Source: Desmonostoc muscorum LEGE 12446 (GTDB lineage: Bacteria; Cyanobacteriota; Cyanobacteriia; Cyanobacteriales; Nostocaceae). From it: a stretch of 64,000 bases of DNA. The notes beneath the pieces were generated by a model. That model was not told the origin of the DNA and ran no database searches. It was given only the letters and a program-made list of their open reading frames with translations. The stretch lies in assembly GCF_015207005.2 (NCBI RefSeq), contig NZ_JADEXS020000001.1:7649001-7713000 (forward strand). The letters are read 5' to 3'. Below, piece after piece: positions 1 through 64,000 of the stretch (position 1 is the stretch's first letter; each line of letters opens with the position of its first letter). A program made the translations under genes and the position numbers.

Positions 1-302
1 GTGATTCCGAAAAAAAGGTTGTGGGCGGCTTGGAGGGTTTTATCGGCTTGGGATGGTTTCATATCGCTACTCTCTGGATTGCACAAGAGTTAAGAGGTGA
101 TGGATATGGAAAAGCACTTCTTTTAGCCGCAGAACAAGAGGCTGTTAATCGTGGTTGCTTACACGCGTATGTTTTCACTTACAGCTTCCAAGCTCCTGGA
201 TTCTATCAGCACTTGGGTTATGAAGTGTTTGGAGAGTTGGAGGATTTTCCTCCAGGTCATCGTCGATACTTTCTGAAAAAGTCTTTACAAAAAAACACTT
301 AG
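1..302 (+). CDS. GNAT family N-acetyltransferase, 5' end cut off by the window
   Basis: The reading frame is open from base 3 to the stop at 302, so only the C-terminal ~99 residues are present and the start lies outside the window. The segment LRGDGYGKALLLAAEQEA is the acetyl-CoA pyrophosphate-binding motif A (R/Q-x-x-G-x-G/A) of GNAT enzymes, followed by the YVFTYSFQAPGFYQHLGY segment seen at the end of many GNAT domains. These enzymes transfer an acetyl group from acetyl-CoA to an amine. The substrate cannot be read from the sequence. A GTG at 21 is internal to the domain and is not taken as the start. Confidence 0.8.
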   Translation, partial: DSEKKVVGGLEGFIGLGWFHIATLWIAQELRGDGYGKALLLAAEQEAVNRGCLHAYVFTYSFQAPGFYQHLGYEVFGELEDFPPGHRRYFLKKSLQKNT

Positions 303-384
303 TTAAATTCAATAATGCAGATTCGCGGTCGCAAAATAGCCACACAACTGCGATAATTTTAATAAAAATTAACATTTTTCGGCG

Positions 385-1071
385 ATGCTAAGACTAATTA
401 CTGACTTCGACGGCCCAATTATTGATGTTTCCGACCGGTACTACCGAGTTTATCAATTTTGCTTGGAAAAAACCCGTCGCCCAGACCAAGCAGTGCAAGA
501 ACTTCCCAAAGCAGAGTTTTGGCAGTTAAAGCGTAAGCGTGTTCCGGAAAAACAAATCGCCTTAAATTCTGGCTTAGACGAAGCCCAAGCACAAGAATTC
601 TCCCAATTACGGCGACAAACAGTACATACACAACCTTACTTTGAGTATGACACTCTTGCACCGGGCGCTGTGGATGCACTGTTAAAAGTTCAACAAGCTG
701 GCATTGATTTGGCAGTTATGACCATGCGCCGAGTCCGGGAACTCGATTATGCCTTCCAAAAATATGATTTAGGCAGATTTTTTCCAGAAAATCGTTGTTA
801 TTGCCTGAGTAACGACTACGTTAAAACTCGTGACATCGAGGATAAACCCTTGTTGATGGCCAGGGCATTACAAGAACTACCTGCCGCCGCTGATACCTGG
901 ATGGTGGGAGATACGGAAGCGGACATCACCGCTGGGAAAAACCACGGTATAAAAGTGATGGCTGTGGAATCTGGTATTCGCGATCGCACTCAATTAGAAC
1001 TTTACCACCCCGACTTAATCGTTAAAGACTTAAGTGCCGCTGTAGATTTAATCCTAGAGCCTAAACTTTGA
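385..1071 (+). CDS. HAD-superfamily hydrolase
   Basis: This is a 228-residue protein with HAD motif I near the N terminus (DFDGP, Asp7 and Asp9), followed by a helical cap and the motif IV region WMVGDTEADITAGKN. Asp7 would be the nucleophile that forms the aspartyl-phosphate, and the GDTEAD acids bind magnesium. The length and single cap suggest a small-molecule phosphatase of the phosphoglycolate phosphatase-like group, but the substrate is not identifiable. The gene starts at ATG 385, 82 bp after the GNAT gene on the same strand, so the two could be cotranscribed. Confidence 0.8.
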   Translation: MLRLITDFDGPIIDVSDRYYRVYQFCLEKTRRPDQAVQELPKAEFWQLKRKRVPEKQIALNSGLDEAQAQEFSQLRRQTVHTQPYFEYDTLAPGAVDALLKVQQAGIDLAVMTMRRVRELDYAFQKYDLGRFFPENRCYCLSNDYVKTRDIEDKPLLMARALQELPAAADTWMVGDTEADITAGKNHGIKVMAVESGIRDRTQLELYHPDLIVKDLSAAVDLILEPKL

Positions 1072-1278
1072 ACTAGATTTAGTGCTATTCGCCCAAAATC
1101 TGAGCGTAAAACCAGAGTTACCTAAATATTTTCGCTGAGGTTTTTTGTATAAATTAATAAATAAGCTTTCTACCCAATAATTGACATAATCATCAACATG
1201 TCTTTGGACTAAATCTACCAAATAGGCTTCAACAGATGTATTATCAACACCGCTTTTTAACTCGATTTTTTGCTGCAC
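1054..1278 (-). CDS. small hypothetical protein, 74 aa
   Basis: The frame starts at a GTG with an AGGAG ribosome-binding site six bases upstream and ends 18 bp inside the tail of the convergent HAD gene. The residues ELKSGVDNTSVEAYLVDLVQ and the following VDDYVNYWVESLFINL look like amphipathic helices, not random translation. No family is recognised and no function is proposed. The good ribosome-binding site is the main reason for listing it. The overlap with the neighbour lowers confidence. Confidence 0.4.
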   Translation of the reverse strand: MQQKIELKSGVDNTSVEAYLVDLVQRHVDDYVNYWVESLFINLYKKPQRKYLGNSGFTLRFWANSTKSSSKFRL

Positions 1279-1504
1279 CTAAAGCTCCTAATTGTCAACT
1301 GATTATTAAAGCTTGTGACTGCTATTTGACTGGTAGATAAAAGAGTAAATGTGCAGGGATCTTGCGGACAAGGAATTAAGCTTCAATTCAAAAATTAGCG
1401 ATCGCCATCTACCGCCAAGTAGATATTGCGTGTACTGTAGCTGAATGCCAAGGTGTTTCAGGTCAGGATTGCTATCATGAATTAAAAACCTATAGCATCT
1501 GACT

Positions 1505-1771
1505 ATGGCAAAGCAAGACACTCCACTCACGGGAGAAGCGCTTATTAAAGAAGTTTGTCGGCGAATTCGGGTAGCCCGTAGCTATTGGGATGCTCACAAC
1601 AATGCTGCCTGTCGGGGCGAACGCGATCGAGCTTTAGCCCTTTACAACACTTTAAGTCAGGAACAAAAACAGCAGATTCCGCAAGTGTTAAGGGTGTGGT
1701 TGCGTTATCGTAGTGAGAAGTACTTTGGCGCACACCGAACACCGCCCAAATCAGCACGGAAATCAAAATAG
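1505..1771 (+). CDS. small basic conserved-type protein of unknown function, 88 aa
   Basis: The protein begins MAKQDTPLTGEALIKEVCRR, is helical and charged, and ends in a basic tail (PPKSARKSK). The pattern of a helix with LIKEV, a central RGERDRALALYNTLSQEQKQ segment and WLRYRSEKYFG looks like a folded cyanobacterial protein. No domain of known function is recognised. The ORF on the opposite strand at the same place is taken as a shadow. Confidence 0.6.
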   Translation: MAKQDTPLTGEALIKEVCRRIRVARSYWDAHNNAACRGERDRALALYNTLSQEQKQQIPQVLRVWLRYRSEKYFGAHRTPPKSARKSK

Positions 1772-1824
1772 TCCAATCAGCTATCCTTGATGCGATTATT
1801 TAACAGTTTATAAATCTTGCTTAT

Positions 1825-3843
1825 TTAAACTTGAAAAAAAGTTTTCAACCAATCTTTAATACTTTGATTCTGATTTTTAGTAGTTACTAGCGGCCATGTT
1901 ATTTCACACACAGTACCTTTGCGATAAAGGGACTCTCGCTTAAAACTACCACCTAAATTTCTTGCTGCATTTTTGAGTTGACTTGTACCTTTACTTTCAT
2001 AAGATGAGGCGATTCCACAACCATTATCTTTAATCCTGAGAGTGTACCAGCCTTGGTTTTCTTCTCCAGTCGCTTCAACCCGTTTGACTCTTTTAGCATG
2101 TTTCCCGATATTACATAAAGTTTCTTCGAGAAATAGACAGAGTTCTCGCTTTTGTTCGAGACTCAAGTACTTATCATCAATTGGCTCAAATGTACGGATT
2201 TTGACTTTAAGAGTTTTTAAGTATTCGAGATCGTCTCGCTCAAGCGTACTCGTGTATACTTCATATAACAGTTCGTGAGTTGGGCGTTTTAAGTCAAGCT
2301 TTAAACCACTTCCCAAACGCAAACTTTCTTCTGGAGAAAGAGATTTTAGTTTGAGATATTCACCAATTTCTCGAATTTCGTGATTGAGTTTTTCAAGTTC
2401 CCAGAGGAGTTGTTCGTTTGGTAAATCCTGCGCTCGCATATGCCGTAAGGCATGAGCTAGGGTTTGCAATGGCCCGTTATGAATCACATGAAATATATTT
2501 TCAATAGTACGTTGGCGTTCCTTAATTTTAGATTTCAATACCTCATCGTGTCGATAGAATGCAAATGCACTCAGTCCTAAACCATTAATTCCTAAGATTA
2601 ACAAACCTGGTACAACAGGAATCCACCATCCCCATAAAATTAGTAAATAACCTACTCCAATCAGGCAAACAATAACAGCGCTAACAGCTAACAAATTCTT
2701 CCATAGAGATTGAGTCATCCGACCAATAATAATCGGTATAAATCCCCAAGTGATAATCCACAGATATTCCCATTTATCAAGCCAGACATTTTTTAAAAAT
2801 GGTCGTTTATCCAAAACAGGATGAACTATTTGGGAACAAGCCTGACCATCCAATTCTACTCCTGAAACTTGACCAGGAATTTTCAAAGCAGCAATTGCCG
2901 AAGTATTAAAAAAATCAGGTACACTGGAGGCATTAATCCCAATTAAAACTAAGCGATCGCGTAACCAAATTGGCACAAAGTTCTCAGTTTTAATATCTTT
3001 GAGAGATAAAATTCCAAAGGGTTCTCTCCCACTGCGAAAATTCAAAAGTGTCTTTACACCATCTGCATTTGTCCCTACATATTGTGCAGAATTGGGTAAA
3101 AAGCGTGGGATTTCAACTGAGTCAAATCGTATAGTATCAGGATCGCGTATACCAGTTTCGAGGTTAATGCCTTGAGCAAATAAATATGCTGCTGTTAACC
3201 ACAGAGAGAGGGAAAACTTCTCCTGTTGGGAATTTTTGGGATTAGTTGTCCAAAGCAGGTAACGTCGATATTTGCCGTCTCGATCTGATTGCAGATCGGA
3301 AAAACCGACTTGCTGTTGAGATAATTGGGGAGGCGGCGGAATTTGATCTGGTGGTAATACTTTTTCAATACCGATGAGATTTTTATTCTCGTGAAATATC
3401 TTCACCAATTGGCTATTACCAGGCTCAATGGGTATATCCTTAACAATATCAAGGCCAATGGCTTTTGGTTTATAGCTCTCTACTGACTTGAAAGTGGGGA
3501 GTAGGGAGTAGGGAGTGGGGAAAAGACCGCTTTCATGCAAGGCTTTTGAAACTTGCTTCATCTGGACTGCCTCGATCGGGGTAGCAATTTCCCGATCTGG
3601 AATGGGATAGCGTCCTACACTCCGGATATCTGCTTCATTAATGCCCATAACCAGAACTTTGTCATCTATCGGTTCCGGCGCACGAAAACGCAAAAATTTA
3701 TTAAATGCCATCCACTCCAAAAATTGCAGCCCTCCAGTTAAACGCGAAATAATGACAATTGCTAGGACTATTATTCCTAGAAGCGCTGCTTGCCGCCCAA
3801 TAACAATTTCACTTTTAATTTTTCTCCTTGTCACCCATCTCAT
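1825..3843 (-). CDS. CHASE2-domain sensor histidine kinase with an in-frame repeat insertion
   Basis: The 672-residue protein has an N-terminal membrane helix (about residues 17-40), a CHASE2 sensor domain outside the membrane (about 45-330), three membrane helices (about 355-435), a dimerisation segment and a C-terminal HATPase domain. The presumed phosphoacceptor segment is FHVIHNGPLQ, which resembles the H-D-x-x-x-Q box of NarX/DesK-type kinases but has Asn in place of Asp. The G1-box region IKDNGCGI is clear. The ATG at 3843 has GGAG five bases upstream. About 30 residues (QMKQVSKALHESGLF and the following TPYSLLPTF) interrupt the CHASE2 domain and come from a 90-bp repeat. The response regulator upstream is the likely partner. 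Confidence 0.85.
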   Translation of the reverse strand: MRWVTRRKIKSEIVIGRQAALLGIIVLAIVIISRLTGGLQFLEWMAFNKFLRFRAPEPIDDKVLVMGINEADIRSVGRYPIPDREIATPIEAVQMKQVSKALHESGLFPTPYSLLPTFKSVESYKPKAIGLDIVKDIPIEPGNSQLVKIFHENKNLIGIEKVLPPDQIPPPPQLSQQQVGFSDLQSDRDGKYRRYLLWTTNPKNSQQEKFSLSLWLTAAYLFAQGINLETGIRDPDTIRFDSVEIPRFLPNSAQYVGTNADGVKTLLNFRSGREPFGILSLKDIKTENFVPIWLRDRLVLIGINASSVPDFFNTSAIAALKIPGQVSGVELDGQACSQIVHPVLDKRPFLKNVWLDKWEYLWIITWGFIPIIIGRMTQSLWKNLLAVSAVIVCLIGVGYLLILWGWWIPVVPGLLILGINGLGLSAFAFYRHDEVLKSKIKERQRTIENIFHVIHNGPLQTLAHALRHMRAQDLPNEQLLWELEKLNHEIREIGEYLKLKSLSPEESLRLGSGLKLDLKRPTHELLYEVYTSTLERDDLEYLKTLKVKIRTFEPIDDKYLSLEQKRELCLFLEETLCNIGKHAKRVKRVEATGEENQGWYTLRIKDNGCGIASSYESKGTSQLKNAARNLGGSFKRESLYRKGTVCEITWPLVTTKNQNQSIKDWLKTFFQV

Positions 3844-4057
3844 ACATCTCCGATAGGAGCGTAGCTTTGCCCCAGTTAAAAATTAAGAAAATTAATTGTC
3901 TGAACAGGCATTATCTTGAATTCCTCCATTCATCCTTACTGGTGCTAAGTAGAAGGCAGGAGGCAGAAGGCAGTCCAGATGAAGCAAGTTTCAAAAGCCT
4001 TGCATGAAAGCGGTCTTTTCCTCACTCCCTACTCCCTACTCCCCACTTTCAAGTCAG
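3483..4057. repeat. pair of 90-bp inverted repeats, one inside the kinase gene and one upstream of it
   Basis: Bases 3483-3572 lie inside the kinase gene and 3968-4057 lie in the spacer upstream of it. They match as reverse complements at 89 of 90 positions, the one difference being C/T in the run after GGTCTTTT. The repeat ends in CACTCCCTACTCCCTACTCC, a low-complexity sequence of the kind dispersed in cyanobacterial genomes. In a transcript running from the response regulator into the kinase, the two arms could pair and enclose the kinase start site in a ~395-nt loop. Confidence 0.85.
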
Positions 4058-4158
4058 AAGGCAGGAGACAAGAGGTAAAACCCTCAACAGTAAAAGCTTT
4101 CGCTGGTTTGGATTTTACATTTAATTATGTCCGCTTACTTATAACTAATAGCCATTGA
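3844..4158. other. spacer between response regulator and kinase genes
   Basis: This 315-bp stretch holds the kinase ribosome-binding site, the upstream arm of the 90-bp inverted repeat (3968-4057) and flanking low-complexity runs such as GAAGGCAGGAGGCAGAAGGC. No additional coding frame or clear terminator is seen. Confidence 0.6.
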
Positions 4159-4869
4159 CTAATCAATTAATCCTTCTTCTTTGGCACGAATCTCTGTTTG
4201 AATGCGGATATTCTTACCCCCTTTCTTGCAGTCTTCAGGATAAACACCTAGAACATCTTGGATTTTCGTCCAGTATGTACGCACTGCTCGTTCAGATTTA
4301 TACATTCGCTCGGAAATGAGCTTATCTGTCAATCCTTCTTCAAATCCCAGTCGTAACACCTCCAACCATTCTGGTTTGAGTTCTAATCCTGTTTTGATAT
4401 CTTTTGTATGAGTCGCTCCTTGTAGTGTCAGATTGACTCTCGTTAGCATTTCTTGTTCAGAGAGTCCTTTATCAGCGATCGCAAACCCACCTTGATGGTT
4501 ATCAATCTCATGTTTGATCCGCACCAGTGCTTTAACATAACTACTTTGCACTAAGAAATTCAAGTTCGGATAGTTGTTGAGTAATTCTTGAAGTAAGTTA
4601 ATACCCGTATCCGTTTGAGCAGTCATCCCAAGCTTTTCTGGTATGGATAGATCCATCACAACAAGGTCAAATTGAGAAAAAGCAATCTGCTCAGTAGTAT
4701 CTTGTGCAGTTTGAGCGTTAATAATTTCTGCATCTGGGTATTGTTGGCGTAGTACATTAAGGGTTCCAGTCAGGATTAATTGGTGGTCATCTACAACTAA
4801 AATCTTCAGTTGCCTTGATTTTGGTAAATCTTGACTACTCGCGAACTTGTCAAAGTTTACTTTGGCCAT
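4159..4869 (-). CDS. NarL/LuxR-type response regulator
   Basis: The receiver domain (about residues 20-150) shows the acidic pair in LVVDDHQ, the phosphorylation Asp in LVVMDLSIP, and a conserved late Lys in the IADKG segment. The C-terminal part (about 165-215) is a helix-turn-helix: EGLTDKLISERMYKSERAVR is the LuxR-type recognition pattern. An ATG at 4869 is preferred over the GTG two codons earlier because GAAAAGTGG lies just upstream. The gene is immediately upstream of the CHASE2 kinase on the same strand, so the two probably form a two-component pair. Target genes are unknown. Confidence 0.85.
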   Translation of the reverse strand: MAKVNFDKFASSQDLPKSRQLKILVVDDHQLILTGTLNVLRQQYPDAEIINAQTAQDTTEQIAFSQFDLVVMDLSIPEKLGMTAQTDTGINLLQELLNNYPNLNFLVQSSYVKALVRIKHEIDNHQGGFAIADKGLSEQEMLTRVNLTLQGATHTKDIKTGLELKPEWLEVLRLGFEEGLTDKLISERMYKSERAVRTYWTKIQDVLGVYPEDCKKGGKNIRIQTEIRAKEEGLID

Positions 4870-4939
4870 ATCCACTTTTCCATCTGTATTAAAAGTTTTT
4901 TCAGGTGGCGATCGCTGTTGCTAAGGTCTGGTATATGCC

Positions 4940-5039
4940 AATACGGTTCAGTTAAGAAAGTTCTTCTGTAGACGCAAGAGAACAGGGTTGGGGGAACGGG
5001 GAACAATTAGAGAAAAAACAAGCCGATCTGAACTGTATT
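4940..5039. repeat. MITE-like element, copy 1
   Basis: The ends form imperfect inverted repeats: AATACGGTTCAGTTA at the left, and at the right a sequence whose complement reads AATACAGTTCAGATC. The same ends occur in the element at 28259-28364, while the interiors differ. No coding capacity. This is consistent with a small non-autonomous element. Confidence 0.6.
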
Positions 5040-5043
5040 ATGC

Positions 5044-5236
5044 TATATGCAGGTTGCAATGTTGATGCTGCTTCCTACTATTGCTGTGGCTGATTGTTAA
5101 ACCTTACAATTCGCTTTAACTAACAATTTCATTGGTCTAGTATATGCAGGTTGCGTTGATTTTTAGTTGCTTCTATTGCTGTGGCTGATTGTTAAACCCT
5201 TATATACAATCGCTTTAACTAACAATTTCATTTTGG
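5044..5236. repeat. two tandem imperfect repeats of ~95 bp upstream of the cluster
   Basis: Copy A (5044-5135) and copy B (5141-5236) both begin TATATGCAGGTTGC, share ATTGCTGTGGCTGATTGTTA, and end CGCTTTAACTAACAATTTCA. They are separated by five bases and differ by small indels near their start and centre. They lie about 270 bp upstream of the first halogenase gene. They could be regulatory or merely duplicated spacer. Confidence 0.7.
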
Positions 5237-5504
5237 CTCATTTATTTAGCCAATAATTAAACGAAATATTAAGAATATTAGCTTGGCACACAAACACGAT
5301 TGTATACAAATTTATCAACCAACTGTTTTTTAACTTGACGATATTTCTTATCTATTTTATCTAAAAAATCCTACTGTTATATGCAGAAAAGTGCATCTTT
5401 ATCTGCATTATTTAACAATTGATTAAGCAGAAATCTAAGCTGTATAATTTTGAATTTTTATTTATTGTATTCAGTAGCAATAGATGAAAGCTTAAAAGAT
5501 AAAT

Positions 5505-7151
5505 ATGCAACACAACAAACACTTTGACACGATTATTATCGGGTCAGGACTTGGAGGAGCAACTTTGGCTAGCATCCTTGCAAAGCATGGTTTTAGTGTA
5601 CTTTTACTCGAAAAAGGTACTCATCCACGCTTCACAATTGGTGAAGCCATGTTGCCAGAGAGTGCAATGTGGATGTGGATTGTAGCAGAACGTTATGGTA
5701 TGCCAGAACTCAAGAATTTGACCGACGTAAAGGCAATGCGGGAGCATGTCTCATCAGGCTGTGGGGTAAAGCGTTTACTTGGGTTTGTGTACCACAAAGA
5801 AGGCGAAAAACAAAATCCAAACCAGACACATCAACTCATCTCGCCAGACTTCGCTTTAACATCTGAGAGCCATCTTTTCCGTGCAGATGTTGACCACTAT
5901 ATGGTGAAAGTCGCTCAAAGTTACGGCGCAGTCTATCGTGAATTAACAGACGTTGAGGAAATCAATTTTCACGAAGATTACGTACAGGTACAAACAAAAG
6001 ATGGTGAGGAATATACTTCTCGTTTTTTAGCAGATGGTTCGGGATTCCGCTCCTTAGTTGCAGAGAAATTTAATCTCCGAGAAAAACCTACTCGTTTAAA
6101 AACTAATACTCGCGGCATTTTTACCCATGTAGCTAACTTACCTGCATACGATGATTGTGTACCTAAAGAAGATTTGCCAGGGTTGAGTTGTAGATGGTAT
6201 GAAGGTACGCTGCACCATGTCTTTGATGGCGGTTGGATATGGGTTATTCCTTTTGATAACCATAAACTTTCCGAAAGCTCTCTTTGTAGCGTTGGGCTAA
6301 TGCTCAATGGCTACAAGTATCCCGAAAAAGACCCCGATCCCGAACGGGAATTTTACAGTATTGTTGAGCGGTTTCCCAGCATCGCCAATCATCTCAAAGA
6401 CCTCAAACCAGTACGTAAGTGGGTAAGTACTGATAGAATTCAATATTCATCCACAAAATCTGCGGGACATCGTTTTGCTTTGTTGAGCCATTCTCAAGGT
6501 TTTATCGATCCTCTATACTCCAGAGGCTTTGTTAGCACCTTTGAAAACCTTCATGCCTTAGCAGGTAGATTGATAGAAGCATTAAAAGATAATGATTTTT
6601 CAATTGAACGGTTTGCCTATGTAGATAGATTGCAAACAGCAAAACTGAATCATAATGACCAGCTCGTTTACAATACTTTTCGCTCCATGTCAGACTTCTC
6701 GCTATGGAATGCGATGACTCAACTCTGGTTAGCTTATCTAATTCTCAGTGATGTCTACCTATTCCGTACCTGTTTGAAATATCTATCTAGTGGTAGCCCA
6801 TCAGTCTTTATCAATCTCGATAAAGAGGAGCCTTATGCTATGGCACAAGCTCATTTCGCAGAAGTTTTGCAAGCTGTCATCGACGGTTATGAAGTGCTGC
6901 TAGATGAGGTTGATGCAGGAAAAATGCCTGCACAAGAAGCGGCTAATCACATGCTTTCCCTTTTGAAGCAATCTGAGTTATTACCGCGATCGATTTATCC
7001 TTGGGGAGATCCCGCAGCAAGACATCTAGATTTGGCTGCCAATCCGCAGTTAGCTGAACCATTGCTGTTTTCAGAACTAGATGATGCAACATTAGCATTA
7101 CTACAAAAATTGATGAAGGTTCAAAAACCAGAGTTTGCACAAGTAAGTTAG
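5505..7151 (+). CDS. FAD-dependent halogenase, first gene of the metabolite cluster
   Basis: The 548-residue protein has the FAD-binding GSGLGG motif at residues 13-18, a second FAD contact at PRFTIGEAMLP (41-51), and the halogenase signature W-x-W-x-I-P as WIWVIP (244-249). The FIDPLYSRGF segment (about 333-342) corresponds to the flavin/chloride-binding loop. Such enzymes use reduced FAD, O2 and halide to make hypohalous acid and halogenate an electron-rich ring. The sequence is closer in style to halogenases of phenols, pyrroles or free indoles than to the classical tryptophan halogenase further down. A partner flavin reductase is not seen in the window. Substrate and halide are unknown. 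Confidence 0.8.
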   Translation: MQHNKHFDTIIIGSGLGGATLASILAKHGFSVLLLEKGTHPRFTIGEAMLPESAMWMWIVAERYGMPELKNLTDVKAMREHVSSGCGVKRLLGFVYHKEGEKQNPNQTHQLISPDFALTSESHLFRADVDHYMVKVAQSYGAVYRELTDVEEINFHEDYVQVQTKDGEEYTSRFLADGSGFRSLVAEKFNLREKPTRLKTNTRGIFTHVANLPAYDDCVPKEDLPGLSCRWYEGTLHHVFDGGWIWVIPFDNHKLSESSLCSVGLMLNGYKYPEKDPDPEREFYSIVERFPSIANHLKDLKPVRKWVSTDRIQYSSTKSAGHRFALLSHSQGFIDPLYSRGFVSTFENLHALAGRLIEALKDNDFSIERFAYVDRLQTAKLNHNDQLVYNTFRSMSDFSLWNAMTQLWLAYLILSDVYLFRTCLKYLSSGSPSVFINLDKEEPYAMAQAHFAEVLQAVIDGYEVLLDEVDAGKMPAQEAANHMLSLLKQSELLPRSIYPWGDPAARHLDLAANPQLAEPLLFSELDDATLALLQKLMKVQKPEFAQVS

Positions 7152-7579
7152 AGAAAAATACAGTTGAGTGAGAGCAAACATAGACAATTAGATGCAGAAA
7201 AATTTACCTCAATGATGCGATGCGATCGCTAGGGCTTTGCTAGTGCAAAATCTAAAATCGTAAGTGTTACTAAAGGTCGAAAGATGAATATGCAATTTCG
7301 AGATAAATTTTAGTTTATCTCAAGAGCAGTGGATAAGATGCCTGCGTCTGCTTTGCTACTAATTGCCCATCACAAAATCCTATACAAGATATTTGGTTAA
7401 AAAGCAAAATTGGGGTTCGAGTTTTTGCGTTTTAATGCCAAAATTCTCTGATTTAAATCGGATGTAACAAGTGGTTCATCCGAAACAAAAATAAGTGATT
7501 TTATGCCTCTCCAGATATCAGGAGATTTTTGAGCAATCAAATATTAGCCCTATATCTACCTAAACCAGGAGATAAAAAT
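7152..7579. other. spacer between halogenase and first P450 gene
   Basis: This 428-bp stretch contains a HIP1 octamer and the ribosome-binding site AGGAGAT ahead of the P450 start at 7580. No intact gene or transposase remnant is seen. A second promoter for the P450 block could lie here. Confidence 0.5.
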
Positions 7580-9034
7580 ATGCAGATAGAATTACAGCCT
7601 TACACACAACAAAAAAAGATTCCAGGGCCTCCTGCATTGCCTATCGTCGGCAGTTTTCCTTTCATCGGTAAACGCCAATATTTAGCATACACTAAATTAG
7701 CCAAAGAATACGGTGATATTTTTCAGGTACGTATCTTTTTTCAAAATTTAGTTGTACTTAATAGACTTGAGACCATTAAAGAAGCTTTGCTAAAGCAGCA
7801 AGACGAATTTGCTGGTAGACCACAGATATATATCCTCAAAAATGCAATTGAAGGTAACTCCATAGGAGGTAGAGATTACAATGCGTTGTGGAAAAGACAC
7901 CGCGAGATTGCTGTTAATGCCCTACACACAGTTCTTGATAACAAGACAGTCGAGGAACAGGTTGTAGAGGAAGCCAATGAACTGACGAATATTTTACTAA
8001 GTTACAAAGGTCAACCTTTCCCACCAGAAGTGGACATAAGTCTATCATCTGCAAACTTTATGTCCAGAATTATATTTGGAGAAAAATATAACCGTGATGA
8101 TGAAGATTTTTTGAATCTTGGTAAAAATGCCCAGTCCTTTACTAATAAAAATGCAACTGCGGTGTTTTTTATATCGCTAATGAGCCTTCCTTTTATTCAA
8201 AAAAACGACAAGCTCAAAAAGGTTTTTCAAGAAAAATTGGGAATATGGAAAGAGGCAGCTAATATATCAGAAAGATTATTTCTGAAGAAATTAAATGAGC
8301 ATCGAGCATCATACAACCCCGAACATTTGCGAGGTGTGGCAGATGCATTATTAAAAGCTGCTAGTGAAATAGACGAATCTGAAAAACAAACCTTGGGTCT
8401 TACCGAAGAAGTGATTGTAGAAGCAACTGTACAGGAAATGATGGGGACAGGAACCCAGCCGGTTGCCCCAATATTACACTGGGCTATCCTTTACATGATT
8501 GCTTATCCAGATATTCAGGCTCAAGTCCAACAAGAGCTAGATGTATTCATAGCCAAAGAACAAGCAGTCAGATTTGAAGACCGCACAAAATTACGATTTA
8601 CACAAGTATGTATTTATGAAATTTTACGACATGCCCCTTCTTTTCCAATGGGTATTCCTCATGCTACGACTACTGACACAACTCTCAATGGTTACTTCAT
8701 TCCGAAAAACACACCCGTCTCGATTAATCTGTATAGTTTGACCCGTGACGATCGCTATTGGGAAGAACCTGAAAAATTCAACCCTCGTAGATTCTTGACC
8801 GAAAGTGGAGAAATCAGAGAAGACCTCCTCGATAAATACTACCCATTTGGTCTTGGAAAACGCAGATGTCTTGGAGAGTATTTTGGAAGACTGGCAATAT
8901 TCTCGTTTTTTGCCAATCTCATGCATAAGTGCAAATTTGAGAAGGTTGCAGATGAGAAGTTGACATTTGAAGGCTTACCAGGAGCAATTGTAACGCCGTC
9001 GCCGTACAAAGTTATAGTCAAGCCTCGATTTTAA
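7580..9034 (+). CDS. cytochrome P450, paralogue 1 of 3
   Basis: The start is ATG 7580, with AGGAGAT seven bases upstream; the same arrangement precedes both downstream paralogues. The 484-residue protein has the proline-rich KIPGPPALPIVGS hinge at the N terminus, the K-helix ExxR as EILRH, and the haem loop FGLGKRRCLG with the haem-ligand Cys at about 430. Helix I reads MMGTGTQPVAP where most P450s have an A/G-G-x-D/E-T core, so the acid-threonine pair is replaced by Gln-Pro. Overall style is like animal CYP1/CYP2 enzymes. No membrane anchor is present. Redox partners are not in the window. The reaction is unknown; indole oxidation or coupling is an inference from context. Confidence 0.85.
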   Translation: MQIELQPYTQQKKIPGPPALPIVGSFPFIGKRQYLAYTKLAKEYGDIFQVRIFFQNLVVLNRLETIKEALLKQQDEFAGRPQIYILKNAIEGNSIGGRDYNALWKRHREIAVNALHTVLDNKTVEEQVVEEANELTNILLSYKGQPFPPEVDISLSSANFMSRIIFGEKYNRDDEDFLNLGKNAQSFTNKNATAVFFISLMSLPFIQKNDKLKKVFQEKLGIWKEAANISERLFLKKLNEHRASYNPEHLRGVADALLKAASEIDESEKQTLGLTEEVIVEATVQEMMGTGTQPVAPILHWAILYMIAYPDIQAQVQQELDVFIAKEQAVRFEDRTKLRFTQVCIYEILRHAPSFPMGIPHATTTDTTLNGYFIPKNTPVSINLYSLTRDDRYWEEPEKFNPRRFLTESGEIREDLLDKYYPFGLGKRRCLGEYFGRLAIFSFFANLMHKCKFEKVADEKLTFEGLPGAIVTPSPYKVIVKPRF

Positions 9035-9102
9035 ACTTGTGTTGGCGATAGTGAAATTCAATTTTGTTCAACTTTTGTCTAGGCAACTTAGGAGATAATA
9101 AT

Positions 9103-10536
9103 ATGAAATTAGGATTACAGCCTGAGACACAATTCAATAAGATTCCAGGGCCACCTGTATTACCTATTATCGGAAGTTTGCCTTTCATCGACAAACACCA
9201 ACATCTGGCATTCACTAAGCTAGCAAAAGAATACGGTAGTATTTTCCAAATACGTATTTTTTTCAAAAACATAGTTGTACTTAATGGGCTTGAGACTATT
9301 AGACAAGCTTTACTAAAGCAATCAGAGAATTTTGCTGGTAGACCAGAATTAAGTACCATTAAAAAGGTAATCAATGGTAAAAGTATTGGAGGTAGAGATT
9401 ACGGTTTGATATGGAAAAGACACCGTGAAATTGCCGTTAACGCTCTGCACATGTTCCTCGAACGCAAAACAAACTCTATTGAACAGCAAATTATAGAAGA
9501 CGCTGTTGAACTCAGTAATATCTTTCTGAGTTATGGAGGTCAACCTTTTGAACCTGATATGGATATCGGTCTGTCTATTACAAATATCATGTCCAAAATT
9601 TTGTTTGGAGAAAAACATCGCCGCGATAATCAGGATTTAGCAGATCTTGTCAAACTTACTCAAGTTGCAAGCCGCAATGGTGTAGGTTCCATGCGATTTG
9701 ATTTTATGCCAAAACCCCCAGAAATTATTTTCCAAACCTTCCAGAAATCCATAGATGATATCTTGGAAAGCATAGTTTTGAATAAATTAAAGGAGTATCA
9801 GGAATCATATAACCCCAACAATTTACGGGGTATGGTCGATGCTTTAATAAAAGGTGCTAGAGAGTTAGACGAATCAGAAAGACAAACATTGGGTCTCACC
9901 GAAGATCTGATTGTGGAAGCCACAGCACAGGAAATGATGGGTTCCGGAACACAGCCAGTTTCTCCTATTTTGGGCTGGGCAATCCTTTATATGATTGCTT
10001 ATCCCGATGTTCAGGCTGAAGTCCAACGAGAACTGGATAAAGTTATAGGTAAAGAAAAACAAGTGTGTTTTGAAGACCAGACAAGATTGCCATTTACGCA
10101 AGCTTGTATCCATGAGATTTTGCGACATGCTCCTTATTTTCCCACTGCTATTCCACATTCTACGACGGCTGACACCACCATCAATGGTTACTTCATTCCT
10201 AAAAATACACCTGTATACATCAATCTGTATAGTTTGACCCGTGACGATCGCTATTGGCAAGAACCTGAAACATTTAACCCTCACAGATTTTTGAGCGACA
10301 ACAGAGAAATCAGAGAAGACCTCCTAGATAAGTACTACCCATTCGGTCTCGGAAAACGCAGATGTTTTGGAGAGTACTTAGGTCGTCTGGAAGTATTTCT
10401 ATTCTTTAGTAATTTGATGCATCGATGCAAATTTGAAAAAGTTGCTGGAGAACGGTTGAGTTTTGCATGTCAAACAGGAGCAGTGACAATGCCTAAAGAA
10501 AGTTACAAAGTTATAGTTAAGCCTCGATTTAATTAA
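9103..10536 (+). CDS. cytochrome P450, paralogue 2 of 3
   Basis: The start ATG 9103 follows TTAGGAGATAATAAT. The 477-residue protein has the KIPGPPVLPIIGS hinge, ExxR as EILRH, and haem loop FGLGKRRCFG with Cys at about 421. Helix I reads MMGSGTQPVSP, again lacking the acid-threonine pair. It is strongly similar to both neighbours along its length but differs in the segment around residues 190-240, where substrate-recognition loops usually lie. It sits 68 bp after paralogue 1, so cotranscription is likely. A different substrate or regiochemistry from its siblings is inferred, not shown. Confidence 0.85.
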   Translation: MKLGLQPETQFNKIPGPPVLPIIGSLPFIDKHQHLAFTKLAKEYGSIFQIRIFFKNIVVLNGLETIRQALLKQSENFAGRPELSTIKKVINGKSIGGRDYGLIWKRHREIAVNALHMFLERKTNSIEQQIIEDAVELSNIFLSYGGQPFEPDMDIGLSITNIMSKILFGEKHRRDNQDLADLVKLTQVASRNGVGSMRFDFMPKPPEIIFQTFQKSIDDILESIVLNKLKEYQESYNPNNLRGMVDALIKGARELDESERQTLGLTEDLIVEATAQEMMGSGTQPVSPILGWAILYMIAYPDVQAEVQRELDKVIGKEKQVCFEDQTRLPFTQACIHEILRHAPYFPTAIPHSTTADTTINGYFIPKNTPVYINLYSLTRDDRYWQEPETFNPHRFLSDNREIREDLLDKYYPFGLGKRRCFGEYLGRLEVFLFFSNLMHRCKFEKVAGERLSFACQTGAVTMPKESYKVIVKPRFN

Positions 10537-10634
10537 AGCTTTACTCTTCCTAATGAAAGCTAACTAGTCACACTAACAACCTAAATACTAGATAAATGGG
10601 ATTGAGAAGTATAGACAACTTAGGAGATAATAAT

Positions 10635-12068
10635 ATGAAATTGGAATTACAGCCTGACACACAACCTAATAAAATTCCGGGGCTACCTGTATTACCATTA
10701 ATTGGAAGTTTGCCCTTTATAGATAAACACCAATATTTATCATTCACTGAACTAGCAAAAAAATACGGTGATGTTTTTCAGGTACGCATATTTTTTCAAC
10801 CTATAGTTGTACTCAATGGGCTTGATACCATTAGACAAGCTTTGCTAAAGCAGCAAGATGATTTCGCTGGTAGACCGCATTTTTATACCCTATTGACTGC
10901 AATTAAGGGTAGGACTATTGGGGGTAGAGATTACGGTTTGCTGTGGAAAAGGCATCGTGAAATTGTTGGTAACGCTCTGCACGCGTTCGTTAATAACAAA
11001 AAAGCTGCCATTGAACAGCAAATTATAAACGACTCAGTTGAACTGGCAAATATCTTGTTGTCCTATAAAGGTCAAGTTTTCGATCCAGAATTAGACATTG
11101 GTTTGTCTGTAGCAAATGTCATGTCCAAAATTTTATTTGGAGAAAAATACAGCCGTGACGATGATGATTTTATTACCTTTGTCAAATGCGCTCACTATTT
11201 TAGTGACAATTCCGCAGGGAATCTATTAGCTGATTTCTTACCGCAAGCCCGTATATTTCCCGACCAAGGGTTACAGAAAAGGCAATACGTTCTTGATGCT
11301 TTGGAAAGGGTGGTTCTCAAGAAATTAAATCACCATCGAACCTCCTACAATCCCGAAAATCTGCGAGGAGTCATAGATGCTTTAATAACAGCTGTTAGAG
11401 AATTAGACGAGTCAGAGAAACAAAACTTGGGTCTTACCGAAGACCTGATTGTGGAAGGAACACCACAGGAAATGATGGGGACAGGACTACAACCTAGTGC
11501 CCCGCTATTACGCTGGGCTATCCTTTACGCGATCGCTAATCCAGATATTCAAGCTCAAGTACAGCAAGAACTAGACACAGTTGTAGGTAAAGAGCGAGTG
11601 GTGCGCTATGAGGATCGTGTGAAACTGCCATTTACAGAAGCTTGTATCTATGAGCTTTTGCGGCATCCCCCTCATTTTCCGTTTGGTCTCCCACATGCTA
11701 CAACCCACGATACAACTATCAATGGTTACTTCATTCCTAAAAACACTCCTGTAATTGCTAATCTGTATAGCTTGACTCGCGATGAACGCTTTTGGGAAGA
11801 ACCGGAAAAATTCAACCCGCAACGATTTTTAACGCCGAACAGAGAAATCAGAGAAGATCTACTAGATAAGTACTACCCGTTCGGTTTGGGAAAACGCAGA
11901 TGTCTTGGCGATTACTTAGGACGGCTTGAAATATTCCTGTTCTTTGCCAACCTCATGCATAAATGCAAATTTGAAAAGGTTGCTGGGGAGAAGTTGAGTT
12001 TCAAAGGCACACCAGGAGCTCATGTACTACCAAAGAGCTACAAAGTTATAGTCAAGCCCCGATTCTAG
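10635..12068 (+). CDS. cytochrome P450, paralogue 3 of 3
   Basis: The start ATG 10635 follows the same leader, TTAGGAGATAATAAT, as paralogue 2. The 477-residue protein has the KIPGLPVLPLIGS hinge, an ExxR as ELLRH, and haem loop FGLGKRRCLG with Cys at about 423. Helix I reads MMGTGLQPSAP: besides Gln-Pro for acid-Thr, the preceding Thr is Leu. It lies 98 bp after paralogue 2 and 71 bp before the tryptophanase start. The three genes appear to be a tandem triplication followed by divergence in the substrate-recognition regions. Confidence 0.85.
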   Translation: MKLELQPDTQPNKIPGLPVLPLIGSLPFIDKHQYLSFTELAKKYGDVFQVRIFFQPIVVLNGLDTIRQALLKQQDDFAGRPHFYTLLTAIKGRTIGGRDYGLLWKRHREIVGNALHAFVNNKKAAIEQQIINDSVELANILLSYKGQVFDPELDIGLSVANVMSKILFGEKYSRDDDDFITFVKCAHYFSDNSAGNLLADFLPQARIFPDQGLQKRQYVLDALERVVLKKLNHHRTSYNPENLRGVIDALITAVRELDESEKQNLGLTEDLIVEGTPQEMMGTGLQPSAPLLRWAILYAIANPDIQAQVQQELDTVVGKERVVRYEDRVKLPFTEACIYELLRHPPHFPFGLPHATTHDTTINGYFIPKNTPVIANLYSLTRDERFWEEPEKFNPQRFLTPNREIREDLLDKYYPFGLGKRRCLGDYLGRLEIFLFFANLMHKCKFEKVAGEKLSFKGTPGAHVLPKSYKVIVKPRF

Positions 12069-12139
12069 ACTCGAGTTGGTCGAGTGTGAATTACCAGAAG
12101 TTGAGATTAGAAAATAACAAAAGATATTTAAAGATAAAT

Positions 12140-13564
12140 ATGGCATTTCATCCCCCAGAACCATTTCGGATCAAGATGGTTGAACCCATTAAACTACTCG
12201 ATCGCGATGCCCGTGAGGCAGCTATACGTCGAGCTAATTACAATCTGTTCAGTCTACGAGCAGAGGACATCTTCATTGATTTGTTTACCGATTCTGGCAC
12301 CAGCGCCATGAGCCAGAAACAATGGGCAGCTATGCTTGAAGGTGATGAAGCCTATGCTGGGGCGCGTTCGTATTTCCGTCTCACAGAAGTTATAGAGGAT
12401 ATTTTCGGTTTTTCCTATTTTTTACCCACCCACCAGGGTCGAGCAGCAGAAAATATTTTGAGCGCCTGTTTAGTCAAACCAGGCGATTATATTCCTTCTA
12501 ACACCCATTTTGATACAGGCTATGCCAACATCTGCGATCGCGGAGGCTACCCTGTCAATTTTGTTATTGATGAAGCTCACAATCCTACTTTATACCACCC
12601 TTTTAAAGGGAATATGGATATTCAAAAGTTACGAGACTTTATCAAACAGACAGGGCCAGACCAAATTCCCTTTGGCATGATTACCATAACGAACAACGCT
12701 GGAGGTGGTCAACCAGTTTCTATGGAAAATCTCCGAACTGTTTCCCAGACTTACAAAGAATTCGGGATTCCATTTTTCATAGATGCTTGTCGCTTTGCAG
12801 AAAATGCCTACTTTATCAAACTGCGAGAACCAGGTTATGCAGACAAAAGTCCCTTGGAAATCAGCCGTGAAATTTTTGCGCTAGCTGATGGTATGACCAT
12901 GAGTGCCAAAAAAGACGGCATTGTTAATATTGGTGGCTTTATAGCCATGAACAATGAAGCACTATTTGAACAGGCACGCAATGAGTTACTCATTCGCGAG
13001 GGATTTCCCACCTACGGAGGGCTGGCTGGTCGAGATTTAGATGCAATGGCTGTTGGCTTGCGTGAAGCACTGGAGGAAGAATATCTCGCCTATCGTTTGG
13101 GTCAGACAGCTTATCTGGCAGCGCGTTTACGGGAATTAGAGATTCCCATCATTGAACCATCAGGAGGACATGCAGTATACGTGGATGCAGGGTTGTTATT
13201 ACCCCATATTCCCCAAGAACAATTTCCAGGTCAATCTCTTTCGGTGGAACTCTATTTAGAAGGTGGAATACGCACAGTAGAAATCGGCTCACTAGGTTTT
13301 GCTCATCCCGAACCACAGACAGGCCAAATGGTGTATCCCAAATTAGAGTTGGTTCGTTTGGCACTTCCTAGACGGGTATACACGCAAAGTCATTTAGATT
13401 ATGTGGCTGAAACATTCGGCAAAACCGTAGCGCGGCGCGAGCAAATACCTGGCTATCGGCTAATTTATGCAGCTAAGTTAATGCGACAGTTCACTGCCCA
13501 GCTTGAGCCGATTCAATTAGAGGCTCATCTGTCAGAACCATCTTTAGCAATTGGCAGGCTCTAA
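12140..13564 (+). CDS. tnaA: tryptophanase (tryptophan indole-lyase) of the TnaA/tyrosine phenol-lyase family
   Basis: This pyridoxal-phosphate enzyme would split L-tryptophan into indole, pyruvate and ammonia. ATG 12140 gives 474 residues, close to the 471 of E. coli TnaA; upstream in-frame codons are not counted. The PLP-lysine motif is SAKKDGIVNIGG (Lys at about 258). At the position where tyrosine phenol-lyase has its substrate-binding Arg (MERG), this protein has EIGS (Ile at about 382) as in tryptophanases, which decides the call. The C-terminal RQFTA (Gln at about 450) replaces the RHFTA of E. coli TnaA, whose His463 influences tryptophan specificity, so the substrate could be a modified tryptophan. 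Confidence 0.85.
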   Translation: MAFHPPEPFRIKMVEPIKLLDRDAREAAIRRANYNLFSLRAEDIFIDLFTDSGTSAMSQKQWAAMLEGDEAYAGARSYFRLTEVIEDIFGFSYFLPTHQGRAAENILSACLVKPGDYIPSNTHFDTGYANICDRGGYPVNFVIDEAHNPTLYHPFKGNMDIQKLRDFIKQTGPDQIPFGMITITNNAGGGQPVSMENLRTVSQTYKEFGIPFFIDACRFAENAYFIKLREPGYADKSPLEISREIFALADGMTMSAKKDGIVNIGGFIAMNNEALFEQARNELLIREGFPTYGGLAGRDLDAMAVGLREALEEEYLAYRLGQTAYLAARLRELEIPIIEPSGGHAVYVDAGLLLPHIPQEQFPGQSLSVELYLEGGIRTVEIGSLGFAHPEPQTGQMVYPKLELVRLALPRRVYTQSHLDYVAETFGKTVARREQIPGYRLIYAAKLMRQFTAQLEPIQLEAHLSEPSLAIGRL

Positions 13565-13751
13565 GTTTACCACCTGAAGAATACATAAGAAAAAACGGCG
13601 TTGCTGATTCAGAAGATGAATTTACATCACGCAGAGGCGCAGAGTCGCAGAGAGTAAAAGTTGAGAAGAGTTGATTTTTAAATTTCATATTCAAATTCAG
13701 CAACGCCGAAAAAACTATAGAGGCACAGAGAATACAGAGGAAGAGATAAAA
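13565..13751. repeat. low-complexity cyanobacterial spacer repeat
   Basis: The spacer between tryptophanase and the KMO-like gene contains purine-rich repeats such as GCAGAGGCGCAGAGTCGCAG and GAGGCACAGAGAATACAGAG. The second also places AGGAAGAG as a ribosome-binding site ahead of ATG 13752. No gene is seen. Confidence 0.5.
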
Positions 13752-15104
13752 ATGGAAAATACAATCATCGTCGGAGCTGGGCTGGTAGGTTCGTTACTCT
13801 CTGTTTACTTGGCGCGTGCTGGCTTTAAGGTCAGTGTATACGATCGCAATTCAGATCCACGCCAGCTCAATCTGCAATTAGGTCGGTCTATAAATATAAC
13901 TTTGTCCGAACGAGGATTACAAGCTTTGGATGCCGTAGGTGTGAGGGATACAGTCCACAAGTTTTGCATTCCTGTTTACGGCAGAATTATCCATAGTCAA
14001 GATGGTGAACTGACTTATCAACCCTACGGTAATAACAAAGAAGCGATTTATTCCATTGGACGCGACGACCTGACTAAGCAACTTGTTAGTTTTGCAGAAA
14101 AACATGAAAATATTGAGTTTCATTTCCATGAAAAATGCAGCGACATTGATTTGGCAACAGCTACACTCAAGCTGCAAAACGTAGAAACCAGAAAAATTAG
14201 TGAGGTTCAAGCCGATAGAATTTTTGGTGCTGATGGAGCATTTTCTGTTGTTAGGGGAAAGATGCAGCGATTGAAACGCTTCAACTATTCTCAGGAATAT
14301 TCCAATCAAGGGTACAAAGAGATTATCGTTCCTCCTGACAAGGATAATTGGGCACTCGACAAAAATGCCATACATATTTGGCCGCGCGGTACTTTCATGC
14401 TTATCGGTTTTCCCAATTTAGATAAGAGTTTTACTCTGTCATTGCAACTGCCATATCAGGGACAGATTTCTCATGAATCCATCAGATCGCCTGAGGATCT
14501 CCAAAATATTTTTGAAACCTATTTCCCTGATGCATGGTCGTTAGTGGAACCCAATTGTACAGATTATTTCAACAAACCAGTGGAAGCAATGATTACTATT
14601 AAATGTTTTCCCTGGACTTATGAAGATAAGGTTGCACTCATTGGTGATTCTTGTCACGCGATTTTTCCCTCCTACGGTCAAGGTGCCAATGCTGGCTTTG
14701 AGGATTGCCAGGTTTTGATGAAGTGTTTTGAAAAACAGCCGAAAGATTGGCGCAAAATCTTTCAAGAATATGAGACACTGCGGAAACCACATCTGGACGC
14801 GATCGCCGATCTCTGCTTTGAACATTTTACGGAACTGAGAAAAATGGTTGGCGATTTCAAGTTCTTGCTGCGGAAGAAAATTGAGAGGAAGTTACATCAA
14901 ATAGATCCAAATTTTGCACCTTTGTATTACAATATCAGCTTTACTTGTATGCCGTATGCAGAAGCGCGAGAAATTGAAGAAAAACATCAAGAAATAATTA
15001 ACAAACTCTTAGAAATTGATAGCATTGAAGATAGAATAGAAAATTTTCATCTCGTACCAGAACTTTCTGGTCAGCATTTATCAGAGAATTTACAACCTAT
15101 TTAG
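13752..15104 (+). CDS. kmo: kynurenine 3-monooxygenase-like FAD hydroxylase
   Basis: The 450-residue protein starts at ATG 13752 with AGGAAGAG upstream. It carries the FAD motif GAGLVG (residues 6-11), the KMO-specific segment GRSINITLSERG, the FNYSQEYSNQGYKE segment that in KMO lies near the substrate, and the second FAD motif GDSCHAIFPSYGQGANAGFE (about 297-317). KMO adds a hydroxyl to L-kynurenine using NADPH and O2. No kynurenine-forming dioxygenase, formamidase or kynureninase is in the window, so the substrate here could instead be a related cluster intermediate. The C terminus lacks an obvious membrane anchor. Family assignment is firm and the physiological substrate is open. Confidence 0.85.
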   Translation: MENTIIVGAGLVGSLLSVYLARAGFKVSVYDRNSDPRQLNLQLGRSINITLSERGLQALDAVGVRDTVHKFCIPVYGRIIHSQDGELTYQPYGNNKEAIYSIGRDDLTKQLVSFAEKHENIEFHFHEKCSDIDLATATLKLQNVETRKISEVQADRIFGADGAFSVVRGKMQRLKRFNYSQEYSNQGYKEIIVPPDKDNWALDKNAIHIWPRGTFMLIGFPNLDKSFTLSLQLPYQGQISHESIRSPEDLQNIFETYFPDAWSLVEPNCTDYFNKPVEAMITIKCFPWTYEDKVALIGDSCHAIFPSYGQGANAGFEDCQVLMKCFEKQPKDWRKIFQEYETLRKPHLDAIADLCFEHFTELRKMVGDFKFLLRKKIERKLHQIDPNFAPLYYNISFTCMPYAEAREIEEKHQEIINKLLEIDSIEDRIENFHLVPELSGQHLSENLQPI

Positions 15105-15178
15105 GCTAACTTTCAACATAGTCTTATAGGTTTGTGATTAACAATTACAAAGACGTTTATTAATCCAGGTTTAAACAA

Positions 15179-15985
15179 ATGATTATTCTCATGAGTGCAG
15201 CGACTCCTAACGCAGAAATTGAGTATATTATCCAAGAGTTACGTCACTGGAAAATCATCCCAGAAAAAATTATAGGTAAACATAAAGTTGCAATTGGTTT
15301 AGTAGGTGATACCTCGGCTATCAATCCTCAACAAATTCAACAGCTAAGTCCTTTTATCGAGCAGGTTTTACGAATAGATAAACCCTTTAAACGGGTTAGT
15401 CTGCAATTCCGCAATGGAGAACCTTCTGCGGTATTTGTATCAACACCTAATGGATTTGTAGCATTTGGTCAGCATTATCCTTTAGTGACAATAGCTGGGC
15501 CATGCTCAGTAGAAAATGAAGACATGATTCTACAGACGGCTCAAAGAGTGAAGGCGGCTGGTGCAAAGTTTTTGCGAGGAGGAGCATACAAGCCGCGGAC
15601 ATCTCCTTATTCTTTTCAAGGGCATGGTGCGATCGCCTTAGAAATGCTTGCAACAGCTCGTCAGGCTACAGGTTTGGGTATTGTGACTGAAGTCATGGAT
15701 ACAGCTGATGTTGAAAAAGTCGCCAGGGTTGCTGACATCATCCAAATCGGTACTCGCAACATGCAAAATTTTTCACTGTTGAAACGAGTAGGGTCGATAG
15801 GTAAGCCAGTTTTGCTGAAGCGAGGTCTATCGGCAACAATTGAAGAGTGGTTAATGGCAGCTGAATACATTGTGGCAGCAGGTAACCCGAATGTGATTTT
15901 GTGCGAACGGGGAATTCGCACCTTTGACCAGCAATATACACGGAATACACTCGATCTGGCTGCCATACAGGGCAAACGCATCTAA
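15179..15985 (+). pseudogene. aroF: DAHP synthase (type I beta), 5' part, interrupted by an ISAs1-type element
   Basis: DAHP synthase joins phosphoenolpyruvate and erythrose 4-phosphate, the first step of the shikimate pathway. Codons 1-263 are present: an N-terminal ferredoxin-like domain, then the barrel with [27 protein letters not shown] and [10 protein letters not shown]. After AAI the frame runs into the inserted element and stops within five codons. The missing 3' part, with the metal-binding DPSH and the EVHP segment, resumes at 17793. Bases 15179-15967 plus 17793-18104 give an exact 366-codon frame. The truncated product lacks barrel strands and metal ligands and is probably inactive. 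In the cluster the gene would boost aromatic precursor supply. Confidence 0.85.
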
Positions 15986-16394
15986 ATATTGACGAGCCTG
16001 GATCATGATGAAATACACCAAGACTCAAACTACATAAGACTTTGAGGAAATTAAATCTCACTCAGCATGAAAATGATAATCATTGTGAGGGGGAGTTAGA
16101 GGCAGCCGACGGCTGCCTGAATTTTCACGGTCAGTTCTCCACTTAAGAGCGTAGGTTTTCTCACAGTCTGATTCTCAATAGTTTTAGATTAATGACTAGG
16201 AATCACGGGAATATCAGCGCAAAGAAAAACTCAATTTATGCGATCGCTACCGGGAAGGGGGGTTACGCCATCGCTAACTGATTAAAGTGACTTTTACAAA
16301 TGGCGTGAAAAGTCAGGACGGCTACCTGTTAAGGAATATGGTATTCTTGCAGGAACTCCAAAGAAGAATTTCATTCATTCTTATTCGCCTCTCT

Positions 16395-17528
16395 ATGAAG
16401 CTAAAGCCAAAAATCACAATTGCTGACCATTTTTTGGAAATACAAGACCCACGAATAGATCGCACAAAGCGTCATAACTTAATCGATATCATGACGATTG
16501 CTATTTGTGCAGTAATTTGTGGTGCCGATGGCTGGGTGGCAGTTGAAACATACGGATGTGCGAAGTATGAGTGGTTAAAAACATTTTTAGAATTACCAAA
16601 TGGCATTCCATCTCACGATACATTTGCACGAGTTTTTGCACAAATAAATCCTCAACAATTCGAGTCATGTTTTATTAATTGGATGAAATCAATAACTAAG
16701 ATGACTAATGGTGAAGTTGTCGCCATTGATGGTAAAACCTTACGCGGTTCTTACGATAAAAGTAGTGAGCAAAGTGCAATCCAAATAGTAAGTGCTTGGG
16801 CAACTACAAGTAAATTAGTATTGGGACAAGTTAAAGTTGATAAAAAATCAAATGAGATTACAGCAATCCCAGAATTATTAAAAGTCTTGGATCTATCTGG
16901 ATGTATTGTCACGATTGACGCAATCGGTTGTCAAAAAGAAATTGTAAGAGTAATTACAGAGCAAGATGCGGATTATGTAATTACGTTAAAAAAGAATCAA
17001 GGAAATCTTTATGATGAAGTTGAAAAATTATTCCAGTCAGGGATAAGTACAGATTTTGAGGGGATTGAGCATAGCACATATAAAACAGAAGAAAAAGGGC
17101 ATAGTCGTCATGAAATCCGCCACTATGTGATGTTATCTCAGATTCAGTCTCGACTTAACCCAGATTCAGTTTGGTCAAAGTTTAATAGTGTTGGTATGGT
17201 AGAGTCCGTCCGTTCATTAGAAGGTAAAACGACAGTTGAAACTCGCTATTTTATTAGTAGCCTAGAAGATAATGCCCAACAGTTTGGTAATTCTATTCGC
17301 AGTCATTGGGGAGTTGAGAATTCATTACATTGGGTATTGGATGTCGCCTTGAAGGAAGACGACTGTCGGATTAGGAAAGATAATGCTCCAGAGAATTTTG
17401 CAATTCTCAGACATATTGCAGTCAATCTTTTAGGTCAAGAGAAGCGTGTAAAACGTGGAATAAAAAACAAACAGTTTCTTGCTGGGCTGGATAACAATTA
17501 TTTAGCAAGAGTTTTAGCATTAGCATAA
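16395..17528 (+). CDS. ISAs1-family transposase
   Basis: The ATG at 16395 gives MKLKPKITIADHFLEIQDPR, matching the usual N terminus of the family, in which a short helix is followed by DPR; an earlier in-frame ATG at 16287 adds non-conserved residues. The DDE acids are visible in VVAIDGKTLRGS, IVTIDAIGCQ and HWGVENSLHW. The frame is intact to the stop at 17528, so the element could still be active. Confidence 0.9.
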   Translation: MKLKPKITIADHFLEIQDPRIDRTKRHNLIDIMTIAICAVICGADGWVAVETYGCAKYEWLKTFLELPNGIPSHDTFARVFAQINPQQFESCFINWMKSITKMTNGEVVAIDGKTLRGSYDKSSEQSAIQIVSAWATTSKLVLGQVKVDKKSNEITAIPELLKVLDLSGCIVTIDAIGCQKEIVRVITEQDADYVITLKKNQGNLYDEVEKLFQSGISTDFEGIEHSTYKTEEKGHSRHEIRHYVMLSQIQSRLNPDSVWSKFNSVGMVESVRSLEGKTTVETRYFISSLEDNAQQFGNSIRSHWGVENSLHWVLDVALKEDDCRIRKDNAPENFAILRHIAVNLLGQEKRVKRGIKNKQFLAGLDNNYLARVLALA

Positions 17529-17782
17529 ACTAATATATCAGAAGTTAATTTTAAATATTTAGGAAGAATTTCACTTTTCCTCTAGATAAACATAGTTTTA
17601 TAAACTCGAATATTGAGTTATTTTAGTATCAATAAATAATCATTGAGCTTCCGATAAGGTAATTCATGCTTTTTGAGAATACTTCATTTATTTTATTTAT
17701 CATTTTATGAATTTTTACAATTATCTATGTCATTTTGAAATCTCTCTTAGTTTTTATTAGTAAATAAGGTGCGTTTCCCCTA
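17529..17782. other. non-coding right arm of the ISAs1-type element
   Basis: About 250 bp of AT-rich sequence lies between the transposase stop and the right terminal inverted repeat. No gene or strong hairpin is seen. Confidence 0.5.
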
Positions 17783-17792
17783 GGCTGCCATA

Positions 17793-18104
17793 CCCGTTTT
17801 GCGATCGCTAACTCACTTACCCATCATGATTGACCCCAGTCACGGTACTGGTATCGCAGACTACGTACCAACAATGGCTAAAGCCGCGATCGCTGCTGGT
17901 ACAGATTCCCTGATGATTGAAGTTCACCCCAACCCAGCTAAGGCACTTTCAGATGGGCCTCAATCTCTGACACTGGAAAAATTTGAGCAATTAATGAAGG
18001 AGATTGCTCTTTTGGGCCAATACTTTGGTCGTTGGCATCACAACCATAACCCAACTGTAACTCCAAATATTGTTCGACAAGTTTCTTCGATGGCGAGTAT
18101 CTAA
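17793..18104 (+). pseudogene. aroF: DAHP synthase, 3' part
   Basis: This fragment continues the barrel domain in frame after the ISAs1 insertion: PVLRSLTHLPIMIDPSHGTG, then the MIEVHPNPAKALSDGPQSL segment with the metal-binding acids of type I DAHP synthases. A TTG at 17799 could allow a short separate translation, but the product would be a partial barrel. The break is explained by the adjacent target duplication. It ends 111 bp before the anthranilate synthase start. Confidence 0.85.
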
Positions 18105-18215
18105 ACAAGTTAATCATCTTTGAAACAAATAAATGTCAAAGAAAACTTCATAGCGATCGCTCTTGAGTAAGGAGTTTTATTGCTAATTTTTAAAGACGTT
18201 GGAGAGGAATTTACA

Positions 18216-20465
18216 ATGACTTTGAAAACTTATTCTTACACCACCAAAGGCGGAGTTTGTGTATCTCGCTCCCAGAGTGAAATTTGTTTGTTAGAAACTG
18301 CTATAGAAGAAGTCTTATTACGTCTTGATTCCCAGCGTGGAGGATTGCTTAAAAGCAGCTACGAATATCCAGGAAGATATAAAAGATGGGCAATAGGTTT
18401 TGTCAATCCACCCCTAGAACTTGTGACCTGTGAGAACTGTTTTACACTCACAGCACTTAACGAGCGAGGCATAGTGCTACTACCATATTTTGTAGAGCGT
18501 TTATGCCGACAACCGCAACTGATAGCAGTCAAACAGGAGAAAGAGCGTGTCACCGGCTCTGTTCGACCCACAGAACGTTTCTTTTCAGAAGAAGAACGCA
18601 GCAAACAACCGTCTGTCTTTAGTGTGATTCGTGAGATTTTATATGCCTTTAGTAGTCCTGAAGATCGGCATTTAGGACTATACGGTGCATTTGGCTATGA
18701 CTTGGTTTTCCAATTCGAGCCAATGCCAAAACATCTTGAACGTTCTGAAGATCGGCGAGATTTGCTACTTTATTTACCTGATGAACTCGTTGTTGTTGAC
18801 TACTACCAACAATGTGCATTTCGATTACAATACGAATTCAAAACAAAACATGGTAGCACTAGTGGTTTACCTCGCACTGGTAAAATCATTGATTATAAAG
18901 GAAAGTGCCGTACTCCAACTCAATCATCTGACCATGAAAAAGGTGAGTATGAGAATCAGGTGAAAAAAGCACTTGAATATTTCCGTCGGGGTGAATTATT
19001 TGAAGTAGTTCCCAGTCAAAGCTTTTTTGAAGTTTGTCAGCAACCACCAACTGAGTTGTTTAGAACACTACAGCAAATTAATCCCAGTCCCTATGGATTC
19101 ATCTTTAATTTAGGTGGAGAATATCTAATTGGTGCATCTCCAGAAATATTTGTACGTACAGAAGGAAAACGTGTAGAAACCTGCCCCATCAGTGGCACAA
19201 TTCGGCGGGGACAAGATGCGATCGATGATGCTGCTCAAATCCTGAAACTTCTCAACTCCCATAAGGATGAAGCAGAGTTAACCATGTGTACTGATGTTGA
19301 TCGCAACGATAAATCAAGAATTTGCGAGCCTGGTTCAGTCCGAGTCATTGGCCGTCGCCAGATTGAATTGTATAGCCATTTAATCCATACAGTAGATCAT
19401 GTTGAAGGCTTACTGCAACCTGAGTTTGATGCCTTAGATGCATTTCTTACTCATCTTTGGGCAGTCACAGTCACAGGAGCGCCAAAACGAGCAGCAATGC
19501 AGTTTATCGAACAACACGAACGCAGTCCTCGGCGTTGGTATGGAGGAGCGATCGGATACTTAAGCTTCAACGGTGACTTAAATACCGGTCTGATTTTGCG
19601 GACTATTCAGCTCAAAGATTCAATTGCCCAAGTGCGAGTAGGCGCGACAGTTCTTTATGACTCAATTCCAGAAGCCGAAGCCCAGGAAACTCTCACAAAA
19701 GCTGCTGCGCTGTTTGAGACACTCTACCAGACCAAGCATAGAAGTATCAATTTTTCCAGCAGAACTGACCATTCACAAGCACTAGTTGGAATAGGGAAGC
19801 ATATCTTAGTCATTGACTATGAAGACTCGTTTGTTCACACCCTAGCCAACTATTTTCGTCAAACTGGTGCAACGGTGACTACACTACGTCATGGTTTTTC
19901 GGAATCAGTATTTGATAGGAAATGCCCAGATCTTGTTGTCTTATCTCCTGGTCCTGGCAAGCCCAGTGACTTTGGTGTACCACAGACAGTTAGAACTTGT
20001 ATACGTCGAAAAATTCCTATCTTCGGAGTTTGTCTTGGGTTACAAGGAATTGTTGAAGCTTTCGGGGGCCAATTAGGAGTTCTCGATTATCCACAGCATG
20101 GTAAATCATCTCGGATTTTCGTTACAGATCCAGACTCCGGCATCTTCAAGAATTTACCACCATCATTTGAAGTTGGTAGATATCATTCGTTATTTGCCCA
20201 GTCCGATTTATTACCCAAAGAATTGAAGGTTACAGCTATTTCAGATGATGGTGTCATTATGGGCATTGAGCATCAAAAACTTCCAATTGCAGCAGTCCAG
20301 TTTCATCCAGAATCAATTATGAGCCTTGCCCAAAAAGTAGGTCTGACAATCATTAAGAATGTGGTGGATATGTACACAAAAACTAGCAGTACCTCAAATC
20401 AGCTGCAAGAGGAGAATTTCAGCAACAAGAATGAGATAAGTAATGCCGTCTTGCTTATTTCCTAA
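18216..20465 (+). CDS. trpEG: anthranilate synthase, TrpE-TrpG fusion
   Basis: The 749-residue protein fuses the chorismate-using subunit (about 1-510) and the glutamine amidotransferase (about 530-720), making anthranilate from chorismate and glutamine. ATG 18216 with GAGAGG upstream is preferred over a TTG 36 bases earlier. TrpE landmarks include YEYPGRYKRW near the N terminus, ISGTIRRG and VTVTGAPKRAAMQFIE. The amidotransferase half shows SPGPGKP (about 576-582), the nucleophile loop FGVCLGLQG and the FHPES Glu. TrpEG fusions of this kind occur in secondary metabolism and in some cyanobacterial trp loci; the absence of other trp genes here suggests a dedicated precursor-supply copy. Feedback sensitivity cannot be judged. 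Confidence 0.9.
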   Translation: MTLKTYSYTTKGGVCVSRSQSEICLLETAIEEVLLRLDSQRGGLLKSSYEYPGRYKRWAIGFVNPPLELVTCENCFTLTALNERGIVLLPYFVERLCRQPQLIAVKQEKERVTGSVRPTERFFSEEERSKQPSVFSVIREILYAFSSPEDRHLGLYGAFGYDLVFQFEPMPKHLERSEDRRDLLLYLPDELVVVDYYQQCAFRLQYEFKTKHGSTSGLPRTGKIIDYKGKCRTPTQSSDHEKGEYENQVKKALEYFRRGELFEVVPSQSFFEVCQQPPTELFRTLQQINPSPYGFIFNLGGEYLIGASPEIFVRTEGKRVETCPISGTIRRGQDAIDDAAQILKLLNSHKDEAELTMCTDVDRNDKSRICEPGSVRVIGRRQIELYSHLIHTVDHVEGLLQPEFDALDAFLTHLWAVTVTGAPKRAAMQFIEQHERSPRRWYGGAIGYLSFNGDLNTGLILRTIQLKDSIAQVRVGATVLYDSIPEAEAQETLTKAAALFETLYQTKHRSINFSSRTDHSQALVGIGKHILVIDYEDSFVHTLANYFRQTGATVTTLRHGFSESVFDRKCPDLVVLSPGPGKPSDFGVPQTVRTCIRRKIPIFGVCLGLQGIVEAFGGQLGVLDYPQHGKSSRIFVTDPDSGIFKNLPPSFEVGRYHSLFAQSDLLPKELKVTAISDDGVIMGIEHQKLPIAAVQFHPESIMSLAQKVGLTIIKNVVDMYTKTSSTSNQLQEENFSNKNEISNAVLLIS

Positions 20466-20585
20466 CTCAAGCTGATGTCGATCGGGATAGGCAGGGCAAG
20501 AAGTTTAATATTAAGCAGATCGCTTTTTATCAAACTATCCTACATTCTACTGATAATTTTGGCAAAATAAACGGATTAAGATTGC

Positions 20586-22226
20586 ATGAAACTCATACGA
20601 CTACTTTTGAAAACTTCCTGGAAAAACCTGACTTTAGCCATGCTAACGGGGTTAATCAGCGGAGTTAGTAACGCAGGACTGATTGCTCTCATTAACATCT
20701 CTTTAACGAATCCAGAAGTACCAAAATCAGTTCTCGCTAGTAGTTTCGTTGGTCTTTGCTTGTTAATTTTGCTGACAAATGCTCCATCTCAAATATTGCT
20801 TAGTATGTTGGCACAACATGTCATCTTCGACCTAAGAATGCAATTAACTCGGCGTATTCTAGCTGCTCCCTTGCGCCAATTGGAAGAGCTTGGAAGTCCA
20901 ACATTACTAGCAAGCTTGACAGAGGATGTGGAGGTAATTTCTAAAGCATCGCTTTCCCTTTCCATTCTATGCCTGAATATAGCGATGTTACTTGGCTGTA
21001 TGCTCTATCTGAGTTGGCTATCAGTAAAAGTGTTTTTACTGTTAGTAGTGTATATATTTTTGGGCTTCTCTTTCTTCGGTTTCTTGATGGGCAAAGGCAG
21101 ACGTTTGTTCGAGCTTGCCCGCAAACAACAAGACCGATTGCTTGCTCACTTCCAAACCACTACTGAGGGTATTAAAGAACTTAAACTACACCATCAGCGC
21201 CGTCAAGCATTTGTCCGTGAAGATGTAGAAGCTACAGCTGCGGCTTCCCGACGTTACCAAGTAGCAGCAATGACAATGTTTGGAATAGTCGGGGGTTCGG
21301 CAATCCTCGTGTTATTTATTCCCATAGGATTGTTGTTGTTTGTTTTACCTTTGGTGAGTGACATATCGATGAGTATTGTTTCAGGCTTTGTTCTGACAAT
21401 AGTATTCATGCTTATGCCTCTGCAAATGATTTCAGCAATGTTGCCCGAATTAATGAGAGCTAATGTTGCTGTCAACAAGATAGAGTCTTTGGGATTATCG
21501 CTGGCCGCTCAAACAACTGAACTTGATATTTCTCTATCCTCATACTTCAAACTTCAGCAGCAGAAACTAGAGTTAATCGAAGTGACTCATGCTTATCAAC
21601 GAGAAGGAGAAGTAAGTCAATTTATTTTAGGGCCAATTAACTTAATATTTTCTCCCGGAGAATTGGTCTTTATTGTCGGTGGTAACGGTAGTGGAAAGTC
21701 TACATTGGTGAAGTTGATAGCCGGACTTTATATTCCTGAAAGTGGAACAATTCGCTTAGGTCGAGAAACCATTACTGAGGCTAACCGAGAGTGGTATCGC
21801 CAGCATTTTTCAGTAGTGTTTTCAGATTTTTACTTGTTTGACCGTCTCTTAGGATTTGAACGCGATCGAATAGATAAACAAACTCAACACTACCTCAAAC
21901 AGCTGCAACTAGACAAAAAAGTGCAAGTGAAAGATGGACATTTCTCCAGCACTGCACTTTCACAAGGTCAACGCAAACGCCTTGCACTCTTGACTGCTTA
22001 TTTAGAAGACCGCCCTATTTACGTATTCGACGAGTGGGCATCTGACCAAGACCCTATGTTTAAGCAGATTTTTTACACCCAACTAGTGTCAGAGTTAAAG
22101 CAGCGTGGTAAGACCGTTTTAGTCATCAGCCATGACGACCACTACTTTTACTTAGCAGATCGAATCATAAAACTAGATAGCGGCAAAGTTGAGTATGACC
22201 AACACCCTCTCAGCTTAGCTTTGTAA
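20586..22226 (+). CDS. ABC exporter of the cyclic-peptide (SyrD/PvdE-like) family
   Basis: A fused half-transporter of 546 residues: a membrane domain with about six helices (roughly 15-300) and a nucleotide-binding domain. Walker A is GGNGSGKST (about 362-370), the signature is LSQGQRKR (about 458) and Walker B with its catalytic Glu is IYVFDEWASDQD (about 480). This family exports siderophores and lipopeptides in gamma-proteobacteria and is found in cyanobacterial metabolite clusters. It would act as a homodimer in the cytoplasmic membrane. Position inside the cluster and a four-base ORF-to-ORF gap upstream of the methyltransferase region suggest that it exports the cluster product. Confidence 0.85.
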   Translation: MKLIRLLLKTSWKNLTLAMLTGLISGVSNAGLIALINISLTNPEVPKSVLASSFVGLCLLILLTNAPSQILLSMLAQHVIFDLRMQLTRRILAAPLRQLEELGSPTLLASLTEDVEVISKASLSLSILCLNIAMLLGCMLYLSWLSVKVFLLLVVYIFLGFSFFGFLMGKGRRLFELARKQQDRLLAHFQTTTEGIKELKLHHQRRQAFVREDVEATAAASRRYQVAAMTMFGIVGGSAILVLFIPIGLLLFVLPLVSDISMSIVSGFVLTIVFMLMPLQMISAMLPELMRANVAVNKIESLGLSLAAQTTELDISLSSYFKLQQQKLELIEVTHAYQREGEVSQFILGPINLIFSPGELVFIVGGNGSGKSTLVKLIAGLYIPESGTIRLGRETITEANREWYRQHFSVVFSDFYLFDRLLGFERDRIDKQTQHYLKQLQLDKKVQVKDGHFSSTALSQGQRKRLALLTAYLEDRPIYVFDEWASDQDPMFKQIFYTQLVSELKQRGKTVLVISHDDHYFYLADRIIKLDSGKVEYDQHPLSLAL

Positions 22227-22304
22227 ATTTTGTTCGGAAAATTTGAGATAGATTCCACAATTTTTTTCGTCATTCTTTCATATACAAATTCATCGGAAAT
22301 CATC

Positions 22305-23348
22305 ATGTTTCAAACAGAAGCTATTCACGGAACCATCCAAACTAACCTGAATCTGCCCGAAAAACTGTTGCAAATGAGCAATGGTACGTTTGTCACACAA
22401 GCAATTTACGTAGCAGCCAAGTTAGGTATTGCTGACTTACTCAAAGACGGTGCAAAAAGCAGTGACGAACTAGCAAAATTAACTGATGTAGATGCTCAAT
22501 CTCTGTATCGGATGATGCGTGCTTTATGTAGTATTAGTATATTTACTGAAGTTGATGATCGAAAATTTCAGTTAACGCCCCTTGGAGAATGTCTCCAAAC
22601 TGATATTCCAGGTTCAATGCGTGCTTTTGCGATCGCTCTTGGTGAACCTTGGTTCTGGCAAGCCTGCGGTAGCCTGCTTGAGAGCATTAAAACAGGAAAA
22701 AATGTTTTTGAGAATCTCTACGGGATGGAAGATCGATCGTATCTAATGCAACACCCAGAAATAGTTCTAATGCTCCAAGGAGCAATAAACGCTTTTACCA
22801 CATCGCTGATCCCTACAATGCTGGCTAGCTATGACTTTTCGGCATTCAGCAAGATTGTTGATGTTGGCTGCGGACAAGGCGCTCTCATGGTCGCAATCCT
22901 CAAGGCAAATCCAACAATGAAGGGTATCCTCTTCGACCAACCACCCATTGTTCAAGGAGCAAAACATCTGCTCAAAGCAAAAGGAGTTGCAGAACGCTGT
23001 GAAATTGTCGGAGGAGACTTCTTGCAGTTCGTGCCAAAAGGAGGGGATGGCTATATCTTGAAGCACATTCTCCACATCTGTGATGATAAAAATGCTCTCG
23101 CCATCCTCAAGAACTGCCACCAGGCGATGGTGGACAATGGTAAATTGATCGTTTTTGAGGCAGTGATTCCATCAGCTAACCAGCCATCTTTAAGTAAGTG
23201 GTTCGATCTGCACATGCTTTTGATGGGTGATGGTCGTGAGCGTACAGAAACCGAATATCGAGAGCTTTTAGCTGCGGCTGGCTTTATGGTCAGGAAAGTT
23301 TTTTCTACCCAGGCTCCCGTAGATGTGATTGAGGCAGTGAAAGTCTAG
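22305..23348 (+). CDS. SAM-dependent O-methyltransferase (plant-type, family 2)
   Basis: ATG 22305 gives 347 residues. The N-terminal winged-helix dimerisation domain (MSNGTFVTQAIYVAAKLGIADLL) is followed by the SAM-binding motif I, VDVGCGQGA (about 184-192), and the segment GGDFLQF. ILKHILHICDD contains the His that acts as base in this family. Relatives methylate hydroxyl groups on aromatic rings or polyketides. In this cluster a hydroxyindole or related phenol is the likely acceptor, possibly made by the KMO-like enzyme or a P450. The ribosome-binding site is weak, so translation may be coupled to the upstream exporter gene. Confidence 0.85.
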   Translation: MFQTEAIHGTIQTNLNLPEKLLQMSNGTFVTQAIYVAAKLGIADLLKDGAKSSDELAKLTDVDAQSLYRMMRALCSISIFTEVDDRKFQLTPLGECLQTDIPGSMRAFAIALGEPWFWQACGSLLESIKTGKNVFENLYGMEDRSYLMQHPEIVLMLQGAINAFTTSLIPTMLASYDFSAFSKIVDVGCGQGALMVAILKANPTMKGILFDQPPIVQGAKHLLKAKGVAERCEIVGGDFLQFVPKGGDGYILKHILHICDDKNALAILKNCHQAMVDNGKLIVFEAVIPSANQPSLSKWFDLHMLLMGDGRERTETEYRELLAAAGFMVRKVFSTQAPVDVIEAVKV

Positions 23349-23438
23349 ATTGCCAACAGGGTTAACAACAAATGATGAAAATATCTTTTCCTATTCTCTA
23401 AAAAATATCTAATGAAAGCCTTTCGGAGGAATTTCATT

Positions 23439-24317
23439 ATGTCACAGCAAATTCAGAACATCGTAATTGTTGGTGGTGGTTCTGCTGGTTGGATGACCGC
23501 AGCATATTTGAGCAAAGCTTTGAGCAAAAATATGCAAATATCTTTAGTTGAGTCTTCCAACATTACAACAATTGGAGTTGGTGAGGCTACTTTTAGTACC
23601 ATCAAAGTATTCTTTGATTTTCTCGGCTTACAAGAGAGCGAATGGATGCCAAAATGCAATGCCAGTTACAAGATGGCAATTAAGTTCGTCAACTGGAATG
23701 CACAAAGACGACACTTTTACCATCCTTTTCAAAGGTATGAAATGGTAGAAGGTTTTGATATTGCAGAATGGTGGCTGAAAATGAAGCGCAGCGAAGAGCC
23801 ATTCGATTATGCTTGTTTTCTCATCCCATTACTATGCGATAATCAGCGGTCTCCTAGATATTTTGATGGCACTGTTTTTGATCGTAAAGTTCAAAACTTA
23901 TTCTCTGGCGAGTCTATCCCGGAGAAAAATGTATTGGCAGATCTCAAAGTTCAGTACCCTTACGCCTATCATTTTGACGCTAATTTGTTGGCAAGATTCC
24001 TAAAAGATTATGCCAAGCAAAGAGGTGTGACACAAATTGTTGATGACGTTATGGATGTGAAGCTATCAGAAAATGGCAGCATCGATAGTATTATTACCAA
24101 AGAGCATGGCAATATCAATGCAGACCTATTTATAGACTGTACTGGTTTCCGCGGTCTGTTGATTAATAAAGCTTTGAGGGAACCATTCATTTCTTTCTCT
24201 GAGTCCTTATTGTGCGACAGAGCGATCGCCATGCAAGTACCAACCGATATTAAGAAGGATGGCATCAACCCTTATAGAACCCATTTGACATCTAAGAAGG
24301 TGCTGCAAGCCTCTTAA
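23439..24317 (+). pseudogene. tryptophan-halogenase homologue, 5' part, interrupted by an IS5-type element
   Basis: ATG 23439 follows GGAGG nine bases upstream and is preferred over ATG 23412. The FAD motif GGGSAGW lies near the N terminus, VGEATFSTIK follows, and the catalytic-type Lys of PrnA/RebH is present at about residue 78 in CNASYKMAIKFVNW. The frame enters the insertion sequence after NPY and stops at 24317. Joining 23439-24276 to 25217-26028 gives an exact 549-residue protein, close to the ~540 of tryptophan halogenases. The truncated product lacks the W-x-W-x-I-P motif and is expected to be inactive. Confidence 0.9.
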
Positions 24318-25212
24318 TCATTAGCCTGATGAAGCAGATATTGAGTTTGGCAGTGGCACTAACCAGGGTTCGTTCAAAGTTCTTAACCAGAATTTTACAG
24401 CGCTCCATCCAAGCATTGGAGCGTTCGATCACCCATCTAGCTATTGCCGGAACAAATCCAGATTTTCCTTGTGCCGCTTTCTCTTGTTTTGAGGGTTTCG
24501 TAGAAAGTTGAAACTGAATTTTGGTCATGATCTCTGGGTAAATTCGCTCTAACTCCTGAGTCAAATATTCTGGGTGATACCCATGATCTAGCAGGATAGT
24601 AATCTTGGGAATATCGATAGGTTTTGACTTGAAGTAGTCGATGTTGAGAGTAAACATCTCAATTAATCCGGCATCATCCGAGACATTGGCGCGAGTACAG
24701 AGCGTAAAAAAGGGAAACCCAAGGGTGTCAATAGCCAAATGCCTTTTAATACCGTTGGTGGCTTTGTAGAAGCAAAAACCTTTCGACTCCACACTGGCGT
24801 TGCAGGTATTTTTCACTGCTTGGGAGTCAATGATGATCAATGTCGTCCAGTGCGGTTTTTTTTTTACCTGTTCACGCACTTGTCCATGTAAGACACTCAT
24901 CAGTTCCTCAAATACCCCGGCTGCTCGCCACTGTTTGTAGTGCCAATATACAGTGGAATAAGGGGGGAGGTCTTTAGGTAAGTCTTGCCAATTGCATCCA
25001 TTTTTTAGTTGATAGAGAATTCCATTGAAGATATCTCGCTTTGGCCAGTTGGTCGGTCGAGTCTGCTTCTTAGTCGGTAATATCTCTTGCAATAAGGGTT
25101 CAAAAATTTCCCATTCTGCATCAGTGAGGTTGCTGGAATACGCCATTAGTATTGGATTTTAGATGCTGAGGAGTACCTTAATTCAAAACCTCACAAGATG
25201 TCAAATGGGTTC
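24277..25212 (-). mobile_element. IS5-family insertion sequence, 936 bp
   Basis: The ends are perfect 17-bp inverted repeats, GAACCCATTTGACATCT at 24277-24293 and its complement at 25196-25212. The target TATA is duplicated at 24273-24276 and 25213-25216. The single transposase gene reads opposite to the halogenase it interrupts. The ATG of the downstream halogenase fragment (25198) lies within the right end of the element. Confidence 0.9.
24292..25146 (-). CDS. IS5-family transposase
   Basis: The 284-residue protein has the N-terminal LTDAEWEIFEPLL motif, the WHYKQWRAAGVFEEL segment and DDE acids in IIIDSQAVKN, ILLDHGYHPE and VIERSNAWMERCK, all typical of IS5-type elements. The frame is intact, so it could be functional. 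The codon run of eight A residues (as T on the plus strand near 24860) could permit slippage but the frame does not need it. Confidence 0.9.
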   Translation of the reverse strand: MAYSSNLTDAEWEIFEPLLQEILPTKKQTRPTNWPKRDIFNGILYQLKNGCNWQDLPKDLPPYSTVYWHYKQWRAAGVFEELMSVLHGQVREQVKKKPHWTTLIIIDSQAVKNTCNASVESKGFCFYKATNGIKRHLAIDTLGFPFFTLCTRANVSDDAGLIEMFTLNIDYFKSKPIDIPKITILLDHGYHPEYLTQELERIYPEIMTKIQFQLSTKPSKQEKAAQGKSGFVPAIARWVIERSNAWMERCKILVKNFERTLVSATAKLNICFIRLMIKRLAAPS

Positions 25213-26028
25213 TATACAACCGCTACTGCGCTGACATCTGGTTGGGTTTGGAATATACCTCTGTATGGCAGAATTGGTACGGGATATGTTTACTCTAGTG
25301 AGTTTCTCTCAGAAGAAAAGGCAGAACAGGAATTTCGCCAGCACTTAGGAGTGGCTGCACAGAATTGCAAGGCATCGCACATTAAAATGCGGGTGGGACG
25401 AAACCGCAATTCATGGGTAAAGAACTGTGTAGCAATTGGTCTATCCAGTGGATTTGTAGAACCATTGGAATCTACGGGCATATTCTTTATCCAACACGGT
25501 ATTGAAGAGTTGCTCGCTCACTTCCCAGACAAAACCTTCAACGAGGAATTTATCAAAAGCTACAACAAAACTATTGCTGAGTGCATAGATGGTGTTCGTA
25601 ACTTTTTGACGCTGCATTACTGTGCCAGTGATAGAGCAGATACGCCATTCTGGAAAGCAACTAAGCATAAGATTGTTGTTCCGGAAGAATTACGCGAAAG
25701 ATTGCGGTTGTGGAAAAATCGATTGCCAAATAGCAAAAACATCGATCGCAATTATCATGGCTTTGAGTCTTACTCTTATTCTGTGATGTTGCTTGGACTC
25801 AATTATGCGCCTTTAAAGAATCTACCTGCTTTGGATCGTATTGACGAACGAAACGCCATCCATGCATTTAATGTCATTAAGGAAAGAGCTAATTACTTGA
25901 AAGGTACTTTACCATCACAGTACGAATACTTAACTTATATCATTAAGTCTCAAGAGCAATCGGAGTATCTGAGCGAAAATAGATTTGATACTAATTTTGT
26001 ATATCGCTCTGCAATTTTAAACAAATAA
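25198..26028 (+). pseudogene. tryptophan-halogenase homologue, 3' part
   Basis: The fragment carries the halogenase signature W-x-W-x-I-P as GWVWNIPLYGRIGTGYVYSS and the conserved GLSSGFVEPLESTGIFFIQ segment that closes the flavin pocket. True halogenase sequence begins at 25217, after the TATA duplication; the first residues (MSNGF) come from the insertion sequence. An ATG in the insertion end could start a separate C-terminal polypeptide, but there is no good ribosome-binding site. The gene end at 26028 is the end of the cluster. Confidence 0.9.
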
Positions 26029-26138
26029 TGATTGATTGTCGCAATCAATAAAATAGCTAATTTTACCAGTAGAGTGTGGGTTACTGACTCTACATCTTTG
26101 GCTTTAGTGCGATCGCGCTGAAACACTGCACAATTTGT

Positions 26139-26241
26139 GATACATTTCACGAAAACCTTGATACATATATATTTACCGTAGGGCAGCACAGCTGTGCTAC
26201 CCTACCAAGGTATTTGTATCAACCTTCAAGTGAAACGGTAT
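26139..26241. repeat. palindromic MITE-like element
   Basis: The ends pair imperfectly over about 30 bp: GATACATTTCACGAAAACCT at the left, and at the right a sequence whose complement begins ATACCGTTTCACTTGAAGGT. The centre GTAGGGCAGCACAGCTGTGC is followed by its complement. A related half-copy in the opposite orientation lies at 51936-51995. Confidence 0.65.
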
Positions 26242-26261
26242 GAGGTTCCAAGCATAGCATC

Positions 26262-26538
26262 TCAGAAAAATATCGATGCATTCACATCATGTATCTGTGA
26301 GCGATGCATATTCAACAGGAGTCCCGCCACATCAAAGCTCAGGTAACATTTGAAGTAGGACACGATGAAAAACAATTTGTCTTGAGCTTTTCGCAAGCGG
26401 GCGCGTCCTCCATCGAAGGCACGTTGATGAGGTGAGTCTCAAAGTAGATGGTGCTAAAGGTGAGCAATAGGGCATCAAACGTTTTCCGATTCAATTCAGT
26501 TAATGTCTGCAACAGCCGAGCTTGCTTGAGCGCACTTC
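26262..26538 (-). pseudogene. decayed IS5-like transposase fragment
   Basis: On the minus strand two overlapping frames give parts of a transposase N-terminal region: LLQTLTELNRKTFDALLLTF, then after a frameshift near 26410-26430 GGRARRLRKAQDKLFFIVSY followed by FKCYLSFDVAGLLLNMHRSQ. This matches the pattern of short DDE transposases in which a basic GGR segment is followed by a D/E-K-L-F-F-I-L-x-Y-x-K helix. The catalytic part is missing. It shows an older mobile-element event at the cluster border. Confidence 0.65.
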
Positions 26539-26663
26539 AATATTCAGCATCATCCTTTCCTACACTGCTGTGTATTCTCTTTGATTTCCCGGCAAGTCTA
26601 ATGTTTTGAACCGATATGTCCCACGATTAATCGTGAACATGTTCACATCAAGGAGCGCTCAAT

Positions 26664-28199
26664 ATGAGTATCAACTTCCAGTCATTGCAACAAAATCTGT
26701 GGCCAATCTGTTTGCGAAAACAACTTCAATCTCGTTGGCTCATTGGTTTGCTTTTACTGGCAGGAGTTGCAGGTGGGGGATTTATGATTTCCCGAGCGAT
26801 CGCACCGTCTCAAAACCTGCAAAACCAAATCCTGACGGTTCCGCTGGAGCAACGGAGTTTACCGATTACTCTTACTGCCAATGGCACCGTTAAAGCAGAG
26901 CGTACGATCAATTTAAGTCCAAAAAGTGCAGGATATCTCAAACGATTGCTTGTCAAAGAAGGCGATCGCGTTCGTCAAGGCCAAATACTTGCCTATATGG
27001 ATGACTCGAATCTCCAAGGACAGCTAATTGAATCTCGCGGACAGTTAGCGCAACAACAAGCCAATTTGAAGAAGCTTTTGAGTGGTAATCGCTCCCAAGA
27101 AATCGCTCAATCCGCAGCCCAGTTCGCTGAAGCAGAAGCCAGATTACAACAATTACAAGCAGGTAATCGCTTTGAAGATATTTCTCAGGCACAAGCTCGG
27201 TTAGAGCAAGCCCAGGCCAAATTGCAACAGGCAGAAGATGATTTACAGCGCAATCAACAGCTCTTCAAACAAGGAGCGATTTCGCGGCAAACCTTGAATC
27301 AACGACAAGCCGATCGCAATAGCGCTCAAGCCCAAGTCAAAGAAGCCCAAGCCGCTTTGACTCTGCAAAAACGAGGAACTCGTCCCGAAGAAATTGCTCA
27401 GGCGCGAGCGCAAGTTGAACAACGCCGAGAGGCGCTGAATTTGCTAAAAGCTGGATCTCGTCCGGAAGATATTGATGCAGCACGGGCACAAGTCGAGTCT
27501 GCACGAGGCAAATTAGAAACTATTCAAACCCAAATTAATGACACGATTATTACTGCACCGTTCGATGGTACTGTGACGAAAAAATATGCCGAGCCAGGTT
27601 CGTTTGTCACACCAACTACACCCGGAAGTGCTGTAGAAGGAGCAGCCTCGAACTCAATTTTGACATTGGCTGCAACTAATGAAATTGTGGCAAATCTGGA
27701 TGAAGCCAATATTCCTCTCGTTAAAGTCGGTCAGAAGGTGTTGGTCAAAGCTGATGCTTATCCGAATCGCACCTTTAAAGGAAAAGTTAGTCAAATCGCA
27801 GCACAGGCATCTACCGTTCAAAACGTGACTAGCTTTGAGGTCAAAATTGCCTTAGAAGAAACGGCACAACAATTGCTCAAAGCAGGCATGAACGTAGAAG
27901 TCGAATTTCTGATTGGGGAACTCAATCATGCCATTGTGGTTCCATCGGTTGCGATTGTACGGCAGGAAAACAGAGCGGGTGTGTATGTGATGAGTCAAGA
28001 CCAAAAGCCCGTCTTTAAACCAATCGAACTCGGTACTACAGTTGGCGATCGCACTGAAGTCAAGTCTGGACTCACAGGCAACGAACGAGTCTTAATCAGC
28101 TTTCCACCTGGAACGCAGCCAAAGTCAGAATTTCAGGGGCCGTTTGGCAATCCTAACAGCAAAAATAACAACTCACAGTCAACCCCTTTGGGGAATTAA
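26664..28199 (+). CDS. HlyD/MacA-type periplasmic adaptor of an ABC exporter
   Basis: The 511-residue protein starts at ATG 26664 after AAGGAGCGCTCAAT. A membrane helix (about 24-44) anchors it. A split biotinyl-lipoyl domain (PKSAGYLKRLLVKEGDRVRQ and DTIITAPFDGTVTKKYAEPG) flanks a long Gln/Ala-rich coiled coil (about 110-290) containing several repeats of the G-x-R-x-E-D/E-I motif. A beta-barrel and membrane-proximal domain follow. With the two genes downstream it forms a tripartite-type exporter like MacAB or cyanobacterial DevBCA. An outer-membrane TolC partner is not in the window. Confidence 0.9.
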   Translation: MSINFQSLQQNLWPICLRKQLQSRWLIGLLLLAGVAGGGFMISRAIAPSQNLQNQILTVPLEQRSLPITLTANGTVKAERTINLSPKSAGYLKRLLVKEGDRVRQGQILAYMDDSNLQGQLIESRGQLAQQQANLKKLLSGNRSQEIAQSAAQFAEAEARLQQLQAGNRFEDISQAQARLEQAQAKLQQAEDDLQRNQQLFKQGAISRQTLNQRQADRNSAQAQVKEAQAALTLQKRGTRPEEIAQARAQVEQRREALNLLKAGSRPEDIDAARAQVESARGKLETIQTQINDTIITAPFDGTVTKKYAEPGSFVTPTTPGSAVEGAASNSILTLAATNEIVANLDEANIPLVKVGQKVLVKADAYPNRTFKGKVSQIAAQASTVQNVTSFEVKIALEETAQQLLKAGMNVEVEFLIGELNHAIVVPSVAIVRQENRAGVYVMSQDQKPVFKPIELGTTVGDRTEVKSGLTGNERVLISFPPGTQPKSEFQGPFGNPNSKNNNSQSTPLGN

Positions 28200-28588
28200 A
28201 AATTAAGAATTAAGAATTAAAAATGAACATCCACATAAATGAATTTAAGGGCTTATATGGCAATACGGTTCAGTTAAAGGCTAATTGTACAAAATTGTGG
28301 GTTTTCGAGACGCGATAAATCGCCGTCTCTACAAGTGTTTTGGTCTTATCTGAACTGTATTGGCTTATATGGTTTTTTAATTTTTAATTTTTAATTGGAG
28401 CAAAGCAAATACTACTTCTCCCATCAACCTAATTACTAATTTGTAATTCGTAATTAAGAGGGTTTGATTCAAGAGCTAAATTTTTGAAATTAGCGGTTGA
28501 GAATTAGTTGGGATCTAAATCCTCAACTAATTCAATTACGAATTACGAATTACGAATTACGAATTATTTTAAGTAGGAGATTGAGCCA
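28200..28588. other. repeat-rich spacer in the exporter operon
   Basis: The stretch contains AATTAAGA-type tandem runs (28197-28222), a MITE-like element (28259-28364), and ATTACGA heptamer repeats (about 28533-28566) with a partial complement near 28438-28456. The ribosome-binding site AGTAGGAGATTG precedes ATG 28589. No gene is seen. Confidence 0.6.
28259..28364. repeat. MITE-like element, copy 2
   Basis: Terminal inverted repeats are GGCAATACGGTTCA and the complement of TGAACTGTATTGGC. The direct flank GCTTATATGG occurs on both sides (28251-28260 and 28363-28372) and may be the target duplication. The interior has the hairpin GAGACG...CGTCTC around CGATAAATCG. The ends match the element at 4940-5039. 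Confidence 0.65.
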
Positions 28589-29851
28589 ATGAAAAAGTTA
28601 ACCAGAAAATCAAGCCAGGAGATATCTTTCACTGAAACTGTAGAAATTGCAGCTGAAGCACTGTGGAGCAATAAGCTTCGCACTGGATTGACGATGCTTG
28701 GTGTAATTATTGGCATCACATCTGTAATTTCGATTACTTCCATCGGACAAGGTGTTCAGAAAAGCGTTGAGCAGCAGATTCAAGCATTGGGAACCGATGT
28801 ACTCCAAGTATCAGCGGGTGCTGCTAAAAGTGAGAACATCATGCTGGGTGCAGGAACTTTAAGCACCTTGACATGGGAAGATGCAAAAGCCATTGCTAAA
28901 GAAGCCCCGTCTGCCAAACTTGTCTCGGCAACTCTACAGCAACCCGCGCAAATAGTCTACGGTGGAACGAATACGAACACCACCGTCTACGGCACTGACT
29001 TAAACTATCCCGATGCCCGCAATACCCATCCGCAGATAGGACGCTATTTTAATCAACAAGAACTTGATAGCTCTGCCCAAGTGGTAATTCTTGGTCCAAC
29101 CGTACAACGAACCCTGTTTGGAAACAAACCAGCGTTGGATGAGAAAATTCGCATCAAAGGCGAACTTTATCGCGTTATCGGCATTATGGAAGCCAAAGGT
29201 AACCAAGGGCCCATCGATCGCGATGATGCGGTTTATATTCCCCTAACAACAATGTCTGCCCGTATTGTTGGCAACAATGCTATAGCAGGTATTTCTGTCA
29301 ATTCAATTTATATCAAAGGAGAAAATCAAAATGCTCTTGTTGCTGCACAATTTCAGATAGCAAATTTATTGCGGTTACGACATCACATCTACAACTCTAA
29401 AGATGATGATTTTCATATCAGCAATCAAGCTGATATTGTCCAGACATTTACGACTGTTGTGGGATTACTCACACTCATGGTTGTTGCGATCGCGGGTATC
29501 TCTCTACTGGTGGGTGGCATTGGCATTGCAAATATTATGTTAGTGTCTGTTGTCGAACGTACCCGCGAAATTGGCATTCGTAAAGCCTTGGGTGCGACTA
29601 ATTCCGCAATTATGAAGCAGTTTCTAGTGGAAGCGATCGCTATTTCCACAATTGGAGGGAGCATCGGTGCGGGTACGGGAATTATTGTTGCCTACCTTGG
29701 TTCTGTACTCTTTAAATTCCCGTTTGTCGTATCAGTTTGGTCAATTGTGGTTGGATTTGGTTTATCAGCGGCAGTTGGGTTAGCGGCTGGTCTAATTCCC
29801 GCGCGAAATGCTGCAAAACTCGATCCGATTGTCGCGCTTCGTAGTGAGTAA
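28589..29851 (+). CDS. MacB/FtsX-type ABC transporter permease
   Basis: The 420-residue protein has an N-terminal helix (about 30-50, GLTMLGVIIGITSVISITSI), a large extracytoplasmic domain with the GTDVLQVSAG segment typical of MacB, and three C-terminal helices of the FtsX domain (about 285-410) including the ERTREIGIRKALGAT loop. It would couple ATP hydrolysis by the downstream ATPase to substrate movement through the adaptor upstream. Substrate unknown. Confidence 0.9.
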   Translation: MKKLTRKSSQEISFTETVEIAAEALWSNKLRTGLTMLGVIIGITSVISITSIGQGVQKSVEQQIQALGTDVLQVSAGAAKSENIMLGAGTLSTLTWEDAKAIAKEAPSAKLVSATLQQPAQIVYGGTNTNTTVYGTDLNYPDARNTHPQIGRYFNQQELDSSAQVVILGPTVQRTLFGNKPALDEKIRIKGELYRVIGIMEAKGNQGPIDRDDAVYIPLTTMSARIVGNNAIAGISVNSIYIKGENQNALVAAQFQIANLLRLRHHIYNSKDDDFHISNQADIVQTFTTVVGLLTLMVVAIAGISLLVGGIGIANIMLVSVVERTREIGIRKALGATNSAIMKQFLVEAIAISTIGGSIGAGTGIIVAYLGSVLFKFPFVVSVWSIVVGFGLSAAVGLAAGLIPARNAAKLDPIVALRSE

Positions 29852-30035
29852 TACCAATTTAAAAAAAGAATGTGACAGATACAAGCCTAGAAACACAGAT
29901 GAAATTTAGCTTTCTTAATTTTGAATTTTGTTAGCGAGTCCGCGTACTCCTGCAAAGAAGCAAGCTAGCAAGAGCGTCTCGTAGAGAGCGTCATTTTGAA
30001 TTTTGAATTGGCATAACTTGCCATAGAGGTGTTTG

Positions 30036-30704
30036 ATGACAACGATGATTTGGATGGAAGGAGTTACTAAAACCTATCAATTGGGAGAAATTTCCGTTCC
30101 GGTTCTCAAAGGAATTGATTTAGTGATCGAAGAAGGTGAATATGTTGCCATTATGGGCGTATCTGGTTCAGGAAAAACCACACTGATGAATATTGTCGGC
30201 TGTCTCGATCGCATGACGAGCGGCAATTATTTTTTTGAAGGCAATAACCTAAATACTTATGATGACAATGAACTTGCTTATATCCGCAATCAACGTATTG
30301 GATTTGTGTTTCAGCAATTTAATTTACTTCCACGTGCCACTGCGCTAGAAAACGTTATGCTGCCGATGGTGTATGCCAATGTCCCAAAACCTATTCGTCG
30401 AGAGCGTGCAAAGAAAGCGCTGATGGGGGTTGGCTTAAGCGAACGGCTTGAGAGTCGTCCGAATCAGTTATCAGGAGGACAGCAACAGCGAGTGGCGATC
30501 GCGCGGGCACTCGTGAATCATCCAGCGCTAGTGTTGGCTGATGAACCGACTGGCGCATTGGATACTCAAACTTCTAAAGATGTGATGAATCTCCTGACTG
30601 AACTCAACGAGCAAGGGATCACCATCATATTAATTACCCATGAATCGGCCATAGCCGCTCAAACGAAAAGAGTAATTCACATTCAAGATGGAGTGGTGTT
30701 CTAA
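30036..30704 (+). CDS. MacB/LolD-type ABC transporter ATPase
   Basis: ATG 30036 gives 222 residues. Walker A is GVSGSGKTT (about 40-48), the Q-loop is FVFQQFNLLP, the signature is LSGGQQQR and Walker B is LVLADEP. The sequence belongs to the MacB/LolD group that powers FtsX-type permeases. It completes a three-gene exporter in the order adaptor, permease, ATPase, as in devBCA of heterocyst-forming cyanobacteria, though that function is not established here. A ~180-bp spacer separates it from the permease. Confidence 0.9.
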   Translation: MTTMIWMEGVTKTYQLGEISVPVLKGIDLVIEEGEYVAIMGVSGSGKTTLMNIVGCLDRMTSGNYFFEGNNLNTYDDNELAYIRNQRIGFVFQQFNLLPRATALENVMLPMVYANVPKPIRRERAKKALMGVGLSERLESRPNQLSGGQQQRVAIARALVNHPALVLADEPTGALDTQTSKDVMNLLTELNEQGITIILITHESAIAAQTKRVIHIQDGVVF

Positions 30705-30881
30705 AAATTCAGCCAGCAGAGGACTAGGTGAAATTGGTTCTATGGTCGGTAAAAATCGCCCACCTTCTACTAGACTGAGATAAAAGTCTTGTTTTACTTT
30801 TCTCAGAGAAAACTCTCTATAAGACATCAAGTATCTTCCATTAAATCCCCTCTCCGTTTCGGAGAGGGGTTAGGGGTGAGG

Positions 30882-32612
30882 TTACGCCGGATAAATCCGC
30901 AAACGCCGATTTGGTTCTTCGCCAAAGCTGTGGGACTTGAGTCGATAGTGTTCTACTAACTCATGTTGCATTTTGCGGACTTGGGGAGAACGAGGCAATA
31001 ACTCAACTGGCTGTCCTTTGGGAATCACAATTTGCTCAACCGCAAGTCTAGCTTCTTCTAGGGCGTCCATTTCGTCATCGCTACCACTGTGCAAAAACAG
31101 TTGCAGTTCTCGGTCGTCAGCCATGTCTGGGTCGTCCATATTCAGCAACCGCCGCAAGCCACGGGTAATTTGCGGAATGGTGCTGGATTTAATCATGTGG
31201 ATAGGCACGTGACGGGCTTTGGCCATTTGGCGTAATTTGGCGTGGTTTTTGACGTGCGATCGCAGTGCTAAAATTGCATCAGCACTATCTATGTCTTTTG
31301 TCAATACCACGGGTAAAGTTAACACGCTGATTACCTGTTCGAGTTGGTGGCGGCTAACGCCATAGGGGTAAACATGCAGTGGCAAATCTTCACCATTTGG
31401 TCCTGGCTGTCTGATAGCATCCAAATCAATGCTCTCAGAATAATTGAAGGATTCATCCAGCAAACGGTCAAACTCACTGCGTCCAGTTACCCGCTCTACA
31501 GGCAACGCTGGCAGTGCTACCATTTGTCCAGATGAACGCCAGCCGTTGGACTGTCGCCCTGAAGAGAAAGATTCCTCTCCTGTCCCTAGATGCCCACCGC
31601 GCCCGTTAACCACAGCTAACTGCCGTGTAATTGCAACTTTGCCCTGGTCATCAACGGTTCTCGTTTGTGGGCTAGGCTGGCGACCCCGCAACAGATTATC
31701 TACTGTGTCAGCAACGCTTTCGTGTACTACCCAGCGCTGCCGTTCCAACATTTCCACAGCAATCTCAAAGGTAGGAGGAGCTTTGCGTTCTAAAACAGTC
31801 TTTTGAGAACCTCGGCGTCTAGCTTCGTCGTCTCCCAGAGTCACAGCTTGGATACCCCCAATTAAATCAGCCAGGGTGGGGTTTTTGATCAGGTTTTCAA
31901 TTTGATTACCGTGGGCAGTACCAACCAACTGTACACCCCGTTCAGCAATGGTACGAGCCGCTAAAGCTTCCAGTTCCGTACCAATTTCATCAATGACGAT
32001 GACTTCTGGCATATGGTTTTCCACTGCTTCAATCATCACCTGATGCTGTTGATCTGGATGAGCCACTTGCATCCGCCGAGCGCGACCAATGGCGGGGTGA
32101 GCAACATCACCATCCCCAGCGATTTCATTGGATGTGTCAATAATCACAACTCGTTTGAGCAGATCATCCGCTAAAACACGGGCGATTTCCCGTAAGGCAG
32201 TAGTTTTGCCCACGCCTGGACGCCCCAGCATGAGAATCGATTTACCAGTTTCTACCAAATCGCGGATCATGCCGATGGTTCCGAACACCGCGCGACCAAC
32301 GCGACAGGTCAAGCCAATAATCTTGCCACTGCGGTTGCGGATGGCGCTGATCCGATGTAAAGTTTGCTCAATTCCTGCCCGATTATCTCCGCCAAAGATT
32401 CCAACTCGTTGAATGCAATCATCTATCTGTTCTTGAGTAACGGGTGTTTCGCTCAGATACTCGGCTTGATTAGGAAAGCGAGCCTCTGGGCGACGACCCA
32501 AATCCAAGACCACTTCAACTAAACTATCTCGTTTAGGATGACTCTCTAGTAGTTGTCGCAGGTCTTGGGGCAAAATGTCTAATAACTTTTGGAGATCGTC
32601 TGTAATCGTCAT
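30882..32612 (-). CDS. R3H domain / AAA ATPase, Ycf45-type
   Basis: The 576-residue protein has an ATPase domain with Walker A GRPGVGKTT (residues 130-138) and Walker B VIVIDEIGTE, resembling the stage III sporulation AA/Ycf45 family, a variable middle, and a C-terminal R3H domain (about 520-570, ending EEPNRRLRIYP) predicted to bind single-stranded nucleic acid. Orthologues are general in cyanobacteria and in some algal plastids (ycf45). Cellular role is not established. Confidence 0.85.
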   Translation of the reverse strand: MTITDDLQKLLDILPQDLRQLLESHPKRDSLVEVVLDLGRRPEARFPNQAEYLSETPVTQEQIDDCIQRVGIFGGDNRAGIEQTLHRISAIRNRSGKIIGLTCRVGRAVFGTIGMIRDLVETGKSILMLGRPGVGKTTALREIARVLADDLLKRVVIIDTSNEIAGDGDVAHPAIGRARRMQVAHPDQQHQVMIEAVENHMPEVIVIDEIGTELEALAARTIAERGVQLVGTAHGNQIENLIKNPTLADLIGGIQAVTLGDDEARRRGSQKTVLERKAPPTFEIAVEMLERQRWVVHESVADTVDNLLRGRQPSPQTRTVDDQGKVAITRQLAVVNGRGGHLGTGEESFSSGRQSNGWRSSGQMVALPALPVERVTGRSEFDRLLDESFNYSESIDLDAIRQPGPNGEDLPLHVYPYGVSRHQLEQVISVLTLPVVLTKDIDSADAILALRSHVKNHAKLRQMAKARHVPIHMIKSSTIPQITRGLRRLLNMDDPDMADDRELQLFLHSGSDDEMDALEEARLAVEQIVIPKGQPVELLPRSPQVRKMQHELVEHYRLKSHSFGEEPNRRLRIYPA

Positions 32613-32825
32613 GCTTTCTATGGTGACGGAAACAACGGTAAATCGATACTTTCAGCTTGTAATTGCTCTCAACTGCTCATCTAATGCTCAAATACCCTAC
32701 TTTCAGTATTTGAGTATGAATCATGGGTATATTTTCATGCTCAGCAACCATGCTCAAATTAATGCTCATTTTCTCTTTCCTGGTAACAGAATTGAGAAAG
32801 TAAACATACTTCTATCTTAGAGTGA

Positions 32826-33995
32826 TTAACGCTCCTGGTGTGATTTGATCTGCGAAACGAGAGAATGGGCTAACTCTACAGCTTGCCAAAGTAATACCTC
32901 TTCTTCTTCTAGGCGAACAGTTGCCCTAACAGTGCTGTTACTTACCTCCTTATTCTCTAACTGTTCGAGAATCGGTGACAGCAGTACACGGGCGTAGCTA
33001 CCGTAGGCAATCCCAGAAATCGAGGAGGGGGGGCAGAGCGGCAGAGGGGCAGAGGAGAAAGATTCTTGCTTCTCCCCTGCTCCCCTGCTCCCCTGCTCCT
33101 CAGCCTCTTTCAGTAGTCCCATTGCCTTTAATTTAGGAACGGTATACCTATTTGTGCCGCCTGCTAACTGCACATATCCCGGTAACTTAGCTGCCAAAAC
33201 TTTTTGCCCCAATTTGACCGCGGCTATTGTGGTGCCGTCGCCGATATCACCGCTCATGGAACGACCGTCGGTTTGCCAAATTAAAGTACTTTTGAGTGGT
33301 GTAATCAGATCATACAACGCTTTTAGGTAGTCAGTCATCCCCTCGCCATCGGGACAACTGATGGCTACTACCTTTAGTTGATCGGCCCACGGTGAAATTG
33401 CTTGCCACAATCGCTCAAATTCTGCCAACCGCCCGACTTTTGTATGGATTTCTACGGCATCTACTCCCGTTGACATTACCAATGGCGCGATCGCTCCCGG
33501 CGTTGACATATATGAATTTGTATAAATTATATCATATGGGCAAACTGGTATACAACGACCACAGCCGTAGCATTTTTCAGCTACTACTCCTGAAAAGTCT
33601 TCTTTTATACTGTTAAACACGATTGCTTGTGCCGGACAAATCCTTTCACAGGGTCTAGGGCAATCTGTAGGACACTGAGTAGAATTAAATTCTGCTTTCC
33701 GAAAATGGGGGTCTTCTCCATCGTTCAGGCTGACCATTAAAAAGGGTGGGTTGCCTTTGTAGCCAAAGCCTCGCTCTTGAGCATCCCTAGCCAAATCCTT
33801 GGCTACTTGTAGCGCTGCTTGGGCTGCTGCGATTACCGCCGGATCAGCTGCGACATCTATGCAGTCAGCGCCCGCCAAAGTGTAGGCTAACGTTAAACTT
33901 CTGACTGCCGGGAGATGCTGGAAACTGGCTCCGCAGATGAGCTTAAACCAGTGACCAAGTTTTAGAGATTGTAAAGGGGCGAACAGATCAGTCAC
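32826..33995 (-). CDS. ldpA: LdpA, iron-sulfur protein of the circadian clock input
   Basis: The 389-residue protein has two iron-sulfur cysteine clusters, CPTDCPRPCERICP and CYGCGRCIPVCP, in the middle of a barrel-like domain. This is the arrangement of LdpA, which in Synechococcus elongatus senses redox state and modulates clock period. A segment of about 30 residues rich in Gly, Ser and Pro (EEQGSRGAGEKQESFSSAPL and beyond, about 33010-33105) comes from a low-complexity DNA repeat and interrupts the C-terminal part in frame. It starts just divergent from the multi-PAS kinase. Confidence 0.85.
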   Translation of the reverse strand: MTDLFAPLQSLKLGHWFKLICGASFQHLPAVRSLTLAYTLAGADCIDVAADPAVIAAAQAALQVAKDLARDAQERGFGYKGNPPFLMVSLNDGEDPHFRKAEFNSTQCPTDCPRPCERICPAQAIVFNSIKEDFSGVVAEKCYGCGRCIPVCPYDIIYTNSYMSTPGAIAPLVMSTGVDAVEIHTKVGRLAEFERLWQAISPWADQLKVVAISCPDGEGMTDYLKALYDLITPLKSTLIWQTDGRSMSGDIGDGTTIAAVKLGQKVLAAKLPGYVQLAGGTNRYTVPKLKAMGLLKEAEEQGSRGAGEKQESFSSAPLPLCPPSSISGIAYGSYARVLLSPILEQLENKEVSNSTVRATVRLEEEEVLLWQAVELAHSLVSQIKSHQER

Positions 33996-34166
33996 ATTTC
34001 TATTATGCGTTTATGCGACTAAAAATAGTAGTGTGTCATAAATAAAAAGTCCGGATTTCCTGATTTGGGTCATTGGGAGGTGTGGGAAGCTTTTTTCTAA
34101 TCTCCCCACACTCCCCCACACTCCCCACTCCCTACTCCCCATATTTCAAGAAAGGTCGCGCCATAC

Positions 34167-37100
34167 ATGACAGCCGATTCAACAACTGTATTCTTTGTGG
34201 AAGACTCTGCCCAAGACAGAGCTTTATATCGACGCTTGTTAGAGCAAGACGATCGCCACACCTACAATATTTACGAATTTGAGTCTGGGGAGGAGGCGCT
34301 GCACAGTTGTCAAGCTACAACACCGGATGTGGTTTTGTTGGACTATCAATTGCCGGATTTAGACGGGCTGGAATTTCTCACTGAGCTACAAAGGCAAACC
34401 CAAGGTAGCCAAATTTCAGTAATTATGCTGACTGGACAGGGTGATGAAGCGATCGCAGTCCAAGCCATCAAGAATGGAGCGCATGATTATTTGGTAAAGG
34501 GAAAATTGACTCGTGACAGTTTGTGCCGAGCAATTCATGGAGCAATCAAGCAAATGCAGCTCATGCAGCAGCTACAACAGCAGCAGGAACAACAACGCCT
34601 AGTTGGAGCGATCGCTCTGCGTATCCGCCAATCTTTCAAGCTGCAAGACATCCTTGCTACTAGTGTTCAAGAAGTTCGCCAGTTACTCAAAACCGATCGA
34701 GTATTAGTATATAAACTTACACCTGAAATGAAGGACAGGGTTGTGGCGGAGTCGGTATTACCTGAATGGACACCAAGTTTGGGACTTGAGATTGAAGCCA
34801 CTTGTTTTCAGGAAAACCAGAGGCAAGAATACCGTCAAGGAAAAATCTGGACAACGACGAACATCTATGAAGCGGGTTTAAGTAACTGCCATATTCAATT
34901 ATTAGAACAGTTTCAGGTGAAGGCGAATCTAGTTGTCCCCATTGTGCTGGAAAACCAAGGAACTCCAGAGGTTGAACTTTGGGGGCTATTTATTGTGCAT
35001 CAATGTTCTGCTCCCCGACAATGGCAGACATTTGAGGTGGAATTGCTCAAACAATTGACGGTGCAACTAGCGATCGCCATCCAACAAGCTCAACTTTACC
35101 AAAATCTGCAAACCCTGAACACTCAGTTGGAAGCTAAAGTCCAGGAACGCACTGCTGCACTAGAGGAAAGCGATCGCCGATTCCGTGCTATCTTCAATAA
35201 CACTTTCCAATTCACAGGTTTATTGACTCCAGATGGCATTCTTCTGGAAGCAAACCAGACTGCCCTCAGTTTTGCTGGACTGAAGCTAGAGGATGTCATC
35301 AATCTTCCTTTTTGGGAAGCACACTGGTGGACGATTTCACCACAAACCCAAGAACAATTAAAACAAGCCATCGCCCGTGCAGCTCAAGGGGAGTTTATCC
35401 GCTATGAAGTTGATGTGATTGGGGCAAATAACCGAGTAGCAACAATCGATTTTTCGCTGCGTCCACTGCAAAACGAAATCGGTCAAGTAGTTTTGTTGAT
35501 TCCCGAAGGGCGAGATATCACTGAACGCAAACAAACAGAACTTGCTTTGCATGAACGTGAAGTGATGTTGCACTTAATTGGAGATAATCTGCCCAATGGC
35601 GCAGTTTATCGGGTGATCCGGGAATTGGATGGTAGCGATCGCTTTTCCTACCTGAGTGGCGGAATTGAAAGACTGACGGAAGTCAGGGTAGAAGATGCAC
35701 TTAGAGATTCATCTTTGCTTTATCGGCAGTTCATCACAGAGGATGTTCCCCAGCTACAGACTGCTGTTGAAGAGTCCATGCGTCATTTGTCTGTGTTTGA
35801 TATTCAGCTGCGAATCCAAACCCCCAGCGGTCAACTCAAATGGTTGCATTTTCGTTCCAAACCACGCCAGTTAAAGGATGGGCGTATGGCTTGGGATGGA
35901 TTGGTGGTAGATGTCACCGACCTCAAGCGCACTGAAGAAACGCTACGCAAGAGTCAAGGTTTGCTAGAAGAATCCCAGCGAGTTGCTCGTCTTGGTAATT
36001 GGGAATATGAACTTGCCACTGGTAAAATTATCTGGTCGAAGGGACTTTTCGACCTCTTCAATCGGGAACCCACACTTCTGGAACCGACTTATGAAGAAAA
36101 TCTGCAATTGTATCACCCTGAAGATCGCCAGAAATTACACCAAAGTGTTGAGCGAGCGATCGCCACTGGTGAGTCTTACAAACAAATTCTCCGCGTACCC
36201 CAGGCAAATGGTTCTAATCGCTACTTCGAGGGCATTGGACATGCAGAATTCAACGTCGATGGACAGGTAATCCGGCTTTATGGCACTGCTCAAGATGTCA
36301 CCGAACGGGAAGTTGCGCTGCGCGATCGCCAAACAGCTGAAGAACGTTGGCAATTAGCGATCGCTGGTACTAATGAAGCAATTTGGGATTGGGACATCTC
36401 TACTAATCAAACCTTCCGGTCCGATCGTTGGTTCGCAATTTTGGGATATGAACCCAACGAAATTAGCGATGGCGATGATGAGTGGGCTACTCGCATCCAC
36501 CCGGATGACTATACCAGAGTCATGGCTGCACAAGAAGCTTATTTGCAGCGGCAAGTTCCAGATTATAACGTCGAGTATCGTCTGCGGTGTAAGGACGGCA
36601 GCTATCGCTGGGTGCGATCGCGGGCAAAAGCTATTTGGAATGAACTAGGAAATCCAGTGCGACTTGTGGGTTCACTTGGGGACATGAACGATGTCTACGA
36701 AGAGCTTCGCTTACGCAAACTTGCCCAGGAAAAACTCCGACAAAGTGAAGCGCAGCTAGCCACTACTCAACAAATCGCCCATGTAGGCAGTTGGGAATGG
36801 GACTTAGAAATGAAAAAGCGCTCCTGGTCAAGGGAAACTTTTCGCATTTTTGGTCTCAATCCAAGTCAAAGGGAACCGAACCAACCAGAATTTCTCCAGA
36901 TGCTTCACCCGGAGGATCGCACACTATTTCAGAACAATTTTGAACGAGCGATCGCCCAAAAAACCCCTTTCAATATTGAGTATCGAATTGTCCGGCCAGA
37001 TGGCTCAATCCGCTACGTTGAGGCTAAAGCAGAGATAGCTTATAACCCTCAAGGGCAGGCAGTTAAACTGTTGGGATCTATTCTAGATATTACAGAACGT

Positions 37101-40055
37101 AAACAAGCCGAGTTAGAAATCATCCGTAACCGTGACTTGCTAGAAGCTGTTTATGATGAATCCGCTGATGCGCTTTTTCTGGTGGATCTAGAAACATTAC
37201 TGACCACTGACTGTAATCAGCGAGCAGTGAAGCTATTTGCAGCCTCTAGCAAAGCTGAACTCATTAGCATTGAAGGTAACACTCTGCAAAAACAACAGTT
37301 TACCCGTGATGAGTTAGACTCCATAACCGAAGAAATTAAGCACCAAGGGTTTTGGAGTCGAGAAATTGAATATGTGACCAAGCAGGGCAATTGCTTTTGG
37401 GGAAACATCGCAGTCAAACAAATCACGGTTGCTGGCAATGCGATGAACCTAGTACGAGTCACGGATATTACTGCACGCAAACGAGCCGAAATAGCCCTCC
37501 GAGAAAGTGAGGAACGACTACAATTAGCACTTGAAGCTTCTGGGGATGGTTTATGGGACTGGAATATTCTGACTGGAGAGGTATATTACAGCCCTCGGTA
37601 TTTAGAAATGCTCGGATACGCCTTCGATGAACTTCCGCAAAATTTGAGTACTTGGAAGCGATTAGTTCATCCAGAGGATCGGGCTTGGGTAGAGGAAATT
37701 ATGGCAGCCCACCTCAAGGACAGTTCAGTACCTTACAAATTTGACTATCGGCTCCGAACTAAATCCGGTGAATACAAATGGGTTGCCGACTATGGCAAAG
37801 TTGTCATGCGGGATCAACAAGGTAACCCTTTGCGGATGACTGGTACTCATCGGGATATCAGCGATGTCTATGACGAGCTGCACTTACGCAAACAAACCGA
37901 AGCAGCTTTAGCCAGAAGTGAAGAACAATTGAGACTAACCTTGGAATTTAACAACATCGGTCTCTGGGATTGGAATGTTAAAACAGGAGAAGTTATCTGG
38001 AACGACAACCATTTTCGCTTGCTGGGGTTGGAACCAGAAACATCAACAGCCAAGTATCGGCTATGGCGCAATTCTATGCATCCAGAGGATATTGACCGAG
38101 TTGAACAGGCTTTATTCAAGGCCCTAGCAGAGCATACTAATTATGAAGCTGAATATCGAGTAATTTACCCCGATGCTAGTATTCATTGGCTCACTGGTAA
38201 AGGGCGCGGCGTTTACAATGAAGCAGGCGAAGCTGTACGGATGTTGGGCGTGATAATTAATATCAGCGAACATAAGCAAGCAGAGGCAGCTCTGCGAGAA
38301 AGTGAAGCCCGGTTCCAGGCATTTATGAACAATAGCCCGGTGCTAGCTTGGATTACCGATATCGAGGGGCGTGTCCTTTACTTAAATCAAACGTACCTAC
38401 GGACATTTAAATTGCTACCAGAACAGGTGATCGGGCAATTTATTTCTGACCTTTACCCAGCGGAAATTGCTCAGCAGCATTTTAATCACATTCGCACAGT
38501 CATAGAGACAAATCAGGTACTTGAGGTAATGGAAGTTGCTCACAGACCAGACGGCACTCTTGGAGAGTTCTTGGTATATAAGTTTCCGATTTTGGGATTG
38601 TCTGCACAAAAGCTAGTTGGTAGGGTGGCGATCGACATCACAGAACGTAAAATTCTGGAACGAGAGCTGGCTCATCAGCAAAAGTTATTAGATGCTTTCA
38701 TTAGCAGCGCACCTGTTGGTTTAACTGTCCTCGATCGCCATTTGCATTTCTCATTGGTTAATCAAGCATTAGCACAAATGAATGGTATTGCCGCAACAGC
38801 GCATATTGGCAAGACTGTGTGGGAAATTATCCCTGATTTGGCACGAAAGCTCGAACCGATCTTTCAACATGTTTTAACAATGGGTAAACCGATTCTGGAT
38901 TTGGAAATCGGTGGCGAAACTCCAAAACTTCCTGGTGTGAAGCGGACGTGGTTAGTTTCCTGCTTTCCAATTCCTTCTCAAGCTGAGCAACCCATCGGCA
39001 TAGGCTTTGTAATTGTGGAAATCAGCGATCGCAAACGCGCTGAACAGATGTTAGAACTACAAGCAATAATTACCCGAAATATGGCTGAGGGAATTTGCTT
39101 AGTTAGAGCTACTGATGCCGTATTTGTCTACACCAATCCGAAATTCGACCAGATGTTTGGCTATGACTCTGGTGAATTAATCGGTCAGCATGTTTCAATT
39201 GTCAATTATGGTGATGAACGTAATACACCTGAAGATGTTAACCAGGCAATTAGATCTGCTGTGTTCCAACACGGTGAAGCCACTTATGAAGTTCATAATG
39301 TTAAGAAAGATGGCACTCCCTTCTGGTGTAATGCCACGAGTTCCGTCTTTGAACATCCGGAGTATGGAAGCGTCCTTGTAGCTGTCCAACAAGATATTAC
39401 TGAGCATAAACAAGCCCAGGAAAAAATCAAAGCTTCTCTTAAAGAAAAGGAAGTGTTACTCAAAGAAATTCACCATCGTGTGAAGAATAATTTAGGAATT
39501 GTCAGCAGTTTGCTGCAAATGCAGTGCAGACGTACACAAGATCCTCAGGTGACTGCAATTCTGCGCGATAGCCAAAACCGCATTGCCTCTATTGCCTTAG
39601 TTCATGAAAAGTTATACCGTTCTGATGACCTCGCTGATATTGATTTCGCTCAATACATCCCAGATTTAACAACTCATTTATTTGATTCCTATAACGTCAG
39701 TTCCAGCCAAATTAAACTGACGATTCAGGTTGATAATGCTAGCCTCGATATCGAAACAGCCATTCCTTGCGGCTTGATTATCAATGAATTGGTCTCCAAT
39801 GCTTTGAAGTACGCTTTTGTTGGTAATCGTGAAGGGGAAATTGAGGTTAAGTTTTATCAAGAATCTGAGTGTACTTTGATACTCATTGTTCGAGATAATG
39901 GTATTGGTTTACCTGAAAATTTTGATAGCAAGAAAGCCAAGACTTTGGGCATAACCCTTGTTCAGGGTTTAGTCAAGCAGTTGAGGGGAAAGCTCGAAAT
40001 TGACTGTCACCAGGGAACACAATTCAAAATTTCTTTTACCAACATCGGTGCATAA
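34167..40055 (+). CDS. giant hybrid sensor kinase: receiver, GAF, ~11 PAS, HisKA_2 kinase
   Basis: A single 1962-residue frame. An N-terminal receiver (about 5-125) has the phosphorylation Asp in VVLLDYQLPD and a conserved Lys in DYLVKGKL. A Gln-rich coil leads to a GAF domain (about 150-310) and then roughly eleven PAS domains (about 330-1755), recognisable by repeated openings such as WQLAIAGTNEAIWDWD, LQLALEASGDGLWDWN and LRLTLEFNNIGLWDWN and by closing DITERK segments. The C terminus is a HisKA_2/HATPase kinase with LLKEIHHRVKNNLGIVSSLL. No membrane helices are seen, so it is probably cytoplasmic. The next gene starts three bases after its stop. Confidence 0.9.
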   Translation: MTADSTTVFFVEDSAQDRALYRRLLEQDDRHTYNIYEFESGEEALHSCQATTPDVVLLDYQLPDLDGLEFLTELQRQTQGSQISVIMLTGQGDEAIAVQAIKNGAHDYLVKGKLTRDSLCRAIHGAIKQMQLMQQLQQQQEQQRLVGAIALRIRQSFKLQDILATSVQEVRQLLKTDRVLVYKLTPEMKDRVVAESVLPEWTPSLGLEIEATCFQENQRQEYRQGKIWTTTNIYEAGLSNCHIQLLEQFQVKANLVVPIVLENQGTPEVELWGLFIVHQCSAPRQWQTFEVELLKQLTVQLAIAIQQAQLYQNLQTLNTQLEAKVQERTAALEESDRRFRAIFNNTFQFTGLLTPDGILLEANQTALSFAGLKLEDVINLPFWEAHWWTISPQTQEQLKQAIARAAQGEFIRYEVDVIGANNRVATIDFSLRPLQNEIGQVVLLIPEGRDITERKQTELALHEREVMLHLIGDNLPNGAVYRVIRELDGSDRFSYLSGGIERLTEVRVEDALRDSSLLYRQFITEDVPQLQTAVEESMRHLSVFDIQLRIQTPSGQLKWLHFRSKPRQLKDGRMAWDGLVVDVTDLKRTEETLRKSQGLLEESQRVARLGNWEYELATGKIIWSKGLFDLFNREPTLLEPTYEENLQLYHPEDRQKLHQSVERAIATGESYKQILRVPQANGSNRYFEGIGHAEFNVDGQVIRLYGTAQDVTEREVALRDRQTAEERWQLAIAGTNEAIWDWDISTNQTFRSDRWFAILGYEPNEISDGDDEWATRIHPDDYTRVMAAQEAYLQRQVPDYNVEYRLRCKDGSYRWVRSRAKAIWNELGNPVRLVGSLGDMNDVYEELRLRKLAQEKLRQSEAQLATTQQIAHVGSWEWDLEMKKRSWSRETFRIFGLNPSQREPNQPEFLQMLHPEDRTLFQNNFERAIAQKTPFNIEYRIVRPDGSIRYVEAKAEIAYNPQGQAVKLLGSILDITERKQAELEIIRNRDLLEAVYDESADALFLVDLETLLTTDCNQRAVKLFAASSKAELISIEGNTLQKQQFTRDELDSITEEIKHQGFWSREIEYVTKQGNCFWGNIAVKQITVAGNAMNLVRVTDITARKRAEIALRESEERLQLALEASGDGLWDWNILTGEVYYSPRYLEMLGYAFDELPQNLSTWKRLVHPEDRAWVEEIMAAHLKDSSVPYKFDYRLRTKSGEYKWVADYGKVVMRDQQGNPLRMTGTHRDISDVYDELHLRKQTEAALARSEEQLRLTLEFNNIGLWDWNVKTGEVIWNDNHFRLLGLEPETSTAKYRLWRNSMHPEDIDRVEQALFKALAEHTNYEAEYRVIYPDASIHWLTGKGRGVYNEAGEAVRMLGVIINISEHKQAEAALRESEARFQAFMNNSPVLAWITDIEGRVLYLNQTYLRTFKLLPEQVIGQFISDLYPAEIAQQHFNHIRTVIETNQVLEVMEVAHRPDGTLGEFLVYKFPILGLSAQKLVGRVAIDITERKILERELAHQQKLLDAFISSAPVGLTVLDRHLHFSLVNQALAQMNGIAATAHIGKTVWEIIPDLARKLEPIFQHVLTMGKPILDLEIGGETPKLPGVKRTWLVSCFPIPSQAEQPIGIGFVIVEISDRKRAEQMLELQAIITRNMAEGICLVRATDAVFVYTNPKFDQMFGYDSGELIGQHVSIVNYGDERNTPEDVNQAIRSAVFQHGEATYEVHNVKKDGTPFWCNATSSVFEHPEYGSVLVAVQQDITEHKQAQEKIKASLKEKEVLLKEIHHRVKNNLGIVSSLLQMQCRRTQDPQVTAILRDSQNRIASIALVHEKLYRSDDLADIDFAQYIPDLTTHLFDSYNVSSSQIKLTIQVDNASLDIETAIPCGLIINELVSNALKYAFVGNREGEIEVKFYQESECTLILIVRDNGIGLPENFDSKKAKTLGITLVQGLVKQLRGKLEIDCHQGTQFKISFTNIGA

Positions 40056-40057
40056 AC

Positions 40058-41737
40058 ATGGTCGGCATCCCAGCAATTACACAGACAAGTGAGACAGTTA
40101 GAGTTCTTGTTGTCGAAGATGAATATATTCTTGCGATCAACTTACAAGAAAGTCTAGAGTCTCTGGGATACACTGTTTTAGATATTGCCGATTCCGCAGA
40201 AACAGCGATCGAAAAAGCAACTCAGTTGCGCCCAAACTTGATTTTAATGGATATCAGGTTACGGGGTGAGGTTGACGGCATCCAGGCAGCAGAGCAAATT
40301 TGGCATCATTTGCAAATTCCTGTTATCTACCTCACTGGTCACTCAGATAAGAGTACTGTGGAGCGGGCAACCCTCACATCCCCCTTTGGATATATTCTCA
40401 AACCCATCAGGGAGCAAGAACTTTACGTTGCTATTCAAACAGCTCTCAATCGCTACAATCGCGAGCAATTTTTGAGTTCTGTGCTTCGAGGAATGGGTGA
40501 TGGAGTAATTGTAGTAGATACTGAATTACGTGTTAAATATATCAATCAGGTAGCTGAAGCATTGACAGGTTGGCGATGGGATGAAGCCAAGGACAAGATG
40601 TTAACTGAAGTCGTCAAACTCATTGACGAACAAACTCAGCTGACCGTAGAAAATCCAATTATTGCAGCCCTCCAACAACAAACTATTATCTATTTGGGCA
40701 GTCGCGTCTTACTCGTTACCAAAGACGGGACAATTATTCCAGTAGCTGATAGTGCTACTCCGTTGAGAGATAACAGGGGTGTAATTACAGGAGCAGTACT
40801 GGTTTTTCGGGATGACACGCAACGACGGCTAATTGAAGAACGCAATCTTGCCGCTGAACGTGCTAAACAACTAGAAATTCAAGTAGCAGAACTCGAAAGA
40901 TTGAACAAATTGAAAGAGGATTTTTTAGTAACTACTTCCCATGAAATGCGAACGCCATTATCAAACATTAAAATGGCAATTAATGTCCTAGAAAATATTT
41001 TAGACCAACAGAGCATTTTCAATTCAGAGGCACTTTTTACATCTGAGATTGTAGGTCGTTACCTAAGCATCATGCGTGACCAGTGCGAACAAGAGTTAGA
41101 TTTAGTGGATGATTTGCTGTATATGCGAATGATTGATGCAGACGCCTATCCATTGGAATTAACTTCAATTCAACTGCAAAACTGGCTGCCTCATATTGCT
41201 GAGGGTTTTGAAGCGCGTGTTCAAGGCAAACGACAAATGTTGCAAATTAAGGTTTCTCCTGATTTACCAGCTTTAGTTTCAGACTTAGCTAGCCTGACTG
41301 AAATTATCTCAGAGTTACTGAACAATGCTTGTAAATACAGTCCTGCTAATGAACAGATTCGGGTAACTGCCCACATGGTTAATATCACAAAAAGTCTTGT
41401 AAATGAAGATGCAGAATCTGCTGTATTAAATACACTTCAAGTTCCCTATTTTCAAATTACAATTAGTAATTCTGGGGTTGAAATTCCGATAAAAGAACAA
41501 TCTCGGATCTTTGACCCGTTTTACCGGATTGGTCAAACCAAGACACAAGAACAATCTCAAATTTTTGACCAGATTTACCAGATTGTGCAAAGCGATCGCC
41601 GACAATATGGCAACACCGGATTAGGTTTATCACTGGTTAAAAAGTTAGTCCAATATCTCCAAGGTACGATTGAAGTTACCAGTTCTCAAGGCTGGACAAA
41701 TTTCATAGTCAAACTGCCGTTGAGCCTGTCGGAGTGA
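40058..41737 (+). CDS. receiver-PAS-histidine kinase
   Basis: The 559-residue protein has a receiver (about 14-130, LVVEDE and phosphorylation site LILMDIRLRG), a PAS domain (about 140-265) and a kinase with H-box TTSHEMRTPLSNIKM and N-box LLNNACKYSP, ending GNTGLGLSLVKKLV. A short duplicated segment, EQSRIFDPFYRIGQTKTQ followed by EQSQIFDQIYQIVQ, sits in the ATP-lid region. It is almost fused to the upstream giant kinase (two-base gap), so the two are surely cotranscribed and likely form one phosphorelay. Confidence 0.9.
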   Translation: MVGIPAITQTSETVRVLVVEDEYILAINLQESLESLGYTVLDIADSAETAIEKATQLRPNLILMDIRLRGEVDGIQAAEQIWHHLQIPVIYLTGHSDKSTVERATLTSPFGYILKPIREQELYVAIQTALNRYNREQFLSSVLRGMGDGVIVVDTELRVKYINQVAEALTGWRWDEAKDKMLTEVVKLIDEQTQLTVENPIIAALQQQTIIYLGSRVLLVTKDGTIIPVADSATPLRDNRGVITGAVLVFRDDTQRRLIEERNLAAERAKQLEIQVAELERLNKLKEDFLVTTSHEMRTPLSNIKMAINVLENILDQQSIFNSEALFTSEIVGRYLSIMRDQCEQELDLVDDLLYMRMIDADAYPLELTSIQLQNWLPHIAEGFEARVQGKRQMLQIKVSPDLPALVSDLASLTEIISELLNNACKYSPANEQIRVTAHMVNITKSLVNEDAESAVLNTLQVPYFQITISNSGVEIPIKEQSRIFDPFYRIGQTKTQEQSQIFDQIYQIVQSDRRQYGNTGLGLSLVKKLVQYLQGTIEVTSSQGWTNFIVKLPLSLSE

Positions 41738-41915
41738 TTAGTAATATCAAGTTTGGATAGATACTTATAGTTAGGGTTGACACGGAGACGAGAGGACGTG
41801 GAGAATTTTGAATTATAAGTAATTAAGCGAACTTAATATAAGCAGAAAAGGTTAATCAACAGCTAAACTGAAGACATAGTGAGATGACTCTGGGCTGAAG
41901 CCTCGGAGCATCTAA

Positions 41916-42041
41916 GAATCACTTCATACATATCGTTCCTTTTTCACTTTAGAACTGCCGCGCCTGTTAATCCAACGTTACCAAGTTCGACTGATTATTT
42001 TCTATCCAGAAGAGGAGATGATCGTCAAATGGCAAAAGTAG
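41916..42041 (+). pseudogene. xisH: xisH-like fragment, 3' end only
   Basis: The frame reads ESLHTYRSFFTLELPRLLIQ, then RYQVRLIIFYPEEEMIVKWQ-K and a TAG stop, which is the conserved C terminus of XisH proteins. An in-frame stop lies just upstream and the N-terminal two thirds are missing. Its stop overlaps the start of xisI, as in intact xisHI pairs. XisH and XisI are required for excision of the fdxN element in heterocyst-forming cyanobacteria, but many copies exist outside such elements. Confidence 0.7.
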
Positions 42042-42235
42042 AACAATACCGTGAAATAATTCAAGAATTGTTAGAGGGTTACAGTCAAATTAAATCTAGT
42101 AACGAAGAAGTCGAAGCCGAAGTAATTTTTGATCGAGAGCGCGTTGGGCTTTGCCCCGCCGCAGGCATCGCTATCAACTTGTTCATGCCGGTTGGTCAAA
42201 TAAACGTCGTGTATACAGCATTTTTCAGGTAAATG
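42029..42235 (+). pseudogene. xisI: xisI-like fragment, frameshifted by a 29-bp repeat
   Basis: Codons 1-37 (MAKVEQYREIIQELLEGYSQ, then EAEVIFDRER) match the XisI N terminus. A 29-bp insertion (about 42141-42169, GTTGGGCTTTGCCCCGCCGC and AGGCATCGC), a dispersed cyanobacterial repeat, shifts the frame. After it, another frame resumes with YQLVHAGWSNKRRVYSIFQV, the next conserved XisI segment. The C-terminal half is then replaced by a palindromic element. Confidence 0.75.
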
Positions 42236-42292
42236 AGGTACACGGGTAGGGGCGCACAGCTGTGCGCCCCTACGATAACCTGTACCTCACCA
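42236..42292. repeat. palindromic repeat element
   Basis: GAGGTACACGGGTAGGGGCG-CACAG is followed by CTGTGCGCCCCTAC-GATAACC-TGTACCTC, an almost perfect inverted repeat with only short unpaired parts. It truncates the xisI fragment. Similar CACAGCTGTGC cores occur near 26186, 51936 and 59460. Confidence 0.75.
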
Positions 42293-42402
42293 AGCTGCAA
42301 TCTGCTGTAACTTGCATAATTAGGGGGGGCAAGATGTCCACCCCCACAAGAGTTATGTTTAATTCGGTTATGCAAATTGAATATTTTTCAGCTTATCAGT
42401 AG

Positions 42403-43524
42403 TTATTGCAAAGTACCGCGTTTGATTTGTTCGCTTTCAATAGCTTCAAATAAAGCGCGAAAGTTTCCTTCCCCAAAACCTTGAGCTTGGAAACGACGCT
42501 CAATAAATTCAAAGAAAAATGTCGGCTGTTCAAATATTGGCTGGGTAAAAATTTGTAGTAATAAAGGCGCGGGATTTCCTCCCTCTAAAGGAGTATATTC
42601 TTGCCAGTCCACGAGAATTTCTTGTTGAGCGATCGCCTCAATTTCTAAATCTGATAATGAAAATCCTGGACGCTGTTTTAGCTGGGTGTAATAGCTTTGG
42701 GGAACTGAGAGTAAGGATAAACCACTGGCACGAAATTTAGCGATCGCACTTACAAGATTTGTCGTCCGTAAAGCAATATGTTGAATACCTGGCCCCCGGT
42801 TGACATCTAAAAATTCCTGAATTTGGGAGTTCTTAGAAGCTGGTTCATTAATTGGCAATTGTACGCTGCCCTTGCGCGAAACCATCACTTGGCTGTGTAA
42901 AGCAGAACGATCGGTTTTAATTTTAAACACCTGCTGGGGTTGAAAATCTAGGATCTTTTCATACCAAGCAACAGCAGGTTCTAAATCACCAATTGCTACG
43001 TTGAGTACGATGTGATCTATAGCAGTAATTGAAGAAGACGCGGAGATAAAGGACGCGGGGACACGGGGACACGGAGACATGGAGAATTCTTTCACCGCTT
43101 CAGAGCGTCTCCCAGTCTTTGCGTCCTCTTCTACTTCTCTTTCTATCAACGTATGAGTCAGTCCACCCCAAGCGGCAATTTTGCTCCATTTGAGGGATGT
43201 TGTGCCTACGTTCTCTTCCTGGATGGGTTGTAGGACTGTGGCACCGTGTTTTTGAGCATGTGCGATCGCTGCTTCTACGTCTTCCACCGCAAAAGCAATA
43301 TCGGCGACACCAGGCGGATATTGACGCAGAAACTCAGCTACTGGACTTGTGGGTAACAGTGGTGAAGACAGTAAAAAGCAGACGGTACCACTTTTTACTA
43401 CTTCCGTGCAGGTGTGAAATGAATTAATGCGATCGGCTGCTGCTTGAAAACCAAGATGGTGTACGAACCAATCCCGCCATGTTTTGGCGTCTTCTACATA
43501 GAAATGAACGTGATCAATTTTCAT
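42403..43524 (-). CDS. hppD: 4-hydroxyphenylpyruvate dioxygenase
   Basis: This non-haem iron enzyme converts 4-hydroxyphenylpyruvate to homogentisate, which cyanobacteria use for tocopherol synthesis. The 373-residue protein has two vicinal-oxygen-chelate halves. Iron ligands are visible as His in ITAIDHIVLNV, His in GIQHIALRT and Glu in FFFEFIERR. About 30 residues between the halves (EEDAKTGRRSEAVKEFSMSP and the following CPRVPASF, from 43025-43130) derive from a low-complexity purine-rich repeat and lie in frame in the linker. Function is probably retained because the ligands are intact. Confidence 0.9.
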   Translation of the reverse strand: MKIDHVHFYVEDAKTWRDWFVHHLGFQAAADRINSFHTCTEVVKSGTVCFLLSSPLLPTSPVAEFLRQYPPGVADIAFAVEDVEAAIAHAQKHGATVLQPIQEENVGTTSLKWSKIAAWGGLTHTLIEREVEEDAKTGRRSEAVKEFSMSPCPRVPASFISASSSITAIDHIVLNVAIGDLEPAVAWYEKILDFQPQQVFKIKTDRSALHSQVMVSRKGSVQLPINEPASKNSQIQEFLDVNRGPGIQHIALRTTNLVSAIAKFRASGLSLLSVPQSYYTQLKQRPGFSLSDLEIEAIAQQEILVDWQEYTPLEGGNPAPLLLQIFTQPIFEQPTFFFEFIERRFQAQGFGEGNFRALFEAIESEQIKRGTLQ

Positions 43525-43630
43525 AGATACTGAAAATCCAGCATAACAGCTTATATATTTCTAAATTTTGCCTTTTTTGCTAGATTTTCATGTCTTTCCC
43601 AGGCAAGAATTATGTAGGCGTACTCCCACT

Positions 43631-44335
43631 CTAAAAGAACAGATGGCTATCAGGTTGAATGTTAATTTCCATTGGTACAGCTTGCGGTTCGGCAGAAAGG
43701 GCAAAGAAAATTGCATTGGCCGCAGTTTCAGGACTCAGCATTTTTTTCCGGTCTACTTTTAAGTTGACGTTATCCCAAAAAGGAGAATCTACCCCACCAA
43801 AGTAGAATAGCGTGAACTTGATGCCAAAGCGCTTGAGTTCTTCTGCCATGCACTTGCTGAAACCCACAACACCAAACTTAGAAGCAGAATAAGCCGCCGC
43901 CATCCCCATCGAATGCTTGCCGAGAATTCCTACCACGTTACAGATGTGACCAGACTTGCGCTTTTGCATCTCTTGGGCAGCCGCCTGAGTAGTGTAAAAG
44001 CTGCCTTTTAAATTGACATCCAGCATCTTGTCTAAATCAGCGGGTTCCAGGTTATTGTAAGGTTTGAGTATGCCAGCACCAGCAGCATTCACCAAAATAT
44101 CGATTTGACCAAACTCAGCAACCGTCTTTTCGATCAAAGCATCTACCTGTTGAGGATTGGTAATATCGGTGGGAACAGTCAAAACTTGCCCTGGTAAATC
44201 AGCAGCCAGTTTGGTTAAACGCACCGCATCTCTCGCAGCCAGTACTAACCGTACTCCAGTAGGCGCAAGTTTGTGTGTTAAGGCTGAACCAATACCACCA
44301 GTAGCACCGACAATAACGACGACTTTATCCTGCAT
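43631..44335 (-). CDS. short-chain dehydrogenase/reductase
   Basis: The 234-residue protein has the cofactor motif GATGGIGSA (about 10-18), NAAGAG (about 84-89) and the catalytic Y-x-x-x-K as YSASKFG. The GARD-type Arg after strand 2 (LAARDAVR) suggests NADP(H). Substrate is not identifiable. It lies just upstream (in transcription) of HPPD on the same strand with a ~106-bp gap. Confidence 0.85.
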   Translation of the reverse strand: MQDKVVVIVGATGGIGSALTHKLAPTGVRLVLAARDAVRLTKLAADLPGQVLTVPTDITNPQQVDALIEKTVAEFGQIDILVNAAGAGILKPYNNLEPADLDKMLDVNLKGSFYTTQAAAQEMQKRKSGHICNVVGILGKHSMGMAAAYSASKFGVVGFSKCMAEELKRFGIKFTLFYFGGVDSPFWDNVNLKVDRKKMLSPETAANAIFFALSAEPQAVPMEINIQPDSHLFF

Positions 44336-44416
44336 TTTTATATTTACATTTCTTTACATCATTTTACATAATACTGAATTATGGACTCAAGTTCTAGGTA
44401 AATGTTCAGAAAGTAT

Positions 44417-45703
44417 CTACTCAAAGAATAGCGGTATAACCTCATATTCCCTGCCACTTGCTTTTAATTTAAATGCAGAGGATGATTGTAAATATTTGGT
44501 AAAATTAGAACCTAGCTTTAATTTTTTAACAATTGAATTAGGAGATTCTCCGGTTATTTTCTGTATCTCTGTACCTAGTTTGGACACAGATAATTTAATT
44601 TTGGGAGATTTTATTTGAAAATCTTGAATTATCTTTAATAAAAATTTGTCTAATGTTTCTTTATCAAAAAATTGAGGGAAAATTTCTTGTTCTTGCTCTT
44701 TGATAGATTTCGCAGATGATTCATCTGGAAAAGAAATTATTTCTTCAATTTCTGGCTGCCTTTGATTATGATTGGTATTCAGATTGCATCTTTCTTCAAA
44801 TAAATTGGCAATACCTGCTAAACTGTGTAATCGAGCATTGATTGAGTTTTGTTCATTTTTAATTAAATCTTGAATTTGCTCAACTACTTGTTCTAAGGAT
44901 GGAACTTCTCTGGCCATTGTTATGGAATAATGAGTCAAATCGCCAGTGTTCCGGTTCTCTATATGCAAACTTTGTCCTTGTCTACGCACTAAGTAGACAG
45001 TCAACCCCTGGTTTTGGAGTTCGTTACACAGGTGAATTAAAATTCCATCGCCAGAACAGACTAAAATTTCTTTAACTGTTGGATAAGACCTTAAGACAGA
45101 AGCACCAAATGCAATCATTTTTGCATCAGCACTATCTTTACCTCCGGGTACATGAACAAGTTGATAGCCACGGTTATATAGTTCAATATCCTGCTTACCA
45201 ATACTTGGGTTTCTCCAGTTGGCAAATGCTAATTTAGCTTGCAAAGGATATTCACATACACTCGCTAAAAATAATTCGGAATTAATATCTAATTTTAAGT
45301 TTTCTGCATCTAAAAGTAAAAGCGAAATTCCTGTTTCTAAGTGATATTTGATTTCCTGTTTTTGCTGAGATGTTTGGATGAATTGATTGAAAGCATCAGA
45401 TTCTAGCCAATCAGGTGATAATAAAATCTTCCGTAGTTCTTCCGCTAATATGGAACTAAAAGAGCTAAAATTTGTTTCTGTAAAATTTTCTAGTGATAGT
45501 TTTTTTGCTAAATCAAGTTCCCTCGCTTCAGCCGTAGTTACTTGACTGTGCCCGTTGCTGTTCGCAATCAAATCAGTTTCCAGCAAACTAGAAAATGTCG
45601 GCTCAAGGAATTGTTTACCACAATTTTTGCAGAGGTAATTCTGCTTGTCATTCCGACGGCCATTTTTACGATATGAAGTAGAATCGCACCGGGGACATTT
45701 CAT
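44417..45703 (-). CDS. zinc ribbon-NYN nuclease-LOTUS-like fusion protein
   Basis: The N terminus is a four-cysteine ribbon (Cys3, Cys6, Cys25, Cys28; CPRCDSTSYRKNGRR) like the InsA/IS1-type transposase ribbon. A NYN/PIN-like RNase domain (about 125-270) follows, with acids in LLLLDAENL (Asp132), GKDSADAKM (Asp190, Asp193) and VCSGDGILIHL (Asp219). The C-terminal ~75 residues (about 350-428; KLSVSKLGTEI, NFTKYLQSS, FKLKASG) resemble the OST-HTH/LOTUS RNA-binding fold. The combination suggests an RNA-targeting nuclease with its own nucleic-acid-binding ends. Physiological role unknown. Confidence 0.75.
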   Translation of the reverse strand: MKCPRCDSTSYRKNGRRNDKQNYLCKNCGKQFLEPTFSSLLETDLIANSNGHSQVTTAEARELDLAKKLSLENFTETNFSSFSSILAEELRKILLSPDWLESDAFNQFIQTSQQKQEIKYHLETGISLLLLDAENLKLDINSELFLASVCEYPLQAKLAFANWRNPSIGKQDIELYNRGYQLVHVPGGKDSADAKMIAFGASVLRSYPTVKEILVCSGDGILIHLCNELQNQGLTVYLVRRQGQSLHIENRNTGDLTHYSITMAREVPSLEQVVEQIQDLIKNEQNSINARLHSLAGIANLFEERCNLNTNHNQRQPEIEEIISFPDESSAKSIKEQEQEIFPQFFDKETLDKFLLKIIQDFQIKSPKIKLSVSKLGTEIQKITGESPNSIVKKLKLGSNFTKYLQSSSAFKLKASGREYEVIPLFFE

Positions 45704-46012
45704 TTTCTATTTAGGTGGTCTAAAGTAGATACTTTTCTTAAGTATATAGTATAAAAAATACTGTCAACTTATATTAGTATTACTCAACACAAAAAAAGCT
45801 AGAAGGGCGTGTAAATTAAATTCAATCCTTAATTACGACTCACATTATGTGATAGTCGTCTCAAGAGCCAGAACTTCCAGCGGATTTAAAGTTAATGAAA
45901 ATACAAAAACTAAGTGCTAAAACCAGGTATTAAAACTGTTTTACTCCTGTTGGCGCAGCAGGGCGTAGCCCATTCTAGCTTCTGAATTCACCAATTCTGC
46001 TGTCAGAAAGAT
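45704..46012. other. spacer between pstB and the NYN gene
   Basis: The 309-bp stretch contains AT-rich sequence, ACGACTCACATTATGTGATAGTCGT (an imperfect hairpin at about 45835-45860) and the dispersed repeat GGCGCAGCAGGGCGTAGCCC. No gene is seen. Confidence 0.5.
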
Positions 46013-46792
46013 TTAACTGACGCGGGCAAAAACATAATCGCGGGTACGGGAATCAAGGGGATTAGTAAAAATTTTATTTGTAGTACCAAATTCAACCATT
46101 TGACTAATGCGGTTTTCATTACTGTAAAAGAAAGCCGTAAAATCACATAAGCGAGTAACTTGCTGCATGTTGTGGGTAACAATCACAATTGTCAAGTCAG
46201 AGCGCAAGTTATGAATCAAATTTTCAATTTGCATACTACCAAGAGGATCGAGGCCTGAACAAGGTTCATCCATCAGTAAAACTTTTGGTTTAACTGCTAA
46301 AGCACGAGCAATGCATAGTCTTTGTTGTTGTCCGCCGGAAAGTTCTAAAGCAGACTTGTGCAGCTTATTTTTCAGTTCATCCCAAAGATCGGCAGCTTTG
46401 ATGGCAGACTCAACAATCGCATCTAATTCTACTTTTGGATGCCATCCAACTAATTTCACCCCATAGGCAACATTATCATAAACGCTCATGGGAAAAAGAT
46501 TTGGCTTGGGAAAAACCATACTAATTTGGCGACGTAGCCTACTTAAATTGACACGGCGCTCATAAATGTTCTGTCCAAAAAATTCTACTCTTCCTTCAAC
46601 ACTCACTTCTGCTTCTAATTCACCCATGCGATTTAACGATTTAAGAAAAGTAGACTTGCCACAACCACTAGAACCAATAATTGCCGTGACTTGGTTTTGG
46701 TAAATATCCATTGAAACGCCTTCAACTATCTTTTGAGTCTCGTAATAGAAGCTGAAGTTTTTGACTCTGATGGCTGGAATTAGTTTACTCAT
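46013..46792 (-). CDS. pstB: phosphate ABC transporter ATPase, second copy, with Pro in the Q-loop
   Basis: The 259-residue protein has Walker A GSSGCGKST (about 40-48), signature LSGGQQQR, and Walker [13 protein letters not shown]. The Q-loop, which reads [10 protein letters not shown] in the neighbouring copy, is MVFPKPNLFP here: Pro95 replaces the conserved Gln that senses nucleotide and Mg. It is the last gene of the pst operon, 239 bp after the first pstB. The paralogue could be a weaker ATPase, a heterodimer partner or regulatory. Confidence 0.9.
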   Translation of the reverse strand: MSKLIPAIRVKNFSFYYETQKIVEGVSMDIYQNQVTAIIGSSGCGKSTFLKSLNRMGELEAEVSVEGRVEFFGQNIYERRVNLSRLRRQISMVFPKPNLFPMSVYDNVAYGVKLVGWHPKVELDAIVESAIKAADLWDELKNKLHKSALELSGGQQQRLCIARALAVKPKVLLMDEPCSGLDPLGSMQIENLIHNLRSDLTIVIVTHNMQQVTRLCDFTAFFYSNENRISQMVEFGTTNKIFTNPLDSRTRDYVFARVS

Positions 46793-47031
46793 ATTCCCAA
46801 AACGTGTGAAACAAAACTTGACTAAGTAAGGTAGTACAAATCAGCAGTGCTGTTTCACTATGTTACTCCTAAAAGGAGATCTTCATGGAAAATACGTAAA
46901 TATACGGTAGATATATAGCAAATATACCGTTAGTAAATGTTTGTATTAAATTATGTCGCAAAAATCATTATTGAGAAAATTAAAAATGCAGATGAGGAGG
47001 ACGCGGAGAATGACCAATGCCCAATGACTTT

Positions 47032-47811
47032 TTAACCAAAACGTCCTGAAATGTAGTCGCGGGTGCGGGGGTCGAGTGGGTTGTTAAAGATTTGCTCTGT
47101 GGCACCAAATTCAACCATTTGACCAATCCGACTTTCATCGGTGCTGAAGAAAGCGGTAAAATCAGAGACACGGGCAGCTTGTTGCATGTTGTGGGTAACG
47201 ATCGCGATCGTCAACTGAGATTTCAAACTATACAGCAGTTCCTCAACTTTCATAGTAGCTATAGGGTCAAGAGCCGAACAAGGCTCATCCATCAGCAGAA
47301 CTTTCGGCTTGACTGCTAAAGCGCGGGCAATACATAATCTCTGTTGTTGACCACCAGAAAGCCCTAAAGCCGATTTATCTAGTTTATCTTTAACTTCATC
47401 CCAAAGAGCAGCGTCTTTGAGAGCAGACTCGACAATTTCATCTAGTTCTACTTTTGGATACCTACCTGCTATTCTCATCCCGTAGGCGACATTTTCATAA
47501 ATGCTGATAGGAAAAGGATTCGGTTTTTGGAACACCATACCAATTTGGCGGCGTAATCGATTGATGTTGACACGAGGAGCATAAATATTTTGACCAAAAA
47601 ATTCTACTTCTCCTTCAACTTTTACAGGGCCTTCTAATTCACTAATGCGATTCAAGATTTTGATGAAAGTAGATTTACCGCAACCACTAGGGCCAATAAT
47701 TGCAGTTACTTGGTTGCGATAAATATCTATTGATACCTTTTCGATCGCTTTGATTGTCCCATAGTAAAAACTGATATTTTTTACTTTGATAGCTGGAATT
47801 AAGTTCTTCAT
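47032..47811 (-). CDS. pstB: phosphate ABC transporter ATPase, first copy
   Basis: ATG 47811 gives 259 residues, matching the neighbouring copy; upstream in-frame codons are not conserved. Walker [10 protein letters not shown], intact Q-loop [10 protein letters not shown] (Gln95), signature LSGGQQQR and Walker [13 protein letters not shown] are all present. It energises the PstC/PstA channel for phosphate uptake and also takes part in phosphate sensing. Confidence 0.92.
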
Positions 47812-47859
47812 AAATTGTCCCGTTGCGAAATAAAAAATTATCAAAATAGAATTCAGAAT

Positions 47860-48024
47860 TCAGAATGGGCTACGCCCCGCTGCGCTAACAGAATTCAGGA
47901 GTCAAAATGAATAATATAGAACTAGTGCTGGTTTGAAGTTATTAGCGTTCTGAATCCTCTACTAGTTAATTATGACTTCTGACTTCTGACTTCTGAATTC
48001 TGAATCCTGACTTCTGACTTCTGT
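47860..48024. repeat. short tandem repeats in the pst operon
   Basis: The pstA-pstB spacer contains AATTCAGAATTCAGAATGGG followed by a dispersed GGGCTACGCCCCGCTGCGCT repeat, then CTTCTGA heptamers (about 47971-48018: GACTTCTGACTTCTGACTTC). Similar ATTCTGAATTCTGAATTC runs occur in the pstC-pstA spacer at 48983-49030. Confidence 0.7.
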
Positions 48025-48915
48025 TCATTTGATTTTTCTTTGCCTAATAACTAAACGAGAAATAATGCTGACACATAAAATTAAGGCCAATAGAATTATC
48101 GAAGTTGTCCATACTAATTGACTTTTTTCTGGGTCTGGATCGTTGTAGAGGTTAAAAATTAATACTGGCAAAGAAGCTGTTGGACTTAACAAACCTTCTG
48201 ACCAATCTAGACTAAATAAAGCAGTAAAAATTAAAGGTGCTGTTTCACCAGCAGCACGAGCTACAGCTAATAAAACGCCTGTGGTGATTCCGGGAATTGC
48301 CGTAGTTACAACGATGCGAAAGGTAGTTTGAAAACGAGTTCCGCCTAAAGCAGCAGAGGCGAGGCGTTGAGATGTGGGAATCAGTTTTAAAGATTCTTCT
48401 GTTGTCAATACAATCACTGGTAGCATAATCACAGCTAAAGCAAAACCACCTGCGATCGCACTAAATCCTTTAGTTACGAAAACGATTATACCGTAAGCGA
48501 ATATGCCTACAACAATTGAAGGCACGCCTGTGAGAATATTAGTAATAAAACGAATGAAATTAGCAATTAGATTAGTTTGACCAAATTCCGCCAAGAAAAT
48601 TCCTGTCATTATGCCTGTGGGAATGCTTAAAAAAGCGCCAATGGCTACCATAGTTATGGTTCCGAGAATTGCATTGCCAAACCCATTATCAATCACTGAT
48701 TTGACAAAAACTTCCCATTTAATTCCAGATATTCCCCGGACAAATATTTCCCATAAAATTGATAATAAAGGAATGAGTGCTAGACCTGTAAAACCAAAGG
48801 CGATCGCATTCATTAAATAGCTAAATATTACTCGCTGTTTTGGTAGGGGGCTGCATAATTCTGTTGTAATTGATTCATCATTCTCAGACTCAATATAATC
48901 ACTCATATTTCTCAC
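48025..48915 (-). CDS. pstA: phosphate ABC transporter permease PstA
   Basis: The 296-residue protein has six predicted membrane helices and the binding-protein-dependent permease loop LGGTRFQTTFRIVVTTAIPG (EAA-type). The order pstC then pstA matches the usual operon. It forms the inner-membrane channel together with PstC. Confidence 0.92.
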   Translation of the reverse strand: MRNMSDYIESENDESITTELCSPLPKQRVIFSYLMNAIAFGFTGLALIPLLSILWEIFVRGISGIKWEVFVKSVIDNGFGNAILGTITMVAIGAFLSIPTGIMTGIFLAEFGQTNLIANFIRFITNILTGVPSIVVGIFAYGIIVFVTKGFSAIAGGFALAVIMLPVIVLTTEESLKLIPTSQRLASAALGGTRFQTTFRIVVTTAIPGITTGVLLAVARAAGETAPLIFTALFSLDWSEGLLSPTASLPVLIFNLYNDPDPEKSQLVWTTSIILLALILCVSIISRLVIRQRKIK

Positions 48916-49032
48916 AATTTTTGGTTGTTTAACAAAATGTTTACAGTATATAAATTACGAATCCTCCATAACAACTAAATCGATTCAGAATTCTGCATTT
49001 TGCATTTTGCATTCTGAATTCTGAATTCTTCT

Positions 49033-50034
49033 TCAATTATTTTTTCTGGCAAACCATCTGACTAATAATACAGCCCCAATATTGACAACTAAAGTCAAGC
49101 CAAACAAAATTAATCCCAAATAGCTTAAAGCACCAATATGTAATCCTGGTTCAGCTTCAGCAAATTCATTAGCTAATACAGAGGGAATTGTATAAGCTGG
49201 ATCGAGTAAAGAAGCACTAATTTGGGCAGAGTTACCAATTACCATAGTGACAGCCATTGTTTCACCCAAAGCACGTCCTAAAGCCAGCATTGCTGCACTG
49301 ACTATTCCCGAAAATCCAGCTGGTAGCAAAACTCGAAAAATTGTTTCCCAACGAGTACCACCTAAAGCCATAGATGCGCTACGTAATTCTTTAGGTATAG
49401 CCAGTAATACATCACGAGTAATTGCTGCCATTGTTGGCAAAATCATGATGGCTAGAATAATTCCAGCAGTCAACATATTTGTGCCAACAGGGTCTTGTGT
49501 ATTGAATAGTGGTATAAATTTAAAAGTGCTGCCCAGCCATTTTTCTAAAGGTTCCAAAACTGGAATAAATACAAAAATAGCCCACAAACCAATAATGACG
49601 CTAGGAATTGCTGCAATTAATTCCACAACAAATGCTAAGATTGTTCGCACTGATGCAGGTAAGAAATTTTCACTTGTTACCAAGGAGACTGCTATTCCTA
49701 CTGGTATAGCTAATAAAATAGCGATCGCACTACTTACTAAGGTTCCATAAATATAAGGTAATGCACCAAAAATTCCATTACCTGTATCCCAATCTTGACG
49801 CCATAAAAACCCGACTCCAAACTGTTTAATGGCTGGTAAAGCTTCTTGGTAAATTACCCAACTCATTAAAAATAACACTGCAAAAGTAACCAAGCCAAAA
49901 AAGTATACTAGCAGTGTAAATCCTTGGTCAAACCAGAAATTTTTCCCACTGATAGCTGTCAAATTCAGATTTTCATCATCTAGATTTGATTGATTTGATG
50001 AATTTTTGTCGGCTGGCTCCGATGAATTTGCCAT
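49033..50034 (-). CDS. pstC: phosphate ABC transporter permease PstC
   Basis: The 333-residue protein has a cytoplasmic N-terminal extension, about six membrane helices and the EAA-type loop LGGTRWETIFRVLLPAGFSG. It pairs with PstA. It lies ~280 bp after pstS on the same strand. Confidence 0.92.
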   Translation of the reverse strand: MANSSEPADKNSSNQSNLDDENLNLTAISGKNFWFDQGFTLLVYFFGLVTFAVLFLMSWVIYQEALPAIKQFGVGFLWRQDWDTGNGIFGALPYIYGTLVSSAIAILLAIPVGIAVSLVTSENFLPASVRTILAFVVELIAAIPSVIIGLWAIFVFIPVLEPLEKWLGSTFKFIPLFNTQDPVGTNMLTAGIILAIMILPTMAAITRDVLLAIPKELRSASMALGGTRWETIFRVLLPAGFSGIVSAAMLALGRALGETMAVTMVIGNSAQISASLLDPAYTIPSVLANEFAEAEPGLHIGALSYLGLILFGLTLVVNIGAVLLVRWFARKNN

Positions 50035-50312
50035 GACAGATAAATAAAATAGATTTTTGTGTGTGAGTAGAGTTGATAACAGTGATTTTTGTCAACTTCA
50101 TGTGAAAGTTAAATCAAGTTTTAAAATGTTGCCTCATGCTTAATCCAAACTCTCGTTTCAACAACAGACGCCTAATAAAAAGGATTTCCAGGTAGAACCT
50201 GGAAACGAGATTTACAACCAATATTTACCAGATTTTTTCAGGGTTTTGCTTAAGTTTACACTAATAGTAAAAAGCCGACCCTATTGGTAGAAGAAAGTAG
50301 TAAAATTAGCAA

Positions 50313-51356
50313 TTAAGGCTTGACACTGCTATTCACTGTCTGAAGTACACGATTTGCTACATCAGATGGAATCTTGGTGTAGTTAAGGTCATCATTATAT
50401 TGTTGACCATCTTTTAATACCCAATTTATCCATTTCTTAATTGCATCAGATTTTGCAGCATTAGCATACTGTTTGTAAACCATCATCCAAGTCAGACCAA
50501 CAATGGGATAACCTTGTGATGGATCGCCTACAAAAACGCGGTAGTTATCTGGAAAACTCACAGTAGCTAAAGCTGCGTTTGCAGATTGTAAAGAAGGAGC
50601 AACAAATTCTCCTGCCTTATTTTGGATCTGTGCTGATTTCAGGTTATTTTTAAGAGCGAAGGCATATTCAACATAACCAATAGAACCAGGAGTGCGAGCT
50701 ACTAAGGCAGCGACGCCAGGATTGCCTTTACCTTTGAGGACGTTTGGAAGATTCCATTTTGGTGCAGTATTGGCTCCAACTCTGCCTTTAAAATAACTAC
50801 TAACTGTACTCAAATGGTTAGTAAAAATGAAAGTTGTACCGCTACCATCGGCACGAACAACAAATTTTATTGGTTGACTTGGTAGATTCACACCTGGATT
50901 ATCAGCTTTAATTTTCGGGTCATTCCAATTGGTAATTTGACCTGCAAAAATTGCTGGTAGTGTATTGCGGGATAATTTGAGTTCATTGACGCCTGGCAGA
51001 TTATAAACCACAGAAACTGCACCGCCTGCTGTGGGTACTAAGATTACACCGTTCTTGACTTTAGCGATTTCAGCATCTTTCATTGCAGCATCACTACCAC
51101 CAAAGTCAACGGTTCCAGCAGTGACTTGACGAATACCGCCGCCACTACCAATTGCTTGGTAGTTAATTTTCAAGTCTGGATACTTCTTCTTAACTTCACG
51201 AGCATAGCGTTCGTAAAGCGGAGCCGGAAAAGTTGCTCCTGCACCGTTGAGGGTTTGAGCTTGTGCGATCGCGCCAAACATTGGACTAAGTGCAACAGAA
51301 GTTGTCACCACTGAAGTAGCAACGACACGATTCAAGATGGTGGTCGAAAAAATCAT
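50313..51356 (-). CDS. pstS: phosphate-binding protein PstS
   Basis: The 347-residue protein has a signal peptide (RVVATSVVTTSVALSPMFGA ending near AQAQT) and the mature start LNGAGATFPAPLYERYA. Phosphate-contact segments include GSGGGIRQVTAGTVDFGGSD and RADGSGTTFIF. It captures phosphate in the periplasm for the PstCAB channel and is the first gene of the operon. Confidence 0.92.
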   Translation of the reverse strand: MIFSTTILNRVVATSVVTTSVALSPMFGAIAQAQTLNGAGATFPAPLYERYAREVKKKYPDLKINYQAIGSGGGIRQVTAGTVDFGGSDAAMKDAEIAKVKNGVILVPTAGGAVSVVYNLPGVNELKLSRNTLPAIFAGQITNWNDPKIKADNPGVNLPSQPIKFVVRADGSGTTFIFTNHLSTVSSYFKGRVGANTAPKWNLPNVLKGKGNPGVAALVARTPGSIGYVEYAFALKNNLKSAQIQNKAGEFVAPSLQSANAALATVSFPDNYRVFVGDPSQGYPIVGLTWMMVYKQYANAAKSDAIKKWINWVLKDGQQYNDDLNYTKIPSDVANRVLQTVNSSVKP

Positions 51357-51423
51357 ATTACCTCTGATGAAAGGAATATTTTCCTGCTGTAATCACAGCC
51401 TTAATTAAGGCTACATTTCTTAT

Positions 51424-51486
51424 GGTTAAAATTTATTTAACAATAGATGAATATCAAGTTAAGTTGCGTTTAAAATTTACTTTAAA
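51424..51486 (-). promoter_or_regulatory. candidate PHO box upstream of pstS
   Basis: TTAA occurs at 51426, 51437, 51459, 51470 and 51482, i.e. phased at 11-12 bp with one position missing (51448). On the minus strand the 8-mers include TTTTAACC, TGTTAAAT, ACTTAACT and TTTTAAAC, separated by three bases. Cyanobacterial PHO boxes (PhoB/SphR type) are direct 8-bp repeats of the CTTAACCT kind with three-base spacers. The array lies 70-130 bp upstream of the pstS start. Confidence 0.55.
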
Positions 51487-51704
51487 ACACCTCTTTGTTA
51501 TTGATATTTGATTGAATAAATTAATTTAGTCAAATCAAAATATATTGATGGAAAATTGCAGTTGAATTTTAATACTGAAAAATAAATAAATAACACAATT
51601 TTCAAATTAGAACTTCTATTTAAGTGCTTAAATGTTCATCTCATCGTCACCCTGACTTACAATTTTTTCGCTAACCATCTTGACAAATCCTGTTTGAAAT
51701 GGAA

Positions 51705-51828
51705 TAGACCTCTTGCAAAAGTCTCTAACACCCCACCCCCAACCCCTCCCCTTACCAAGGGGAGGGGAGCGTTTGCGTTAGCAAATGCGGGGTGGGGTTC
51801 TTTATTTTTGATTTATGCAAGAGGTCTA
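51705..51828. repeat. MITE-like element with 13-bp terminal inverted repeats
   Basis: TAGACCTCTTGCA (51705-51717) and its perfect complement (51816-51828) bound a 124-bp element. The inner arms CACCCCACCCCCAACCCC and GCGGGGTGGGG also pair, and CTCCCCTTACCAAGGGGAG forms a hairpin. No coding capacity. Confidence 0.75.
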
Positions 51829-51935
51829 ATGAAACAGCCCTGCTGGGGGTTAGGGGGGATCGGAAATCTAGGTGGTACATCGAAAAATTTTGAAATGCTT
51901 ATCAGACTATGCTTTGACGTTAAGTTGACACCAAT

Positions 51936-51995
51936 GCACAGCTGTGTGTCCCTACGGTAAATCTATATGTATCAAGATTTTCGTGAAATGGTATC
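51936..51995. repeat. half copy of the palindromic element seen at 26139
   Basis: GCACAGCTGTG is followed by TCCCTACGGTAAATCTATAT and GTATCAAGATTTTCGTGAAA, matching the complement of the left arm of 26139-26241. The other arm is not conserved. Confidence 0.6.
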
Positions 51996-52170
51996 AGCGA
52001 TCGCAGTTTTTTTGATGAACATGACCAAATTTCCGATTCTCATCTCGCTTTTTGTATCAAAAAGTTAAGGAATATTGCATTTAAGTCAAAACCTGGAGTG
52101 AAAGCGCCAAATCAGCGGAAAGACCGTGATAGTATGCTCTCGATAAATGTGAAGATTGGGAGAAAGACCT

Positions 52171-53391
52171 TTGACACTACGGGTTGCTGTTATTGGGTCA
52201 GGCCCTGCTGGTTCATCTGCCGCTGAAACACTGGCTGCCTCTGGGATTGAAACCTATCTGTTTGAGCGGAAACTAGACAATGCTAAGCCTTGTGGGGGTG
52301 CAATTCCCCTGTGTATGGTAGATGAGTTTGACCTACCACCAGAGATTATCGATCGCCGAGTACGGAAGATGAAAATGATTTCGCCTTCCAACCGCGAGGT
52401 TGATATTAATCTGGTAAATGAAGAAGAATATATAGGAATGTGCCGCCGGGAAGTGCTGGATGGCTTTTTGCGGAATCGTGCGGCAAAACTCGGCGCAAAT
52501 TTAATTAATGCCACTGTTCATAAACTGGATATACCAGCAAACAATACCGAACCCTATACCATCCATTACGTTGACCATACAGAAAGTGGTGCAGAGGGGA
52601 TTGCCAAAACCCTGAAAGTGGATGTCATCATTGGGGCTGATGGTGCCAATTCGCGGGTTGCCAAAGAAATGGATGCCGGGGATTATAATTATGCGATCGC
52701 CTTCCAAGAGCGGATTCGCTTACCCGAAGACAAAATGGCATACTATAACGACCTCGCTGAAATGTATGTCGGCGATGACGTTTCTACTGACTTCTACGCT
52801 TGGGTTTTCCCCAAATATGACCACGTAGCTGTTGGTACCGGCACAATGCACGTCAATAAAGCCAGCATTAAACAGTTACAAGCTGGCATCCGCGCCCGTG
52901 CATCCGAAAAGCTGGCAGGGGGTAAAATCATCAAAGTAGAAGCGCACCCCATTCCTGAACATCCCCGTCCCCGTCGTGTTGTCGGTCGCATCGCTTTGGT
53001 CGGAGATGCTGCTGGTTACGTTACCAAGTCTTCCGGCGAAGGTATTTATTTTGCCGCTAAATCTGGGCGGATGTGTGCCGAAACCATTGTAGAAACATCT
53101 AACGGTGGTAGCCGTATTCCTACAGAAGATGACCTCAAGGTTTACCTGAAGCGTTGGGATAAAAAATACGGACTCACTTACAAAGTGCTGGACATTTTGC
53201 AAACCGTGTTCTATCGTTCAAACGCCACCCGCGAAGCCTTTGTGGAAATGTGCGATGACCTTGATGTACAACGGCTAACATTCGATAGCTATCTGTACAA
53301 AACGGTTGTCCCAGCTAATCCCATCACCCAACTGAAAATTACTGCCAAAACTATTGCTAGCTTAATTCGCGGTAATGCCCTTGCACCCTAA
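52171..53391 (+). CDS. chlP: geranylgeranyl reductase
   Basis: The enzyme reduces the geranylgeranyl chain to phytyl for chlorophyll a and tocopherol. A TTG at 52171, with GGGAGA upstream, gives MTLRVAVIGSGPAGSSAAET, the usual start; a TTG five codons earlier adds unconserved residues. The FAD motif GSGPAG, the KPCGGAIPLCM segment and GDAAGYVTKSSGEGIYFA are characteristic. Length 406 residues is normal. Confidence 0.93.
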   Translation: MTLRVAVIGSGPAGSSAAETLAASGIETYLFERKLDNAKPCGGAIPLCMVDEFDLPPEIIDRRVRKMKMISPSNREVDINLVNEEEYIGMCRREVLDGFLRNRAAKLGANLINATVHKLDIPANNTEPYTIHYVDHTESGAEGIAKTLKVDVIIGADGANSRVAKEMDAGDYNYAIAFQERIRLPEDKMAYYNDLAEMYVGDDVSTDFYAWVFPKYDHVAVGTGTMHVNKASIKQLQAGIRARASEKLAGGKIIKVEAHPIPEHPRPRRVVGRIALVGDAAGYVTKSSGEGIYFAAKSGRMCAETIVETSNGGSRIPTEDDLKVYLKRWDKKYGLTYKVLDILQTVFYRSNATREAFVEMCDDLDVQRLTFDSYLYKTVVPANPITQLKITAKTIASLIRGNALAP

Positions 53392-53482
53392 GTGAGTGCT
53401 GAGTTCTGAGTGCTGGGTTCAGGAGCAAAAAATTCATAATCCTAGATTATGAATTATAAGAAAATAAGCTGAAAATCCCAAA

Positions 53483-53521
53483 ATCAAAGCCTAAAAACCC
53501 AAAAAGTTTTTAGGCTTTGAT
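53483..53521 (+). terminator. hairpin downstream of chlP
   Basis: ATCAAAGCCTAAAAA (53483-53497) pairs perfectly with TTTTTAGGCTTTGAT (53507-53521) across a 9-base loop. It lies 91 bp after the chlP stop. No long T-run follows, so termination efficiency is uncertain. Confidence 0.6.
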
Positions 53522-53815
53522 GTCCTTGGTTAAGTGTTGGTTTGGAATTGAAATAAAATATTAGCTCGATAGTGAATTGATATTTGCTGATATAATCAAG
53601 CAAGTTGGTCGTCATCAGCATCTTACCAAAAATTACGAAGTTGTAAAATTTTTTAAAAATCCATAAAGTAAGCTTAAAAAATATAAATTACTGAATAAGA
53701 TTTCAAAAAAAACATATAAATACTTCATAAAAACTACAAAAAGATATTGGCGAATTTTCTGTAAATTTACTACGGTAGACTGGAGACTCACTTTAGAAAA
53801 ACTCCAGGATGAGAA
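53522..53815. other. spacer upstream of the PEP-CTERM gene
   Basis: About 290 bp of AT-rich sequence; no gene is seen. AGGATGAG just before 53816 is a possible ribosome-binding site. Confidence 0.5.
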
Positions 53816-54541
53816 TTGAAACCTAAGTTTATGAGACGAAGTTTAGTTTTCGCGGCTGCCATATCTAGTTTTTTTGTGACTGCGACCACAGCATTTAGTT
53901 TCTCTGGTCAAGCACAAGCTTTCTTCTTTTCCGGTACTTCCAGTGGTACATGGGGACAACCAACTCCAGGAAGCATTGATACTAACCCCACATATACAGG
54001 TGTGGGAACCAACACATTTACCTGGGGTCAACCTTATCCGTCCTCAACACCTCCAAATAAACTAATCTTTACTGGGAGTTCCTTTTCAGGAAACATCGAC
54101 TCTGTATTCAAAATAAGTGACTTGAGCTACTTTAACGGAACAGTACTCAAAGGCACAAGCGTTGAATTTCTACCTTTAAATCTCAATCTATCCTTTAATT
54201 CTCCCGTTGGAATTGACCAAGTTTTTAACTTAAACTTCCATTTGGTGAATACAGCGAATACCTCAACAAATCCGCAAGAAAATGCAGATTTAGTATTTCT
54301 AGACACAAACTTGAGCAATAACAGTTTCACGTTTGCAGGCAATAAATACAAACTAGAACTAACTGGCTTTAATCCAGATGTTCCTCAGTTGAGTATTAAA
54401 GTGCCTGAAGGAAGCACAACTAAAACAGCTCTTTATGCCAGAATCAAAACCATACCTGAACCTGCAACAATAGCCGGTCTATCCTTGGTAGGGATATACC
54501 TGATATCCCGTAAAAAATCTTTGCATAAGACTTCAGTATAG
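53816..54541 (+). CDS. PEP-CTERM exported protein
   Basis: The protein (241 residues from TTG 53816; ATG 53831 is an alternative) has a signal peptide ending near AQA and a C-terminal sorting signal: IPEPATIAGLSLVGIYLISR followed by KKS. The middle is rich in Thr, Ser, Asn and Gly and includes two similar segments, SGTWGQPTPGSIDTNPTYTG and NTFTWGQPYPSSTP, like the choice-of-anchor group of PEP-CTERM proteins. It would be processed by an exosortase and delivered to the cell surface. Function unknown. Confidence 0.8.
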   Translation: MKPKFMRRSLVFAAAISSFFVTATTAFSFSGQAQAFFFSGTSSGTWGQPTPGSIDTNPTYTGVGTNTFTWGQPYPSSTPPNKLIFTGSSFSGNIDSVFKISDLSYFNGTVLKGTSVEFLPLNLNLSFNSPVGIDQVFNLNFHLVNTANTSTNPQENADLVFLDTNLSNNSFTFAGNKYKLELTGFNPDVPQLSIKVPEGSTTKTALYARIKTIPEPATIAGLSLVGIYLISRKKSLHKTSV

Positions 54542-54728
54542 GTTTGTAAAAGTGCTGATTAAAAAGTTAAAAGTAAAAAGATAATCCCCATAAATAAATT
54601 TAGAATCTATCTCTTTTTCTCTGTATTTTGGCTTTTTACTTTTTACTTTTGCCTTGTTCAGTGAATTGAAGCTTAAAATTTGAACGTAGAAGAACGGAAA
54701 GATTTCGTAACCAATTTCTGCAATTCAC

Positions 54729-54758
54729 AAAAAAATTCCCTCAGAAATTCTGAGGGAA
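54729..54758 (-). terminator. intrinsic terminator of the M50 protease gene
   Basis: On the minus strand TTCCCTCAGAATTTCTGAGGGAA forms a hairpin followed by a run of seven T. It lies 35 bp after the stop of the protease gene. Confidence 0.8.
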
Positions 54759-54792
54759 GAAGTTGAAGAGAGAATATTGTTTTTTGAAACAA

Positions 54793-55917
54793 CTATGCAG
54801 GGTTCGGTTGGATTTGACTTTGCAATAGTCGAATAATTGCAGCTTTTTCTAAGATTCCAACCAGCACACCGTTGTCACGAATTACAGGAAGCACAGATAC
54901 ATTTTGTTGTTCCAATAGCTGCATAACTTCTAGCAGAGGTTGATCGGATTGAACTGTGGTAGATTCTGTAATTGGTCGCATTACTTGTTTGACTTGAGTT
55001 TCTGACCACAGTGCTGTAGGAATGGTTCGTAAGTTATCAATTGCCATCGCACCTACTAATTGTCCATCATCATCAGTCACTAAAAACCGATGCCAATTTT
55101 GTCCACTTACTACCCGTTCATCAGCAAACTCTCTCAGAGTCAGGTTAGCTGATACAACCGGGCTATCGGCAGTTACAGCATCTTCAGCGGTCAAACCTGT
55201 GAGTTTTTCTTGCACTCTGGCAAATTGAGCCGCATTACCAGCATTTTGCAACAAGAAGAAGCCAACTAACAAGTTCCAGAAGTTAGCAAAGCTACCAAAT
55301 AATAGTAGGGGAACTATACCTGATAGAATTGCTACCCAACCAAAGATTTGCCCAACTCGACTAGCAAAAGTTACACCTTTATAAGGATTGCCTGTAATTT
55401 TCCAAACAAGGGCTTTGAGTATATTTCCGCCATCTAAAGGCAAGCCAGGAATCAGGTTGAACAGCGCTAATGCCAAGTTAACAGCAGCCAAAACACCGAG
55501 AATCGCAGCTAGCGGCCCTGATACAGGGGTAGTAGCGCCAATTGCTGTAACGATTCCAAAGAGTAGTAAGCTAACTAAAGGCCCAGCGATCGCCACCCAA
55601 AAAGCTTCACCTGGAGTTTTCGATTCTTTTTCTAAGCTTGCCAAACCGCCAAATATAAACAGGGTAATGGATTTGACATCAATTCCCTGACGAATAGCAA
55701 CAAAACTGTGTCCTAATTCATGGGCGACGACAGAGGCGAACAACATCAGCGCTGTCATCAATCCCAATAGCAAAGCTAATCCCGCAGATAATTGGGGAAA
55801 CTGCGCCGCCAGTCCACTGCTATAGCTCCAAGTTACCAAGCCCAGAACTAAAAACCACGACGGATGGATGTAGAAGGGAATTCCGAAGAGATTACCAACG
55901 CGAATTGTGCCATTCAT
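54793..55917 (-). CDS. M50 (site-2) family membrane metalloprotease with CBS domains
   Basis: ATG 55917 with AGGTGA upstream gives 374 residues beginning MNGTIRVGNLFGIPFYIHPS. Zinc-binding HELGH lies in an early membrane helix and the second ligand segment is NLIPGLPLDGG. The N-terminal ~220 residues hold about six membrane helices and the C-terminal part has paired CBS domains (about 250-370), which may sense nucleotides. Such proteases cut membrane substrates; the target is unknown. Confidence 0.88.
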   Translation of the reverse strand: MNGTIRVGNLFGIPFYIHPSWFLVLGLVTWSYSSGLAAQFPQLSAGLALLLGLMTALMLFASVVAHELGHSFVAIRQGIDVKSITLFIFGGLASLEKESKTPGEAFWVAIAGPLVSLLLFGIVTAIGATTPVSGPLAAILGVLAAVNLALALFNLIPGLPLDGGNILKALVWKITGNPYKGVTFASRVGQIFGWVAILSGIVPLLLFGSFANFWNLLVGFFLLQNAGNAAQFARVQEKLTGLTAEDAVTADSPVVSANLTLREFADERVVSGQNWHRFLVTDDDGQLVGAMAIDNLRTIPTALWSETQVKQVMRPITESTTVQSDQPLLEVMQLLEQQNVSVLPVIRDNGVLVGILEKAAIIRLLQSQIQPNPA

Positions 55918-56270
55918 GTCGTTCACCTTTGATTTCAACTGCGAGAGGTTTGTTTTTGTTCCTCTCAATGTCTTTAGTGTAACGAAATGTTAAGGCGTTT
56001 TAATCTTTGCAACGGTAGTGGTGTCCGTCCGTAGAGGTGCGGTTATACCATTTTGGATTTTAGATTTTAGATTTTGGATTGAGAATTTCTTTGTGTTAAC
56101 GTGAGTTCGACAAACCTCTCCCTGCTTTGAACTAAAGTTCAAATCTGTCCCTCTCCGACTCGGAGAGGGACAGATTTTGCGTAGCAAAAGCGGGGAGAGG
56201 TCTTTTGATTTAACTAACTAGGCAGACACCATGTGACCCGTCGAACTCACGTTACCTTAAACAGCAAGAT
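55918..56270. other. spacer between activase and M50 genes
   Basis: The ~350-bp stretch contains TTTTAGATTTTAGATTTTGG tandem sequence (56055-56080) and a MITE-like element (56097-56254). No gene is seen. Confidence 0.5.
56097..56254. repeat. MITE-like element with 15-bp terminal inverted repeats and a nested palindrome
   Basis: TAACGTGAGTTCGAC (56097-56111) and its perfect complement (56240-56254) enclose an inner inverted pair, ACCTCTCCCTGCTTTG and AAAGCGGGGAGAGGT, and a central hairpin GTCCCTCTCCGACTCGGAGA-GGGAC. The layered arms suggest one element inserted into another. Confidence 0.75.
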
Positions 56271-57539
56271 TCAATTTTTACCATTCGGTCGCTGAATAAT
56301 TGTCTCCAAAACTCGCCGCTTGGCTTTTGGATCGATCGCTACTAGGCGTATATATTCACCGCTATATTGTGCTAGAGATGATTCCAAATTTGATATTGCA
56401 TCCGACTCAGCATCAATGTGACTATTAACACAACTTTGCCAAGAACCTGTACGGAAGCGACGCTCATCCACGTGTTCAATGCTAATTTTGTAACCTTGAG
56501 ACAAGATTTGCCGAATCTGTTCTTGTGTCTCTAGAGTCAAATGTGGACTAAATGCTTCTTTTTTCGGGAAGCCATTAGTGGTTGCGCCATTGGTTGACGG
56601 TTGACTAGTTGGCGTTACGGCAGCAGGTGGTGCTGGTTGTGGTTGATAATTTCTACCTCGGTTCAGTCGGTTGTACTCATCCACCAAATGGGAACTTTCC
56701 ACTCGTTTTTGTTCACCAACCATCAAGTTACCAGACTCGATTAAGTGAGACAGACTGAAATTCGGCTTTTTAAATTCTGGTGGTCCTTCAGTGCTGTTAA
56801 CCACACGCAATGATATATGCTCAAAACCTATATGATGAATGAAGTTGCGGATTTGTTCGTCATAAATGCGCGATCGCAACGCACTAAAAAAGTCAATGGA
56901 TTGGTTGGCGAAAGTATCAACTAGCTGTTCAATTTCCCGCTGGGACAGTCCATCTGGTTCAAAAATCCCCTTGACAATTCCCACTTTGTCGTCTCGGTCT
57001 GGTTCCCAATAAAATTTATCCATCCGTCCATCCCGAATTAAGGGTGCATAGAGGGTGGAAAAATCATTACCTGTGACAATAATCGGTACGCGATGCAAAG
57101 GTGTAGAGTCATAGCTTCCCGGCAACTGCACATCTGTGGGATTATCGGCAATATTCATCAGTGTGGCATTTACCAACTGAGTGTTTACAGTATACTGAGT
57201 GCCTTCATCGAAGCGTCCAGCACCCGCATCCAAATCGTTAATCATCAGCACGCACATTTTACCGCGTACTTTGATCAGTTCCGCTGTTTCCCGATAGCGC
57301 AGCCGAATCAACCGTGCTGGATCTCCTGCATCTGGGCTTTCCAATTCGCCGCCAGAGATGTGAGTCACTTCAATACCCATTTTCTCGAAGACTAACTCGC
57401 ATTGAAAAGACTTACCTTCACCTTTACGTCCATGAATACCCAAAATTATGGGTACTCGCACGCCAGGAAGCTTCAAGAAGTTTTTGGTGATGTGGACAGC
57501 AAGTTTGTCCAAAAATCGCGGAGCAATGTAGTAAGCCAT
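56271..57539 (-). CDS. rca: RuBisCO activase with small-subunit-like C-terminal domain
   Basis: The 422-residue protein has an AAA+ domain with Walker A GIHGRKGEGKS (34-44) and Walker B VLMINDLDAG, a Pro/Ala/Thr linker (about 305-335) and a C-terminal domain like RbcS (about 338-415), as in CcmM and in cyanobacterial activases. It would help remodel RuBisCO or recruit it to carboxysomes. It lies 4 kb from the rbc operon on the same strand. Confidence 0.92.
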   Translation of the reverse strand: MAYYIAPRFLDKLAVHITKNFLKLPGVRVPIILGIHGRKGEGKSFQCELVFEKMGIEVTHISGGELESPDAGDPARLIRLRYRETAELIKVRGKMCVLMINDLDAGAGRFDEGTQYTVNTQLVNATLMNIADNPTDVQLPGSYDSTPLHRVPIIVTGNDFSTLYAPLIRDGRMDKFYWEPDRDDKVGIVKGIFEPDGLSQREIEQLVDTFANQSIDFFSALRSRIYDEQIRNFIHHIGFEHISLRVVNSTEGPPEFKKPNFSLSHLIESGNLMVGEQKRVESSHLVDEYNRLNRGRNYQPQPAPPAAVTPTSQPSTNGATTNGFPKKEAFSPHLTLETQEQIRQILSQGYKISIEHVDERRFRTGSWQSCVNSHIDAESDAISNLESSLAQYSGEYIRLVAIDPKAKRRVLETIIQRPNGKN

Positions 57540-57756
57540 GAACGTATCTTAATAAATAGTTAGTACTTCTAAAGTTAATGTTAAGTTGTTTTGGGGATAG
57601 CGATCGCTTTTCGCCGATTCTTGATGGCGATCGGTTTTTTAACACAATTTGAAACACAGAGGTAGGTTTTATCTCTGTAGCCGCGAATTCTATTCCCCAA
57701 GGCTGATTCTGAATATAATTTAAAACCCACGGAGGTAGGTTTTGTCTCTGTAGCTT

Positions 57757-58449
57757 CTATGCTAAACTTTGCACAAACTGTGCATGTTCTGTACTACTCA
57801 ATCCTTCTTGCAACACCGTTAATACTTTTGTCATTTCCCCTGTACATAACGCCTGTATATCCAACCATAAGCCAGGAAAAATACGACTTTTAATCACATT
57901 ATTTATATCTGGTTCTAGTGATATGTATTCACCATTTTCTAGGCAGAACCAATCTACTTGATTTTCTAATATTCGCCAGACAATATATTCTTTGACACCG
58001 TTGCGACGGTAAACTTTTTTCTTATCATGTAAATCATTAGCAGCGCTGCTGGCTGCTACTTCGGCGATTAATTCTGGCGCACCTTCAATATAATCATCAT
58101 CACTAATACGTGCTTGTCCACCCAAAGTTTCATTAATCAACAATACAACATCAGGCTGTGGTTCATTATCTAAATCCAGACGTACTGTCGCGTTATCACC
58201 CAACTCAACCCCAGGAGTGGCAATTTTGTAATTCCACAACCAGCCTATAAGATTTGCATGAGGTTTCCCATGACTATTAAAGCGCAGAGGTGATGCCACG
58301 TAGACGATTCCTTCTATTAATTCTGCTTTTTTAATATGGGGCATAGCAGTATATCGATGCTCAAATTCCTGGCGAGTGAGTCTATCCCCACTTTCTAATG
58401 GCGGAATTCTTGCACCTTTATCAAAGTTTTGTTCTACCGATGCTGTCAT
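57757..58449 (-). CDS. Uma2-family protein (PD-(D/E)XK nuclease fold)
   Basis: ATG 58449 with GAGGA upstream gives 230 residues. The PD-(D/E)XK-like core is seen in PQPDVVLL followed by APELIAEVAASSAANDLHDK and KEYIVWRI. Uma2 (DUF820) proteins are greatly expanded in cyanobacteria; their function is unproven and a link to mobile DNA has been proposed. Confidence 0.85.
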   Translation of the reverse strand: MTASVEQNFDKGARIPPLESGDRLTRQEFEHRYTAMPHIKKAELIEGIVYVASPLRFNSHGKPHANLIGWLWNYKIATPGVELGDNATVRLDLDNEPQPDVVLLINETLGGQARISDDDYIEGAPELIAEVAASSAANDLHDKKKVYRRNGVKEYIVWRILENQVDWFCLENGEYISLEPDINNVIKSRIFPGLWLDIQALCTGEMTKVLTVLQEGLSSTEHAQFVQSLA

Positions 58450-58580
58450 TGGCAGATTCCTCAAAGGAGTATTGCTGGATCTAGTATAAACAATTCTTTG
58501 ATTGTCCAAGTTATCTCAACCGATTTCACCAAGTATTCCAATTTTATACAATTTGGGCATCTGTTATATAAAACGATGCC

Positions 58581-58973
58581 CTACCACAAACGCCGAATTG
58601 GATATGCATCGAAAATTGTATCAGCATTCAGCATCGGTGTATTCTCTACTATCGACACTGCAACTAATAGTCTGTCAAATGGATCGCGATGATGTAAAAG
58701 CAGTGTAGAAACAACAGCAAGGTGGCTGAATTTGATATCTAGTAAACTGAAATCATTAAGGTTGAGTTGTTCAATTATGAATGTCTCAAATGGCTGAGGC
58801 TGATTAAAAGTAAGCTTGCCTATACTCTGCTTAATCGCTATTTCCCAAAGACTAGCTATACTCATCAAAATTTGATTATTTTCATCATTGATTAACTCTA
58901 GTACTTGATTACTGAGTTTTGAATTGTCTGTTACATACCAAATAAAAGTATGTGTATCCAATAACAAGTTCAT
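58581..58973 (-). CDS. PIN-domain toxin (VapC-like)
   Basis: The 130-residue protein starts LLLDTHTFIWYV, with the first PIN acid, followed by SIASLWEIAIK (Glu) and HHRDPFDRLLVA (Asp pair). This is the pattern of toxin ribonucleases of type II modules. Its ATG overlaps the antitoxin stop in the sequence TAATG. Confidence 0.88.
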   Translation of the reverse strand: MNLLLDTHTFIWYVTDNSKLSNQVLELINDENNQILMSIASLWEIAIKQSIGKLTFNQPQPFETFIIEQLNLNDFSLLDIKFSHLAVVSTLLLHHRDPFDRLLVAVSIVENTPMLNADTIFDAYPIRRLW

Positions 58974-59197
58974 TACATATAGTCATGAAAATCCTCTAGA
59001 GGTGCATCAAAGTCGTCAGAGATTGTAATTAAACCCTTTGCACTTCCAGGTTGACGACGGCGTTTAACTGGGGGCAGAGGAGTTAACTTTACAACAGGTT
59101 GATTATCTTTGATAATGATGATTTCTTCACCACTGAGTGCTGCTTCAACTAAATCGGGCAAATGTTGGGATGCTTCAGCTAAATTTATTTGCTGCAT
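58973..59197 (-). CDS. Phd/YefM-like antitoxin
   Basis: ATG 59197 gives 74 residues: MQQINLAEASQHLPDLVEAA and the LSGEEIIIIKDNQPVVKLTP segment typical of Phd-type antitoxins that bind DNA, then a basic and acidic tail that would bind the PIN toxin. Translation is coupled to the toxin by a one-base overlap. Confidence 0.88.
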   Translation of the reverse strand: MQQINLAEASQHLPDLVEAALSGEEIIIIKDNQPVVKLTPLPPVKRRRQPGSAKGLITISDDFDAPLEDFHDYM

Positions 59198-59523
59198 AAT
59201 TACCACATTTGTATATAAATAATCACGTTTTAGCACTATCTTAACTTAAGAATTATTAATTAAGTTGAAGCAAACCAATTTTACCATCAGATATTGCTTG
59301 AGGAAATTGTTTCGTGTGCGATCGCCATATTAAGGAAGAAACCGCAAAGAACGCAAAGAAAGAAACAAATAAGAAGTAAAGAAAATTCGGTGCAGCCTCA
59401 CAAAGAAATGGTATTACAGCAGTTTTCATGCATTTGAGCCACATCTGTCGTAGGGGCACAGCAATGCTGTGCCCCTACGCGTGGTCTATTTACCTGAAAA
59501 TAACTGTAATTTTGAATTATCAA
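59198..59523. other. spacer with a palindromic repeat
   Basis: The stretch contains purine-rich GCAAAGAACGCAAAGAAAGA and the hairpin CGTAGGGGCACAGCA-ATGCTGTGCCCCTACG (59449-59480). No gene is seen. Confidence 0.6.
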
Positions 59524-60150
59524 TTAAATTAGAGGAAACCAATTTAACCAAGCATCCCACTTTTCCACAATTTTGGCGAATTCTGCATAACCTCCTGCTC
59601 TAGGATGAGCGCCATCATTAGCTCTTGCCTCATCTATCCAAATATTTGATTTTTCTAGAATTGGAAACACATCTAAATAAGGCACATTTAAATCTTGGCA
59701 AATTAAAGCTAAATGTTGAGTTAAATCAGTGTTCCTTTGCCTTCTTTCAAGGTCTTCTTGTTCTGCGTATGGTGCTAGCCCAATCATTAAAACAGGATAT
59801 AACTGTTGCGCTTTCCTTAAAATTTCTTGGGCATTTTTGAGTGAATCTGCTAAATCTACACGAGTTTTACCATTTTCTATTGTTGTGTCATTTAATCCAA
59901 AAGAAAACACAACTCTGCCATCATATTCTTTTGGCAAACGCAGCGATACTTCTTGTAACCAACGCTTTGCTATATCCCTACTCGTATCACGCCTAATTCC
60001 TAAATTATAGTAAGTGATGTCATAACCCTTTTTATTAGCGTTAGCACATACTCTCCCCGTCCAACCCAGACATTCAGGGTCACCAGTACCGTTAACAAAA
60101 GAGTCACCAACAAAACAAATTCTGACTTCACGTAGCTGTAATGAATTCAT
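59524..60150 (-). CDS. SGNH/GDSL-family hydrolase
   Basis: ATG 60150 gives 208 residues; a longer frame to 60207 would read through the terminator hairpin and is rejected. Catalytic blocks are FVGDSFVNG (Ser), FSFGLNDT (Asn) and NDGAHPRAGGY (Asp-x-x-His). No signal peptide is evident. It would act as an esterase, lipase or acyl-transferase; the substrate is unknown. Confidence 0.85.
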   Translation of the reverse strand: MNSLQLREVRICFVGDSFVNGTGDPECLGWTGRVCANANKKGYDITYYNLGIRRDTSRDIAKRWLQEVSLRLPKEYDGRVVFSFGLNDTTIENGKTRVDLADSLKNAQEILRKAQQLYPVLMIGLAPYAEQEDLERRQRNTDLTQHLALICQDLNVPYLDVFPILEKSNIWIDEARANDGAHPRAGGYAEFAKIVEKWDAWLNWFPLI

Positions 60151-60189
60151 TGAATAAATACTTCTGTAATTTAAAGCTTTACAACATAC

Positions 60190-60224
60190 AAAAAAAAAGA
60201 GAGGCAATTAATTTTACCTCTCTT
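60190..60224 (-). terminator. intrinsic terminator of the rbcLXS operon
   Basis: On the minus strand AAGAGAGG pairs with CCTCTCTT across a 12-base loop and is followed by a run of about nine T. It lies ~50 bp after rbcS and separates the operon from the SGNH gene. Confidence 0.9.
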
Positions 60225-60273
60225 AATAAATCAACTTCAAAGGTACTAGACTTTAGCTTTTACCTTTTAATTT

Positions 60274-60603
60274 TTAGTATCTGCTGGGTTTGTGAACGAT
60301 AAAGCTGAGAATTTGGCACTGCTTGATGTTGTCAAAACCCACAACGCGGATGTAGTGGCTGGAATATTGAGAACGGCAAGATTGAACTTCGTTCAACACT
60401 TCTTGGGTAGATTTAGCGCCGAACAAAGGTAGCTTCCACAGTGTCCAGTATAATTCTGTTGGCTCAGAAGTTTCGTTGAATTCAACCGCTGGAATGTAAC
60501 CTTGATTCAAAATGTACTGGATCTGCTTGGCAATTTGAGCATCAGACAGGGGAGGCAGATAAGAAAGGGTTTCGTAACGACGCTCTTTTGGTAGAGTTTG
60601 CAT
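60274..60603 (-). CDS. rbcS: RuBisCO small subunit
   Basis: The 109-residue protein begins [20 protein letters not shown] and has the conserved [11 protein letters not shown] and [12 protein letters not shown] segments. It is the last gene of the rbcL-rbcX-rbcS operon and assembles with RbcL into L8S8. Confidence 0.95.
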
Positions 60604-60668
60604 AGCTTTAGTGTTAAAGGATTGCGGTTGACTTCAGTTATCAGTCAACAGTTATCACTGCTGACTAT

Positions 60669-61067
60669 TCACTGTTCATTACTTGGGTCTGAACTTGTTT
60701 GCTGTTCCGGTTGCAGACTGGGGTTTGATGTATCTATTTGTGTGATGCGTTCTAGATGCTGGCGACGCTGTTCCATGTTGGCTTGCTGAATGCCAGTACG
60801 AACCATTTCCGGTAAGAAATCGGTGACTTCTTCGGCAATATGTTCTCTAACAGTCATAATCCGCAATGCCAAATCTGGCTTTTCTCGGAACAGTTGTTTG
60901 ATGTAAGTTTCTCCATCTTGAACTTTATCGGCAGAAAAGTTATGCAGCCAAAGTGCTAACGGAGGATTAGTTTCGCCCAGCTGTGCCAGTACTGTCCTTA
61001 GCGCCTGATATGTCAGGTAACTTTGGAGAGTCTTGGCTGTGTCCTTCGCAATTTGCTTGAGATTCAT
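60669..61067 (-). CDS. rbcX: RuBisCO assembly chaperone RbcX
   Basis: The 132-residue helical protein begins MNLKQIAKDTAKTLQSYLTY and has the RVQDGE-like YIKQLF segment and a Gln/Ser-rich tail. It binds the C-terminal tail of RbcL during assembly. It lies between rbcL and rbcS as is usual in cyanobacteria. Confidence 0.93.
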   Translation of the reverse strand: MNLKQIAKDTAKTLQSYLTYQALRTVLAQLGETNPPLALWLHNFSADKVQDGETYIKQLFREKPDLALRIMTVREHIAEEVTDFLPEMVRTGIQQANMEQRRQHLERITQIDTSNPSLQPEQQTSSDPSNEQ

Positions 61068-61168
61068 GCTTGACCCCAGCCCTTAACAGTTATGAGTTAT
61101 GAGTTATGAGTTATGAGTTATGAATTAATGTAACTCTTAACTCCTAACTTCTAACTCTTAACTTTGGA
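61068..61168. repeat. heptamer tandem repeats in the rbcL-rbcX spacer
   Basis: GTTATGA is repeated about five times (61088-61124), followed by TAACTCTTAACTCCTAACTT-type repeats (61132-61163) partly complementary to the first. Such short tandem repeats are common in the rbcL-rbcX spacer of Nostoc-like strains. They might form an mRNA hairpin. Confidence 0.8.
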
Positions 61169-62599
61169 TCAGACGGTATCCATAGCTTCAAACTCAAACT
61201 TGATTTCTTTCCAGAGTTCGCAAGCAACGGCTAATTCAGGAGACCACTTAGCGGCTTCGCGGATAATGTCGTTACCTTCACGAGCCAAGTTGCGACCTTC
61301 GTTACGAGCTTGCACAACTGCTTCTAAAGCAACACGGTTAGCGGTAGCGCCAGGAGCGTTACCCCAGGGGTGACCGAGAGTACCACCACCGAATTGCAGT
61401 ACGGAGTCATCACCAAAAATTTCTACGAGTGCAGGCATGTGCCAAATGTGGATACCACCAGAAGCAACTGCCATAACACCAGGTAGAGAAGCCCAGTCTT
61501 GCGTAAAGTAAATACCACGAGACTTGTCTTGTTCTACGTAGTTTTCACGCAATAGGTCAACGAAGCCCATTGTGATACCGCGCTCACCTTCCAACTTACC
61601 AACTACGGTGCCGGTGTGGATGTGGTCACCACCAGACAAACGTAGGGCTTTGGCTAATACACGGAAGTGAATACCGTGGTTCTTTTGACGGTCGATAACA
61701 GCGTGCATAGCGCGGTGGATGTGCAACAGGATACCGTTATCACGACACCAACGAGCCAATGTGGTGTTAGCGGTGAAACCTGCTGTCAGGTAGTCGTGCA
61801 TGATGATGGGCTGTTTGAGTTCTTTAGCGTACTCAGCCCGTTGCAACATTTGTTCACAAGTGGGGGCGGTGACGTTGAGGTAGTGACCTTTGATTTCACC
61901 GGTTTCTGCTTGAGCTTTGGCAATAGCTTCAGATACGAACAAGAAGCGATCGCGCCATCTTTGGAATGGTGCTGAGTTGATGTTTTCGTCGTCTTTGGTG
62001 AAGTCCAAACCACCGCGTAAGCACTCGTATACAGCGCGTCCGTAGTTCTTAGCGGAAAGACCCAATTTGGGTTTGATGGTACAACCCAACAAAGGACGAC
62101 CGTATTTGTTTAATTTGTCACGCTCAACTTGGATACCGTGAGGAGGTCCTTGGAAGGTCTTGATGTAAGCTACTGGAAAGCGGATGTCTTCCAAACGCAG
62201 TGCCCGCAAGGCTTTAAAACCAAATACGTTACCTACAATGGAGGTCAATACGTTGGTTACAGAACCTTCTTCAAACAGATCCAAGGGATAGGCAACATAG
62301 CAAATAAACTGGTTGTCTTCGCCGGGAACTGGTTCGATGTCATAGCAACGACCTTTGTAGCGATCGAGGTCGGTGAGCAAGTCCGTCCACACGGTTGTCC
62401 AGGTACCAGTGGAAGACTCAGCCGCTACAGCCGCACCTGCTTCTTCGGGAGGAACTCCGGGCTGAGGCGTAACACGGAATGCTGCTAGAAGATCTGTATC
62501 TTTAGGTGTGTAATCGGGGGTGTAATAAGTTAGTCTGTAATCCTTAACCCCGGCTTGATACCCAGATTTGCTCTGAGTCTTCGTTTGAGCGTAAGACAT
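61169..62599 (-). CDS. rbcL: RuBisCO large subunit, form IB
   Basis: The 476-residue protein has the carbamylated-lysine segment [20 protein letters not shown] and conserved [21 protein letters not shown] and [17 protein letters not shown] active-site segments. It fixes CO2 on ribulose bisphosphate. The N terminus starts [20 protein letters not shown]. Confidence 0.97.
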
Positions 62600-62664
62600 A
62601 TTTTATCCTTCCCAGAAGTCACTCTTTTTACTTATCAAATCACGTACTGTGCAACTTTCCCACA

Positions 62665-62690
62665 CCCCGCTCTTTCCCCCTTGAGCGGGG
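62665..62690 (-). promoter_or_regulatory. hairpin in the rbcL 5' leader
   Basis: CCCCGCTC (62665-62672) pairs with GAGCGGGG (62683-62690) over a 10-base pyrimidine-rich loop, 66-91 bp upstream of the rbcL ATG. It could be part of the mRNA leader. A role is not shown. Confidence 0.4.
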
Positions 62691-63243
62691 AGAAGATCGG
62701 GAAAAACTTTTGTTAGGGGTTGCCTTTGGTAGAGGTTAGCAGCTTTTTTGCGGCGGACACTTTGGTAGCGGTGGTAACCCTCCTCACCAGTGTTCTCCCC
62801 TTCTAGGGGCACACGACCTAGCGCTTCTACTGTTTCCTCTCCCTACACATCAAAATTCTTTTTTATCTGTTTCTCGCACTCGACTAAACCTTCTCAATTT
62901 CACCAAAACTCCCGCATTTTGCGGTCAGCATTTAGATAATTCCCCCATAAACTGGGGTATTCAGGGGATTGGGCTGGCTGGCACACATTCCCGCCTCTAC
63001 ACTCCTTTTATCTTCCCCTTAGTTGGAAAAGATACTAGAAAAGAATTTGCTTGACAGAGATTTAGCAGAGTGGTAAGTGAAAGATAAAAAATTGCACACC
63101 ACGTAATTTGTAGCTTGTTTCACAATATATCAAGAATTCGATAAGTTATTCTTTGAAAGTTTTTAACTTATTTATTTAAATTTGTTATTACATAAAGATT
63201 TAAACTTTTTGTTAAGAAAGATTTACAAAATGTCATCAATGGT

Positions 63244-63334
63244 GTGGGGACTGGGGACTGGGGATTGGGGACTGGGGACTGGGGACTGGGGGCTGGGGAC
63301 TGGGGACTAGGGACTGGGGACTGGGGACTAGGAA
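63244..63334. repeat. GGGGACT heptamer tandem repeat
   Basis: About twelve units of GGGGACT, with a few variants (GGGGATT, GGGGGCT, AGGGACT), run without spacers. The plus strand could form G-quadruplexes. A complementary run, CAATCCCCAGTCTCCAACCC, lies at 63369-63388. Confidence 0.85.
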
Positions 63335-63454
63335 ATAAATATTTAGGAATACTTTCTTAGTCAGTACCCAATCCCCAGTCTCCAACCCCAATGTTTAAAA
63401 AATCGAAGCTAGGGGAACACTGAAGTTAACCAAAAGCCAGTTTAGGTAACGGCT

Positions 63455-64000
63455 ATGGGTAGTGTCTTCAAAGGAAATGCGATCGTGGTATTGTTTTGCA
63501 AGCGTACTAGTTTATTGATTACTTCTGTCTTGCTGGGGTTAATAACTCTACCCAGTATGGGATGGGCACAAAAAACGCCTGACATTAATTCATCTGATTT
63601 AGCTCCTGCTTACCCATCTTCACCACCGCCTCCGCGAGTAGATCCTTTACCCGATGCACGGGGAGTGCAAGAAAATTCGCCAGAAACCGATTATCGTGTG
63701 GGCAACTTACTGGCAGATGTTACGGGTAATCTTTGGGTAGGTTCTTGGCGGGGACTATCGCGGATTGACCCGAAAACTGGCAAGATTGTTTCTCGTGTGA
63801 GCTTACCGAATGTTGCCATTGGTGCTTTAGCCCAAGACAAAGTAGGACGCTTGTGGGTGGGAAGTTATGGCGGACTGATGCGAGTAGATCCCCGCACGAG
63901 CGAAATTACCGCGCAGAATTTATTTTTGCCTTCTAGACGGGTGTTGTCACTGTTAGTTGACAAACGGGGCTATTTGTGGGCTGGAACTGACAGTGGTTTA
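63455..64000 (+). CDS. exported two-component-regulator-type beta-propeller protein, 3' end outside the window
   Basis: ATG 63455 opens a frame that continues to the last base (182 codons). A signal peptide (SLLITSVLLGLITLPSMGWA, ending AWA/AQ-type) is followed by a Pro-rich stretch (PSSPPPPRVDPLPD) and repeated propeller blades: TGNLWVGSWRGLSRIDPKTG, VGRLWVGSYGGLMRVDPRTS and RGYLWAGTDSGL. These match the Reg_prop/ligand-binding propeller repeats found in periplasmic sensors. What follows downstream cannot be seen. Confidence 0.75.
   Translation, partial: MGSVFKGNAIVVLFCKRTSLLITSVLLGLITLPSMGWAQKTPDINSSDLAPAYPSSPPPPRVDPLPDARGVQENSPETDYRVGNLLADVTGNLWVGSWRGLSRIDPKTGKIVSRVSLPNVAIGALAQDKVGRLWVGSYGGLMRVDPRTSEITAQNLFLPSRRVLSLLVDKRGYLWAGTDSGL

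What the first reader, a model, noticed from the sequence alone, without database searches (positions are those of the whole stretch)
5505..26028. Possible undescribed cluster for a halogenated, methylated indole-type metabolite
Eleven plus-strand genes combine tryptophan supply (DAHP synthase, TrpEG), indole release (tryptophanase), two flavin halogenases, three P450s, a KMO-like hydroxylase, an O-methyltransferase and an ABC exporter, with no NRPS or PKS. Aetokthonotoxin assembly uses a tryptophanase, flavin halogenases and a biindole-forming P450, and polybrominated biindoles are known from Rivularia, so a polyhalogenated indole or biindole is a reasonable class. The KMO, TrpEG, DAHP synthase and P450 triplication make this set different. 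The product is an inference.
Basis: partly seen in the sequence, partly recalled or inferred. Interest (0 to 1): 0.85.

Follow-up and report, generated by a model that had tools for sequence, protein, structure and literature searches.

The report
Broken halogenated-indole coupling gene cluster
A Nostoc genome carries a probably transferred and now insertion-broken set of genes that, in its less damaged relatives, most likely turns tryptophan into halogenated, oxygenated and joined indole compounds by a route for which I found no description.

Summary
The gene set is real. Eleven co-directional genes (5505-26028) encode a CtcP/PltM-type halogenase, three P450s, a tryptophanase, a KMO-like hydroxylase, DAHP synthase, TrpEG, an ABC exporter, an O-methyltransferase and a PyrH-type tryptophan halogenase. 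Here the DAHP synthase and tryptophan halogenase genes are each split by a transposase gene. Relatives of the core lie in Pleurocapsales LEGE 06147 and four Nostoc genomes, the latter with extra tryptophan-synthesis, FMN reductase and FAD synthetase genes.

Three results bear on function. (1) The lyase has tryptophanase, not tyrosine phenol-lyase, pocket residues, plus a clade-typical Gln at the indole-contacting His position. (2) All three P450s lack the I-helix acid-alcohol pair, as does the coupling enzyme Bmp7; P450s of two sister loci group with a Hormoscilla P450 whose best solved relative is Bmp7. (3) No tryptophan dioxygenase was found in this genome, so kynurenine is an unlikely KMO substrate.

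Best reading: halotryptophan, haloindole, then hydroxylated, methylated, oxidatively coupled (bi)indole, like aetokthonotoxin assembly but with different enzymes. The product is inferred. Most of a ~29-kb block is closer to LEGE 06147 than to other Nostoc and is missing from this site in a conspecific genome, suggesting horizontal transfer. New variant of a known kind.

The parts
1825..3843 (-). CHASE2-domain protein (probable sensor kinase), part of the block shared with LEGE 06147
   Evidence: PF05226; 77% identical in LEGE 06147
4159..4875 (-). response regulator, divergent from the cluster
   Evidence: PF00072; 91% identical in LEGE 06147
5505..7151 (+). hal1: flavin halogenase of the CtcP/PltM type
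   Evidence: Tetracycline 7-halogenase 424 bits, PltM 315 bits; Lys89 and WIWVIP kept in 6 of 6 loci
7529..9034 (+). P450 a, predicted oxidative-coupling type
   Evidence: PF00067; I-helix EMMGTGTQPVAP lacks the acid-alcohol pair
9064..10536 (+). P450 b, counterpart of the first LEGE P450
   Evidence: 88% identity; EMMGSGTQPVSP; tree
10596..12068 (+). P450 c, counterpart of the second LEGE P450
   Evidence: 87% identity; EMMGTGLQPSAP; tree
12086..13564 (+). tryptophanase with D143/I400/Q468
   Evidence: PF01212, NF009709 669 bits; pocket residues
13671..15104 (+). KMO/VioC-like FAD hydroxylase
   Evidence: KMO chains up to 303 bits; VioC model 208 bits, below its cut-off of 760
15179..15985 (+). 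DAHP synthase, N-terminal piece
   Evidence: PF00793, PF18152
16287..17528 (+). transposase gene lying between the two pieces of the DAHP synthase gene
   Evidence: PF13808, PF01609
17799..18104 (+). DAHP synthase, C-terminal piece
   Evidence: PF00793
18180..20465 (+). fused anthranilate synthase TrpEG
   Evidence: TIGR01815 1199 bits, cut-off 739
20586..22226 (+). ABC exporter, TIGR01194 type; among the relatives found only in LEGE 06147
   Evidence: 491 bits, cut-off 286
22230..23348 (+). SAM O-methyltransferase
   Evidence: PF00891, PF08100
23412..24317 (+). hal2: tryptophan halogenase, N-terminal piece (interrupted gene; the frame runs past the halogenase reading)
   Evidence: PF04820 255 bits
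24292..25146 (-). IS4/5-type transposase gene lying inside hal2; 40 copies scored in this genome, all 100% identical
   Evidence: PF13340
25198..26028 (+). hal2: tryptophan halogenase, C-terminal piece
   Evidence: tryptophan 5-halogenase 8fov 283 bits
26019..26106 (+). 88-bp match reaching over the start of the LEGE FAD synthetase gene; no protein match to the rest of that gene in the window
26664..28199 (+). HlyD-type adaptor (DevB-like)
   Evidence: PF13437; 84% in LEGE
28589..29851 (+). MacB/FtsX permease (DevC-like)
   Evidence: PF12704, PF02687; 88% in LEGE
30033..30704 (+). ABC ATPase (DevA-like), end of the shared block
   Evidence: PF00005; DNA aligned with LEGE to 30697

Best explanation
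A probably horizontally acquired cluster for halogenated, oxygenated and O-methylated indoles joined by P450 oxidative coupling, most likely biindoles. Steps: (1) DAHP synthase and TrpEG, with TrpC/A/B/D where present, raise the tryptophan supply [genes shown; role by homology]. (2) The two-component tryptophan halogenase makes 5- or 6-halotryptophan [homology; position open]. (3) A tryptophanase with an altered pocket releases the haloindole [residues shown; substrate inferred]. (4) The KMO-like enzyme hydroxylates an indole intermediate [inferred]. (5) The CtcP/PltM-type halogenase adds halogen to the activated hydroxy-arene [inferred from family]. (6) P450s without the acid-alcohol pair join the units by radical coupling [motif and related clade shown; reaction inferred]. 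(7) O-methylation (perhaps sulfation in LEGE 06147) and export finish the route [homology]. In this strain two genes are split by transposase genes, so the full route should not run.
For: Cluster conservation in five other genomes. In the four Nostoc loci: trpC 4 of 4 (one cut by a contig end), trpA 3 of 4, trpB 4 of 4, trpD 4 of 4, FMN reductase 4 of 4, FAD synthetase 4 of 4. Tryptophanase residues D/I in 6 of 6 cluster copies, against T/R in this genome's second lyase, which has the tyrosine phenol-lyase pattern. Gln468 in 41 of the 46 closest homologues against 2 of the other 74 listed; the split at rank 46 was set after seeing the ranking. The complete P450 acid-alcohol pair is in only 5 of the 120 listed homologues (two of these 120 are this window's own proteins); P0218 (Hormoscilla) also lacks it; an unrelated P450 in the N. 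favosum locus keeps 'ET'. P0218's best solved match is 9ms3 'Polybrominated aromatic compounds synthase', 342 bits against 224 for the next, and 9ms3 also lacks the pair. P450s of two sister loci (CCC1, IND1) fall on one side of a branch with P0218, support 100/99. No tryptophan dioxygenase in this genome. Precedent: AetE and AetB do steps 3 and 6 in aetokthonotoxin assembly (passages of PMC12210266, PMC10306068 and PMC10224044).
Against: No product or activity is known. Loss of the acid-alcohol pair is not proof of coupling, and 35 of the 120 homologues, as well as CCC1, IND1 and IND2, keep an acidic residue at the first position of the pair. The window's P450s lie outside the P0218 clade; P450 c is only 44% identical to P0218, and the best solved matches of P450 a, the only window P450 I tested so, are animal CYP1/CYP2 (242 bits) ahead of 9ms3 (207 bits). 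That P0218 is itself a coupling enzyme is recalled, not shown. The KMO-like enzyme keeps R105, Y119 and Y419, which in KMO bind the amino-acid carboxylate (roles recalled), so it may act on an amino acid rather than on free indole; the N. indistinguendum locus, as held, has no KMO-like gene. The OMT was found in 4 of the 6 loci, not beside hal1 or hal2 in N. indistinguendum or NIES-2108, so methylation is not universal; the exporters and regulators were matched strongly only in LEGE 06147.
Confidence: 0.55

Rival explanations
1. Monomer route: the P450s and the KMO-like enzyme are ordinary hydroxylases, and the product is a halogenated, methoxylated or sulfated mono-indole (indoxyl- or indigoid-type).
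For: OMT in 4 of 6 loci and a sulfotransferase in LEGE 06147; best solved matches of P450 a are CYP1/2 hydroxylases.
Against: All three window P450s lack the acid-alcohol pair used in oxygen activation (role recalled), and three tandem hydroxylases seem excessive.
Confidence: 0.2
2. Mixed coupling: the units joined are not two indoles but an indole and another aromatic, or more than two indoles, each P450 making a different bond.
For: Three distinct P450 lineages in the window; one or two in the relatives; Bmp7 joins both bromophenols and bromopyrroles (PMC7918430 passages).
Against: No gene for a second aromatic precursor was recognised inside the cluster.
Confidence: 0.15
3. Kynurenine-type route: the KMO-like enzyme makes a hydroxykynurenine or hydroxyanthranilate unit, and the tryptophanase is accessory.
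For: KMO-like sequence and three of four kynurenine-binding positions kept (residue roles recalled).
Against: PF03301 absent in 5 of 6 genomes, with only a partial match in NIES-2108; the N369 position is His in 5 of 5. The IDO search had no positive control and counts for little.
Confidence: 0.06
4. The lyase works in the synthetic direction, or on another amino acid, so that no free indole is made.
For: The indole-contacting His is replaced by Gln (role recalled); such lyases are reversible (recalled); it fails the tryptophanase equivalog cut-offs.
Against: Tryptophan-type D/I pocket beside a tryptophan halogenase and tryptophan biosynthesis genes.
Confidence: 0.08

Closest known systems
Aetokthonotoxin (aet) pathway
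   Same: Tryptophan halogenation, a tryptophanase (AetE) releasing haloindole, a second halogenase (AetA) acting on indole, and a coupling P450 (AetB); from passages of PMC12210266, PMC10306068 and PMC10224044.
   Different: AetF is a single-component halogenase closer to monooxygenases (PMC10306068 passage); here the tryptophan halogenase is of the PyrH/SttH type. No nitrile synthase was recognised; KMO-like enzyme, OMT, DAHP synthase and trp genes are extra. The aet sequences were not compared.
Bmp7 and polybrominated diphenyl ether P450s
   Same: 9ms3 (identified as Bmp7 from recall) is the best solved match of the Hormoscilla relative P0218; both, like the window P450s, lack the acid-alcohol pair.
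   Different: The bmp route starts from chorismate-derived 4-hydroxybenzoate or from proline (PMC7918430 passages); here the feed is tryptophan.
Hapalindole/ambiguine/welwitindolinone clusters
   Same: Dedicated TrpE, TrpC, TrpA, TrpB, TrpD and DAHP synthase, with trpF outside (PMC4236562 passages); NIES-2108 carries DAHP synthase and trpEG-C-A-B-D in one run, and no trpF was recognised there.
   Different: Those have isonitrile and prenyltransferase genes (PMC4236562 passages); none was recognised here.
CtcP and PltM halogenases
   Same: They are the closest solved relatives of hal1 (424 and 315 bits); the aligned Lys and WxWxIP are kept.
   Different: The substrate here is unknown; a hydroxyindole is inferred from the phenolic substrates of CtcP and PltM (recalled).

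Membership tests
Tryptophanase (versus tyrosine phenol-lyase) | Asp at TPL Thr124 and non-Arg at TPL Arg381 | tested here: met
   D143 and I400; 6 of 6 cluster copies; this genome's second lyase has T/R as control. Residue roles recalled.
Tryptophanase (versus tyrosine phenol-lyase) | His at E. coli His463 | tested here: not met
   Gln in 6 of 6 cluster copies and 41 of the 46 closest homologues. Role of His463 recalled.
Tryptophanase (versus tyrosine phenol-lyase) | Curated tryptophanase cut-offs | tested here: inconclusive
   Passes subfamily model NF009709 (669, cut-off 285) but not the equivalogs NF053783 (587, cut-off 750) and TIGR02617 (505, cut-off 826); TIGR02618 tyrosine phenol-lyase also fails (567, cut-off 721).
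Two-component tryptophan 5/6-halogenase | Full-length similarity to PyrH/SttH-type enzymes | tested here: met
   Unsplit LEGE relative: 633 bits to 8fov (Trp 5), 617 to 5hy5 (Trp 6). Position 5 or 6 not resolved.
Two-component tryptophan 5/6-halogenase | Complete open reading frame | tested here: not met
   Split by a transposase gene in the window; single frames of 543-570 aa in the five relatives.
CtcP/PltM-type halogenase | Conserved Lys and WxWxIP | tested here: met
   Lys89 and WIWVIP, 6 of 6 loci
Canonical monooxygenase P450 | I-helix acid-alcohol pair | tested here: not met
   Gln-Pro in all three window P450s
Coupling P450 (Bmp7-like) | Forms aryl-aryl or aryl-ether bonds | not testable with these tools
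   Only motif and clade placement
Kynurenine 3-monooxygenase | Kynurenine supply in the genome (TDO) | tested here: not met
   No PF03301 match in this genome; 1 partial match in 6 genomes
Kynurenine 3-monooxygenase | R84, Y98, N369, Y404 | tested here: inconclusive
   Three kept, N369 is His in 5 of 5; roles recalled
Aetokthonotoxin-type cluster | AetD-type nitrile synthase and AetF-type halogenase | tested here: inconclusive
   No such gene was recognised among the Pfam hits of the cluster, but the aet sequences were not compared.

The most novel reading that the evidence does not exclude
Three divergent coupling P450s act in turn on one halo-hydroxyindole pool released by a re-tuned tryptophanase, giving methoxylated, halogenated oligo-indoles or indole-aryl hybrids: an indole counterpart of the Bmp7 biaryl route, spread among cyanobacteria and, in this genome and LEGE 06147, packed in a ~29-kb block with its own sensor and exporter.
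Probability: 0.25. Interest if true: 0.78.

Novelty: new variant of a known kind. Interest (0 to 1): 0.57.

Why it matters
It predicts a second cyanobacterial route from tryptophan through tryptophanase to coupled haloindoles, with a different kind of tryptophan halogenase from that of aetokthonotoxin and with P450s related to the Bmp7-like group. Less damaged homologues sit in named strains, so the product class can be tested directly. Polybrominated biindoles are reported from Rivularia firma (PMC12210266 passage); the enzymes for them were not named in the passages I read. The clade-typical tryptophanase residue is a concrete lead on how such lyases may accept substituted tryptophans.

Tried and rejected
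Tyrosine phenol-lyase identity of the lyase: considered because solved TPL chains score as high as tryptophanases; set aside on pocket residues. Ordinary KMO: set aside for want of TDO. The IDO search rang in no control genome, so it is not used as proof of absence. Other tryptophanase copies as second clusters: around L073, L074 and L075 no other gene of this cluster was recognised in the 10-13 kb held. Direct repeats between the two end regions tested (1001-1900 and 30501-31000): longest exact match 10 bases, so no transfer mechanism is offered. Paper search for Bmp7: of what it listed I read passages of one review. A search for the strain name CCCryo 231-06 listed 8 papers, none on such metabolites by title. 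Halogenase position (C5 or C6) could not be settled.
Full report
What is there. The DAHP synthase gene and hal2 are each in two pieces around a transposase gene. The transposase gene inside hal2 has 40 scored copies in the genome (of 63 candidates), all 100% identical, so this break is probably recent.

Extent and transfer. With LEGE 06147 the DNA aligns in order from window 1806 to 30697, so the shared block also holds a CHASE2 protein, a response regulator and a DevBCA-type exporter. LEGE 06147 has no counterpart of P450 a and has a sulfotransferase, a trpA-trpD remnant and an FAD synthetase gene that the window lacks. GyrB of this genome is 98.3-98.6% identical to three Nostoc relatives (N. 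favosum gives two pieces of 98% and 92%) and 82% to LEGE 06147. Much of the cluster shows the opposite order: hal1 is 91% identical to LEGE but 74-82% to the Nostoc copies and the OMT 79% against 63-64%; TrpEG is 87% against 75-76%, and the N-terminal piece of hal2 90% against 78-79%. Three genes fit less well or not at all: the tryptophanase (89% to LEGE, 90% to N. favosum, 82% to the others) and the KMO-like enzyme (72% to LEGE, 71-72% to Nostoc), and the DAHP synthase (about 74-75% to all). I read this as horizontal transfer of a partly mosaic block. In a genome of the same species (G403) the two flanks lie 3.7 kb apart with other DNA between, and the cluster-type tryptophanase is not found in it; the neighbourhood is also rearranged.

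Distribution. hal1 at E <= 1e-60 occurs in 3 of 386 sampled genomes of the phylum including this one, the other two being only 39-42% identical. Cluster-type tryptophanase (80% or more) occurs in 5 of 53 genomes of the genus, this one included; 15 more have only a copy of about 50% identity. By contig number and position the other four appear to be the assemblies of the named Nostoc loci. At E <= 1e-190 the tryptophanase is in 4 of 388 genomes of the order sample: this one, a Nostoc, G602 (by contig and position LEGE 06147) and G684, whose 69% copy shows no other cluster gene nearby. It is in 1 of 386 of the phylum sample, this one. The protein search lists many further close copies (7999 hits among 8000 scored candidates, the best 120 listed), including Scytonema and Nostoc names, so the true spread is wider than these samples.

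Relatives. Five named loci carry hal1, one or two P450s of this type, the tryptophanase, TrpEG and an unsplit hal2; in N. indistinguendum hal2 was found on another contig. The KMO-like gene is in 4 of these 5, the DAHP synthase in 4 of 5 (not in the N. favosum stretch held) and the OMT in 3 of 5. In the four Nostoc loci trpC is found in 4 (cut by a contig end in N. indistinguendum; in front of hal1 in N. favosum), trpA in 3 (in CCCryo 231-06 the match falls into two pieces), trpB in 4, trpD in 4, FMN reductase in 4 and FAD synthetase in 4 (Pfam for NIES-2108 and one FAD synthetase). 'Unsplit' therefore does not mean that every gene of every relative is sound. The ABC exporter, DevBCA set, CHASE2 protein and response regulator were matched strongly only in LEGE 06147.

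Lyase. Solved tryptophanases and tyrosine phenol-lyases score alike, and the lyase fails the equivalog cut-offs of both. At the two specificity positions it has Asp143 and Ile400, the tryptophanase pattern; this genome's second lyase has Thr and Arg there, the phenol-lyase pattern, which serves as a control. At the position of the indole-contacting His it has Gln468: among the 46 best hits (the query's own protein included) 41 Gln, 4 His and 1 Tyr; among hits 47-120, 71 His, 2 Gln and 1 Leu. The cut at 46 was chosen after seeing the list. The roles of these residues are recalled.

P450s. The acid-alcohol pair of the I-helix is Gln-Pro in all three. Among 120 listed homologues (two are this genome's own) 5 have the full pair, all Asp-Thr, and 35 keep an acid at its first position. 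P0218 from Hormoscilla spongeliae, 44% identical to P450 c, has as best solved match 9ms3, 'Polybrominated aromatic compounds synthase' (342 bits against 224 for CYP1A1), which also lacks the pair in the printed alignment. That 9ms3 is Bmp7 and that P0218 comes from a diphenyl-ether cluster is recalled. In a tree of 50 rows (a subset of the 132 aligned, chosen by rank spacing plus named rows; midpoint root) the first P450s of the CCCryo and N. indistinguendum loci group with P0218 at 100/99. The window P450s lie outside that group, and the best solved matches of P450 a are animal CYP1/2. Coupling is therefore the favoured reading, not a shown fact.

Hydroxylase and halogenases. The KMO-like enzyme keeps R105, Y119 and Y419 and has His at the N369 position in 5 of 5. 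Tryptophan dioxygenase is missing in 5 of 6 genomes, with one partial match in NIES-2108. hal1 is nearest to tetracycline 7-halogenase and PltM among solved proteins. hal2 is of the tryptophan 5/6-halogenase type.

Mechanism. Tryptophan supply, then halotryptophan, then haloindole by the tryptophanase, then hydroxylation, further halogenation, O-methylation and oxidative coupling, then export. The order of the middle steps is inferred. Aetokthonotoxin assembly is the closest working model, and hapalindole clusters are the closest model for the supply genes.

Novelty. No paper listed (none listed), 26, 28, 39, 42 or 58 names this cluster in its title or abstract start. I read passages, not whole texts, of seven papers (PMC12210266, PMC10306068, PMC7918430, PMC4236562, PMC4558948, PMC4557006, PMC10224044); none of these passages describes it. 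This does not exclude description in papers or databases not held here.

Noticed in passing
L073:1116-5156: A second tryptophanase of N. indistinguendum (pocket D/L/Y) sits beside a Trp_DMAT-family prenyltransferase and an FMN_dh-family protein, perhaps a prenylated-indole mini-cluster.
   Followed up: partly
L076:10184-11632 (own genome C1 about 6753187): A second lyase with the tyrosine phenol-lyase pocket pattern (T/R/F); 15 of 53 genomes of the genus have only a copy of about 50% identity to the query, whose pockets were not checked.
   Followed up: partly
window 24292-25146: This transposase gene has at least 40 copies in the genome, all identical: a recent burst.
   Followed up: partly
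L032:2608-8555: The N. favosum locus has an extra set: another P450 with a normal 'ET' pair, a short-chain dehydrogenase, a PHBH-type hydroxylase and a pyridine-nucleotide reductase, suggesting product variants.
   Followed up: partly
L029:4678-5778: Frame joining part of trpA to part of trpD in LEGE 06147, a trace of a deletion of the trp genes.
   Followed up: no
L030:3549-4347: The trpA match of Nostoc sp. CCCryo 231-06 falls into two overlapping pieces, so this copy may be frame-shifted or misassembled.
   Followed up: no
L036:12294-16287: A second tryptophan halogenase in NIES-2108 beside an FMO-like enzyme and an unassigned 237-aa protein.
   Followed up: no
L038:201-5360: In N. indistinguendum another halogenase gene of this type is in two pieces around a frame with a weak transposase match, followed by an OMT 43% identical to that of the window.
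   Followed up: no
L034:8182-8760: A polyketide-cyclase-like (PF03364) gene lies between the DAHP synthase and TrpEG genes of NIES-2108, and a 92% copy in CCCryo 231-06; its role is unknown.
   Followed up: no
L010:4150-21271: A CtcP-like halogenase (39%) in a Saprospiraceae bin lies among several large unassigned frames (1898, 708, 1201 aa).
   Followed up: no
window 34167-40055: A 1962-aa multi-PAS sensor histidine kinase just beyond the block.
   Followed up: no
L089 against the window: In the same-species genome the counterpart of window 48824-42308 lies upstream of that of window 1-1165, in reversed orientation: a rearrangement at this site.
   Followed up: partly
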